Source: Chitinophagales bacterium (GTDB taxonomy: Bacteria > Bacteroidota > Bacteroidia > Chitinophagales > UBA2359). From it: a stretch of DNA of 51,075 nt. Under the pieces are notes generated by a model. The model was not told where the DNA came from. It was given only the letters and a program-made list of their open reading frames with translations, and did not search any database. The position numbers and the translations under genes are program-made. The stretch is taken from assembly GCA_020629005.1 (NCBI GenBank), contig JAHDEE010000017.1, positions 1 through 51,075 of the forward strand, written 5' to 3'. Shown here in pieces: positions 1-51,075 of the stretch (positions within the stretch are counted from its first letter, which is position 1; each line of letters begins with the position of its first letter).

Positions 1-13
1 CGAACACAATAAT

Positions 14-44
14 TTTGCTCTGTACTCCAAGCTCCGTATCTTTG
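14..44 (+). promoter_or_regulatory. Bacteroidota-type promoter for hen1-pnkp
   Basis: A TTTG box (14-17) is followed by a 19-nt spacer and TATCTTTG (37-44). This fits the Bacteroidota housekeeping promoter pattern (TTTG, about 19 nt, TAnnTTTG). The -7 box ends 25 nt before the GTG start of hen1 at 70, so transcription would begin near 50 and leave a very short leader. No ribosome-binding site is evident, which is usual in this phylum. Match seen by eye; activity is inferred. Confidence 0.6.
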
Positions 45-69
45 CTCTTTGCTCTATAATCCATAGCCC

Positions 70-1464
70 GTGCTCCTAAAAATCACTACCACCCATCAAC
101 CAGCAACCGACCTCGGCTACCTGCTACACAAACATCCCAACAGATTGCAGGAAGTCAAGTTATCACATGGCAAAGCCCATATCTTCTATCCCGAGGCCAC
201 TGAAGAACGCACCAGCATTTGCCTGTTGCTTGATGTAGACAGCATCAAAATGGTGCGAGGCGCCAGAAACCTGGCAGGAAAGAAATTCGCCCTTGGCCAC
301 TATGTAAACGACCGCCCTTTCGTAGCTTCCTCATTCATGAGCGTTGCCATTGCAAGGGCGTTTTCGACAGCACTCAACGGCAAATGCACGGACAAACCGG
401 AATTGGTCGAAGTTGCATTACCCTTCGAAGTCAACATTGCTGTCATTGCAGCGCCAAAGGGAGGTGAATTGCTGATCCGAAAGCTGTTTGAACCCCTCGG
501 TTATAAGGTCGAGCTCGAAAGGCATGTCCTTGACACGAAATTTCCCGAATGGGGAGATAGCAAATACTATACAGTTAAGCTGCGCAACACCATCACCACA
601 CAACAGTTGCTGGCGCATCTCTATGTGCTACTGCCTGCACTGGATAATGACAAACACTACTACGTAAGCAGAGCAGAAATTGAAAAACTACTTGACAAAG
701 GCAAAGGCTGGCTTTCGGAGCATCCGGATCGCGAACAAATCGTCCGACGTTACCTGAAGAATTTCCGAAGCTTGTCAAGACTTGCAATGGAAGAGTTGGA
801 ATCTTCGGAGGATTCTACGCAGGAAGAAGCTGCCACACGGGAGCAAAAGATCAGAAAAGAAACGCTGCATGAAAAGCGATTAAACCTGGTCTGCGAAAAG
901 CTTGTAAAAAGCGGGGCGAGCAGCGTGATAGACCTCGGTTGCGGAGAAGGCAAACTGATCAAGTTGCTGTTGCAACACAAGCAATTTACCAAGATTGCAG
1001 GTACTGACATCTCCTATTCAGAACTAAACAAAGCCAAAGACCGACTACACTGGGAAAATCTTTCCCCGAGGATCAAAGAAAAAATCGAATTCTTCCAGTC
1101 TGCACTTACTTACCGTGATCGCAGATTTGAAGGTTATGATGCAGCAGCGCTGGTTGAGGTAATTGAGCATTTGGAAGAAGATCGGCTGGAAGCACTGGAG
1201 CGGGTGGTCTTTGAAATCGCAAAACCCAAAACGGTTATCGTTACCACACCAAACCAGGAGTACAACTCGCTGTTCGAAAATCTGGACCCAAACAGCATGC
1301 GCCACGATGATCACCGGTTCGAATGGAGTCGAGAAGAGTTCCAAACATGGGGGGATCGGGTAGCAGAAACAAACAGCTACAAAGTAACTTATCACGAAAT
1401 CGGAGAGCCTGAACAAGACCTTGGCGCTCCATCACAAATGGCCATATTCCAACATGAAGATTAA
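70..1464 (+). CDS. hen1: Bacterial Hen1, RNA 3'-terminal ribose 2'-O-methyltransferase
   Basis: Methylates the 2'-OH at the broken end of a cleaved RNA during Pnkp repair, so that the resealed RNA resists re-cleavage at the same site. The 464-aa protein has the usual bacterial Hen1 length and layout. An N-terminal half (about 1-240) engages and activates the Pnkp ligase. A C-terminal methyltransferase has a SAM-binding loop VIDLGCGEG (286-294). The metal site is visible as E363, E366, H367 and, 52 residues after the first Glu, H415. This is the spacing known for Clostridium thermocellum Hen1. The start is GTG at 70, just behind a good promoter; no in-frame ATG lies upstream. Its last 11 bases overlap the start of pnkp, which indicates translational coupling. 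Confidence 0.95.
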   Translation: MLLKITTTHQPATDLGYLLHKHPNRLQEVKLSHGKAHIFYPEATEERTSICLLLDVDSIKMVRGARNLAGKKFALGHYVNDRPFVASSFMSVAIARAFSTALNGKCTDKPELVEVALPFEVNIAVIAAPKGGELLIRKLFEPLGYKVELERHVLDTKFPEWGDSKYYTVKLRNTITTQQLLAHLYVLLPALDNDKHYYVSRAEIEKLLDKGKGWLSEHPDREQIVRRYLKNFRSLSRLAMEELESSEDSTQEEAATREQKIRKETLHEKRLNLVCEKLVKSGASSVIDLGCGEGKLIKLLLQHKQFTKIAGTDISYSELNKAKDRLHWENLSPRIKEKIEFFQSALTYRDRRFEGYDAAALVEVIEHLEEDRLEALERVVFEIAKPKTVIVTTPNQEYNSLFENLDPNSMRHDDHRFEWSREEFQTWGDRVAETNSYKVTYHEIGEPEQDLGAPSQMAIFQHED

Positions 1465-4021
1465 ACTACCAGAAGTCTCACTCGTACTACTGATGGGTGT
1501 TTCCGGATCAGGTAAAAGCACCTTCGCAAGAAAACACTTTCTGCCTAGCGAAGTCGTTTCTTCTGACGCCTGCCGGGCCATAGTGTCCGATGATGAAAAT
1601 AGCCTCGCTGCAACCAAGGATGCCTTTGACCTACTGTACTACATCGTAGGCAAGAGACTCAAAAACGGATTGCTAACGGTGGTTGATGCAACAAATGTGC
1701 AACCCGCTTCCAGGAAGGGACTTGTTCAACTCGCCAAAAGCTACCATGTGCTCCCAAGTCTGATTGTCTTGGATATGCCAATGCGTCTGTGCGAAGACCG
1801 GAATGCCTTACGCGAAGACCGACAAATGGGCAGCCATGTATTGAGGCAACAACAAGTATCCCTAAGAAAATCTCTGCGTGGACTCAAGCGAGAAGGCTTT
1901 CGCAAAATGCATTTCCTGCGTAGTGAGGCAGAAGTAGATGCCGTACAAAGTATCGAAAGAGAAAGGCTGTACAACAACCTAAAGCATCTGAAAGGCCCTT
2001 TCGATATCGTCGGCGATGTGCACGGCTGCTACGAAGAATTACTAAGCTTATTGGCTAAGCTCGGCTACCAAGTGCAAGAAGCCCCAAAGGCCAACGCCGA
2101 AAATTGTGGATTACAAGTGGTCCCACCAGCCGGACGTACACTAGTCTTTGTTGGAGACCTGGTAGATCGTGGACCGGCTTCCCCACAAGTGCTAAAATTG
2201 GCCATGAGTATGGTAAATGCAGGTACTGCTCTCTGCGTACCAGGAAACCATGAGGCAAAACTGCTCAAATGGCTCAAAGGCAAGAACGTAGGGATGACCC
2301 ACGGACTACCCGAAACCATTGAGCAGTTGAAAAGGGAAAGCCCAGAATTCTTGAAACAAGTTCAGGAATTCCTCTACAGCCTGATTAGCCATTATGTATT
2401 TGATGATGGAAAGCTGGTCGTGAGCCATGCAGGGCTAAGAGAGGAAATGCATGGACGAGCTTCAGGAGCAGTACGCTCATTTTGTCTGTTCGGAGAGACA
2501 ACAGGGGATGTCGATGATTTCGGATTCCCCGAAAGATATGACTGGACACAAGATTATCGCGGTGAAGCCAAAGTGGTATTCGGACATACAACCGTCTACG
2601 ATGCAGAATGGGTCAATCGATGTATGGATGTTGACACAGGCTGCGTGTTTGGCGGTAAATTGACTGCCCTTCGCTACCCCGAAGACGAAGTGGTATCTGT
2701 CCCGGCTTTAAAAACCTATGCCGATCTCGGACGACCTCTGGAGCCAAAGAAAAAAGACCAATACGACAACCTCTTGGACATTGAAGATGTAATAGGAAAA
2801 CGAATTGTTCAAACCAGTCTGATGAGTAATCTCACCATCAGAGAAGAAAACTCCATAGCAGCATTGGAAGTCATGGGACGATTTGCCATCAATCCCAAAT
2901 GGCTAATCTATCTACCTCCTACTATGTCTCCCTGCGAGACTTCCCAGCTTGATGGATATTTGGAACATCCAGAACAGGCCATTGCATACTATCGTAAACG
3001 AGGCATCGAAAAGCTGATCTGCGAAGAAAAGCATATGGGTTCCCGGGCAGTTTTGGTGATCTGCAAAGATGAAGCGGCAGCCCTCGAACGCTTCGGAATC
3101 AAAAGTGATGGTTTCGGAAAGTGCTATACCAGAACCGGACGAAACTTCTTTAACTACAATCAAAAGGAACTAGAGCAGTCTTTTCTGGAGAAAGTACGTC
3201 AGGGTTTAAACAAGGCCCAGGTGTGGCAACAATTCAATACAGACTGGATCTGTCTCGATTGTGAATTGATGCCTTGGTCAGCCAAAGCCCAGAGTCTGCT
3301 GCAAGACCAATATGCGGCAGTAGGTACAGCCGCACAACATGCACTTTCACCAGCATTGGAAGAGCTGAGTACAACAAAGCAAAGAGGAATCGAAGGAGTT
3401 GAGCAACTGCTGGATCGCTATCAATACCGAGCACAGGCTGCCGACAAATTCGTAACTGCCTACCAGCAATACTGCTGGCCGATGAATTCAGTAGAGGACT
3501 TCAAACTTGCCCCCTTCCATATTCTAGCTACCGAGGGCCAGGTCTATAGCGACAAAACCCATGAGTGGCATATGCAGAAACTTCAGTACATTGTAGAGAG
3601 CGCAGGAGACATATGGCACAAAACCCCCTTCAGGATAGTCAATACCAATGAGCCATCATCGATCGATTCCGCAATCAGCTGGTGGAACCAGTTGACCGAT
3701 GCTGGAGGAGAAGGCATGGTTGTAAAACCAATGAACTTCATAAGTCGGGATACCAAAGGGAAGTTGTTGCAGCCTGCCGTGAAGTGCAGAGGTAGAGAGT
3801 ATCTACGAATCATCTACGGACCGGATTACGATCATCCGGAATTACTACAGCAGCTGCGAAAACGAGGACTCAGCAGGAAACGCTCCTTGGCATTACGCGA
3901 ATTTGCACTGGGACTGGAATCTCTGGAAAGATTTGTGCAGAAAGATCCCTTGCGAAAAGTGCACGAAACTGTTTTTGCTGTACTCGCATTAGAAAGCGAA
4001 GAAGTAGACCCAAGGTTGTAG
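1454..4021 (+). CDS. pnkp: Pnkp, RNA-repair polynucleotide kinase-phosphatase-ligase
   Basis: Three-domain RNA end-healing and sealing enzyme (855 aa; C. thermocellum Pnkp is of similar size). The N-terminal 5'-OH kinase has P-loop GVSGSGKST with K21 and S22, and catalytic D38 and R41. The central 2',3'-phosphatase is a metallophosphoesterase with D188, H190, D235, R239, N265, H266, H325 and H378. The C-terminal ligase/adenylyltransferase has motif EEKHMGSR with the nucleotidyl lysine K526. All key residues are present, so it should be active. I place the start at ATG 1454, which overlaps the hen1 stop. A longer reading from 1421 adds 11 unconserved residues in front of the kinase. Its partner Hen1 activates the ligase and methylates the RNA end. 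Confidence 0.95.
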   Translation: MKIKLPEVSLVLLMGVSGSGKSTFARKHFLPSEVVSSDACRAIVSDDENSLAATKDAFDLLYYIVGKRLKNGLLTVVDATNVQPASRKGLVQLAKSYHVLPSLIVLDMPMRLCEDRNALREDRQMGSHVLRQQQVSLRKSLRGLKREGFRKMHFLRSEAEVDAVQSIERERLYNNLKHLKGPFDIVGDVHGCYEELLSLLAKLGYQVQEAPKANAENCGLQVVPPAGRTLVFVGDLVDRGPASPQVLKLAMSMVNAGTALCVPGNHEAKLLKWLKGKNVGMTHGLPETIEQLKRESPEFLKQVQEFLYSLISHYVFDDGKLVVSHAGLREEMHGRASGAVRSFCLFGETTGDVDDFGFPERYDWTQDYRGEAKVVFGHTTVYDAEWVNRCMDVDTGCVFGGKLTALRYPEDEVVSVPALKTYADLGRPLEPKKKDQYDNLLDIEDVIGKRIVQTSLMSNLTIREENSIAALEVMGRFAINPKWLIYLPPTMSPCETSQLDGYLEHPEQAIAYYRKRGIEKLICEEKHMGSRAVLVICKDEAAALERFGIKSDGFGKCYTRTGRNFFNYNQKELEQSFLEKVRQGLNKAQVWQQFNTDWICLDCELMPWSAKAQSLLQDQYAAVGTAAQHALSPALEELSTTKQRGIEGVEQLLDRYQYRAQAADKFVTAYQQYCWPMNSVEDFKLAPFHILATEGQVYSDKTHEWHMQKLQYIVESAGDIWHKTPFRIVNTNEPSSIDSAISWWNQLTDAGGEGMVVKPMNFISRDTKGKLLQPAVKCRGREYLRIIYGPDYDHPELLQQLRKRGLSRKRSLALREFALGLESLERFVQKDPLRKVHETVFAVLALESEEVDPRL

Positions 4022-4087
4022 GGAAGAAAACAAAATGTAATATACTCACTACTTCCACTATGGCCTGAAACTTGTCTTAGCAATAAT

Positions 4088-5833
4088 ATGAAGGTAATGG
4101 AAGAAGCAAAAAAGGGCACTGACCAGCAGGATTCTGTTGAAGCTAACAAGTGTTTAACGAAATTCGGTGTGAACACCGAAGAAGCCAGAATGAAGTTTGA
4201 TGAGCAAATGTTGCTTCTCGCCACTCTTTGTAATTGTGAAATGGCCTACGTCTGTATCGCCGAAGGCGAAAAGCAATTTGTTATTGGAAAAGTAGGATTC
4301 GAACCCAAAATGCTGGAAGAGAGTCTTTCGCTAGCAAAATATGCACTAAAAGCAGAAAGCACGCTCTTAATCGAAGACACCCTTCAACACAGAACCCTGC
4401 AAAACAATCCATTGGTAAATTCAGGTAAACCGATCAGATTCTATGCTGGCGTCCCGCTGAAAGATCAGGACGGATCTGTTATCGGCGCCGTATGTGTGAT
4501 GGATTACCAGCCCAAAAATCTCAATTCCAGAAAGGTAAATTGCCTGGAAATCTCTGCCAGTAAAGTACTGGAAGCTTTGCAGTACCACCAAAAAAGCAGC
4601 AGCTTCCTGAGCAATCTCGAAGAGTCTTATGCACGTGATGGCAGCATCAATGTCGCTCATATTCAAGATACGCTCATGCAAAAAATTGTTGACCTGGGAC
4701 ATCAAAATGAACGGGTCCGACAGCAAGAAGAAAGTCTGAAATACATGAACAATTTGATGGCAGAAAAGCAAAGAGAACTCTCCGGACTGATTGACGCCTC
4801 ACCTTCTTGCATCGCGGTAATCAACAAAGACTATTGCTATGAGTTTACTAATAACACCTACGAGCAATGGTTCGGCTTTTCGCGACACGAGCTGTCGGGA
4901 AGCCCCGTCACTAAGGTAATTGGCGAGGAGCTGTTCAAAAAAGTGAAGATAAAATTCGATCAGGTTTTCGAAGGTAAGGAGATTAAGTTCGAAACACCAT
5001 TCACCCCAAAAGGACGACGACCGCAGCATTTTCAAATAAGCTTGAGCCCAAAAAGAAATAGTGAAGGAGAAGTTATCGGACTCTACCTCTTCTGCGAAGA
5101 CATCACAGACCTACGGAAAGCGCAATTGCAGCTGGAAAACTCCAATGACGACCTGAAATTTTTCTCTTCCCGCGCCTCTCATGACCTAAAAGCTCCCCTG
5201 GGTATCATCGAGAGCTTTAGCAATGTGCTCAAAACAGACTACGAGGAAAAGCTAGACGAAACCGCTATGCAATACCTCTCCTTTATTCAGGAGTCGGCCG
5301 CTCAAATGCGACTGCTCATCACAGATCTCTTTGCTTTTGCCAGAGCGGGTAGAGCCGAAGATGGCGAGCCAGAAGACCTCGATCTTGAAGAAGTAATGGA
5401 AATCGTTAACAAGAACATTCATTTGCTGGTGCAAGACAGCAGAGCAGAACTCAAATTGCCCAAGCCACTGCCTAAAGTTCGGGTTCGAAAAAGCGATGCC
5501 GTTCAATTATTTCAAAACATCATCACCAATGCCATCAAATACAAGAATCCAGAGGTGAATCCGGAGATCGAAATTGTATATGACCTGGCAGCTCAGGATC
5601 AACAGGTGCAAGTCTCGATCAAAGACAATGGCATCGGTATGGAAGGAGAAATTCTGGAAAAGATTTTCGACCCATTCTTCAGAGCCTACAATCCAAACAC
5701 CAGTGGCTCCGGTATCGGACTAGCCACCTGCCAAAAAGTGATTGATTATTACAGCGGTAAAATTTGGGCAACTTCAGAGCCAGGAAATGGATCTACCTTT
5801 CACTTTACACTTCCGATGGCACAGGAAGACTAA
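4088..5833 (+). CDS. Soluble GAF-PAS sensor histidine kinase
   Basis: 581 aa with no membrane segment or signal peptide. Order: GAF domain (about 30-165), a helical linker with a likely coiled coil (about 165-230), PAS domain (about 230-345), HisKA with phospho-acceptor H365 in SSRASHDLKAP, then a HATPase_c domain with an N-box (NIITNAIKY), G1 box DNGIGM and G2 box GSGIGLA. It should autophosphorylate in response to a cytosolic or small-molecule signal. No response regulator is fused or adjacent, so its partner is elsewhere. It lies 66 bp after pnkp on the same strand with no terminator visible between, so it could be read through from the RNA-repair operon; a functional link is speculative. 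It ends 4 bp before a convergent gene. The ligand of the GAF/PAS sensors cannot be told from sequence. Confidence 0.9.
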   Translation: MKVMEEAKKGTDQQDSVEANKCLTKFGVNTEEARMKFDEQMLLLATLCNCEMAYVCIAEGEKQFVIGKVGFEPKMLEESLSLAKYALKAESTLLIEDTLQHRTLQNNPLVNSGKPIRFYAGVPLKDQDGSVIGAVCVMDYQPKNLNSRKVNCLEISASKVLEALQYHQKSSSFLSNLEESYARDGSINVAHIQDTLMQKIVDLGHQNERVRQQEESLKYMNNLMAEKQRELSGLIDASPSCIAVINKDYCYEFTNNTYEQWFGFSRHELSGSPVTKVIGEELFKKVKIKFDQVFEGKEIKFETPFTPKGRRPQHFQISLSPKRNSEGEVIGLYLFCEDITDLRKAQLQLENSNDDLKFFSSRASHDLKAPLGIIESFSNVLKTDYEEKLDETAMQYLSFIQESAAQMRLLITDLFAFARAGRAEDGEPEDLDLEEVMEIVNKNIHLLVQDSRAELKLPKPLPKVRVRKSDAVQLFQNIITNAIKYKNPEVNPEIEIVYDLAAQDQQVQVSIKDNGIGMEGEILEKIFDPFFRAYNPNTSGSGIGLATCQKVIDYYSGKIWATSEPGNGSTFHFTLPMAQED

Positions 5834-5837
5834 CAAA

Positions 5838-6452
5838 TCAATTTCGCTTGGCCGACCACTGCAAATTCTGACCCGATAGCGGCCCCCTCGGCAACCTAAA
5901 AATGCCAAGTATATCATCACCTTGCACATTACCTTTGTAATCAATGGTCATGGTACCCAGTGGTGTTTTCTGTGGAATCTCAAACGATATCGCAGATCCG
6001 TCCAGATGAATATCTACTTCATGCTCACCCATCATAGCAGTAGCCTTTGCCCCTTCTTGCTTGATCAGCACAGAACGTTTCTGCGGCTTACCAGGAATCT
6101 CAAAAACCATATCCCACTTTCCAGCCACATTTACAGCCTCCGTACCCGAAGACAATACAGAAGTTTTCTGAGCACCAACCACAGCCCCCTCATCAAGCAC
6201 CTCCTCTACCTCCGACGCGTTCGAAGCCTCATCTTGCGCCGCTTTTGCCTCTTTTATGGCCTTCGCCGCAGCCTCTTCCGCCTCCTTCAATATCTTCTCA
6301 GCCTCCGCCTTGGCCCTTCTAGCCTCCTCAAGCGCCGCATTTTTCTTAGCTCTACCAGCCCTGGTCCATCGCTCCTCCGACTCTTCACCGCCACAAGCCC
6401 CCAATAGCAACAATACAACAAGCAAAAACACCAAATTTATCCGCTGAAACAT
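5838..6452 (-). CDS. Lipoprotein with Ala/Glu/Lys-rich helical segment
   Basis: I start it at ATG 6452 (204 aa); a TTG three codons upstream is less likely. It has a lipoprotein signal with lipobox LLGAC, so C20 would be lipidated. Acidic residues (GGEESEE) follow the Cys, which in Bacteroidota often favours surface display. Residues about 28-75 form a long charged helix or coiled coil rich in Ala, Lys and Glu. The C-terminal half (about 95-204) looks like a small beta-rich domain beginning VAGKWDM and containing MMGEHEVDI, reminiscent of envelope lipoproteins that test for a ligand-like 'GKWDM' strand. I do not recognise a named family. The gene is convergent with the histidine kinase. Confidence 0.75.
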   Translation of the reverse strand: MFQRINLVFLLVVLLLLGACGGEESEERWTRAGRAKKNAALEEARRAKAEAEKILKEAEEAAAKAIKEAKAAQDEASNASEVEEVLDEGAVVGAQKTSVLSSGTEAVNVAGKWDMVFEIPGKPQKRSVLIKQEGAKATAMMGEHEVDIHLDGSAISFEIPQKTPLGTMTIDYKGNVQGDDILGIFRLPRGPLSGQNLQWSAKRN

Positions 6453-6598
6453 CTCGATCAAATATTGAATTACGGGACAATACGGTCCACCAATAGCACA
6501 ACAAAAGCGCAGCCAAGATGGTGCACATACTCGTCAATTTCAAGCATTTACCGCCATTATTTTACGACGCCACCGGTTCTCACACGCTAGAATTCGAG

Positions 6599-6790
6599 TT
6601 TTATTTTTTGGAGCGAAACATAATCCCTTCGCGAACTGCCCTTCCAGCTGTCCGTTCCAATGCAACTACCATACAGTCGCTTCGTGTATCCAGCGCAGTG
6701 GTCTCTCCTAGGGTCGAGCCCCCTGCGCTGGCACACTCAGTCGCCTGTCTGGCAGCTGCATTTCCTCTTCCATCTGGGCTATTTTGCATC
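6599..6790 (+). repeat. Dispersed intergenic repeat, copy A
   Basis: Begins with a T-rich run followed by GGAGCGAAAC and ends with GGGCTATTTTGCATC. The same ends recur in copies B (21921-22105) and C (37853-38044), and the body is shared with inverted copy D (27041-27213). The centre is a stem of CAGCGCAGTGG (6691-6701) against its near-perfect complement at 6720-6730. Between them lies the conserved segment GGTCTCTCC...CGAGCCCCC. Other copies have different arm sequences but keep the pairing. Confidence 0.75.
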
Positions 6791-6861
6791 ATTGGTTTCC
6801 CGTAGTTGGTTTTCGATGATTAGTGGAGTCCATAAATAGTATCGACAATAGGACTGGCCTT

Positions 6862-7010
6862 GGGGTATTTTGCGTGAAGAAATTTGGGCTTTCATGCCGT
6901 TAAAAATCATTTGTGTTTGAGCCAACACAAAGTTTCAATTTTCGAAGTGAGCATCGGCGAGTTTAAATGATTTAGGCATGAAAGCCCAAATTTTAGCAAA
7001 ATTCTCCAAA
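6862..7010. repeat. Large inverted repeat with perfect 19-bp core
   Basis: AAATTTGGGCTTTCATGCC at 6880-6898 is repeated exactly in reverse complement at 6975-6993. Similarity continues outward through ATTTTGC on both sides, giving arms of about 35-45 bp with gaps. The intervening 76 nt contain a second hairpin (TTTGTGTT 6910-6917 with AACACAAA 6924-6931). It could be a miniature palindromic element or a transcript-level structure. No gene is inside it. Confidence 0.8.
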
Positions 7011-7024
7011 GCCTTGGGTTTTTG

Positions 7025-7050
7025 GTTCTTTTTGGCCAAGCAAAAAGAAC
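7025..7050. repeat. Short hairpin GTTCTTTTTG / CAAAAAGAAC
   Basis: Perfect 10-bp stem (7025-7034 with 7041-7050) and a 6-nt loop. It sits beside the larger inverted repeat at 6862-7010. Motifs of this style (T-rich and A-rich arms around GGCCAAG) are common between genes in Bacteroidota. As a terminator it would be weak, because no T-run follows the stem. Confidence 0.6.
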
Positions 7051-7654
7051 GGAGGCTTTCATTGATCGGCACAGCAAAACAATTACGATCTACTCGGATT
7101 TTAACGGTATGACAATTTTGCACCAGTCAAGCACATAGAGGCCATTTAATCGCTCAAGCTATCTAAAACGCTAACATATCTGGTAACAAAGAGCAATTCT
7201 CAACGCTAATTTTAGCTCAAACACAAGAAATAGTGCTATATTAAGAACTATTCTGGATAGAGCTTTGTAGCTCTATGTCATTGCCCACTCTTAAACTTGC
7301 ACCTCACCCAGTGTAATACGGCATTTGCCATACATTGAAGAAGCAAGATTACCTTCCGCAGTTACGGCCCTATTGCCCAAAGCCAAAATTGCGAGATTGA
7401 GCTATGCCTTGCAAAGCAGTAGTAACAGTCTCCATACAATTAATTGGCAGGGGTATGTGCAGTCAGATAATGAATTTTCTCCGACAATGTGTTCTACAGG
7501 CCAAATTATGGTGCTGTTCGATCGCTCTTTGCCAATCTTGTAAGGAGACGCTCTTCTACGCTCCAGAAAAGACCTTTATATCCTTAACTGCACCCAGTGA
7601 CACAAGACCACCATCCACAGAAACAATAATCTATTAACAAAATACATCCAGCAA

Positions 7655-10300
7655 ATGAGAACCATTCGACTAGCCATATTGGCAGTGCTGCTGCTCTTCG
7701 CAGCTTCAGCAGCCCAGGCCCAACTCAACATAGGAGGAGAACCATATAGCTTCAAAAACCACCTTTCTCTTTCTGAAACACCAACTGCCGTTTTGCCCCC
7801 ACTTGATCGACAACAAATCGACCGGGAAGATGACATGGCAGCGCAGGAAGGAAAGCCAGACCGCTTCGGTTACAAACATCCACTTGCATTGAATTTGGAC
7901 AGATCCGGCCATTGGACAGAACTTCCAAATGGTGATGCAATTTGGACACAGAAAATCCAGTGCCCAGGAGGCCTGTCTATGAATCTCTTGTTCGATCACT
8001 TTTGGTTACCTACAGGAAGTAGCCTCTATATCTACGATAGCAAAGGTTCACAGCTAATTGGTGGTTTTACCGCCAGGAACAATAAAGGTAAGTCACCCGA
8101 AGAAAAGAGGGGCTTTGGTACGACCTTGCTCTACACTGATGAAATAGTGCTGGAATATTACGAACCTGCGGCTGTTCGTAAGCAAGGCATACTCGACTTA
8201 TCATACGTAGTGCAGGGCTATCGGATGATACCCGGTTATGACTCCGGCGATGGCAACTATGATGATCCGCTCAATTACTGTATGGTCAATGTAAATTGTA
8301 GTCCCGAAGGAGATGATGCACAAGACCATAAAAAGGGCGTTGCCCTAATCCTGGTCGATGGTAACGTGCTCTGCACCGGTTCACTGATAGCGAATACTTC
8401 TGGAGATTGCACCCCTCTTTTCCTCACAGCTGCACATTGCGGCTTCAGCCTCTCTGGTGATCCATCGCCCGGAGATTATCTGGACAATTACTCCTTCCTT
8501 TGGGAGTATGAAAACGAAAAGTGCCCCAATGCCTCCAAAAGCCCATCCCTAATGTGTACTAATGGTGCAACCCTGCTGGCAAGACGAGGAATCTTCTTTA
8601 GTACTGGAACCGACTTTGCCTTACTCGAGCTGGAGGAAGATCCCCTTGAAGCTGGTATCGATGTGTTCTATAATGGCTGGTCTCGCACCGAATCACCAAT
8701 TGCCGGAGGACATGCCTTACATCATCCACGTGGAGATGCTAAAAAAGTCTCTACCTACTCCATCGATCCTATGTCTGAAGCCTTTTGCGCCACCAGTGGA
8801 ACAAACGATAAATCCGACTACGTTTGGGGGGTCGAATTCGATGCAACCCCCAATGGTCATGCTGTAGTTTATGGAGGTTCGTCAGGATCCCCGCTCTTTA
8901 ATGATGGTAAAATCATTGGTCAATTGTTTGGACCAATGTATTGCGATTACCCACAGGACCGCTGCGCGATACCCGATGAAATCCAGGTCGTTTATGGACG
9001 TCTGTCAAAATCCTGGTATTGGAACGGTGGAAACTTTGGCGTCTTGCAAATTGGTAGCTTTCTGGATCCTGAAGGACTAGATTCACAATCGCTCGAGGGC
9101 TATTATCCAAGCTGCCCTTGCCTGCAGATTGAACTAACTGCTGGCTGGAATATGATTTCTTCGAATTGCATACCATACAATAAATCGATGGAAGCAGTCT
9201 TTTCACAAATTGAATCCGATGTCATACAGGTTCGGGATCTCTATAACGCTTATATACCGGCATTCGATTTCAACGGCATCGGCGACTGGGATGTAAGATC
9301 AGGATACATGGTGAACATGTTGAATCCTGCAACGCTAAAAATCCACGGAGAGCATGTGTCTCAATGTGCCTCAGAGTACCATATAGATCTTCAAGAAGGC
9401 TGGAATCTTATCGGCTATTATCCTCAGCTAACGTATGCGCCCTCCACCATATTTTCCGGCATTACAAATAGTGTCATCCAAGTCAAGAATCTAAATGGCA
9501 CTTATATACCCGCTATCAATTTCAATGGTATAGGCTATATGGTCCCCGGCGGAGGGTATCAAGTTAAGATGCTTAATCCCGAAACGCTATCCTATTGTCT
9601 CTATCCAGCTTTGACAAAACCAACATTCACCCTTTCTTATCCTGGCCCAAGGTCAAGCGATCAGCTTGATTTAGTGAAACATCAGCCCTCGGAAAATTGT
9701 GCTACGCTGCTTATTGATGATACCCCTGCAAAGCTGCTGCAGAAAGGAGATCGACTTATCGTGCTGGATTCTGAAGGCATACAAATGAATAGTTTCGACC
9801 ATAAGGAAGGCACTTTTGGTGGTCTGATCTATGGACCTGAGGCAGATAATAAGGAAGCTTCAGCAGACTGGCAATCCGAATATCATATTCAAGTGATTAG
9901 AGAACAAACAGGACAAACTTTCAAAGCCGATTTCAAAGTATTGAAAGGACAAAGAGATTTCGTGAAAGATGATCTGGCATATGTTGAAATTGCGAGCTTG
10001 CAAGAGCTGAAATACAGGAAGGCGATTGAGCAGATACCTGGAGATGTCAGCATACAAGTAGTTCCGAATCCTAGTCCAGAGCTAGCCTTACTACGTTTGC
10101 AAATGGATCAAGCAAAGGAATTCAACATCTACTTAACTGACCTGAGCGGACGCAGAATCAAAACACTCTTCGAAAACCATGAAGTTCCTTCTGGTAACTC
10201 TAAGCTCTCTCTAAATCTTCAAGGCATTCCTGCAGGCAGCTATTTTCTCGTTGCAGAAAGTACCGAACACAAGCTCGCCAGGCGATTGATAAAACTCTAG
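7655..10300 (+). CDS. Secreted lysyl-endopeptidase-like serine protease, T9SS type A
   Basis: 881-aa extracellular protease of the trypsin-like S1 fold. A Sec signal peptide (1-22, ends AQA) precedes a propeptide-like N-terminal domain (about 25-205). The catalytic domain (about 215-480) shows the full triad: H261 in TAAHC, D320 in TDFALLEL and S410 in GGSSGSP. The GSSGSP form and the Cys pattern resemble the lysyl endopeptidase (Achromobacter protease I) group; specificity for Lys is inferred only. Two related domains of about 80 residues follow (489-570 and 572-650), each with GWN(M/L)I, then VIQV(R/K), YIPA and NGIG. After a linker, a T9SS type A sorting domain (about 800-881) begins VVPNPSPE and ends in a basic tail. 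It stands alone, convergent with the next lipoprotein gene. Confidence 0.88.
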   Translation: MRTIRLAILAVLLLFAASAAQAQLNIGGEPYSFKNHLSLSETPTAVLPPLDRQQIDREDDMAAQEGKPDRFGYKHPLALNLDRSGHWTELPNGDAIWTQKIQCPGGLSMNLLFDHFWLPTGSSLYIYDSKGSQLIGGFTARNNKGKSPEEKRGFGTTLLYTDEIVLEYYEPAAVRKQGILDLSYVVQGYRMIPGYDSGDGNYDDPLNYCMVNVNCSPEGDDAQDHKKGVALILVDGNVLCTGSLIANTSGDCTPLFLTAAHCGFSLSGDPSPGDYLDNYSFLWEYENEKCPNASKSPSLMCTNGATLLARRGIFFSTGTDFALLELEEDPLEAGIDVFYNGWSRTESPIAGGHALHHPRGDAKKVSTYSIDPMSEAFCATSGTNDKSDYVWGVEFDATPNGHAVVYGGSSGSPLFNDGKIIGQLFGPMYCDYPQDRCAIPDEIQVVYGRLSKSWYWNGGNFGVLQIGSFLDPEGLDSQSLEGYYPSCPCLQIELTAGWNMISSNCIPYNKSMEAVFSQIESDVIQVRDLYNAYIPAFDFNGIGDWDVRSGYMVNMLNPATLKIHGEHVSQCASEYHIDLQEGWNLIGYYPQLTYAPSTIFSGITNSVIQVKNLNGTYIPAINFNGIGYMVPGGGYQVKMLNPETLSYCLYPALTKPTFTLSYPGPRSSDQLDLVKHQPSENCATLLIDDTPAKLLQKGDRLIVLDSEGIQMNSFDHKEGTFGGLIYGPEADNKEASADWQSEYHIQVIREQTGQTFKADFKVLKGQRDFVKDDLAYVEIASLQELKYRKAIEQIPGDVSIQVVPNPSPELALLRLQMDQAKEFNIYLTDLSGRRIKTLFENHEVPSGNSKLSLNLQGIPAGSYFLVAESTEHKLARRLIKL

Positions 10301-10342
10301 TGCCCTGGGAACAAAGTAATGGATGGTTTGACTGAGCCTATC

Positions 10343-10407
10343 TTTTTGCCAGTCGAGGCGCGAGAAGGAAGTATAGTCTTAGCTACACGACCGACGACTG
10401 GCAAAAA
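10343..10407. repeat. 13-bp perfect inverted repeat between convergent genes
   Basis: TTTTTGCCAGTCG (10343-10355) is exactly reverse-complemented at 10395-10407, with a 39-nt loop. It lies between the protease stop and the lipoprotein terminator. It may serve as an RNA 3'-end structure for either gene. The loop is long for an intrinsic terminator and the T and A runs are part of the stem. Confidence 0.7.
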
Positions 10408-10443
10408 TAAAATAGCCAGTACTGCTGGATAGCAGTACTGGCT
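10403..10443 (-). terminator. Intrinsic terminator of lipoprotein gene
   Basis: A perfect 13-bp stem, AGCCAGTACTGCT (10414-10426) with AGCAGTACTGGCT (10431-10443), has a 4-nt loop. Read on the minus strand it is followed by ATTTTATTTTTG, a T-rich tail. It begins 30 bp after the stop codon at 10474. On the plus strand no T-run follows, so it mainly serves the minus-strand gene. Confidence 0.85.
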
Positions 10444-10473
10444 CCATGTAGATTGTATGGATTGGATTGGCTA

Positions 10474-11142
10474 TTAGTCGAGTGCATACAGGGTTTGTAC
10501 CCCCTTGTCATAGATCAGCACGGATGCCGGATCTTCGTACAGGTAGAGATCTACCCGCTGTACATAAGGCTGATTGTAGTCCAGTCCATAACTAGCTTGT
10601 CCGGGCTTCATGAAAATTGCGTACTTATACGTATTGTCAACATAGTAGTAAGCATAGTAAGAACCTGAAACACACCAAGCTGCCATGTACTGATCACGAA
10701 CTTCAAAACTGTAAGGCGCAGAATTATTTTTTCCCGTAGTATTCACCTCCATATCCCGAGGTTGGATTCTGAAAGTATAGACGCCATCCATCAGATTGTC
10801 CACGACCATCTTGATCAGTACGCCTTCCGGCTGTGATGCTGCTTGACTAGCAGTACCACCATTACTTGAACTTATGCTTGCTTGCTCAGAGGCGTGCTCA
10901 TACTCCGGAATAAGTATATAGTCTTCCGGTCGGTATGCGTCTAGCTCCTCCTGGCTTTGAGCGCCAATCTTAAGCACAACACTGTTGTCCCCAGCAAAAT
11001 CTGCAATTGAAACATGCTTTACAAATGGATAGTCTTCAAATGGGTCGGCTTGCAACTGAACCACTGGACTATCTTCTGGCTTTTGGCAGCTTGCTATCAG
11101 CAATACTGTAGCCACGAGTAGAAAAATATTACGAATTTTCAT
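10474..11142 (-). CDS. Hypothetical lipoprotein
   Basis: I set the start at ATG 11142 (222 aa). A longer frame to 11214 would put 24 residues ahead of an otherwise perfect lipoprotein signal. The signal has K and R in the n-region, a hydrophobic stretch and lipobox IASC, with lipidation at C19. The mature part begins CQKPEDSP. A Ser/Ala/Gln-rich low-complexity stretch (about 90-105) separates two parts. The second part resembles an extracellular beta-sandwich with aromatic-rich strands (YYAYYYVDN) and a motif GVYTFRIQPRDMEV. No family recognised. It has a strong terminator and lies divergent to the AAA+/release-factor gene, with a 275-bp gap where I find no clear promoter match. Confidence 0.8.
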   Translation of the reverse strand: MKIRNIFLLVATVLLIASCQKPEDSPVVQLQADPFEDYPFVKHVSIADFAGDNSVVLKIGAQSQEELDAYRPEDYILIPEYEHASEQASISSSNGGTASQAASQPEGVLIKMVVDNLMDGVYTFRIQPRDMEVNTTGKNNSAPYSFEVRDQYMAAWCVSGSYYAYYYVDNTYKYAIFMKPGQASYGLDYNQPYVQRVDLYLYEDPASVLIYDKGVQTLYALD

Positions 11143-11417
11143 AGATGTGGTTTTAGAGAGTGAAGAAAACTCAGCAAAAAATACCGCCATGAAAATTGGT
11201 GTCCCTGGTATCAATTTAATTTATTCTGGGCGTTAATACAAATCACTTTGAAAATTAAATCCTAAATCAAAGCATTAAATCTTAAGATGTAAAGTATAGC
11301 CTGGGACAAGCCTCAGCCGGATAGCAAATTAACTAAAGCGCCTGATGGCCTACTAGACTAAAATACGCATTGTAAGAAATGCTTAACTTCGGTCCGGAAA
11401 ATTAAATAGATCTGTTG

Positions 11418-14078
11418 ATGGAAATTCTGGAGAACCTTGGCAGTTTTTGGGAAAAAGCTGATTTGCCTGAAAATCTAATTGTAACTCCACGTATAACGGA
11501 AATGTTAGACGAGGCAAAACAGCATTTGTACCAGGATGAACCGAAGTCTGTCTTGGTAGTTGGAGAATCCGGTGTCGGAAAGTCAGTTATGATCAATTGC
11601 CTATCCCGCGATTTGCACCGTGCTGGTTGGCAGATTTGTAATCTGCCCGCAGTCAATCTGATGGCCGGGCAAATCTACATCGGTCAATTAGAAGGAAATG
11701 TCAAGAATGTTGTGGAAGAGCTACAAAGTCGCAAGAAGCTGCTGTGGTCGGTACCGCAATTTCAAGACTTACACTATTTGGGTCGCTATACAGGTAATCC
11801 CAACAGCATACTTGACCAGATTATGCCAGCCTTGCATAAGAAGGATATTCTGGTCGTTGGAGAGATACAACCACGCTTTCTCGAGAAGCTCCTCAGAGAC
11901 CGGCCCCAATTGCTTGATATCGTGGAGTTGATTCGAATTTCTGAAGCTAGTCAGGAGGAGAGTGAACGGCTTGCCATGCAATGGATACAAAAAGATACAC
12001 CGAAGAAAATCTGGACAAAAGCCAGTACCCAAATGATTTCGGAATTGGCCTCGATAGTGGATCATTATCAGGGGCATAAACAGAGCCCCGGAAGGCTTAT
12101 CGATTTCCTCAAGCAAGGAAAGAATCATTTAAAGGCTAAAAAAGAAACAAACCGAGCCATTGAGCTTTCTGATTTTGTCGAAGCACTTTCAAATTCAACC
12201 GGATTACCCAAAAGTATATTGGATGATAGGGAGCGACTAGATTTGACTGAGCTTCGCAACTTCTTTAACAAAAGGGTAATGGGGCAAAGCGAGGCTGTTG
12301 ATACATTGGTAGATCGCATAGCAATGATCAAGGCTGGTTTGACTGACCCTGACAAACCCTCTGGAGTCTTCTTGTTTGTCGGTCCTACGGGAACTGGAAA
12401 GACAGAAATTGCAAAAGCATTGTCTGAATTTCTCTTTAATTCTCCTAAGAAGATGATTCGTCTGGACATGAGTGAATTTCAGACTTATGAGTCCATGGCC
12501 AGAATACTCGGAGATCGAAACGATAATGCCGAGGGAACGGCACTGGTAAACCAGGTGCGCGAAAACCCATTCTGTGTCATCCTTCTGGATGAGTTTGAAA
12601 AGTCGCATCAGATGATTTGGGACTTTTTCTTGCAAATATTTGATGACGGGCGCCTAACGGATCAGTTAGGAAGGCTCGTGGATTTTAGGCATGCGATAAT
12701 TATCATGACTTCGAATCTGGGTGCAGGAAAACCAAGCATGGGCAACATCGGTTTTGGTACTGCAAGTACCAATGGGGCCCAAAACGGATCAACGACCGAG
12801 TTAAGCAAGACTCTGAAAAATACCTTTAGACCAGAATTCTTGAATAGAATCGACCGCATCGTTTCCTTCAATCCACTTAGCAAAACAGTGGTCAAGGAAA
12901 TTCTCAAAAAAGAATTGAAAATGATCCTGAAGAGACGAGGTCTTCGTCAACGACAGTGGGCACTTGAAATCGAAGATTCTGCAACAGAGTTCTTGATGGA
13001 AAAGGGCTTTTCGGCTGACATGGGTGCTCGACCGATGAAACGCGCAATCGAAGAGCATTTGCTGGCTCCTCTGGCCATCACGATCGTAAACAATCAATTC
13101 CCGGAGGGAGACCAATTTCTCTTTGTCTCTGCCGATGGGAAAGGCGGCTTGAAGGTAGATTTCATAGATGCCGAAGAACCGGAGATAAGCTGGACTGAGA
13201 AGCAGCAGGTGATCGAGAATCAACAAAAGAAGGTCGAACAGTTATCTCTTACTGACATTGTAGCTGAAGCTAATGGAGAGCTGGCGGAGTTTGTCGTATT
13301 AAAGAATGTAAGTGAAGACCTGCATCAGCTGGTGAATGCCTTGCAGTTGAAAGAACAAAAGGAGGACATTCTTGAGGAAATGAGCGAGGCCGATTTTTGG
13401 TCCCGGGATGATCGGCATTTTGCCCTTTCGGATTTAGAATTTATTGACAATGTACAGGAGACATTCGACAATATAGATAGTGTTTTTGAGCGGCTGAATG
13501 GCGGTGACAGTGTTCGGGTAAATTATAACCCACATTTGTTGAATCAGCTTGCAAATAGGATGCACCTGCTGGGACATGCCCTGCAGTCGTACCAGTCTGA
13601 AGAAGCCCAAGACGCCTACATGCTGATAAGCTCAGAGTTTCAGCATAAGGAGTTTTTAGATTCTTTGGAGGCCATGTACCTGGCCTGGGCCAGAAAGCGA
13701 AGCATGACAATACACGAATTTGGTCGACATCAGATTGATGATCGCCTTGTGGTCGCATTGTCTTTTAACGGTTTTGGAGCATTTAGAATTCTAAGGGCTG
13801 AAGAGGGTATCCACCTGCTGGAAAAGTCAGAAAACAAAGATAAAGGTAAGAGTGCTGCCAGTGCGCGCGTGCGACTACTTCCAAAACACGCAAAAGACCA
13901 TCGACAAGCGATTGCCTTACCGCACTTAATGAGTAGGTTCAAGGCTACAAAGAAGGACCTGGAAATCGTCCGACGCTACAAACAAGGAAAATCTCCGCTT
14001 ATTCGTGATCTGAGGCGCAAGTGGCGCACTGGAAATTATAATCGGATACTACAAGGCGATTTTGATCTGATGTCCTAG
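11418..14078 (+). CDS. ClpB-like AAA+ protein fused to GGQ-less release-factor body
   Basis: 886 aa from ATG 11418 (a TTG sits one codon upstream). Residues 20-240 resemble the first AAA+ module of ClpA/ClpB, with Walker A GESGVGKS (K55). The Walker B acidic pair is missing: the segment reads LLWSVPQFQDL. Residues 285-600 match the second ClpB module: GPTGTGKT (K328), Walker B VILLDEFEK (D391, E392), sensor MTSNLGA, FRPEFLNRID and sensor 2 GARPMKRA. The usual aromatic pore loop GYVGYEEGG is replaced by DRNDNAEG. No Clp N-domain. From about 655 it resembles RF2: a helical domain from FWSRDD, a PCRF core (DAYMLI 732, AMYLAWARKR, RILRAEEGIHLL) and the RF C-terminal tail (RDLRRKWRTGNYN, LQGDFDLM). 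The stop-codon SPF motif and the whole GGQ domain are absent. It cannot act as a hydrolase; ribosome binding and remodelling are inferred. Confidence 0.85.
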   Translation: MEILENLGSFWEKADLPENLIVTPRITEMLDEAKQHLYQDEPKSVLVVGESGVGKSVMINCLSRDLHRAGWQICNLPAVNLMAGQIYIGQLEGNVKNVVEELQSRKKLLWSVPQFQDLHYLGRYTGNPNSILDQIMPALHKKDILVVGEIQPRFLEKLLRDRPQLLDIVELIRISEASQEESERLAMQWIQKDTPKKIWTKASTQMISELASIVDHYQGHKQSPGRLIDFLKQGKNHLKAKKETNRAIELSDFVEALSNSTGLPKSILDDRERLDLTELRNFFNKRVMGQSEAVDTLVDRIAMIKAGLTDPDKPSGVFLFVGPTGTGKTEIAKALSEFLFNSPKKMIRLDMSEFQTYESMARILGDRNDNAEGTALVNQVRENPFCVILLDEFEKSHQMIWDFFLQIFDDGRLTDQLGRLVDFRHAIIIMTSNLGAGKPSMGNIGFGTASTNGAQNGSTTELSKTLKNTFRPEFLNRIDRIVSFNPLSKTVVKEILKKELKMILKRRGLRQRQWALEIEDSATEFLMEKGFSADMGARPMKRAIEEHLLAPLAITIVNNQFPEGDQFLFVSADGKGGLKVDFIDAEEPEISWTEKQQVIENQQKKVEQLSLTDIVAEANGELAEFVVLKNVSEDLHQLVNALQLKEQKEDILEEMSEADFWSRDDRHFALSDLEFIDNVQETFDNIDSVFERLNGGDSVRVNYNPHLLNQLANRMHLLGHALQSYQSEEAQDAYMLISSEFQHKEFLDSLEAMYLAWARKRSMTIHEFGRHQIDDRLVVALSFNGFGAFRILRAEEGIHLLEKSENKDKGKSAASARVRLLPKHAKDHRQAIALPHLMSRFKATKKDLEIVRRYKQGKSPLIRDLRRKWRTGNYNRILQGDFDLMS

Positions 14079-14090
14079 GTTTTGAAGCAC

Positions 14091-14765
14091 TTACTGTTTG
14101 CGGCTACGGTTAAACCATAGAATCATTCCACTCACGATCAGGAACTGTGCAAGTCCATAGGTAATCATGATCCAGATATCAGCCAGAGGAATGGCTTGAT
14201 AGAAGCGATTGATTGCAATCATCGAGTCACTTAGCAGAAAGAGCAAGGCTCCAATAAAGACCATTCGAAAGCTGCTTGAAGAGACTCGTCCGCCTCGCTC
14301 CAGAGCGGTCAGAGCCATGCCCAAAATACTGGCCGAATAGAGCATCACCGGAATTTTCAAGACTCCCAGAGAGGTCCAGAGTAAAGCAATCAAGCCAATA
14401 CCATAAAGGGCAAATGGCAAAGCCTTTATAGGCGTTTGAATCAGGTGCCCGGGGCTGCGATCACCGCTTTTTAGGAAGAGATAAATGTAACAGATATGGG
14501 CCAGCAGAAAGGAGCCTAAACCAGCTGCAAAAAAATGCATGCCGCTGAACATCAGAAAGCAATCTCCACAGAGTGAAAAGAGCAGAGAGAGCACCAGCAA
14601 CCAAACCAGCTTAGTCTTGGTTTCTACCTGACTTAACAGCATCATGATCAAAAAAGGCATCAGAAGAGGCTTGCTAAAGTACTCCGCTGAGGCAAGGGAA
14701 GGGAACAGTCTTGAGACCAACACCGTTACTAGTGTCAACCAATACAGTATGCTCCAAACGCTCAT
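14091..14765 (-). CDS. Lysoplasmalogenase-type membrane protein (TMEM86/YhhN family)
   Basis: 224-aa integral membrane protein with about seven or eight hydrophobic helices. It carries the two conserved acidic motifs of the YhhN/TMEM86 family, GDCFLMF (about 66-72) and SDSMIAINRF (about 178-187). Characterised family members hydrolyse the vinyl-ether bond of lysoplasmalogens; activity here is inferred. Its start codon overlaps the stop of the upstream hydroxylase gene (ATGA, 14762-14765), so the two are translationally coupled. Both families act on ether-linked lipids, which supports a shared job in ether-lipid turnover. It ends 12 bp from the convergent AAA+ gene, with no terminator in the gap. 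Confidence 0.88.
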   Translation of the reverse strand: MSVWSILYWLTLVTVLVSRLFPSLASAEYFSKPLLMPFLIMMLLSQVETKTKLVWLLVLSLLFSLCGDCFLMFSGMHFFAAGLGSFLLAHICYIYLFLKSGDRSPGHLIQTPIKALPFALYGIGLIALLWTSLGVLKIPVMLYSASILGMALTALERGGRVSSSSFRMVFIGALLFLLSDSMIAINRFYQAIPLADIWIMITYGLAQFLIVSGMILWFNRSRKQ

Positions 14766-15985
14766 GCTGCAGTACCGGAATAAGACACAGAAAACTGATT
14801 TCTATACTGCAGAAACCAAACCAATGAGAACACCATCAGGGCGGAGGCAAGGGCTCCCAATACCCATTGAGGCATGAGCAGGGGTAGCATGGCAGTTAGC
14901 ACCACTAGTCGCAATACTTCCAAATACAAAACCCATCGTTTTGATTCAAATATGCCCCCAAGATTTATCAGAGAAATGATCACCATAAAAGCAATTACTG
15001 ACTTAATCAACAAATCAAACTGACTGTTGATAGTCAGGAACAAGGTGGCCCCTACAGTGACAATGATGTATTGCAACAATACGTAGTAGTTCAATCCCAT
15101 CGGAATAGTCGTATCATACTTGCGAAAGCTGGCAACACTAACCTCGCCAGGCGTCAATGGACCACCCAGCTCTTCCGGCCTCCATCCAGGCTCTTTGATT
15201 AGCATTTTTACTTTATCGGACCATTTCGAAGCCTTGTTTACCTCGGAGAAAAGCCACACCCAATAATCCAGATTCAACCAAAGAGGATTCCAGCTTTTTG
15301 CTTGACTCGTAATTCCATAGACCACCGGATCAGTTTCCGGAGCGAAGGTTCCAAACATGCGATCAAAAATGATCAAGGTACCCCCATGATTTTTGTCAAT
15401 ATATTGCGGATTAACAGCATGATGCACCCGATGATGTGAGGGCGTGTTGAATACATACTCCAGAGGAGCGGGCAACTTATCGATTGCCTTTGTGTGAATC
15501 CAAAACTGATAAAGCGTCTGCAGCGAGTTTATAGAAACGAAAATCAGAGGATCGAATCCGATCAAGGCCAATGGCAGGTAAAAAACCCAGGAAAAGGCTG
15601 CCTGTACCCAGGACTGCCTCAAAGCTACTGTCAAATTGTACTCTTCGCTTTGATGGTGCACCACATGGGTGCCCCAGAGAAAGCTGATCTCATGAGCGAG
15701 CCTGTGAAACCAGTAATAGAAAAAATCAACACCGATAAAGAGCGCAATCCAGGTCCAGATATTGCTGGGAACGTCATAGATCCGGAAATTCTCGTACAGG
15801 AAGATATAGCCGAAAAGGATGAAAGTCTTAAGGAAAACCCCAATCACTTGCTGCCCTAAACCACAGCTAAGATTTGTGATAGCATCATTAAACCGGTAAT
15901 ACTCCGTGCGTTTGAGTCGATCAAAGATCAGTTCCAGAGTGATTAGCAGAAAGAACACTGGAATGGCAAAAATGATATAACTCAT
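14762..15985 (-). CDS. Sterol desaturase/AGMO-like membrane di-iron hydroxylase
   Basis: 407-aa membrane enzyme of the fatty acid hydroxylase superfamily. The histidine clusters for the di-iron centre are complete: HRLAH (H94, H98), HVVHH (H107, H110, H111), FWIH (H164) and HHRVHH (H184-H189). The layout, with membrane helices on both sides and a long C-terminal region with four more helices (about 300-400), resembles alkylglycerol monooxygenase (AGMO), which cleaves ether lipids using tetrahydrobiopterin. Substrate is not certain; a carotenoid or sterol-type hydroxylase is the alternative. It overlaps the lysoplasmalogenase gene by 4 bp. It starts at ATG 15985, 76 bp after the stop of giant 1, so it could share its transcript. 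Confidence 0.85.
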   Translation of the reverse strand: MSYIIFAIPVFFLLITLELIFDRLKRTEYYRFNDAITNLSCGLGQQVIGVFLKTFILFGYIFLYENFRIYDVPSNIWTWIALFIGVDFFYYWFHRLAHEISFLWGTHVVHHQSEEYNLTVALRQSWVQAAFSWVFYLPLALIGFDPLIFVSINSLQTLYQFWIHTKAIDKLPAPLEYVFNTPSHHRVHHAVNPQYIDKNHGGTLIIFDRMFGTFAPETDPVVYGITSQAKSWNPLWLNLDYWVWLFSEVNKASKWSDKVKMLIKEPGWRPEELGGPLTPGEVSVASFRKYDTTIPMGLNYYVLLQYIIVTVGATLFLTINSQFDLLIKSVIAFMVIISLINLGGIFESKRWVLYLEVLRLVVLTAMLPLLMPQWVLGALASALMVFSLVWFLQYRNQFSVSYSGTAA

Positions 15986-16061
15986 AACAACGTATTTATT
16001 GAGTGATTTGGCTGCGGCTCAATCGACATCACGCAAAGAATGGACCGAAGAAAAAATCAGC

Positions 16062-19000
16062 TCAACGAATCAAAGTCAAATTACCCTGCTGAAACTTATC
16101 TTCACCATCCACAGTCTTAATCCAGGCCATATAAACATATACACCTACAGGTTGCATTTCACCTTTATAAGAACCATCCCAGCCTTTACCCGGTGCTGTT
16201 GTCTGATAAAGCAGCATACCCCAACGATCGTAGATCATCAGCTCCAGTGACTCGATTCCATTACCCAAAACTCTGAAAACATCATTGATATTATCTCCGT
16301 TTGGAGAGAAGGCATTGGCAATATTAACAAATGGCTGCACAGGCACCTGAATGATCAGCGTCTGACTAAATGTCTCCTCACAAAGCCCATCAGAAATATA
16401 AAACACCTCGTAGACACCTGCAAGAGAATTATTGAGATCTATATCCCCAGAGACGGAATCCAGCACCAAGCCCGCTGTTGAACTGTAGCTGCCACCCAAA
16501 TCCGGAAGGATTTGCACAGAGGGATCTGTGTCCTGACCCTGGATATAGCTCAATTGACCATAATCGAAGCTGATCGGAATTGCATTTTCTCCATAAATCA
16601 AGGAGACAGCTGAACTACTAAAACTAGGACAAGCCTCATTGCCAACATAAACCGCATAGTACTCACCAGCCTCCAGGGGCACAAATTCGCTGCCCGTAGC
16701 AACTTGCTCATCCGCTTCATCATACCACCTGATCTCCAGGCCTTCCATGTCAGCTGTGGTAAAGGGAACCACATTCAAACTATCGCAACTAATGATCGAA
16801 GAGGGGCCAATTTCCGGAGCATCTGGACGATCGCAAGGGCAGCTGATAACGTACTCTCCTACCAGCATGCAGGCTGGCGAAGAACCTTCAATGGCTATCT
16901 GAACACTCATGGCTATGTCGTCATCCCCTATGCTCATATCGGCTGGTAGATCGGCTTCACCGATAAAAGTCATCCCATCATCAAAGGAGTACTGGATATC
17001 CAGTTGCCCCTGAGAACAGGAGTCAACTATCCCGAACACACATTCAGGAGCGCTCAGGCCAAACCACTCCGCTCTCGGTAAAGGATACAGCTCCACAACC
17101 AGCCCACCAGCATCCAGAGCTACCGTCGGATCGGCCTCGCATTGAACCTCCACACTAAAATTAAAGTATTCCGGTTCACAGCTTTGACCACTATGCTCGA
17201 ATACCTGGTTGCTATCCTCCAGCAAATTACCATCACCATCATACCAGACAAAGCTAGTAGCATCCGGTAAGTCAGTCACTATTTGCGCAGCAAGAAAGTT
17301 CAAGTCGAGACCTGCACTATCACAGATATTGATCACGGGATCCAACAATCCATTGATGACCATTTGTGGGCAGACTTGTTCGCAATCCCAGTTCAAGGCA
17401 ATGTCTAGCTGCTCCGGACAGTTAGGGTCATTATTGCTCAGTACAAAGTCCAGTGGCCCGCTGCTGCCCTCACTGGCCTCAAACACGAATCCACTGCCAT
17501 CCGAAACTTCCGTGCTCCAGGTGGCCTCAAAATTAGGACAGTCCTGACTTAGACTTATGTTGCATCCATTATCACTTACTGTATAGCTTAAAGATTTAAG
17601 TTGATCCACAGATAAGCTGCCAGAACCCAAACTCGAACCATCAGCATTGCAGAAAAGCTCATAGTCAAAGTCCAGGGTGGACACACAATCTGTTGGAGGC
17701 TCCGGTGTATAACTGATCTCAAAAAAGCTAGCAGAGCCCCCATCGGGCATTGTCCACAAAATGCTTGCATCAGTCGTATCTGAAAGCAGTGCTATCAAGG
17801 CCAGCGATTCCCCTTCGCAAATGACTGAGGCGTCAGCAAAAACATCAACCACCGTTGGGCAATTAGCCAGACAGCTGTAGGCCTGTTCTGCAAAACCAAG
17901 CTCACAGCCAGCTGGAGCTCCCACCGCCTGCACTGCAATTGCCAAATTTCCGCTAGCTCCCGGTTCAGGACTGTAATCGCCCATACCTGTATTGCCCTCA
18001 TTATCGATCCACTCAAAACCAAACTCCGCACAATCACTTTCAATGCTCACTAAACAGTTCGTTGAATTTATCGTCAAAACAGGTTCTGTTGGATAGACCG
18101 TTACCGGCACCCATCCAGCAGCCAGTAGACTTCCATCAACCGAGCAAAATATTTCATACTGCATGGAAAAATCATCCGGACAGATGCCCGAGATACCCAC
18201 GATAGCAGAAGTGCTAAAGCCACTGCTGCTTGTGCCATCAGGCGCCAGCCAGTTGACTTCAGCCAAAGATTCATCAGAAACAGCAACACTAAAGCTGGCT
18301 GTCTCTCCTTCACAAAACACACTGGCATCGCTCACTGCTTCGATAAAGATCGGACAATCAGGCTGACAGTCATAACTAGCCGCAAAAGTCTGCATCAAGC
18401 AAGCATTAGGAGCAGCAGGAATTCCTGCATTGGATGCCGTAAAATCCACTGTACCAGACTGTTCCAGGTCAGCCGTAAAGCTGGCCCCGGCTCCACTTTC
18501 CGCACCTGCTTGCCAGCTCACTTCATATTCCGGACAATCTCCAAGAAACAAGGCTGTACATTCACCGTTTACAACCACTCCAGTAATCTCAGGATAAACC
18601 GGCACTTCAAAACTCTGCGAAGCCAATTCACTTCCATCTGCCAAACAAGTCACTGTGCAAGATATCGAGATCGTCTCGGCACATCCACTGGCACTGCTGT
18701 ATTCATTGGTCCAACCATACGTATCTAACGTTGTTCCATCCGGCATACTCCAACTCACTGTAGCCAATGACTCATCCGAAACATTCGCAAAGCCAGACAA
18801 GCTACTACCACTACAAATCGATTCTGCATCAAGCTCAATAGCATATACAATAGGACAATCCAAAGCACATTCATAATCCACTGTTATCACTTCCGTATTA
18901 CAAGCGCCTGGAGCCACATTACTTACGACAGTAAAATCGACTTGTCCAACTTCTCCGCCTACAAAAGTCGCTGAAAACCCGCTCCCTGCTGTGCTGCCGT

Positions 19001-21785
19001 CTGACCAGGTAGCAGTGTATTCGGGACAGTCCTGACTGATGTTCACTGTGCAGGCATCACTCACTTCAATATTTGCATCAATGCTGCCGTACACCTCTAC
19101 CTGGATTCCTTCATTTAAGATCATAGATCCATCCGCAAGGCAAGAAACTAAAATAGATATGTCTTGCAACTCCTGACAACCACTGCCTGCCAGCACTGTA
19201 AGGTCTACGCTGCTGCCTTCGTAAGTACTACCATCAAATTCATAAGTCCAAATCACACTTGCCTGGGAGGGGTCTGATATATCTGCACTTAAAGTGAGGG
19301 TCTCCCCAGCACATATGTCTGAAGCACTCAAACCATAGTCATTGACAGTCGGGCAGTTTGCTGCACAGCCGAAATCACTTTCAAACTCATGATCAAACAG
19401 ACAAGGAATGGGCTGACCCAACTGCTCCTGTATTACCGTCCAACTCACTGTTCCATCACTGGCTTCCGCAGCCGTGTAGACCGTCCCGGTGCCTGTACTT
19501 GTACCATCATCCCAAGTAGCCTCCATGCCTTCACACAAATTCGAGATACTGATCGAGCATCCTGTTTCTACAACATTGGGACTCCAGTCTCCAACCAGTA
19601 TTCCCTCACCACTCTGCGACAGCACAATCGATCCATCATCAATACAAAACACATCCACAGAAATGTCGAACAGACTATTGCAATCGCTTGGCTCAGGAAA
19701 ATAAACCAGATTTGGCCCGGGAGCCAAAGGCTCTCCATTTACATACCACTGCGCCTCAAGGGCAGCATCGTCTACCGCTACAGATCCATCGAAAGTCTCA
19801 CCTGCACAAATCGATTGCATTGCAGGAAAATTCAGATCGCTAACTGCCGGACAAGAACATCCCGCCAATGAAACACTTTCTTCTACAAACGATATACAAC
19901 CATTGGCCTCTGTGATACTATTAACTGTAAATGTTCCCACATCTCCAGGCAAGGCCTGCCAGCTAAAGGAGTCCCCCGTCAACAAAACCTGCTCCGGCTG
20001 CCCATCGAAGTTTGTATAATTGACCGTATACAAAGGGCTACCCCCTGTCACCTCCAGCAAGATGCTGGAAGCCGGGTCACCTTCACAAAGCGCATTAGAA
20101 CCAAGCAGCGTAAGCTCACCTGTTGCTTGCTCCAAAATACTCACCGTAATTGAACTAGAACAATTGCCACTGAGACTCACCGTGAAATCACCAGTCCCAC
20201 TGGCCTGTATGTCAATCACTCCAGACCCGGGACTAATGACCCCTGGAGCAGAGATTTCATACTCAAAAAGAGGATTGGGAGGGTTCATCGCGGCAGGAGG
20301 AGAAAACAGATCTCCCTCACAAAATGTGGTACTTGGATATGAGATGCTATTGCTCGCTTGCACTTCAATGTCAGCGGTGATCACTGCCTCACAGGAACCA
20401 GTTGTTGCCAGGGCTGGTGTAGTGTATGCGACCTGAAAAGTGCCAGCTGTTTCACCAGCCGTGAAAGCACCGGTATTTGAATCAATACTAGCACCATTCG
20501 ATGCTCCAACAATGCTAAACTCACCGCCAGTAGAAGTTCCAGCTGGCAGAGTAGCCATAGCCGTCTCACCCAAGCATAAAGAACCCACATCGTAGGCAAA
20601 TTCAGCGACCGGGCTAGGGCTGGCATTCACAACAAATACATCAGAATAGGAGCAGCCATTTGGACTGGTATAGGTCACTGTGTAATCCTGCGCTGTCAGT
20701 CCTACACCAAAAATAGTTCCGGTGGCCAGGTTGACATTTGCTGTTGGTGACACCGTATAATTTCCCCCTGCTGTTTGGCTCGCTCCCGCATTTATCTGCA
20801 AATTGTCATAGTTAAGCTCGCCATTCACATAGTAGAACTCGCAGGTTTCTTCCCTTACTTCGAAGTACGGGTCTTCAACTGTATAACTCAGTGTCTCATT
20901 AAAGAAGCCACACCCTCCATCAGTTATTTCCGCATAAAGACTTACTGCACCCGATAGCGAACCAACTGGAACATTGAGCGTTGGAGGGAGATTAAAGGGG
21001 TCTGTCAGATAGTTAACGAATTCAGGCGGATCACTGGTCCAGACAATATCATAAGTGCCAGCCAGGGGTGCATAGATATTGATTTCCGGCTGAAAATCCA
21101 CCCCGGCACAAATCGTTTCCCCCGAATTCGCGATCACGAACACAGGACAACATTGAATATTCAAATCATAAGTTAGTGGACCAAAAGAGCAGCCTGGAGA
21201 CTCATGTGAGCCCGTTTCGGAATCCGTGTAGAATCGCATCTGGATACTCAAATCTTCCACACAAGCTGGCCCTTCATTGGCACTGGTTGCTGTAAAGCAA
21301 AACGTCTCGCCATCAATAGAACTATCCCCCCAATTATCCCCCGGGTCCGTTGGCAAACTCGGAGGCAAATCCGCGCCAGTAGTCTGCGATTCCACAAACC
21401 AACCCGGCTGAATTATCGTCGTTGCCGCACCTCCCGTACCAATCACTCCAGAAGCATTCCAGGTCCAGTCACATCCACCTCCACAACTGATGCCCGGATC
21501 AGCACCCTGAGCAGCTCCTACCCATCCTGCACCCAGCACAGGCACCACAGCATGCAACCAATTACCGCCAATATTCTCATAAGAAATGGCCGTAAAACAA
21601 ATGTCAAAACTCGTCCCGGCAGGATAATATCCCTGCTCATTTTGCACATTGTTAGCAGTGATCGCAAACTCTCCGCAGAGGCTAGCAGAGTCGCAATCAG
21701 CCTCAGCGCAAACCACCTGTGCCTCAACTTCCTGCAAGCACAGACAGAGCAATATAAGCAAAGCAATTCCCCTAAAGATTTTCAG
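16062..21785 (-). CDS. Giant 1: T9SS type B secreted cysteine-module protein
   Basis: About 1907 aa. No ATG or GTG is available: an in-frame stop lies at 21843-21845 and the only starts before the signal peptide are CTG 21785 (giving [M]KIFRGIALLILLCLCL, a normal signal peptide) or TTG 21761 (truncates the charged n-region). I prefer 21785. Domains: a W-L-H-type N-terminal domain (about 25-205), Ig-like domains (about 205-640), six eight-Cys modules starting at C645, 811, 977, 1144, 1309 and 1472, a short Ig-like cap from C1649, and a type B sorting domain (about 1815-1907) with FSPNGDNINDVFRV, YDRWG and WDGSYKGE. Such proteins are exported by the T9SS and attached to the surface or released. 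No enzymatic motif is visible; an adhesin or matrix role is inferred. Confidence 0.85.
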   Translation of the reverse strand: MKIFRGIALLILLCLCLQEVEAQVVCAEADCDSASLCGEFAITANNVQNEQGYYPAGTSFDICFTAISYENIGGNWLHAVVPVLGAGWVGAAQGADPGISCGGGCDWTWNASGVIGTGGAATTIIQPGWFVESQTTGADLPPSLPTDPGDNWGDSSIDGETFCFTATSANEGPACVEDLSIQMRFYTDSETGSHESPGCSFGPLTYDLNIQCCPVFVIANSGETICAGVDFQPEINIYAPLAGTYDIVWTSDPPEFVNYLTDPFNLPPTLNVPVGSLSGAVSLYAEITDGGCGFFNETLSYTVEDPYFEVREETCEFYYVNGELNYDNLQINAGASQTAGGNYTVSPTANVNLATGTIFGVGLTAQDYTVTYTSPNGCSYSDVFVVNASPSPVAEFAYDVGSLCLGETAMATLPAGTSTGGEFSIVGASNGASIDSNTGAFTAGETAGTFQVAYTTPALATTGSCEAVITADIEVQASNSISYPSTTFCEGDLFSPPAAMNPPNPLFEYEISAPGVISPGSGVIDIQASGTGDFTVSLSGNCSSSITVSILEQATGELTLLGSNALCEGDPASSILLEVTGGSPLYTVNYTNFDGQPEQVLLTGDSFSWQALPGDVGTFTVNSITEANGCISFVEESVSLAGCSCPAVSDLNFPAMQSICAGETFDGSVAVDDAALEAQWYVNGEPLAPGPNLVYFPEPSDCNSLFDISVDVFCIDDGSIVLSQSGEGILVGDWSPNVVETGCSISISNLCEGMEATWDDGTSTGTGTVYTAAEASDGTVSWTVIQEQLGQPIPCLFDHEFESDFGCAANCPTVNDYGLSASDICAGETLTLSADISDPSQASVIWTYEFDGSTYEGSSVDLTVLAGSGCQELQDISILVSCLADGSMILNEGIQVEVYGSIDANIEVSDACTVNISQDCPEYTATWSDGSTAGSGFSATFVGGEVGQVDFTVVSNVAPGACNTEVITVDYECALDCPIVYAIELDAESICSGSSLSGFANVSDESLATVSWSMPDGTTLDTYGWTNEYSSASGCAETISISCTVTCLADGSELASQSFEVPVYPEITGVVVNGECTALFLGDCPEYEVSWQAGAESGAGASFTADLEQSGTVDFTASNAGIPAAPNACLMQTFAASYDCQPDCPIFIEAVSDASVFCEGETASFSVAVSDESLAEVNWLAPDGTSSSGFSTSAIVGISGICPDDFSMQYEIFCSVDGSLLAAGWVPVTVYPTEPVLTINSTNCLVSIESDCAEFGFEWIDNEGNTGMGDYSPEPGASGNLAIAVQAVGAPAGCELGFAEQAYSCLANCPTVVDVFADASVICEGESLALIALLSDTTDASILWTMPDGGSASFFEISYTPEPPTDCVSTLDFDYELFCNADGSSLGSGSLSVDQLKSLSYTVSDNGCNISLSQDCPNFEATWSTEVSDGSGFVFEASEGSSGPLDFVLSNNDPNCPEQLDIALNWDCEQVCPQMVINGLLDPVINICDSAGLDLNFLAAQIVTDLPDATSFVWYDGDGNLLEDSNQVFEHSGQSCEPEYFNFSVEVQCEADPTVALDAGGLVVELYPLPRAEWFGLSAPECVFGIVDSCSQGQLDIQYSFDDGMTFIGEADLPADMSIGDDDIAMSVQIAIEGSSPACMLVGEYVISCPCDRPDAPEIGPSSIISCDSLNVVPFTTADMEGLEIRWYDEADEQVATGSEFVPLEAGEYYAVYVGNEACPSFSSSAVSLIYGENAIPISFDYGQLSYIQGQDTDPSVQILPDLGGSYSSTAGLVLDSVSGDIDLNNSLAGVYEVFYISDGLCEETFSQTLIIQVPVQPFVNIANAFSPNGDNINDVFRVLGNGIESLELMIYDRWGMLLYQTTAPGKGWDGSYKGEMQPVGVYVYMAWIKTVDGEDKFQQGNLTLIR
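16842..19853 (-). repeat. Six tandem eight-Cys modules in giant 1
   Basis: The Cys-Pro codon that opens each module lies at 19853, 19355, 18857, 18356, 17861 and 17372, and the next domain opens at 16841. The spacings are 498, 498, 501, 495, 489 and 531 bp, all multiples of three. Each module has eight cysteines in the same order: C-P, C-(D/E/A)-G, a Cys near residue 60, one before the DGS turn, one before a short strand, D-C-(P/A), A-P-x-x-C and the final Y-x-C. Confidence 0.85.
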
Positions 21786-22227
21786 AATGCAACAGATTTT
21801 AGACGATTTAGACGAAGATAAGTTCCTTCTGGCACAAATCCCTCAATTTCCTGCCTAATGCAGCCTCAATTACAAGAGCCACCTTGCTTACAGATTGTAA
21901 TGTTTTGAGCAAAACAATTTTTCTTTTTTGGAGCGAAACGTTATCCCTTCCAGACAGTGCAGTCCGGCTATCCATTCCAATGCTACTACCATTCAGGGCT
22001 TCGCTGCACCAGTATGCGAGTCTGCTTTATGGCAGCCTCGCCTACTGGGCGACTCAGCTCCTGTATGGCAGCAGCATTTCCATTTCTATCCGGGCTATCT
22101 TGCACCCTCTCTCCCTCCTTTCGATCCTGGGCATATCCAGCATCCTCACTCAATTGCAAACACTTTTTTGTTGGAATCTGATGCGACCTTGCATTTATTT
22201 TGCAGCGAATAGAGGCTTTGGCTACTC
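21786..22227. other. Intergenic region between giants 1 and 2
   Basis: 442 bp, non-coding. It contains dispersed repeat copy B (21921-22105). Nearest giant 1 it carries the direct repeat TTTAGACGA (about 21796-21816). No promoter of the TAnnTTTG type stands out, so giant 1 may be transcribed with giant 2 or from an atypical promoter. The open frames here are short and overlap the repeat. Confidence 0.65.
21921..22105 (+). repeat. Dispersed intergenic repeat, copy B
   Basis: Shares with copy A the leading T-run plus GGAGCGAAAC, the block CTATCCATTCCAATGCTACT and the end CGGGCTATCTTGCACC. Its central hairpin is GCGAGTCTGC (22016-22025) against GCAGCCTCGC (22032-22041), nine of ten pairs, with a 6-nt loop. 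The long CGAGCCCCC-containing loop of the other copies is missing. It lies downstream of giant 2 and upstream of giant 1. Confidence 0.7.
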
Positions 22228-25200
22228 TTACCGAATCAAGGTAACATTACCCCGATGTACTCTGCTGCTGCCATCCGGCAAGATAACCTGAGCCACATAA
22301 ACATACACGCCCAAGGCCGCAGCTTCTCCTTTGTAGGTTCCATCCCATCCAAGCTGCAGGTCGCCACTGGAAAATAGTAGCTTGCCCCAACGGTCGAATA
22401 GTAGCCACTCCCCTACACTGCCATCATTGCTGATCACACGAAAGACGTCATTTACGCCATCCCCATTTGGAGAAAATGCATTTGGAGTTGCTACAAAAGG
22501 ATGTTCGACATAAACGGTGACCGATTCAGAATCAGTACAACCTGCTGCGTTGCTGACCTGCACGATATACTGCGTAGTCTGTTCCGGCTTTGCTATCGGA
22601 TTGGGACAATCCGAACAATCAAGAGACTCAAAGGGAGTCCATTGATACACCAGCGGCAGTTCGCTTACTACTTCGGTGCTTAGCTCAATAGATTCGCCAA
22701 CAAATAGCTCGAGATCTTCAGTCAGTGATACACTGGGTCCAGTGACCTCGATCAACAAAGATTCTTCGGCACTGCAGCCCGAGGATTGCAGCTCCAATCT
22801 GATCTCATAGATTCCGGTCTCTTCATAGCTGATTTTGGTCCCCTGCAAATCCGAACTCGAACCATCCTGTATCGTTGCTCCTTCAAAACTCCATTGTGCA
22901 ACCGCATCAAAAGCGGCACTGCTTGTGGCATCAAGACTAACAATCTCACCTGCACAAGCTGTCTCCTGTACAAATAGTTCGATTGTTGGTTTGGCCATCA
23001 CCATTATCGTCTGTTCTAGGCTTTGGGGGCAATCATTGCCAACGGTATAGGTAACCGTATAGGTGGCTGCTGGTTCCACCTGAGAAAGATCTATCTCACC
23101 ACTGATGGCATCGATTACTCCACCATTATCAATACTAAAGTCGCCTCCAATTTCGCCGGCTATCGCTGGAACAATTACACCCTCATCATTGCAGTAGCTG
23201 TCGCTTGCAAAAGCGAAAGTAGGATTCGACAATGGCCATTCAGCAAGTTCAATGGCTGTGGCTGTGAGAGAGGGACAGCCATCTGCAGCAGCGTAGGCAC
23301 TTACGAAGTAAGTACCTGCGTTTTCCGCTTGAAAAGCAGGACCAATAGCGAGGGTATCACTAGCATCCGGCTGGCTGGACCAAATCAATACATCTCCATT
23401 ATCTTCCACCGTCAATTCGGGAATGGGATCACCAGCACAAAAATCCTGACTGATTCCAACCGGAGGGGCAGCAGGCACACAGGGAGGACAATTGAGCGAT
23501 ACTTGCACCTCAAGCATAGCACAACTTTGAGCTGGATCAGCAGAAGTGATTTCGAAGTTTACAGTTGCAGTTTCGTCCTGTGCTACCGCAACCTGATTGC
23601 CAGTTCCGGTTTCACTGGTTGGACCATCGCCAACTAGTTCATAGCTGAAAAGATAATCGCAATCGCTGTGTAATATGGCCTCGCATGCTGTGCTTTGATC
23701 TTCTACAAAGAGTTCGGGGTACACCATCACCTCATGACTAACACCCAGGTTGATAAAACTCATCGGACTATTTTCCAGTCCATCGTCATCACAGAGAATC
23801 ATTGCGTGCAGCATGACGCTGGCTGCCGTGCATTGATCACCTGAGAGGGGATATTCAATCATATCACCCAGGTTGTACTCTTCTGCAGGGCTAGCCGGAT
23901 CGCTGATATCTCGAAACCATTTGATCTGCTGCCCATTGTCATCAAGCAAATTGATGCTGGGCAAGCTTGGTATGCCGCTGAGACAAAAGGACTCTTCGGT
24001 TGAATCATCGGAGCTGGAAGGACAGGCTTGCAAAGGACAATCAAGCACATATTCGTATACCACATCATTGCAGGCTTCAGGCCTGTTATTATCTCCATCG
24101 TTGATGGTGAAACTTAGCAAGACTGATTCTCCAGGGAGGGCAGTGTAGCTGTTTCCTGTCTGTGCTTCTCCATCTATACTTAGAACAATCTCGTAGCTGT
24201 TACACTCAGCCTGTAAATTTACACTGCACTGTGCCTGATCTTCTTCAGCGCTTATTTCAGCAAATATTCTAAGTGTGTGCTGCAGTTGCAAATCTACCCA
24301 GTCGAGACTGCCGCTGCCCTCACCAGAACAGCGGGTGAAAGCATGTAAAACCTTGTTGTTCACAGAGCAAACATCGCCGGTATGTGGAACTGCCGAGTTC
24401 CAGTCAAATTGGTCCTGAGGGTTTGAAGGATCGTCTACATTCTCGAACCAAAGCACAGGCTCCCCATTATCGTTTTCCAATACAACCGGAACGGCTGTTG
24501 GTATTTGTCCTGCGCAAAGCAATTGCTCTGACGGATCGTCGAAAGTAACAGGACAGGGAGGTGGCGGACAATTTATCGCCGCTGTAGTGCTTGCCGTATT
24601 ACAATCATCCGGGCGATTGGAATCAGTGTCCGTAATGGTGAAGACTACCGTACCTGATTCACCAGGATTGAGGGAAGCGTAGGTTCCGGCACCACTGCTA
24701 TTCTCCGTTCCAGCCGAACCCTCTATCTCGTAGCTTACCGTGTATCCACAAGTCTCAATGAGCTCTGCTACACATTCCTCCGCAGACATCATTACGGTTT
24801 CAATCTCAGGATAGACAGATACGTTTATCGACCCTGCGGGAATGAGGCTATCGTCCGCGGAGCCGTCAAAACCATCCCCTTCAAAATCACAAGCCAGAGA
24901 TACAAACACTTCAGTGCTCTCGACTACACAATTCGCATCTGCAGTGATACTTCCCACTGCAAAGGGAATTTGTCCTTGCGCATCAAGACTATAGAAAACA
25001 GTCACCTGACTGTCACCCACTGGAGCAGTATAGCTGAGGCCAATGGTAGTCTCGCTGAGATCTGTTTCATCCTGCTGGCAAAAATATTGACTCCCGCTTG
25101 CAGGGCTTTCCACTTCCGGGCAGCCACCGTTCGCAGGACAGTCGAAAACTTCGGTCAGAGAAAGGCCAACACAGCCTTCCGGCGCATCTGGCGAAAGGAT

Positions 25201-26769
25201 TTTCCAATCGACCCAGCCACTAGTGCCGGGATCCGCCAGATAAGAGAAGCCGGTTCCGATAGCTCCTTCAGCATCTACCCAAGTTGCTGTATACTCAGGA
25301 CAGTCTTGACTGATGGCGACGCTGCATGCATTTTCTAAAAGCTGAGCTGAGACTTCGGGAAATACTGTTAAGTCCAGGCTACCAGCAGCAATTTGCAGCT
25401 GATTGTCGGCACATATGATCGCATAACTAATCTCTAATGCTTCTTTGCAGTTGCCCACTATGTTAACTTCATAAGGAAGGTCAAACTGATCATAGCTATC
25501 TCCATTGGGCATTGTCCAGATAATTTCTGCATTGTCGTAGCTGGTCATTTCTGCAATCAATTGTATTTCTGTTCCATTGCAGACTTTGGTGTCAGAAAGG
25601 TACGCATCAATTAGACTTGGACAGTTTTCCGTACAATTATAGGTCCCGCTGTATTCTCCCACATAACAATCCAGCAGTATGGGAGCTTCTGAGTTTTCAA
25701 TCGAGTTTTCTACGACTCCTGTCATGCCCTCTTCACCAATATATTCGAAACTAAAACCTATGTTGCCTTGCTCGTCCTGCCAGTAGGAAGTAAACTCCGG
25801 GCAATCCTGGCTAAAGATCACCGTACAGTCTATCATTTCAACCGTGCTGCTGATCATGGGATAGACTGAAACCGGAATATTTCCAAATTCCAGAATTTCG
25901 CCGGATTCCGCGCAGAAAATATCATAATGGATCACCTCGTAGTCGCTACAAGCCTCCGTGGTAATTTCCCGAGTGAAGCTGAACTCCGTGGATATGACTT
26001 CTGGCTCATTGTAGATTGACCACTCGATGTACGAAGCAGCATAAGGATCTCCGTCAGCCATACTCATTTCTGCATTGAAAGTAACCAGGTCTCCTGTACA
26101 GACTTCTGTTTCGTCTGCTCCTGCCCAAACTAAATCAGGACAGTTAAAACTGCAATCAAAGCTTGTGGCAAAGTATTCCACATCGCCGCATTCTCCTACC
26201 GTTCCTGGAGTACTCTGAGAAATCGCGAAAACGACCTCTCCCAATGTTCCTGGCTCTGCAGTGAAACTGTATCCTTCTCCAGATAAATCAAATGTTCCAT
26301 CTTCATTCAGATCGACCTCGTATGTTGCTATGAATTCGTCACAGATTTCCGAGATAGCAATCTCACAGTTAGTTGACTGAGAAATAGTGGCATGAACATC
26401 TGCAAAAACGGTTACGATTATGCTGCCACTTGCTATCTGACTTCCATCTACTGTACAGGTGATTTCATAACTATATTCCAAATCCTGCCGACATTTGGGA
26501 TCGGAAGTGACATTGACTGATTCGTTGATACTAAACGCAGTGCTGCCAGTGTCTAAACTTTCGCCATCCGGTCCGGTCCAGGCTATAGTTGCCAGGGAAT
26601 TATTGCTTAGGTCGACTTGTAGGTCGAAAGTTTCTCCATCACAGAGGACAGACTGCGAAGCATAGGCGTCAATAAATACAGGGCACTGCCCGGCAAGAGG
26701 TATTGCCAGCAGGCTCAGCAGCAGGCTTAGCCAGAAGGTGGCGAAGTATGATGGGGTATAGTTATTCAT
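22228..26769 (-). CDS. Giant 2: T9SS type B secreted cysteine-module protein
   Basis: 1513 aa from ATG 26769; a TTG at 26781 is unlikely. The signal peptide ends near LAIPLAGQ (about residue 28) and the first module follows at once, so this giant lacks the W-L-H-type N-terminal domain of the others. Modules open at C29, 210, 383, 550, 739 and 916; the later ones have longer inserts and IPE-type variations. A short Ig-like domain starts at C1097 (DFCAGDPIPELTV), then an Ig/PKD-like pair, and the type B sorting domain fills about 1420-1513 (FSPNGDGVNDVFRV, FDRWGKLLF, WDGTYKGE). Module spelling is closest to giants 1 and 4. Export by T9SS is expected from the tail; the function is unknown. No promoter match was found upstream. 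Confidence 0.87.
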   Translation of the reverse strand: MNNYTPSYFATFWLSLLLSLLAIPLAGQCPVFIDAYASQSVLCDGETFDLQVDLSNNSLATIAWTGPDGESLDTGSTAFSINESVNVTSDPKCRQDLEYSYEITCTVDGSQIASGSIIVTVFADVHATISQSTNCEIAISEICDEFIATYEVDLNEDGTFDLSGEGYSFTAEPGTLGEVVFAISQSTPGTVGECGDVEYFATSFDCSFNCPDLVWAGADETEVCTGDLVTFNAEMSMADGDPYAASYIEWSIYNEPEVISTEFSFTREITTEACSDYEVIHYDIFCAESGEILEFGNIPVSVYPMISSTVEMIDCTVIFSQDCPEFTSYWQDEQGNIGFSFEYIGEEGMTGVVENSIENSEAPILLDCYVGEYSGTYNCTENCPSLIDAYLSDTKVCNGTEIQLIAEMTSYDNAEIIWTMPNGDSYDQFDLPYEVNIVGNCKEALEISYAIICADNQLQIAAGSLDLTVFPEVSAQLLENACSVAISQDCPEYTATWVDAEGAIGTGFSYLADPGTSGWVDWKILSPDAPEGCVGLSLTEVFDCPANGGCPEVESPASGSQYFCQQDETDLSETTIGLSYTAPVGDSQVTVFYSLDAQGQIPFAVGSITADANCVVESTEVFVSLACDFEGDGFDGSADDSLIPAGSINVSVYPEIETVMMSAEECVAELIETCGYTVSYEIEGSAGTENSSGAGTYASLNPGESGTVVFTITDTDSNRPDDCNTASTTAAINCPPPPCPVTFDDPSEQLLCAGQIPTAVPVVLENDNGEPVLWFENVDDPSNPQDQFDWNSAVPHTGDVCSVNNKVLHAFTRCSGEGSGSLDWVDLQLQHTLRIFAEISAEEDQAQCSVNLQAECNSYEIVLSIDGEAQTGNSYTALPGESVLLSFTINDGDNNRPEACNDVVYEYVLDCPLQACPSSSDDSTEESFCLSGIPSLPSINLLDDNGQQIKWFRDISDPASPAEEYNLGDMIEYPLSGDQCTAASVMLHAMILCDDDGLENSPMSFINLGVSHEVMVYPELFVEDQSTACEAILHSDCDYLFSYELVGDGPTSETGTGNQVAVAQDETATVNFEITSADPAQSCAMLEVQVSLNCPPCVPAAPPVGISQDFCAGDPIPELTVEDNGDVLIWSSQPDASDTLAIGPAFQAENAGTYFVSAYAAADGCPSLTATAIELAEWPLSNPTFAFASDSYCNDEGVIVPAIAGEIGGDFSIDNGGVIDAISGEIDLSQVEPAATYTVTYTVGNDCPQSLEQTIMVMAKPTIELFVQETACAGEIVSLDATSSAAFDAVAQWSFEGATIQDGSSSDLQGTKISYEETGIYEIRLELQSSGCSAEESLLIEVTGPSVSLTEDLELFVGESIELSTEVVSELPLVYQWTPFESLDCSDCPNPIAKPEQTTQYIVQVSNAAGCTDSESVTVYVEHPFVATPNAFSPNGDGVNDVFRVISNDGSVGEWLLFDRWGKLLFSSGDLQLGWDGTYKGEAAALGVYVYVAQVILPDGSSRVHRGNVTLIR
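23482..26685 (-). repeat. Six tandem eight-Cys modules in giant 2
   Basis: Opening Cys-Pro codons lie at 26685, 26142, 25623, 25122, 24555 and 24024, and the following Ig-like domain opens at 23481. The spacings are 543, 519, 501, 567, 531 and 543 bp. They are longer and less regular than in giant 1, which suggests an older array. The third module (opening C383) keeps all eight cysteines. Confidence 0.8.
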
Positions 26770-27040
26770 TCCAATACGCAATCCATAGTATCGACGTGGT
26801 CAAAACCTGGACGGGGGTAGTCGATTAAAAAAAATTGTAGGCTTATCGTGAAAGTACTACTGCAATGACTCAGAATAAACCACTTATGGATTCCGAAAAT
26901 AATTCAGCAGCAGGTACTTGGTGGGCAGGCAGTTAGCAGTCAAATTTACGGCTTGCTCAAAGATACAAATTTTTGTCGTTTCTGGCCACTTTAGTTCATT
27001 TACACTAAACTCATAAATTAAATTTGTCGTGGATGTGGAA

Positions 27041-27213
27041 CAAGCCGTCAATGCCTTAGGGATAGGAGCGGAACGAGCCGCAGTCAGCCAGCCAGTGAGG
27101 CATGCCTGATGGGGGCTCGGAGCCTGCGGAGAGACCACAGCAGGCATAAGCCGAACGGCTGGATGCAAGGTGAGTATTAGCGGATAGCCCGACCCGAAGC
27201 TGGCTTGCTCAGC
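27041..27213 (-). repeat. Dispersed intergenic repeat, copy D (inverted)
   Basis: Opposite orientation to copies A-C. Read on the minus strand it shows GGGCTATCCGCTAATACTCACC, then stem ATGCCTGCTGTGG, the conserved GGTCTCTCCGCAGG...CGAGCCCCC segment (27111-27136), the other arm (27102-27114) and GTTCCGCTCCTATCCC. The arms pair at 11 of 13 positions. It lies between giants 2 and 3. Confidence 0.65.
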
Positions 27214-27262
27214 ATTTGATATAACTTGTAAAAGGTTGATAGTCAACGCTGAGCAAGCCAGC
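27199..27262. repeat. 15-bp perfect inverted repeat beside copy D
   Basis: GCTGGCTTGCTCAGC (27199-27213) is matched exactly by GCTGAGCAAGCCAGC (27248-27262), with a 34-nt loop. After a 3-bp mismatch the pairing resumes for three more bases. It may be part of copy D or a separate stem-loop. No T-run follows on either strand. Confidence 0.75.
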
Positions 27263-27293
27263 GAAGGGGAAGGCCCAAATTTTATTCTGCTGA

Positions 27294-27395
27294 CTATTTG
27301 ATTGCCCACATAGTGGCTACGGTTTGCTCATTAACTTCAGTCTGTTTCCACATTCGATCCTTTATAGCCTCATCTTCAATGAGATCGATTTTCAT
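27294..27395 (-). CDS. Possible 33-residue small ORF or gene remnant
   Basis: Reads from ATG 27395 to TAG 27294, 16 nt after the giant 3 stop codon and on the same strand. The peptide begins MKIDLIEDEA and ends MWAIK. It is charged and protein-like in composition, unlike the repeat next to it, which points to a coupled micro-protein or the surviving start of a lost gene. I do not recognise a family and cannot exclude chance. Confidence 0.25.
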   Translation of the reverse strand: MKIDLIEDEAIKDRMWKQTEVNEQTVATMWAIK

Positions 27396-27411
27396 AGCTA
27401 TTCGCCAGGAT

Positions 27412-30400
27412 TTAGCGGATTAGGGTAATATTGCCTTTATATTCTCTGGTTTCACCATCGAGAAATTCAATTTTACAATAATAAACATAAACGCCTAATG
27501 CTACCTGCTCTCCCGCATGTGTTCCATCCCAGGCATCGTCCAGCGAACGGCCGGTATACAGCAACTGCCCCCAACGATCAAAGATTAAGAACTCAGCCTC
27601 GGAGGCGTTTTTTGTGATGAGTCTCCAGGTATCATTGCTACCGTCTCCATTGGGGGAAAATGCAGTTGGAAGCACCAGCCATATCTCGCCATCGACCAGT
27701 ACGGACAGGCTCTCCTGAGCTGTACAGTTATTCTCATTAGTGGCTATTACGGTATAGTTTGTGTCTTCAAGAGGACTAGCGGTTACCAGGGGGCAATCCA
27801 GGCAATCGAGACTTTCTTCCTCGATCCAGTTATAATTGATTTGGGTGCCATAATCAGAAAAGGCATCGGCTACCAGATCAGCGGATTCACCGGGGAAAAT
27901 GGTCGCGCTTCCACTGGCTGTAAGCTCTAGTTGATCTACGATCACCGTACCGATTGTCTCATAAATACAGCCTTGATCTTCAATGCTTAGTTGGAAATCG
28001 AAAGTTCCTGCTTCTGTCCACTCCACGTTTGCCGAATTGTCTATCGAGGCACTACTATTTGCAGTACTGCCGAAAGTCCAGGTGTAGACTGCTTCAGGTC
28101 CAGCTGTAGCACTGAGTTCTACCTGCCATTCATCGCCCAGGCAAATGAGTTCAGGATAGGATAAGACGGCGGATGGCTGCTGGATGATATCAAGCGCAAA
28201 GGTGCTCACATCCGGACATTGGCCATCAATTGTATAGGTGACTGTGTATGAACCTGGTGCTTGCAAGCCTGGATCGAATGCACCTGTAGCAGCATCAACT
28301 ATTAAACCATCGGAAGTAAAAGTCCCTCCTGGTTGGGCTCCGGTGACTGAGACGCTGGCCTCGTCAGTACAGTAGACCTGCGAGGGATAGCCAAAGGAGG
28401 CAGATGCCTGCGCTAGCTCCTCCAATACGATAGCAGTAAAGCCTTCGCTAAGACAATCGTCTGGGCTGACAGCCTGTACATAATAAGTGCCGGGGCCAGG
28501 TGGCATAAAGGAGCTGCCTTGCGCTAACTCAATTGCTGCTGAGGGATCCTCGTACCATACAAAGTTATCCACGAAGTTATCCACAATTGTTAATAAAGGT
28601 ACGGGTTCTCCTGCACAGTAACTCTGATCTTCACCAATTGGATCATCGGGTGGCAGGCATGGGGCTGCAGGGCAATCGAAAATTGCCATCGCTTCTTCGG
28701 ACCAGCATGAGGCGCCGTTGTAGGTGATTAGCCAACTTACTTCACCGCTTTGTCCCTCCGAAATTGGGCCTATTGCAATTCCATTTAGCATTGCGTCATA
28801 ATTTGGGCAAAGTAATTCTACCGCTGGCTCTTCGCATTCTGTGTCGCTGAGCAGGATATTAGACGCATCGTATTCTGGATATACTGTGATACTCATAGTA
28901 CCAGCCGGGATTACACCGGATTGAATCGCACATTCAATTCCAGCGAAATATTGAAATTCTTGTGGCTCGCAACCATCACCAGTATACTGCGGTGCACTGG
29001 CAGGAGTACTAAAGCCCGGATCTGCATACCAAGCTCGCCCCGCCAGATTACCGTCGGGATCGTCTACCATCAACAGATCCAGTGTAGATTCAAGATCGAT
29101 ATCTTCATCAGGACAGAGAGACAGGATTTCTGCGAGAGGCGTTACTACTGTTGGACACGCGTTTGAAGCGCAGGAATAGGGCACTTCAATCAATTGTGGA
29201 TCAAAACATAGATCGACGATATCAAGACCATCACTATATGCTATCGAATAACTTGCAGTCCCGCTTTCTCCTGGCAATACTTCTGTTGGTATATCCACCT
29301 CGGTAACTTGGTAAAAATCGCAGTTGCTGTTGAGCATTGGCGGAAGACAGCTGCCAGGTACTGATTCCAGGAATACACTATCATAGTCGGGATAAAAGGT
29401 GATTGTATAGCTACCTGCAAAGATGATGTTTGGGTCTATATTGCATTCAACACCAAGAAATACTTCAACTACTTCCGGCGTACAGCCATCACCAGAGTAA
29501 ATCAAAGTACCGGGATCCAGTTGTTGATCCAGACTAGCCGAAGTGTACCAGTTTATGTCTCCGATATTTCCGTCAGGGTCGCTGTACTCTAAATCCGCCG
29601 CAGCTGTAAGTAGATCAATTTGATCTCCCACACAAAGTGCTTCTGATAGCAAAACCGGACTTGTAATCTGTGGACATCCTTCCAATGGACATGAGTAAGA
29701 CACTTCAACTGTTGTGGTTTGACAATTTTCAATCCCATTAGGAAGCGGTGAGGTAACAGTCCAGGTACCGACACCAGCTTCACCGGCTTCCACCGTTGAC
29801 GGGACGGATACTTCTTCTACGATATAGTTGTCACAGCTCGAATTGATCTGCGGTGGAGCGCAGTCTCCTTCTGTTGTTTGCAGCAAAGACAAATCGACAG
29901 CGGGGTAAATGTTGACTTGAAGACTTCCTGCTGCGATTACCTGCTCGTCAATAGTGCATGCCAGCCCCAGATATACAACCTGCATCTGACTCAGACATCC
30001 ATCACCACTATAAGCAATATTGTCTTGATCCAGGAGCTCGGTGAGTTGGGCATCTGCGTACCAATTCAAACCATCTTGATTGTTGTCCGGATCATTGATA
30101 ACTACCTGGGATTCGTAAAATGCGAAGTCGATCGTTTGTCCCTGACAAATGGAAAGCTGTTCATCGAGCGGCAGATCAACTGTAGGACAGCCAGCCGGAC
30201 AAGCATAGCTTTCTTCTTGTATTTCGTCGAAGCAGGAAAAATCACCTGAATAAGTCAACTGCCAGCTCGCCACACCGGATTCTCCTGAAGGCACTTCTGT
30301 GGGTACGTCAATCGCCGTAATCAGATACTGTGGGCAATTGGACTGCAAAGTTGGTGCGGAGCAATTGCCTGCCTGCGAAACAAGTAGCGACTGGTCAAAG

Positions 30401-33400
30401 TCAGGATAAAACACCAGCTCAACCGAGCCTGCGAATACGGGGTTCTCATCTACGTCGCAATCTAATCCAAGGAACAGATTGTAGATGTCGGTGGTACAAT
30501 TGTCACCTGCGTAGTCATAGCTACTCAAATCCGCCGGTACGCTTAGACCAGCATCGGAGTACCATACAAAGTCACCGGCTGTTCCCTCCGGGTCCTGCAC
30601 CTCAACTGCATCTAAAACAGCTTGCAGATCCGGAAACTCAGCGGAACACAGTTGATAGCTTTGATCTGCCGGGTTGGTAATTTCCGGACATCCTGCCTGG
30701 GCACAGAAGTAAGCCACTTCAATGGTCGCTGCCCCACAATCTGCTGCCCCTGCATAAGAAACGCTCCAGGTTCCTACTCCGGATTCTCCAGCTTCCACGG
30801 TGTCCGGCACATCAAGAGCAGTTAACGCAAAGTCGGCACAGCTTACGGAGACTGTAGGAGCTGTGCAATCGCCTTCTACACTTTCTATATACTCGGAGCT
30901 AGCTAATACGGGCGGATAGACACTTACCGTCAGGCTTCCCAGTGGTACCAGTGACTGATCTACAGTACAGGGTACTGCCAGATAAAGGTCTTGCGTATAT
31001 TGTGCGCAACCGTCGCCAGCATAAGGCACCTGGTCACCCGTAAATGCTACGGTTAATTCTGCATCGGAATACCAGACAAAGTCACCTGCTGTTGAAGCAT
31101 TTTCCAGCTCAACAGATGAAGCATAGCTGGCAAGATCAAGCAGACTTCCATCACAAACGGCTTCGACAGCAGCTAGTGGGGAGAGCGTTTCCGGACATAG
31201 TTGAGGTGCACAAGCGTATGATTCTGTGTATTGCTCTTCCCAACAGGTAATATCGGAATCATAGCTGATGGTCCAAGTGGCTAGCCCGCTGATTCCTGGG
31301 CCAACCTCAGCTGGTACATCCTGCTCCGAAATCAGATAAAAAGGGCAGCTTGTCTCTATTGTTGGAGCCGCACAGTCGCCAATTACGGAGGAAACAAATG
31401 AGGAATCAAAGTCCGGATAAAAACTGATTTGTAAACTTCCGGCATAACTGATCACTACATCTACGGTACAAGCCAAACCAAGATATATTGTCGTGCTGGA
31501 GCTTGCACATCCGTCACCCGTGTATACAAGATTTGAGGGATCTAATACCTCACTCAAAGCAGCATCGGTATACCAGCTTAAACCGGCGGAGGTAACTTCC
31601 GGATCGTTGATGTTTACCGAGGCTTCAATTGCTGCTAGATCCGGACTTTCACCAATACAAAGTGAAACGCTTGATTCTACTGCGTTGTCCACCGTGGGGC
31701 AGCCAAGAGCCGGACAGGAGTATGGAACCATGATATCTTCCAGGAAACAGCTTTGTCCAGTTCCATCTTCATAGCTGATTTGGTAACTGGCCTCACCACT
31801 TTCTCCTGCCAAAACCTCGGTGGGCACATCAATTTCCGTCAAAAGATAATTGGCACAAGTTGAAGACAGTTGAGGAGCCGCACATTCACCTGGTGTCGAC
31901 TGCAAAAGAGCGGGATCATATTCAGGATAAAAACTCAAATTCAGACTTCCCGCATATACTATTGTCACATCAACGGTACAAGCTAGACCGAGATAAATTG
32001 TTGTTTGGGATACGGCGCAGCCATCGCCCAGATAGCCAAGACTTGTAGGGTCAAGAAGCTGGGTAAAAGCTGCATCGCTATACCAGGTCAGACCGGCAGA
32101 TGTCAACTCTGGATCGTTGATCACAACTGCTGACTCCACCGATGACAGATCTGGTGTTTCCCCAACACACAAGGATGCAATGTCATCAACTGGTGCATCT
32201 ACCGTCGGGCAGCCCTGTTGGGGACAGGAGTAGGGCACAGGAAAATCTTCGGTAAAACAGGAAAACCCGGCTCCATCATCATAAGAAATTTCAAATAGCG
32301 CCTCACCACTTTCTCCAGGGTAAATGTCTATTGGAATATCAATCATCATGATCTGGTAGCTGGCGCAAGTGCTTGCTGGCAGTGGTACTGCGCAGTCTTC
32401 CGGCGTAAACTGTACCAGGGAAACATCATAATCTGGATAAAAAGTAAGTACCAAGCTGCCCCCATAGACGATCGTAGGATCTACGGTACAGGCAAGACCA
32501 AGATATATTGTAGTAACCGAAGTTGCACATCCATCACCTGTGTAAGCCAATGTACTTAGATCAAGTGGCTGCGTAAATGCAGCATCCGCAAACCAGCTCA
32601 GCCCAGCCGAGGTCAGCTGCGGATCAGAAATTTGCACCAGCGCCTCAATGGCAGCAAGATCCGGAGTCTCTCCCGGACAAAGCGACAGCACATCATCGGC
32701 AGCCTGATCTACAGTCGGGCATCCGAGAGGAGGACAGGAATAAGGAACCGTCACTTCCTCCAGGAAGCAATCGACTCCGGCTGCATTTTCATAGCTAATT
32801 TCATAAACCGCTTCTCCACTAGAACCAGGCTCCACCGCAGCAGGCACATTCACCTCCGTAATTAGGTATGCTGGACAGCTGCTGCTCAGCTCAGGCAATG
32901 CACAATCACCTGGCGCAGTATCAATCTGTGAAAGGGCAAAGTTCGGATAAAAAGTAAGCTCCAAGCTTCCAGCGGCCAAAGGAGCATTGCCTTCAAGGCT
33001 GCAAAGCAATCCCAAATAAAGGGTCTGTGTTTGCACGGCGCAGCCATCACCCGCATAAGCGGGGGACGCAACCACGGTTGTTAAGGCTGCATCTTCAAAC
33101 CAGGCAAAACCATCAAAACTGCCTCCTTCGTCGATATAGTCTACCGCCATTTCATAGCTGGCAAAATCGACCGTCTCCCCCTCGCACAAATTTAGCAGCT
33201 CTACAATCGGTGTACTAACTGTCGGACAAGCACTGGTACTGCATTCAATGCTGGCAGAAGTTGGGCCGCAGGTGCTTGCTGTTTCGGTCGACAGCGTAAA
33301 GCTGGTAGTGACTCCCGGGTCGAGAGCTTCTGCGGTAAAACTATTGCCTGCCACAGTCGTTACGTTTCCATTGTATTCTAGCAGGTAGCCGTTTGCTGCA

Positions 33401-36400
33401 GGAACAGCATTCCATTCCAAAGTAGCGCTGCTGTCAGTAGTTTCTACACAAGTCAACTCGATCGGCTCCAAAACCGGGTCTATTTGCAGACTATGGTTTA
33501 GTTCATATTCGCAACCCGTGTCCGGATCCAAATAACTTATCGTGATACTTACAGGATTCCCTAAACCGGCAGCCACTGCCAAATCAATTACATCAGCTGT
33601 GATTCCATCTCCACTTAGGCTACTTCCCGTTGGGGATATCATTCCTTGAGCCAGGAAGTCTACACTTCCTTCCTCAACGCAGATCACCTCAGGCAATCCA
33701 TTCACAATGGGGTTCGGAGGGCAATCACTGGTGGAGCATTCCGCACTGACAAAGTCTGAGGCTCCACAGGGTAAAGGCCCAAAAGCCTGCACCTCCAAAA
33801 CAACTGCCGTTGTTTCATCGGCAGGTAAATCCTCAACGGTATAGCTAAGCAAGCCACCATCAACCATCGCGTCTGTCGGAGTAGCACCGCCAATACCGAC
33901 ATACACAATATAGTCTTCAGCTCCCGGAACATTCGACCAGTCAAAGGTGACGGATGTGGTGGTGCTTGAACAGTTGATCGTTGGTGGTTCCAGAGGTTCG
34001 GAAACCGTAACCGGTATCGAAACAGGCTCCGATTGGCAACCATCTTGAGTCACCGTCAAACTCATTTCTGTTGAGGTAGCTCCGTCGAAGCTAACTTCGT
34101 AAGATTCCCCACCAAGTGCCGTCTCACTGCCACCGCCAAAGTCCCAGTCGTAAGTTGCACTTGTTCCAGCCGCACCAGAATAGGTCACAGTCAATGTACC
34201 GTCCGAACAAATATCATTACTATCGATGTCAAAATCAGCACTTGGTAGTGCTTGCACAGTCACTTCCGTCACATCACTATAAACGCAGCCATCATCCGCG
34301 ACATAATCGTAGCTTATTTGATACGGACCCGGACCTAAAACTGCCGGATCGAACTGATCTTCTTCCTCCCCATTTACCGATACCTGCACTCCTTCCGGAC
34401 TGCTGGCAGCTATTGAAAAAGCAGCTTCACTTTCACAGACTTCTGTCGGCACATCAAATAAGATATCGATTGACGGGCAATCGTCTGCAGCACATTCCAA
34501 CGTGCTTTCTGTACTACCGCATGGATTATCTCCTTCAGGATTAGTCGATACAATAATGGAGACCACCTGACCTTGCGATAAATCTGTGGCATCATAACTA
34601 AGATCCGTAGTTCCGGTAATCGGTGCAGTACCAGCTCCATCAATAGAAACGCTAAGATCATAGCTCTCTACTGACTCCACCGCCGTCCATTCAAAACTGA
34701 CTGAACTCGGCGTAGAACTACAACTAATATCCGGTATAGCAACAGGATTAATAGCGGCAACCATGCCTTCGAAAGCTTCAGACTCGCAGCCTGCTTCATT
34801 AACGATCAGGCTAATTGTCGCCTCACCAGCGTCCGCAAAACTTACCAGATGGGGGCCAGGTCCAGTCCCGGGATCTGCATCTCCGCCACCAAAGTCCCAG
34901 ACAAAGTTTGCAGTGTCCGGATCATTAAGTGCTCCGGAAAACTCCACCGTAATCTGACTAGTACCATCAGCACAAATCGAAGGATCAGCATCAAATAACG
35001 CTTCCGGAATCGGCAACACGGTTAGATTCACCGACAGGCTATCTATGCAACCAGCATCATTGCTGTACAGAACCCAGTATTCAGTACTGGTTTCTGGTGT
35101 CACTTCTGATACACTAACTGCCTCACTCGGTAAACCTTCAAACCATTCATAGCTGCCCTCTAGCGCACCATTAAGCATAGCCAAATCAAAGAGGTCTCCA
35201 GCACAAATTGCTTGCGGCTCTCCCACTTCAACAGCCGGGTTGTCGGAGGCTGCGAACACGATCTGTAAAGAGTCCGTACATCCTGTTGCAGCATCAGTAA
35301 ATAGCACCCAATAAAGGTCGTTGTTATCCGCCACGATCTCGCTGTTTGCCGCAGTCGTGGAAGGAAAACCATCATACCATTGGTAAGTACCATCTTCCGG
35401 CCCATTCATCACCGACAAATCAAATGCAGAACCTTCGCAAGCAGCTGGTTGATCCAGGATGCTAAATGCCGGTGCTGCCTGCAAAGCAATATTCACTTCC
35501 AAGGAGTCGGAGCATGGACCTCCTTGCGCATTAAACAAGACCCAATAACTGCTCTCCTCCGTCGGCGCAGCTGATTCAAGGGAATTTCCTTCCGATGGTA
35601 GACCATCAAACCAGGTAAAAGTCCCGTCTTCTGGTCCATTAAAATCGGCAAAAGTTATTTCGGATCCTGCGCAAGCCGGAGGAATCTCGGTTACTGAAAA
35701 CGCGGGAGCGACACTCAACTCAAAGTTAACCTGTAAACTATCAAGACAGGTCGTAGCTTCTTCAAAAAACAAAACCCAAATTTCCTGCCCGGGAGACAAG
35801 GTCAGTTCTTCTATCAAATTCCCCCCGGTCGGCAATCCATCGAACCAGGAATAGAACCCGGGATCAAAGCCGTTGTAGTCCGATAGTGTTATCGTTTGTC
35901 CGGCACAAAGCGGTGGTATATCTGCAATACTAAAATCCGCCCCAGCACCGGTGGTAAAACTAACAAAGGTGGAGTCACTACAATTGGTCACAGCATCAGT
36001 AAAAACCACCCAATACTCATTTCCCATAATCGGGAAAACGACATCGCCAGCCAAGCCCTGCGATGGCAGGCCATCAAACCACTGATAAATCCCTGCATCA
36101 AAACCATTGAGCACACTTAAATCAAAACTCTGACCATCACAGATCACCGGTGGTTGCTCGACCGAAAAAGGAGGATTAGGCAGTATCGTAAAATCAACAG
36201 CGACAGAATCATAACAAAACGTTAGCGGATCAGTATAGATCAGCCAAAAGCTGGTATCAGAAACCAACGTTGCCTCCGAAACCAAATTGCCGAGGAAGGG
36301 CAAATCAGCGTACCAATCATAGGTTCCCGGCGAAATGCCATTATAGTCAGAAAAGATAATGGAACTTGAAAAACAAATTCCTTCACCAATCGGTACGTCG

Positions 36401-37728
36401 AAATCTACCGAGGCACTACCGGTAATCTGCACATCAAGAGAATCAGCACAGCCGCTCACCGGATCGGTATAAAGCACCCAATAGGTCCCACCATCAGCGG
36501 TAGCAGTCACAGCAGGCAAGCCAATCGAGGGCAGGTTATCAAACCACTCAAAAGTCCCTGGTTCCGGACCGTTCAAACTGGCCAGATCAAGCATGCCACC
36601 TGGGCATACGATCGGCAAAGGCAACAAACTAAAAACAGCAGAGCCCCCAACAGTTACCGGCACTTCCGTTAAGGATGTACAACCATTCACTGCATCCGTA
36701 AACTCCAACCAATAACTAGTACTGGCAACCGGATTGACTATATCCACAATATTTGCCGAAGTAACCGAAGGGTCAGCATCATACCAAGTCGTAACACCAT
36801 CAGCCAGCAAAACCAATGCAGGCAAATCCAATGTTTCCCCCTCGCATAAATCCGGAACCACATCAAGCGTAACCGGACTGCTTGTTGCGAACACTAGATT
36901 TAGGCAAGCAGGTACACCCGGCGCACAATCGTTTACGCCACTGGCGCAAATCTGTCCACCGGTCACCGCACTCAGATCCACGACCACTGTATTGTCATTC
37001 TCAGAAACGATCGAACCACCCGGTGGAAGCGTCCATTGATAGGAGCTAAAGAGCGGATCAGCAGTAGCGGTATAGCTCACCGAGCTCGTGCCGGGAGCAC
37101 CTGCACAAAATTGAGTATCACCAACCAGGCCAGCCATATCCGGCGCAGGATCGCAGAAGATCAAAGAGGAAGAAAATACAGGCACAGGATCACTCTGACA
37201 GCCAGAAGAAGTCCATGAACCAGTCTCCCAATCACCGGTCGTATTCACTGAAACGGATAAATCAACAATGCCGGAACCACTGGTGATCGTTGTTATAGTC
37301 CAACAAAACGTGGCGCTGCAATTGTCTCCAACATCAGCATCACCGTAATTATTGAATGGATTTCCGTCTACAGCAAAGTTTGGGGAACCGCTATCTGTGT
37401 CAAAAAAGAAGCCATCACCCAAGGTCGGATGTGTATCCCAGAGCCAGCTTCCCGGTGGACTACAAGCACTGGGTGCTGTGGTGCTCAGCGTGCTCAAGTC
37501 CCACCCAGGCCCAAATTCCGGTATAACCCCATGTAACCAATTTACTGCTGTCTGGTTGTATCCCGTCACCGCAAAGCAGAGCTCAACCGTTGTTCCGGGA
37601 GTATATTGGTCTCCCACAGGAGCCGGATCGATTGTAAAAGAATTGCTACCAAGGCATATCTGCGCCCTTGCGGATATGCAAACGCATAGCGCAAGGACGA
37701 CTAACAAAGTAGCGCGCACCAATATCAT
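27412..37728 (-). CDS. Giant 3: T9SS type B protein with two repeat arrays
   Basis: 3438 aa from ATG 37728, which gives a normal signal peptide (MILVRATLLVVLALCVCISARAQ, cut after ARA). The longer frame to 37827 lacks signal character. Domains: W-L-H-type domain (about 25-205), an Ig-like domain, eight short 77-80-residue repeats (C295 to about 915), PKD/Ig-like domains (about 915-1500), nine eight-Cys modules opening at C1501, 1670, 1840, 2010, 2178, 2347, 2514, 2685 and 2858, an Ig-like cap at C3024, a PKD-like domain with YTWTFGS, and the type B sorting domain (about 3345-3438; FSPNGDGSNDTWRL, FDRWGQLLY, WDGTHAGE). The eight-Cys modules form their own subfamily (INDPE, WY(S/T/A)DA, GDGCA, YLGLACTVD, FYPDYD). 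No catalytic motif is seen; a structural or adhesive role is likely. Confidence 0.87.
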   Translation of the reverse strand: MILVRATLLVVLALCVCISARAQICLGSNSFTIDPAPVGDQYTPGTTVELCFAVTGYNQTAVNWLHGVIPEFGPGWDLSTLSTTAPSACSPPGSWLWDTHPTLGDGFFFDTDSGSPNFAVDGNPFNNYGDADVGDNCSATFCWTITTITSGSGIVDLSVSVNTTGDWETGSWTSSGCQSDPVPVFSSSLIFCDPAPDMAGLVGDTQFCAGAPGTSSVSYTATADPLFSSYQWTLPPGGSIVSENDNTVVVDLSAVTGGQICASGVNDCAPGVPACLNLVFATSSPVTLDVVPDLCEGETLDLPALVLLADGVTTWYDADPSVTSANIVDIVNPVASTSYWLEFTDAVNGCTSLTEVPVTVGGSAVFSLLPLPIVCPGGMLDLASLNGPEPGTFEWFDNLPSIGLPAVTATADGGTYWVLYTDPVSGCADSLDVQITGSASVDFDVPIGEGICFSSSIIFSDYNGISPGTYDWYADLPFLGNLVSEATLVSDTSFWLIYTDPLTFCYDSVAVDFTILPNPPFSVEQPPVICDGQSFDLSVLNGFDAGIYQWFDGLPSQGLAGDVVFPIMGNEYWVVFTDAVTNCSDSTFVSFTTGAGADFSIADIPPLCAGQTITLSDYNGFDPGFYSWFDGLPTGGNLIEELTLSPGQEIWVLFFEEATTCLDSLQVNFELSVAPAFSVTEIPPACAGSEITFADFNGPEDGTFTWFDGLPSEGNSLESAAPTEESSYWVLFNAQGGPCSDSLEVNIALQAAPAFSILDQPAACEGSAFDLSVMNGPEDGTYQWYDGFPSTTAANSEIVADNNDLYWVLFTDAATGCTDSLQIVFAASDNPAVEVGEPQAICAGDLFDLAMLNGALEGSYEWFEGLPSEAVSVSEVTPETSTEYWVLYSNDAGCIDSLSVNLTVLPIPEALFDADPSICADGTSQITVEFSGALNDPDTANFVWDFGGGDADPGTGPGPHLVSFADAGEATISLIVNEAGCESEAFEGMVAAINPVAIPDISCSSTPSSVSFEWTAVESVESYDLSVSIDGAGTAPITGTTDLSYDATDLSQGQVVSIIVSTNPEGDNPCGSTESTLECAADDCPSIDILFDVPTEVCESEAAFSIAASSPEGVQVSVNGEEEDQFDPAVLGPGPYQISYDYVADDGCVYSDVTEVTVQALPSADFDIDSNDICSDGTLTVTYSGAAGTSATYDWDFGGGSETALGGESYEVSFDGATSTEMSLTVTQDGCQSEPVSIPVTVSEPLEPPTINCSSTTTSVTFDWSNVPGAEDYIVYVGIGGATPTDAMVDGGLLSYTVEDLPADETTAVVLEVQAFGPLPCGASDFVSAECSTSDCPPNPIVNGLPEVICVEEGSVDFLAQGMISPTGSSLSGDGITADVIDLAVAAGLGNPVSITISYLDPDTGCEYELNHSLQIDPVLEPIELTCVETTDSSATLEWNAVPAANGYLLEYNGNVTTVAGNSFTAEALDPGVTTSFTLSTETASTCGPTSASIECSTSACPTVSTPIVELLNLCEGETVDFASYEMAVDYIDEGGSFDGFAWFEDAALTTVVASPAYAGDGCAVQTQTLYLGLLCSLEGNAPLAAGSLELTFYPNFALSQIDTAPGDCALPELSSSCPAYLITEVNVPAAVEPGSSGEAVYEISYENAAGVDCFLEEVTVPYSCPPLGCPTVDQAADDVLSLCPGETPDLAAIEALVQISDPQLTSAGLSWFADAAFTQPLDLSTLAYTGDGCATSVTTIYLGLACTVDPTIVYGGSLVLTFYPDYDVSLVQFTPEDCAVPLPASTCASYQIMMIDIPIDIYPGESGEALFEISYDDGAGFSCFTEDFPVPYSCPQQGCPTVDAPVDDIASLCVGETPDLSSVESAVVINDPELTSAGLTWYSDAAFTQLLDPTSLGYLGDGCAVSQTTIYLGLACTVDVTIVYAGSLNLSFYPEYDPALLQSTPGECAAPQLSSTCANYLLTEIDVPTEVLAGESGEASYQISYEDGTGQSCFLEDIMVPYSCPALGCPTVDNAVESSVSLCIGESPDLAAIEASVNINDPEVTSAGLSWYTDAALSEVLDPSNLVYTGDGCASSSTTIYLGLACTVDVVISYAGSLQISFYPDFDSSFVSSVIGDCAAPTIETSCPFYLISEQDVPAEVGPGISGLATWTISYDSDITCWEEQYTESYACAPQLCPETLSPLAAVEAVCDGSLLDLASYASSVELENASTAGDFVWYSDAELTVAFTGDQVPYAGDGCAQYTQDLYLAVPCTVDQSLVPLGSLTVSVYPPVLASSEYIESVEGDCTAPTVSVSCADFALTALDVPDTVEAGESGVGTWSVSYAGAADCGAATIEVAYFCAQAGCPEITNPADQSYQLCSAEFPDLQAVLDAVEVQDPEGTAGDFVWYSDAGLSVPADLSSYDYAGDNCTTDIYNLFLGLDCDVDENPVFAGSVELVFYPDFDQSLLVSQAGNCSAPTLQSNCPQYLITAIDVPTEVPSGESGVASWQLTYSGDFSCFDEIQEESYACPAGCPTVDLPLDEQLSICQGQTIDFAFYESQVVINDPDNNQDGLNWYADAQLTELLDQDNIAYSGDGCLSQMQVVYLGLACTIDEQVIAAGSLQVNIYPAVDLSLLQTTEGDCAPPQINSSCDNYIVEEVSVPSTVEAGEAGVGTWTVTSPLPNGIENCQTTTVEVSYSCPLEGCPQITSPVLLSEALCVGDQIDLLTAAADLEYSDPDGNIGDINWYTSASLDQQLDPGTLIYSGDGCTPEVVEVFLGVECNIDPNIIFAGSYTITFYPDYDSVFLESVPGSCLPPMLNSNCDFYQVTEVDIPTEVLPGESGTASYSIAYSDGLDIVDLCFDPQLIEVPYSCASNACPTVVTPLAEILSLCPDEDIDLESTLDLLMVDDPDGNLAGRAWYADPGFSTPASAPQYTGDGCEPQEFQYFAGIECAIQSGVIPAGTMSITVYPEYDASNILLSDTECEEPAVELLCPNYDAMLNGIAIGPISEGQSGEVSWLITYNGASCWSEEAMAIFDCPAAPCLPPDDPIGEDQSYCAGEPVPLLTIVDNFVDNFVWYEDPSAAIELAQGSSFMPPGPGTYYVQAVSPDDCLSEGFTAIVLEELAQASASFGYPSQVYCTDEASVSVTGAQPGGTFTSDGLIVDAATGAFDPGLQAPGSYTVTYTIDGQCPDVSTFALDIIQQPSAVLSYPELICLGDEWQVELSATAGPEAVYTWTFGSTANSSASIDNSANVEWTEAGTFDFQLSIEDQGCIYETIGTVIVDQLELTASGSATIFPGESADLVADAFSDYGTQINYNWIEEESLDCLDCPLVTASPLEDTNYTVIATNENNCTAQESLSVLVDGEIWLVLPTAFSPNGDGSNDTWRLITKNASEAEFLIFDRWGQLLYTGRSLDDAWDGTHAGEQVALGVYVYYCKIEFLDGETREYKGNITLIR
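28660..33228 (-). repeat. Nine tandem eight-Cys modules in giant 3
   Basis: Module-opening Cys codons lie at 33228, 32721, 32211, 31701, 31197, 30690, 30189, 29676 and 29157; the next domain opens at 28659. The spacings are 507, 510, 510, 504, 507, 501, 513, 519 and 498 bp. Modules 2-4 are the most alike (shared YLGLACTVD, AGSL, FYP and PGESG blocks), which suggests recent local duplication or gene conversion. Confidence 0.85.
34972..36846 (-). repeat. Eight short repeats of 77-80 codons in giant 3
   Basis: Each repeat has a first Cys (C-x-G), then a (L/Y)NG turn, W-(F/Y)-(D/E)-G-(L/F)-P-S, (Y/E)WV-(L/V)-F, and a second Cys before DSL. The first-Cys codons lie at 36846, 36606, 36375, 36141, 35907, 35673, 35439 and 35205. 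The spacings are 240, 231 and then 234 bp five times in succession. With two cysteines per unit, one disulfide per repeat is likely. The fold is probably Ig-like. Confidence 0.85.
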
Positions 37729-38065
37729 AAATATTCCTGTTGACCCTAAGAATAATACTGTTCCACCCAAACCCATGGGTAGTATACAGTCATAAGTTAA
37801 GGCTTTGCAGGATATCCTGTATGGCAATACTGAAATTCTGCCAATTCAGGGACTTTTTTTATTTGGAGCGATGCCTCATTCGCTCCAGATACTTCGGTCC
37901 CGTGCTACGCTATTATTCCTACCCTGTCTGCCTGTTCATGCTTGGCTCTTGGGGTCTCTTCGCAGAGCTCCGAGCCCCCAAGAGCCAGCATTCACCACGG
38001 CAGCCAGGGCAGTCATACCACTTCGCCCGGGGCTATTTTGCACCAGTCTTTATCTGGCAGCTTTT
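37729..38065. other. Intergenic region between giants 3 and 4
   Basis: 337 bp, mostly dispersed repeat copy C. Immediately upstream of giant 3 lies about 120 bp of AT-rich DNA without a clear TAnnTTTG box. A 12-bp palindrome, CAGGATATCCTG, sits at 37808-37819. Only short frames overlapping the repeat are open. Confidence 0.65.
37853..38044 (+). repeat. Dispersed intergenic repeat, copy C
   Basis: Starts with a T-run plus ATTTGGAGCGA and ends with GGGGCTATTTTGCACC, 21 bp from the giant 4 stop. The central stem is the strongest of the family: TGGCTCTTGGGG (37943-37954) pairs perfectly over 12 bp with CCCCAAGAGCCA (37976-37987). The loop holds the conserved TCTCTTCGCAGAGCTCCGAG. Transcribed with giant 4, this would form a stable RNA hairpin in the 3' untranslated region. 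Confidence 0.8.
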
Positions 38066-41000
38066 CTATCTAATAAGGGTCACATTGCCTTTGTAGGTGA
38101 TAGCTTCACCGTCATCAAAGACAATATTGGCATAATACACATAAACACCAATGGGCATTTCTTCACCTTGGTAGCTTCCATCCCAAGCTTCACCAATGGT
38201 ATTGGTAGACCACAAAGCCTTTCCCCATCGGTCAAACAAAAACACTTCAATACTGGTTGCTCTGTTCTGGATTACCCTAAACGAATCATTTACTGTATCT
38301 CCATTTGGCGAGAAGGCTGTCGGAATAACGATCAGCTTCTCAGGAGGTGTAGGAACACTGATCAGCTGAGTTGTTTCATCCGGACAAGCTCCCGAAGTGC
38401 TATAAGTAATTGTATAATTATTCCCAGCCACAGCTGAGGCAAAGTCAATTTCACCCGTCATTGGATCTATTGCCAGCCCGCCCGTAGCGGTAAACACTCC
38501 AGGGTCTCCGACAAAAGTCGGGATGGCATTTTGCGTAGGAAGCTCGAATACTGTCTGCTCATATGCAAAACTGGCATCATCGGCGTCTATCACAGTCAAG
38601 GATACTATAGCACTTTGCGGACCAGGACAATCGCTGTTGATATACGAAGAAGCAAAATAAGTTCCTGGCTCGATTGCAACAAAGCTATTGCCAGTAGCTA
38701 CTATGGTTTCAGGATCATCAGTATTGTACCATTCTACCGTAGCACCTGCGTCGGCTGTTGCCTCGAAAGCAGTTATGTTCACATCGCCTTCACAGATCTC
38801 GATACTTCCAGGACTGATAGTCGGAGGACCTGGCACTTCGCAGTCGCAACCCACCGTGTAATCACCCTCGAAAGCGCAAATAGCTGGTGCACCAGCAACG
38901 ATAATGCTGTAATTGACCGTCTGTTCTGCTGTTCCAGGTTCAAGAGCTGCAGGTGGAGTACTATCATATGTTTCTCCTTGATCAATGCTGTATTGAATGT
39001 CAAGAGCACCACCGCAATTATCCGTTATCTCGAAGTTACAGGCAGTGGCATTTGGTAGGTTGATCATGCTTCCGTTTGCCTGAGGATATACCGTAATGTC
39101 AAAGGTACCACCTGGAGCAGTTAGGGCAGCATCAGCTGCACATCCTACTTCAACTGTATAGCTCAGCACCTCAGGATCACAGCTGGTACCTGAATGTGTT
39201 GCAGTTACACTGAAGGCATCAGTTACCTCTGCACCGGTACCATCATACCAGGTCAAAACCATTGAGGCATCCAAATCCGTACTCACCTGACTGTTCACAG
39301 CAGTCAGATCCACTTGTTCTCCTTCACATACTTCCGCTGCACCGCTTGCTGTAGTATTAACTTGCGTCCAGCAGTCAGATGGGCAGTCAATGTTAACATC
39401 AAAATCCGCTACAGCGCAATCACCGGGAGCACCTATACTCTGTATGGTCAAATTCACAACTCCGACCTCGCCGACGTCTCCAGTATAAGTTGTACCAGCA
39501 CCTGTTCCAGGGCCAGTCCAGCTATAGTCAAAGGCAGCAGCACATGGATCAACCACCGTTGCAACACAACCGCTTTCATCAATCACAGCAGTTATCTCCG
39601 GATAGATATTGATATCAATGGAGCCAGTCGAAACCGGATCACCATTCACACAAGTGATGGTATAGCTGTAGGAAGCAATTTCCTGACAGCCTGAACCAGA
39701 AACCAAATTCGCAGTATAAGACCAGTCTGTCGATACTTCTTGTGCCTGATCATCAGTCCAGCTAATTGTTGCCTGTGTATCATCTGATACTGTCGCAGTC
39801 AGAATTACATCGCTCCCATCACAAACGCTGTCTGTATTTGGTCCGGCATCCACAAATGTGGGACATCCAGGATCACAGGCATAGCTCGTTTCGATCTCGA
39901 AGATTTCACAGCCCAGCCCCGCCCCATTATTTGCCAGTACAAAAGTTATGCTACCGGTCTCTCCTCCCGCAGCAGTATATTCCGTCCCTTCTCCACTGAA
40001 CGGTCCAGAAACGTCATCAACGCCGTCATAGGTAACAGTTATATCATCTGGGCAATCTACCGTCACCCCAGCCGTACAAGTACCAGTACCAATAGCTTCA
40101 CCTGAAGGAGTAGCAAATACAGTGATATCTACTGTTCCTGTGCTCACGGTACTTCCATCATCGGCACACAGAATCTCATATTCAACACTTACAACTTCGT
40201 TGCAACCGCTGCTGCTCACAATTGGCTCGGAGAAACTATAATCCGTACTACCTACCCCATTTGGAACTGTCCACTGAATTGTGCTCAAAGTCTCGTCGCT
40301 CACGGTTGCAGAGAAAGTGACAATATCACCCTCACAGATACTCAGCACATCTGCCGTAGCCGTATCAAAGGAAGGGCAGTTGTCACTGCAGTCATAAGTA
40401 GTTTCAATAGGACCAAAAGTATCACAGCCTGCCGGCGCACCTGGATTTGTAATGACAAAGCTCACAGTACCGTTCGTTCCAGGAACGGCGTTGTAGGCAA
40501 AGTCACTTCCGGATATAGCTCCTACATCCGAATCAGTGCCGGTATAAGAGACTGCAAAACCTGGACAATCCTGACTAACTGAAGCAGAACAGCCTCCGTT
40601 CTGAGGAGTCGCTGTAATCAGGCCAAATACATTGATGGTCACAGAACCGTTGGCTAGTTGATCTCCCGTTGCGTCGCAGATCACCTCATAGCTAATCACC
40701 TGCGTCTCATTACAAGCTGTAGTGGATATCATTGTTTCATCTATGATTTCTCCCAATTGCTGACCACCACCTGGCAAGGTCCAGGTAATAGTCGCCCCTG
40801 GGCCATCCAGCGTGATGGCTGCCTGATAGTTTTCTCCATCACAAAGATCCGCATCTGCAGCAGTATTATCCGTGACTGTTGGACAAGCTGCATCACACAG
40901 GTAACTGGATGGAATGTCTACGGTTTCACAGCCAGCCGGAGCACCTGTATTTGTGAGGGTAAATGTAATGGTTCCAGACTCACCAGCACCAGCCGTATAA

Positions 41001-44000
41001 TCCAGACCATCGCCACTGAAAGGACCGGATTCATCATCTACACCTTGATAGCTCAGGGTCACATCATCCGGACAATCCGGCTCCACTCCTGCAGTACAAG
41101 TGTCGGTTCCGATTGCTGTTCCCGAAGGCGCAGCAAACACTGTAACATCCACAGTTCCTGTACTAACAATCGATCCGTCATCTGTACAGCTAATGGTATA
41201 TGCCACGCTCACCACTTCATTACAGCCACTATTACTAAATATAGCTTCAGAGAAAGTATAATCTGTGCTTCCTGTACCATTTGGCACCGTCCATTCAATG
41301 GTTCCGAGTGCTTCATCAGAAACTAGTGCCGAGAAGCTGACGAGGTCTCCGTCACAAATACTCTGTACATCTGCACTGACGGAATCAAAAGCAGGACAGT
41401 TGTCGCTGCATTGGTAACTGGTCTGAAAAGGGCCTAAAGATTCACAAGTTGGTGGGGCACCTGGATTTATGATTATAAAGTCTACAGTTCCATCTGATCC
41501 AGGCTCTGCATTGTAAGCAAAACCATCGCCCGAAATTACGCCTAGCTCGGAATCTGTTCCGGTATAGCTTGCAGTAAATTCAGGACAATCCTGACTTACA
41601 GAGGCCGAACAGCCACCGTCTTGAGGTGTGGCAGTGACAGTCACAAAGATATTGAAGCTCAAAGAGCCTGCACCAATGATGTCTCCGGTGGCTGTACATA
41701 TTACTTCATAAGTGATAATCTGAGGTTCCAGGCAGCCCGAAGTCGAAGTCATTTCTTCGTCGATCTGCACACCCGTTACCGTATCACCATTAGGCAGTGT
41801 CCAGGTTATTGTTGCACCAGTCGGGTCATCTAACTCTACAATAGCAGAGTAAATATCTCCATCGCATAGAGGAAGATCGACATCTGTCGGTTCACTGATT
41901 ATCGTCGGGCATGCCGCATCACAGTCAAAAGGAGCTGAAAAGGTTTCACTAGCACATTCTATTGGTGCACCTGGATTGCTAAGCACCCATTCCACCGTTC
42001 CGGATTCACCTTGCCCAGCAGTAAAGCTGTCTCCAGTACCGGCCGGATTTGTTACAGAATCCGAGGTGTAAGTAGCCGTAAAGCTTCCACAACCAGGATT
42101 GAGGGTGGCAATACAACCACCTGCATCCGGATTAGCAGTAATCGGAGGATAGACATTGACATCTAATACTCCATTGGCAATTTCACTCCCGTCAGCGCTG
42201 CAGTTAACCACATATGCCACTGACATTATTTCATTACAACCTCCAACAGAAGCTGCTGGAATACTAAGGGTAAATCCGTTTTGAGTTCCTCCGCCAGCGG
42301 GCAGGGTCCAGATTACTTCCGCCAGGCTCTCATTGTCTACTGTAACCGTATAGGTCACTTCTGTACCTTCGCAGGCATCAACAATATCTGAGGAAGCATC
42401 AGTAAATTGTGGACAATCCTCTGCACAGGTAACCTCGTCGCTGATTGTGTTCATGATAGAACAGGCAACAGGCGCTCCAGGTAACACACATTCAAACTCC
42501 ACCGGTCCACTTGTTCCAGGTGATAAGCATACATTGGTGCCCGTTCCTGCAGTGCCATCCGGAGCAGTCCAGGTAACTTGAATATCCGGACAATCCACTG
42601 CCAAATCAACGCAACAGCCATTGACAACTGGAGTTGCTTCAGCTCCCATTTCATATACATTTATGATCACGTCACCAGCTGCTTGTTCAGAACCATCATC
42701 CAAACAGTTGATTACGTAAGAATATACAACCGTCTCAGAGCAGCCACTCACACTGACCGGATTAACATTTAGGACAAACTGGTCATCAACAGGGCCATCA
42801 GGAGTAGTCCAGCTAATCTCTGCTAGAGATTCATCACTTACATCCGCGGTAATTGTGACAGGCTCTCCAGAACAAACATCAGTCAGATCAGCTGAAACAT
42901 TGTTTACTATCGCACAATCAGCAGTGCAATTAAATTCCGCTACAAACACAGCACTTGAACATTCAGCAGGTGCTCCAGGATTGTCGACAGTCCAGGTTAC
43001 AGTACCATTAGTACCGGTTGCGGCATTAAATATTTCCCCAGCCCCACTGGTATTTTCACTGGCATCAGCTTCTGTTGAATCCCAGGCAATCGTAAAGTCC
43101 TGTGGACAGTTGGAGGTAATCGAAGCATTACAGCTGCCATTATTTTCTACAGCAGTAATTTGCGCATACACATTGATTACAATCGACCCACTGGCTATCT
43201 CAGTCCCATCTGCTGTACAGGTTATTACGTAATCCGCTGTTGCTATCCCATTGCAGCCGTCAGCAGTCGTCACTGCCTCAGTCACGGTAAACTCGGTTGA
43301 GTTTACAGCTCCTGACCATGCGATCGCTGCACCTGTCGGATCATCCAGAACTGCACTGAAGGTCACTGCGGTGCCGTCGCAAACATCGGTCAAATCTGCC
43401 GATGCAGAATCAAAGACCGGACAAGGGGCTGCACAATTGTAGAGCCCCTGAAAGGTCTCCAGAGCACAATCATTAGGCACTCCTGTAGCCACTACCGTAA
43501 ATACTACCGGCTCTTCCACTGCAACAGGCCCAATGGCCATTTCTGAGCCTGAAACGCTACCAGTAGAGGGAGCTTCATAAGAGATTTCATAACCACATTC
43601 ATTGCTGATACTGGTACTGCATTCCGTTTCGGTGATTTCAGCTACAATGTCACCGTAGATCGTAACATCTATTGTTCCACTTGTCACTAAGGAACCATCA
43701 TCCAGGCATATTAGCTCATATGACAGTGTCAGGATTTCCTGGCACTGGTTAGTGTTGAGGGTAACAGTTTGTGTATATCCGGTTTGCGGTCCAGTTGGAA
43801 AAATCCAGTTCACTTCCCCAAGTTCTGGGTTGGCAGCCTCGAGCGTGACTGTGACGTCTGAACCGTTACAAACCATCGTAGCATCCGCATCCGCCGAAAC
43901 AAATACCGGACAATTGTCTGCGCAGGCAAATTCTGTACTGATATTCAAAGACTCGCATGAAGCCGGTGCGCCAGGCATCGTGATAGTCCAATCCACTGTT

Positions 44001-47000
44001 CCAGACTCGGTTGGCAAGGCTGTGAAGCTATTGCCTACTACTGGCTCTGCTGAGCCATTGGCTACACCTGTAATCAAATACTCCGGACAATTCTGACTAA
44101 GGGAGGTCGTACAACCACCCGGTGTCTCCGTTGCCATAATACCAGGATATACTGTAACCGTCAGGAAGCCAGATTGAACTGGAGAGGAATCTCCTGAACA
44201 CAAAATGGTATACTCATAAGTTTTCAGTTCCGGACATCCTGTATCAGATACTGGTGTGTCCGTCAAATCCCAGTTGGTATCTGTTCCACCACCAGGCAAA
44301 GTCCAGGTAATTTCTCCCAGTGAAAGATCATCCACTGCTGCAGACAAATCCACTGATTCTCCTTCGCAAATGGCATCAAGACTGATGCTTGCATCTACAA
44401 AAGTTGGACAAGGTGCCTCGCAATCATAGACAGCACTGAAAGTCGCACTATCACAGCCTGGCAATGCACCTGGATTTACTACCGTAAACGTTACTGATCC
44501 ATTGGTATTTTCGGCTGCTGAATAAGTAAATCCTACACCGTCTCCATCATCGCTGGAATAGGTTGCCGTAAATTCAGGACAGTCCTGCGTTACGGAGGCT
44601 CCACAACCGCCGTCACTGGTTGTTCCGGTTACCGCTACATACACATCAACGGTGATGGTTCCTGATTCCAACACTTCAGAGGTAGCATTGCAGATCACAC
44701 TGTAGTCAAAATCATGGGGTTCATTACATCCCGACAGACTGGTTAATGTTGGGTTCAAAGTGAATCCAGTATCTGGACCTGAAGGAGTCACCCATTCAAC
44801 AGTTGCCAGCGCATTATTACTTACATATACATCAAGCTGGACTGTACCACCATCACATACTGCATCAAGATCAGAACCAGAACCATCGACAGTTGGACAA
44901 TCAGGTGGACAGTTGAACTGCGATGAAAACTCTGCCGTGCCGCAGGTGGCCGGTGCATCAGGACTGGTCACCGTCCAGGTAACTGTTCCTTGTGTGTTTT
45001 GGAGGGCTATATAGTCCGTACCAGTTCCAGTTCCACCAAGACCATCATCATAGCTGACGGTATAGTCTGGACAGTCAACAGTAAGCGAAGCCTCACAGAT
45101 GCCGTCCAGCGGCGTCGCGGTGATTTCTGGATAATAAGTGCTTGATAAAGTTCCGGCTCCAATTTGTTCTCCGCTATCATCACAGGTAACTACATATTCA
45201 AAAGTCAGCAATACCGGACAAGGGTCAGCTGCCAGATGGTTATAGGAAATGGCAAAGTCAGAAGATGCGGCGCCATCCGGCAAAAGCCAGCTAATCGTCG
45301 CTGGGTCTGTTCCATTCAAGCCAACTTCTATGTCTATAATTTCTCCTTCGCAAACATTCGCCAATGGATCAGGATCTATCACTTGAGGACAGGCGGCCTG
45401 ACAATCATACTCAGCTTCGAAGGTATCACTGGCACAGCTAGCTGGTGCTCCAGGATTGCTCACAGTGAATGTAACTGTGCCGGCAGTGTTTGTAGCGGCA
45501 TTGTATACCGCAGCATCTCCATTATCTCCGTCAGTTGAAGAAAAGGAAACTTCAAAAGTCGGACAATCAATCGTGATGCTGGCAGCACATTCGCCATCGG
45601 TAGGTGTTCCACTGATAAGAGGATACACATCTACCACTATATCCCCTTCATCCATGATCTCGTTTGTATCCAAACAAGTAAGGACATAACTATAGGTTGC
45701 AGTTTCATTGCAGCTCGATGTGGTTACATTTTCTGTAAGCACTAAATCATTAGATGTTCCTCCTCCCGGAAGTGTCCAAACTACTTCAACTAGGTCAGCA
45801 TCAGCAGCAGCAATTCCAACTGTCATCGTAACATCCGTACCGTCACAAACTTCTGCTTCATCCGCTGTTGTTCCCGAATAGTCCGGACAGTTTGCTTCGC
45901 AATCGCGAGTTCCTGTGGCATTCTGGGGAGGACAAATATCGTCCGAGTCATCTACCTCAAAATCGAAGGTATCTCCACTCGTAAAGCCGCCTTCTGTATA
46001 GGTATCTCCGGTGATGTCTGCTCCATCCACAGTATAAGGAGGATTCCCTCCGCTAATTTCCAAGGTCACTTCATATTGTAGATTTCCTGTGCATTCTGTT
46101 CCAAATGTCACTGTAAGTTCTTCCACAAACAGGTAGACTGGACCTGCTCCATCTGCTATTCCGCATCCTCCAAGCAGTGAATCATAGCAGTCTCCGTCAG
46201 TCGTAACATCATAGATCCAGTTGAATTGGTACAAACCATATGTTTCTACGGTTGCATCTGCATTTTGCGTAAACTCATCAGGGGTGAACGTAACCGTCGG
46301 ATCAACCATGCCAGTTGCCAGGTTAACTGCTTGCCATCTGTAGTTGTCAATGCTTATTGTGCAATCAGGAACTGCGAGATCATCAGACACTTGCTCCAGG
46401 AAAGTAGGATCTGCAGCGCAGCCCAGCTCAGGTGTAGAACAGACAGCATTGCTGGCCCCATTTGCAGTAAGGGAAACTGTTGGACCACATACGTCTATTT
46501 GAAGTGGATCACAAACAATTGCATCGTCAAACTCTCCGCCAAAAGCAACAAGGAAAACGATATTACAGTCAGGACCCTGTGACCAGGTAAACTCATAAAT
46601 ACCGCAAGCATCTACAGTTACATCAGTATTCGGATCAGTGTCATCAACGAAAGTTGCAGTGGCTGGATCTGCAGTCCATGTACCAGTGCCGGGATTCAAT
46701 ATTTCCAAAGTTTCCGTCATTCCACAAATCGCTCTGTTTTCGGGAATATCGGTAGGGCAATCAGCCTCACAATCATAAGTCAGACCTACAATACCTTGCG
46801 CACATTCATCAGGAACATCACCGTCTGGATTTGGGTAAGACAAAGTCCAGGTGACCTGACCATTTGTACCTGGCGCTGCGACATAGACAATATCATCTGC
46901 GGTATCGTCCGGATCATCAAATCCACCGTCTGTATCTTCCCAGCTAATTTCATAACTGTCCAGGCAATCACTTTCCAAGGTAATTGTACAAGCATCAGGA

Positions 47001-50000
47001 TCTTCCACAGTCGTCACCTCAGGCCCGATTTGCAAATAGAGCCAATAGCTGATTGCATAATTTAGGGATACTAACTGTATGTCGTCAGTGGTAGCAGGAT
47101 CACCATCCAGGTCACAAGGATAATAAGCGTGTACGGTATAGTCAAGTGGCGCACAGCCATCTCCTCCTGCGGCTGTATACTCAATAAGATCACCCTGAAA
47201 TATCGGTTCTGTAGGCACAACGGGATCATCAATATTTGCGTACCATTCTACGAGGAATGAGTTACCTCCGTCGGTTAGAGTCAGATCTGGAAAGTCGACC
47301 TGCACTTCATCACAGTGGTGTTCTACAATCGGTGTGTCAGAAGTAGTTGGACAGGGTGGACAATCCAAATCGAAAGTCTCGCTGTAGCTGTTGCAGGTAA
47401 GCGGTATGTTCTCATATTGGCTTACGATATCAATTGTCACTGACACCTGCGAATCCGGTTGGGCGAGATAGCTAAAGTCACCCACATCACCTACATTTGC
47501 ATTTTCATCTACCCAGGCACCTGTAAATAAGGTTTCATCACATTGGGCATCGATGACAAACTGGGCAACACAGCCAGTCTGAATCACCTCAATCCCATCT
47601 GTTACAGGAGGATACACCGTTGCAGTGTGGATAAAGGCCAATTCCACCCAAATATCATCGGTAGCTGGGTCTTCATCATCATCGCAAAGGATGAACGGGT
47701 AGTATTCGTATAAGGTCGGCTCGCATGGATGTGCATCGGGATCCAACTCGATTGGCGTGCCATCATACTCATTAACCAGGTTGTCAGGTGCACCCGGATT
47801 ATCGGGTACAGTAAACCACTGCACCGGATTTCCATTATCATTGATTATCGTCAGGGCTGGGAAATTTGGTGTCTCGCCTTCGCAGATAAAATCGTCTGCT
47901 GGTTGATCAACTGTTTCGGGGCAAGGAGCACATGCGAAATTTAGTGTGAAACCCACATCGTTGCAGCCAACCGGTCTATCGGTGTCTGTATCTGTAACCG
48001 TGAAATTCACTTCTCCGCTATCCCCATTTTCAACTCCAGTGAAACAGCTTTCTCCTGAGGCAGAAGCTCCGTCACTGGCAGTATCAACTGCATCTACAAC
48101 ATAGGCTAGGTTAAATCCACAATTACTAACAAGACAAGCTGTACAGGCTCCTTCTGTTACATCGATTTGATCTAATGTGATAGGAGGATAGATGATGAAT
48201 TCCACTGAAGCCATGAAGCTGTAATCGAAAGGATCAATATCACCGCTTGCATTTGGATCATCAATGAAATCATTTTGATCTGCATCGCATAGGATAAATG
48301 CATGAAGTAGAACGGTTACGGGAGCGCATCCATCGCCATCAGGAGGATAAGATAAAATATCTCCATCTGCGAAGTCGGAGCCGAAAACTGGAACAGCATC
48401 ATTGGGCTCCTGCTCTGCAAACCAATAAATCAAGGAAGTGCCTGCAAGTCCATCACCTTCTACGCCATCAAATCCAAAGTCTGGGTTTTGAATATCTCCC
48501 TGAACGAAAGACTCCGCGGCCGCAAGAGCAATACTTTCTCCATCACAAATGAATTCCTGATAGGTATCGCTACCGGTGTAAGTCGGGCAATTGCAATTGT
48601 TGACTAAGAATTCTACTGTGCTGGCAGGACTTGTACAGCCGTTTGCATCTGTTTGTGTGAGGTAAACGGTATATGGTACAGCCTCCTGCAATGAAGGGAA
48701 AGCAGCATTTACATCTAAGGTAGATCCAGAACCAACGGAGATACCGCCAAAGGCAGGATCACCGTCATACCATTCAATGTTCTGACCAGCGGCGACAAGC
48801 TCTATGGCTGGATCGTCTGAACAAGCGATAATTGGTTGAGCGACTGGTGGAAGCGGCAATGGATTTACAGTCAAAACTATGGGTATTGAAGAAGATGGAC
48901 CAGTACATTGATTGTCATCTTCGGCGGCAATATAAAGCACCAGTGCTCCGGACGCGTCAACCAAGTCAGGAGTCACATCAAAGGTCAGTCCCGAGTTCAG
49001 TTGATTCAGGAGCTCTGCATCCGAAAACCAAACAATATTTCCAACTCCACCAGCAAGCTCTGCCTCCAAAGTGATTGTTTCATTCAGGCAAGTCTCCCCA
49101 TCGGTAGGAATGGGCGGATCAGGAAAATCGTAATCGAGAGATATACTGGATACAGATGGAGCATCCGGAAAACAAGAAAAGTTTGGCGCACTATAAGCGC
49201 CAGTTTCTCCATCAGCATAAGTATCAACGGTTACCGAACAGTCAAGACTTTCACATCCGTCTTTTGTAGTCAATTCAAAGCAAACAAGCCAAGGCCCTAC
49301 TCCACTGTCTCCCCACGCATCTTGTGGGACAGTTGGATTAGATGAACCTGGAGAAGCCGCATAGAAAAACCAACCTGCCCCAGGCCCAAACTGCCCCTGC
49401 AAAGGGTTTCCAACAGGCTCTCCGACCGGTAGGTCAGGATTTCCCGAAAGATCGTAAGGGTCGTATATAACATTTTCCGACCATTGCCATCCGTCTGTCT
49501 CTCCCTGGCCGCAATCAAAATCGTCACCACAATTAGTGGCCGTTTCCAGCTGGGTCGTCACGGTAGGTTCTTGGCCGTATGGCGTAGTCCAGCACCCTCC
49601 CCAGGATGGCACTATACCATGTAACCAACTGAAGCTGCTTTGCGTCCAAAGTGGCAGTTCATAGCAAAACTCAACTGTAGTATTTGGTGGGTATGGTCCG
49701 TTTGTAGGCACACCTGCCGGAGCATTTACGGTTATAAATCCTGTAGTATTACATACCAATGAAGCTTCTGTTATGTCGATGCACAATTCGAACTCACCTA
49801 CTTCTTCGTTTGCATCGGTAACAGCGACATAATAAGTGGCATCCGGCTGCAGAAAGAGTGCATCAGTTTGACTTGCACCTCCATTTCCCGGCTGGTTTGA
49901 ACAAGGTGCCGTCAAATAAGTGGAGCAGTCATCTTGAACAAGGAGGTAGATATATGGGTCGTTCAAATCAGTACTATTTACAGATATTTGGCATTGCGCT

Positions 50001-51075
50001 GCATTGGAAGGCATTGTGAATTGAAAGAATGCCGTAGGCGCTAGTACTGGGTTTGGACAAAATACTGGATCTGGATTAAACAATGAAAAATCAGCTCCAT
50101 CGTTGCATGCAGTGATACAGGTATTGGCACCGGTTACAACAGCTATTGGATCAGATGTCGCAATCCCACATTCATCGCTGGTAGCACATGTCGGAAAATC
50201 TTGAGCAATGCAGAATTCAAAGTCGCCATTTTGACCGTCGTCAGTCATGATACCAACGAAGTATTGAACTCCGGCGTCAAGTCCAGTCATTTCTATGATA
50301 GATCCGGGCGATCCACAATACAAATCTTCTGGAATATTGGTCACCAGTTCCGAACAATCATTGGCTGGAATTGCAATCGCGAAAACATCTCCGCCAAAAC
50401 TGTTGCTTGATAGATCTATGAAGAGGTTTCCAAAACCTGAATCAAGTGTAGTGGTAAACCATACGTCATTGTAACTGCTAAATGTACAAGGCAGATCAAT
50501 AAAGGCTGATGTGGCGCTTATCGTCGAGCTGGACTCACAACTGTAGACACCAGCGGAGCTGTTTAGCGGGACATTGATTGGCAAACACTCGTCATTGTTT
50601 GGAACAGGGGGTTGCACGTATGGATTATTAACACAGAGGTCAAAAGCTGGAACAGATACATCAAATCTTGATGTAACCATGATATAGTAGTTCCCTAGAT
50701 TTTCCAAGACAGGTACATCAAGCACACAAGTAGCATTTCCGGTACAGCTAACACAGGCTATAACATCGGGAGAGGTTTCACTTAGATCTACAGCACTGCA
50801 ATCGGGACCCGGAAAAGATATTACAGCGATCTCTGCATAGTTGAGGTTCGATACTTCTATTGTTGCATCTACCCCTTGTGAAGTAAACTCGAACCATAGA
50901 TTGTTTTCCCCACCCATACACCAGGCAACTCCAAGATCATTTGATGCCCCAACTGTGGAAAAACTGGAGCATCCTCCGTTGAGGTCTGTAATGGTTGCTG
51001 CGTCTGCACAATCATCCTGGGCTTGAAGGAAAAAAGGAAGGGCAAGAGAGAATATCAAAACACCTAGTATTCTCA
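38066..51075 (-). CDS. Giant 4: 4336-aa T9SS type B cysteine-module protein (5' edge)
   Basis: The last two bases of the window (51074-51075) are the final two of an NTG start codon. The true start at 51076 gives [M]RILGVLIFSLALPFFLQAQ, a good signal peptide; the TTG at 51058 would remove most of it. So only one base of the gene is missing. Domains: three PPC-like beta domains (about 20-450), a W-L-H-type domain (about 450-640), Ig-like domains (about 640-825), eighteen cysteine modules opening between C830 and C3902 (the fourth, from C1440, irregular and longer), an Ig-like cap from C4079, and the type B sorting domain (about 4245-4336; FSPNGDTVNDSFRV, FDRWGKALW, WDGSYQGE). It should be exported by the T9SS as a very long, disulfide-rich fibre. 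Recent internal duplication is described separately. No enzyme motif is seen. Confidence 0.87.
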   Translation of the reverse strand, partial: RILGVLIFSLALPFFLQAQDDCADAATITDLNGGCSSFSTVGASNDLGVAWCMGGENNLWFEFTSQGVDATIEVSNLNYAEIAVISFPGPDCSAVDLSETSPDVIACVSCTGNATCVLDVPVLENLGNYYIMVTSRFDVSVPAFDLCVNNPYVQPPVPNNDECLPINVPLNSSAGVYSCESSSTISATSAFIDLPCTFSSYNDVWFTTTLDSGFGNLFIDLSSNSFGGDVFAIAIPANDCSELVTNIPEDLYCGSPGSIIEMTGLDAGVQYFVGIMTDDGQNGDFEFCIAQDFPTCATSDECGIATSDPIAVVTGANTCITACNDGADFSLFNPDPVFCPNPVLAPTAFFQFTMPSNAAQCQISVNSTDLNDPYIYLLVQDDCSTYLTAPCSNQPGNGGASQTDALFLQPDATYYVAVTDANEEVGEFELCIDITEASLVCNTTGFITVNAPAGVPTNGPYPPNTTVEFCYELPLWTQSSFSWLHGIVPSWGGCWTTPYGQEPTVTTQLETATNCGDDFDCGQGETDGWQWSENVIYDPYDLSGNPDLPVGEPVGNPLQGQFGPGAGWFFYAASPGSSNPTVPQDAWGDSGVGPWLVCFELTTKDGCESLDCSVTVDTYADGETGAYSAPNFSCFPDAPSVSSISLDYDFPDPPIPTDGETCLNETITLEAELAGGVGNIVWFSDAELLNQLNSGLTFDVTPDLVDASGALVLYIAAEDDNQCTGPSSSIPIVLTVNPLPLPPVAQPIIACSDDPAIELVAAGQNIEWYDGDPAFGGISVGSGSTLDVNAAFPSLQEAVPYTVYLTQTDANGCTSPASTVEFLVNNCNCPTYTGSDTYQEFICDGESIALAAAESFVQGDIQNPDFGFDGVEGDGLAGTSLIYWFAEQEPNDAVPVFGSDFADGDILSYPPDGDGCAPVTVLLHAFILCDADQNDFIDDPNASGDIDPFDYSFMASVEFIIYPPITLDQIDVTEGACTACLVSNCGFNLAYVVDAVDTASDGASASGESCFTGVENGDSGEVNFTVTDTDTDRPVGCNDVGFTLNFACAPCPETVDQPADDFICEGETPNFPALTIINDNGNPVQWFTVPDNPGAPDNLVNEYDGTPIELDPDAHPCEPTLYEYYPFILCDDDEDPATDDIWVELAFIHTATVYPPVTDGIEVIQTGCVAQFVIDAQCDETLFTGAWVDENANVGDVGDFSYLAQPDSQVSVTIDIVSQYENIPLTCNSYSETFDLDCPPCPTTSDTPIVEHHCDEVQVDFPDLTLTDGGNSFLVEWYANIDDPVVPTEPIFQGDLIEYTAAGGDGCAPLDYTVHAYYPCDLDGDPATTDDIQLVSLNYAISYWLYLQIGPEVTTVEDPDACTITLESDCLDSYEISWEDTDGGFDDPDDTADDIVYVAAPGTNGQVTWTLSYPNPDGDVPDECAQGIVGLTYDCEADCPTDIPENRAICGMTETLEILNPGTGTWTADPATATFVDDTDPNTDVTVDACGIYEFTWSQGPDCNIVFLVAFGGEFDDAIVCDPLQIDVCGPTVSLTANGASNAVCSTPELGCAADPTFLEQVSDDLAVPDCTISIDNYRWQAVNLATGMVDPTVTFTPDEFTQNADATVETYGLYQFNWIYDVTTDGDCYDSLLGGCGIADGAGPVYLFVEELTVTFGTECTGNLQYEVTLEISGGNPPYTVDGADITGDTYTEGGFTSGDTFDFEVDDSDDICPPQNATGTRDCEANCPDYSGTTADEAEVCDGTDVTMTVGIAAADADLVEVVWTLPGGGTSNDLVLTENVTTSSCNETATYSYVLTCLDTNEIMDEGDIVVDVYPLISGTPTDGECAASITIDCPTFEVSFSSTDGDNGDAAVYNAATNTAGTVTFTVSNPGAPASCASDTFEAEYDCQAACPQVIDPDPLANVCEGEIIDIEVGLNGTDPATISWLLPDGAASSDFAISYNHLAADPCPVLLTFEYVVTCDDSGEQIGAGTLSSTYYPEITATPLDGICEASLTVDCPDYTVSYDDGLGGTGTGTDYIALQNTQGTVTWTVTSPDAPATCGTAEFSSQFNCPPDCPTVDGSGSDLDAVCDGGTVQLDVYVSNNALATVEWVTPSGPDTGFTLNPTLTSLSGCNEPHDFDYSVICNATSEVLESGTITVDVYVAVTGTTSDGGCGASVTQDCPEFTATYSSDDGDGVGFTYSAAENTNGSVTFTVVNPGALPGCDSATFSAVYDCEAPCPTFVDASISLDAICEGESVDLSAAVDDLSLGEITWTLPGGGTDTNWDLTDTPVSDTGCPELKTYEYTILCSGDSSPVQSGFLTVTVYPGIMATETPGGCTTSLSQNCPEYLITGVANGSAEPVVGNSFTALPTESGTVDWTITMPGAPASCESLNISTEFACADNCPVFVSADADATMVCNGSDVTVTLEAANPELGEVNWIFPTGPQTGYTQTVTLNTNQCQEILTLSYELICLDDGSLVTSGTIDVTIYGDIVAEITETECSTSISNECGYEISYEAPSTGSVSGSEMAIGPVAVEEPVVFTVVATGVPNDCALETFQGLYNCAAPCPVFDSASADLTDVCDGTAVTFSAVLDDPTGAAIAWSGAVNSTEFTVTEAVTTADGCNGIATADYVITCTADGTEIASGSIVINVYAQITAVENNGSCNASITSNCPQDFTIAWDSTEADASENTSGAGEIFNAATGTNGTVTWTVDNPGAPAECSSAVFVAEFNCTADCAIVNNVSADLTDVCSGEPVTITADVSDESLAEISWTTPDGPVDDQFVLNVNPVSVSGCSETVVYSYVINCLDDGSEQAAGDVIINVYEMGAEATPVVNGCCVDLAVDCPDIQVTWTAPDGTAGTGTNVCLSPGTSGPVEFECVLPGAPVACSIMNTISDEVTCAEDCPQFTDASSDIVDACEGTEVTYTVTVDNESLAEVIWTLPAGGGTQNGFTLSIPAASVGGCNEIMSVAYVVNCSADGSEIANGVLDVNVYPPITANPDAGGCIATLNPGCGSFTATYTSDSVTNPAGTGDSFTAGQGESGTVEWVLSNPGAPIECASETFSAPFDCDAACPTIISEPTDVDLPLCDGDIYSAIVELDDPTGATITWTLPNGDTVTGVQIDEEMTSTSGCLEPQIITYEVICTATGDIIGAGSLSFNIFVTVTATPQDGGCSASVSQDCPEFTASYTGTDSELGVISGDGFAYNAEPGSDGTVDFIIINPGAPPTCESLGPFQTSYQCSDNCPAFDSVSADVQSICDGDLVSFSALVSDEALGTIEWTVPNGTGSTDYTFSEAIFSNSGCNEVVSVAYTISCTDDGSIVSTGTVDVTVFAAPSGTAIGTDTCTAGVEPDCPDDVTLSYQGVDDESGPFSGDGLDYTAGAGESGTITFTLTNTGAPAGCETVDIPSSYLCDAACPTVTDNTAADADLCDGENYQAAITLDGPGATITWTLPGGGQQLGEIIDETMISTTACNETQVISYEVICDATGDQLANGSVTINVFGLITATPQNGGCSASVSQDCPGFAVSYTGTDSDVGAISGSDFAYNAVPGTNGTVSFVITNPGAPAGCDTFGPIETTYDCSDNCPSFDTATADVLSICEGDIVTFSATVSDETLSTIQWTVPNGVGSTDYSFSEPIVSSSGCNEVVSVEYEILCADDGSTVSTGTVDITVFATPSGEAIGTGTCTAGVTVDCPDDITVTYDGVDDVSGPFSGEGTEYTAAGGETGSITFVLANNGAGLGCEIFEIETSYACDPGCPTFVDAGPNTDSVCDGSDVILTATVSDDTQATISWTDDQAQEVSTDWSYTANLVSGSGCQEIASYSYTITCVNGDPVSTGSIDINIYPEITAVIDESGCVATVVDPCAAAFDYSWTGPGTGAGTTYTGDVGEVGVVNLTIQSIGAPGDCAVADFDVNIDCPSDCWTQVNTTASGAAEVCEGEQVDLTAVNSQVSTDLDASMVLTWYDGTGAEVTDAFSVTATHSGTSCDPEVLSYTVEVGCAADAALTAPGGTFDITVYPQANGSMINLPNATACNFEITDNCGGALDIQYSIDQGETYDSTPPAALEPGTAEQTVNYSIIVAGAPAICAFEGDYTVGCDCEVPGPPTISPGSIEICEGDVNITAFEATADAGATVEWYNTDDPETIVATGNSFVAIEPGTYFASSYINSDCPGPQSAIVSLTVIDADDASFAYEQTVFELPTQNAIPTFVGDPGVFTATGGLAIDPMTGEIDFASAVAGNNYTITYSTSGACPDETTQLISVPTPPEKLIVIPTAFSPNGDTVNDSFRVIQNRATSIEVFLFDRWGKALWSTNTIGEAWDGSYQGEEMPIGVYVYYANIVFDDGEAITYKGNVTLIR
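38843..48589 (-). repeat. Eighteen tandem cysteine modules in giant 4
   Basis: Opening Cys codons: 48589, 47923, 47353, 46759, 45889, 45391, 44899, 44410, 43912, 43423, 42916, 42415, 41911, 41398, 40885, 40378, 39865 and 39373; the cap opens at 38842. The first four intervals are long (570-870 bp). From 45889 onward they settle at 489-513 bp, with a last interval of 531 bp. Modules in the regular part keep all eight cysteines; the irregular module from 46759 carries a different, probably PKD/Ig-like insert. Confidence 0.85.
39866..41911 (-). repeat. Two-module duplication (about 1.02 kb) in giant 4
   Basis: Modules opening at 41911 and 41398 are repeated as a pair at 40885 and 40378. The spans are 1026 and 1020 bp, ending at 39865. 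The protein pairs share long blocks, for example SICDGDLVSFSA and SICEGDIVTFSA, STGTVD(V/I)TVFA, GCSASVSQDCP and TGTDS. At DNA level the same codons are kept, for instance around 40563 and 41582 (GGACAATCCTGACT). This is a recent unit duplication. Confidence 0.8.

Follow-up and report, generated by a model that had tools for sequence, protein, structure and literature searches.

The four giant proteins encoded in the window (the 51,075-nucleotide contig, from a draft Bacteroidota assembly of 6.9 Mb in 456 contigs) are of a known kind, T9SS surface proteins with tandem Ig-like domains, but have two unusual traits: an invariant pattern of eight cysteines in a repeated module, and a near absence of basic residues. 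The module, a double Ig-like unit restricted to one lineage and probably locked by disulfides, is probably a building block of stalk adhesins displayed by the T9SS, a function deduced from its architecture, predicted fold and export signals.

The four open reading frames lie on the minus strand within 16062-51073 (Table 1). Their combined coding length of 33,678 bp agrees with the approximately 33.6 kb given by the first-pass annotation, but the coding is not contiguous as stated there: the intergenic gaps of 466, 630 and 238 bp make these four separate genes. The frame of giant 4 is open, as the end of the contig cuts its 5' end inside a signal-like segment, and its length is therefore a lower bound. 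The start codon of giant 3 is likely to be the ATG at 37728. An ORF between giants 2 and 3 (26884-27309) looks spurious by eye. In the spacer that separates giant 1 from giant 2 there is a match to the Flavo-1 RNA (RF01705; 21957-22100, minus strand; 42.5 bits, cut-off 42), and intergenic DNA at 6599-6788 is similar to this spacer. Palindromes are found between giants at 37919-38012 and 26782-27411, with a piece of approximately 31 bp common to two gaps. Elsewhere in the window, a Hen1 methyltransferase (PF12623) adjoins a Pnkp ligase (PF16542) in an RNA-repair pair (70-4021, plus strand), and a gene near the Lys/Arg-free giants (7655-10300, plus strand) encodes a product with the look, by eye, of a trypsin-fold endopeptidase and with a T9SS type A tail, the tail being its one Pfam match.

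Table 1. Positions of the four giant genes and their parts in the window.
Feature	Position	Strand	Content or basis
Giant 1 (P0001, 1899 aa, 199 kDa)	16062..21761	-	head-like N-terminal domain, Ig-like region, 6 modules, type B CTD
Giant 1 module array, 6 eight-Cys modules	16836..19853	-	alignment + module HMM
Giant 1 type B sorting domain CHU_C/TIGR04131	16065..16325	-	Pfam + NCBIfam
Giant 1 head-like domain homologue	21138-21716	-	shared WLHG motif
Giant 2 (P0002, 1517 aa, 162 kDa)	22228..26781	-	6 modules, Ig_7/PKD, type B CTD
Giant 2 module array, 6 eight-Cys modules	23482..26685	-	alignment + module HMM
Giant 2 type B sorting domain CHU_C/TIGR04131	22231..22488	-	Pfam + NCBIfam
Giant 3 (P0003, 3471 aa)	27412..37827	-	head-like domain, 8 Ig_7-type repeats, PKD/fn3, 9 modules of separate subfamily, type B CTD
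Giant 3 module array, 9 eight-Cys modules	28660..33228	-	alignment + module HMM
Giant 3 array of eight Ig_7-type repeats, ~78 aa each	35005..36879	-	Pfam-based
Giant 3 type B sorting domain CHU_C/TIGR04131	27415..27672	-	Pfam + NCBIfam
Giant 3 head-like N-terminal domain, WLHGVIP motif	37150..37659	-	homologues in giants 1 and 4
Giant 4 (P0004, >=4335 aa, >=450 kDa)	38066..51073	-	N-terminal ~150-aa repeats, head-like domain, 17 modules, Ig_7, type B CTD
Giant 4 main module array, 14 eight-Cys modules	38843..45889	-	alignment + module HMM
Giant 4 array interruption, 290 aa, 14 Cys (aa 1439-1728 of P0004)	45890..46759	-	not module by HMM
Giant 4 second group, 3 more eight-Cys modules	46760..48589	-	alignment + module HMM
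Giant 4 type B sorting domain CHU_C	38069..38329	-	Pfam
Giant 4 head-like domain homologue	49109-49762	-	shared WLHG motif

Delimitation by cysteine spacing, followed by alignment, yields 38 full modules of approximately 166 residues, distributed 6, 6, 9 and 17 among giants 1 to 4, with lengths of 163 to 222 residues that are mostly between 163 and 181. The earlier count of about 39 is one too many, as the supposed 39th copy is the cysteine-rich segment that interrupts the giant 4 array and draws no match from the module HMM. Every module has at least eight cysteines (exactly eight in 35 of the 38, and nine, ten and eleven in one each), and the claim that the four giants have one eight-cysteine module in common is borne out: the eight are kept in 38 of 38 copies, seven of their columns being invariant and the eighth (C7) lying a few residues out of line in a single copy. 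The copy with eleven, three more than the canonical eight, is module 11 of giant 4 (42416-42916, minus strand). The four giants contain 464 cysteines in total, of which 304 belong to the 38 x 8 set, close to the 300 first estimated. The two subfamilies proposed at that stage are also recovered: modules of giant 3 have a mean identity of 39% among themselves and 22-23% to those of the other giants, and modules of giants 1, 2 and 4 are 24-29% identical within and among these proteins. Two pairs in giant 4 are more alike (modules 13 and 15 at 60%, modules 14 and 16 at 69%), from which it follows that a two-module unit was duplicated. As Tandem Repeats Finder detects no tandem repeats in the DNA, the array represents a conserved protein architecture rather than recent slippage. 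The true N-terminal edge of the module is marked by module 1 of giant 2, which directly follows the hydrophobic leader (LLAIPLAGQ-CPVF).

The cysteine pattern persists beyond the window. Among 325 full-length matches in the family and a sister family, 189 have all eight cysteines in column and 62 more depart from this only by a displaced C4, which in one clade is shifted a few residues into the next loop, still at the pole of C1; the remaining departures are mostly truncated ends or tandems of Ig_7 type. As hardly any genuine module lacks one of the eight cysteines, co-loss of cysteine pairs is uninformative as independent evidence of pairing. One locus (L057, G017:C520) has module runs with a ninth cysteine approximately 8 residues past C1 (CPEIFNPACDPP...), possibly a free or inter-chain thiol.

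The module appears to be a lineage-restricted domain family that has no name; the first-pass annotation had not recognized it as a named domain either. In Pfam searches with the four giants and the 38 modules no model fits the module, the best scattered matches (DUF4785_2nd, PKD and Ig_3, with E values of 4e-4 to 8e-4) being unconvincing; an NCBIfam scan of giants 1-3 names only the sorting domain; profiles built from the 38 modules and from 89 diverse modules match no solved protein in the PDB by sequence, and the giants themselves likewise bring up no named domain for it there; and the literature searched contains no description of such a module or of giant adhesins free of Lys and Arg. A known domain close to it is Ig_7 (PF19081, an Ig-like domain associated with CHU_C), which is itself present in giants 2, 3 and 4. 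Only one of the 38 modules matches it, with an E value of 0.089 that falls short of the gathering cut-off. The Ig_7-type repeats and the first half of the module have a C-x-G...W stretch in common (hhalign probability 87% over 29 columns), but the second half is unrelated to Ig_7 by profile, and each half of the module has four cysteines, against two in an Ig_7-type repeat of giant 3. Tandem duplication as the origin of the two halves is not supported (hhalign 13%).

For two neighboring modules of giant 4, AlphaFold2 modeling on an alignment of 49 such pairs predicts with confidence (pLDDT 95.7, pTM 0.74) four Ig-like sandwiches, so that each module would consist of two two-sheet beta-sandwiches of approximately seven strands each. 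By the predicted positions of the strands, C1 shares a pole of the first sandwich with C4, and C2 lies with C3 at the opposite pole; in the second sandwich C6 is grouped by pole with C7, and C5 with C8. The pairing of the cysteines is read from predicted strand order rather than from coordinates: the nested bonds C1-C4, C2-C3, C5-C8 and C6-C7 would place one disulfide at each pole of each sandwich.

All four giants have a type B sorting domain at the C-terminus, as first reported, matching CHU_C (PF13585) with 49.6-60.2 bits against a cut-off of 27; an NCBIfam scan of giants 1-3 adds TIGR04131 (47-58 bits, cut-off 35). By eye, all four also have hydrophobic N-termini followed by AQ or GQ, that of giant 4 being cut at the contig end. 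The genome encodes SprA (SprA_N, E value of 1.4e-133), and these leaders and sorting domains, together with SprA, suggest that the giants are exported by Sec and then by the T9SS. There are 12 PorP/SprF matches in the genome, 11 of them above the cut-off, and none of the 12 is on the window contig; a cognate PorP/SprF gene adjoining its cargo is common, but not a strict requirement. By analogy with the type B cargo of P. gingivalis and F. johnsoniae, which is anchored by PorP/SprF homologues (PMC9143113), the giants may be anchored in the same way. The search for disulfide-forming enzymes that had been recommended returned one candidate, a VKOR-family protein (L062, G000:C425), but its fusion to a C39-peptidase-like region suggests that it may function in peptide export instead. 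Other cysteine-rich proteins of T9SS type are encoded in the genome, one of 4133 aa with 8.6% Cys (L090, G000:C403) and one of 2286 aa with 7.0% Cys (L088, G000:C336).

The module is found almost only in one bacterial family. In its own genome it was matched by 143 of 150 candidates scored, and the regions fetched contain at least 172 module matches, at least 140 of them full-length, in at least 23 proteins, so that this one genome contains well above a hundred pairs of Ig-like domains from the unnamed family. These proteins end in either type B or type A sorting domains, and the module is therefore not tied to one export class. It is present in 20 of 20 genomes examined of the family (UBA2359). 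An even sample of the phylum, 394 other genomes scored at a reduced depth, gave no match (E<=1e-8). Within the order, 25 of 249 genomes match at E<=1e-6, including 19 of the 20 of the family; the rest comprise two members of a single further family and four genomes from elsewhere, each of these four with one or two matches. A search with a closer alignment also found the module in two Chitinophagales/Bacteroidetes MAGs, and none was found in the viral contigs searched. In a sister species the locus is syntenic, with an FA_hydroxylase 80% identical, giant 1 56% identical and then further module giants. The paralogous cluster proposed by the first-pass annotation is real, but it is not a single special cluster, as its building block is used across the lineage; what that annotation observed is confirmed, and its interpretation is partly supported.

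The near-total absence of basic residues had been missed. The module arrays of the window, 6,846 residues including the 290-aa segment of giant 4, contain 8 Lys and 13 Arg, and in 307 modules from 15 genomes (52,201 aa) Lys accounts for 0.13% of residues, Arg for 0.20% and His for 0.33%, compared to 13% for acidic residues and 9% for Asn plus Gln. Lys plus Arg make up 7.7% of the sorting domain in 13 type B giants with modules, versus 0.23% of their other 34,927 residues. The other proteins of the window contain 6-14% (the cytosolic ones 10-14%), and large ORFs in random 20-kb samples from two other Bacteroidota contain 5-13%, which is only a partial control because there are no giants in these samples. 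By these comparisons, base composition and nitrogen saving do not explain the depletion. Other giants of the genome are also poor in basic residues, and the depletion is thus not specific to the module, but a trait of the giants of this genome that is most extreme in the modules. Candidate reasons for it are avoidance of trypsin-type proteases, easier passage through Sec or easier export, and surface charge.

Together these data suggest long, stiff surface fibers as the best reading of the giants. Each module would be a fusion of two Ig-like beta-sandwiches, with two disulfides probably locking each sandwich, and the giants would project as long, stiff, acidic stalks. A 180-nm fiber of 49 domains (PMC13319060) gives approximately 3.7 nm per domain, at which the 17 modules of giant 4, or 34 Ig domains, would extend approximately 125 nm. 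Heads at the N-termini of the stalks would attach to surfaces, prey or neighboring cells. Such adhesion is plausible for giants 1, 3 and 4, which have the WLHG-motif domain in common; giant 2 has no head domain, and its adhesion cannot rest on one. Modeling of the head-like domain is poor (pLDDT 54.5, with insignificant structural matches), and no ligand-binding domain was identified in the giants. With its disulfides and with Lys, Arg and His so scarce, the exposed part would withstand unfolding and attack by trypsin-like proteases.

The large number of module-bearing proteins and of full modules in one genome could also be accounted for if many paralogous, acidic, cross-linked chains made up a protective coat, sheath or matrix that has no specific ligand. 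Modules with 9 to 11 cysteines could cross-link such chains and the acidic, K/R-poor composition would suit them, but the head-like N-terminal domains on three of the four giants and the distinct architecture of each protein suggest individual roles, and a coat is unlikely. Quite unlikely, too, is a role as mobile gliding adhesins carried along the surface by the gliding motor in the manner of SprB, itself a giant cargo of the type B CTD class, bound to SprF (PMC9143113). The giants resemble SprB and other giant type B CTD adhesins in sorting class, size and extracellular repeats, and PorP/SprF homologues are encoded in the genome; but the giants differ in repeat sequence and cysteine content, have no Pfam match to the SprB repeat and no SprF neighbor on the contig, and some module proteins have type A tails and would be anchored differently.

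It is very unlikely that the giants join side by side as multi-chain, prey-capturing hooks in the manner of GhpA from Aureispira, a related predator. GhpA is a 5,898-residue chain that forms heptamers (PMC13319060) and is exported as a substrate of the T9SS (PMC11205867). GhpA of Aureispira sp. CCB-QB1 (PDB 9fls, 9flp, 9flu, 9flw and 9g8b), a giant T9SS-exported chain of tandem Ig-like domains in whose size class giant 4 falls, is the best structural match of the module: its cryo-EM fragments take the first five places in a Foldseek search of the PDB (best E value of 3.0e-12), followed by animal Ig-tandem adhesion proteins and fibronectin, and it ranks first by VIA-align (Z 9.8). This VIA score, however, is tied with those of unrelated Ig tandems, and no GhpA chain in the PDB is matched at E<=10 by two module profiles (A1 and A5) or by giant 4. 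With no detectable sequence similarity, any likeness to GhpA would be one of fold only, and of a predicted fold. A GhpA-like protein of Litorilinea has DUF11 domains (PMC13319060), which Pfam does not find in the four giants, and separate DUF11-repeat giants elsewhere in the genome (L084, G000:C3, 8322 aa; L085, C48, 8201 aa; L086, C180, 5288 aa; all as open frames) fit the role of a hook better. TssC/VipB of PF05943, of which the Bacteroidota versions may belong to other families, was not found. An artifact of assembly or annotation of repetitive sequence, conceivable in a 456-contig draft with the cluster at a contig end, is largely refuted by protein identities of at most 69% without tandem repeats in the DNA, by the long uninterrupted frames and by the syntenic locus in the sister species, and its probability is close to nil.

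Stalks built of disulfide-locked modules, the preferred reading, admit a further and tentative proposal, possible but short of probable, in which the giants are a class of protease-proof fibers peculiar to the family, with double-Ig modules almost entirely purged of Lys, Arg and His, so that only the sorting domain, close to the membrane, retains basic residues. Ig stalks locked by isopeptide bonds are known from Gram-positive pilins and adhesins. The giants would be like them in the covalent locking of tandem Ig-like domains, with its mechanical and protease stability, but the lock here would be disulfides, in Gram-negative T9SS cargo. If this proposal is true, these fibers would be a Gram-negative counterpart of the isopeptide-locked pilins, and the set of amino acids used in giant secreted proteins would be under strong selection. 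The module suggests that T9SS fibers may be locked by disulfides, and its composition raises the testable question of why giant secreted proteins lose nearly all of their basic residues.
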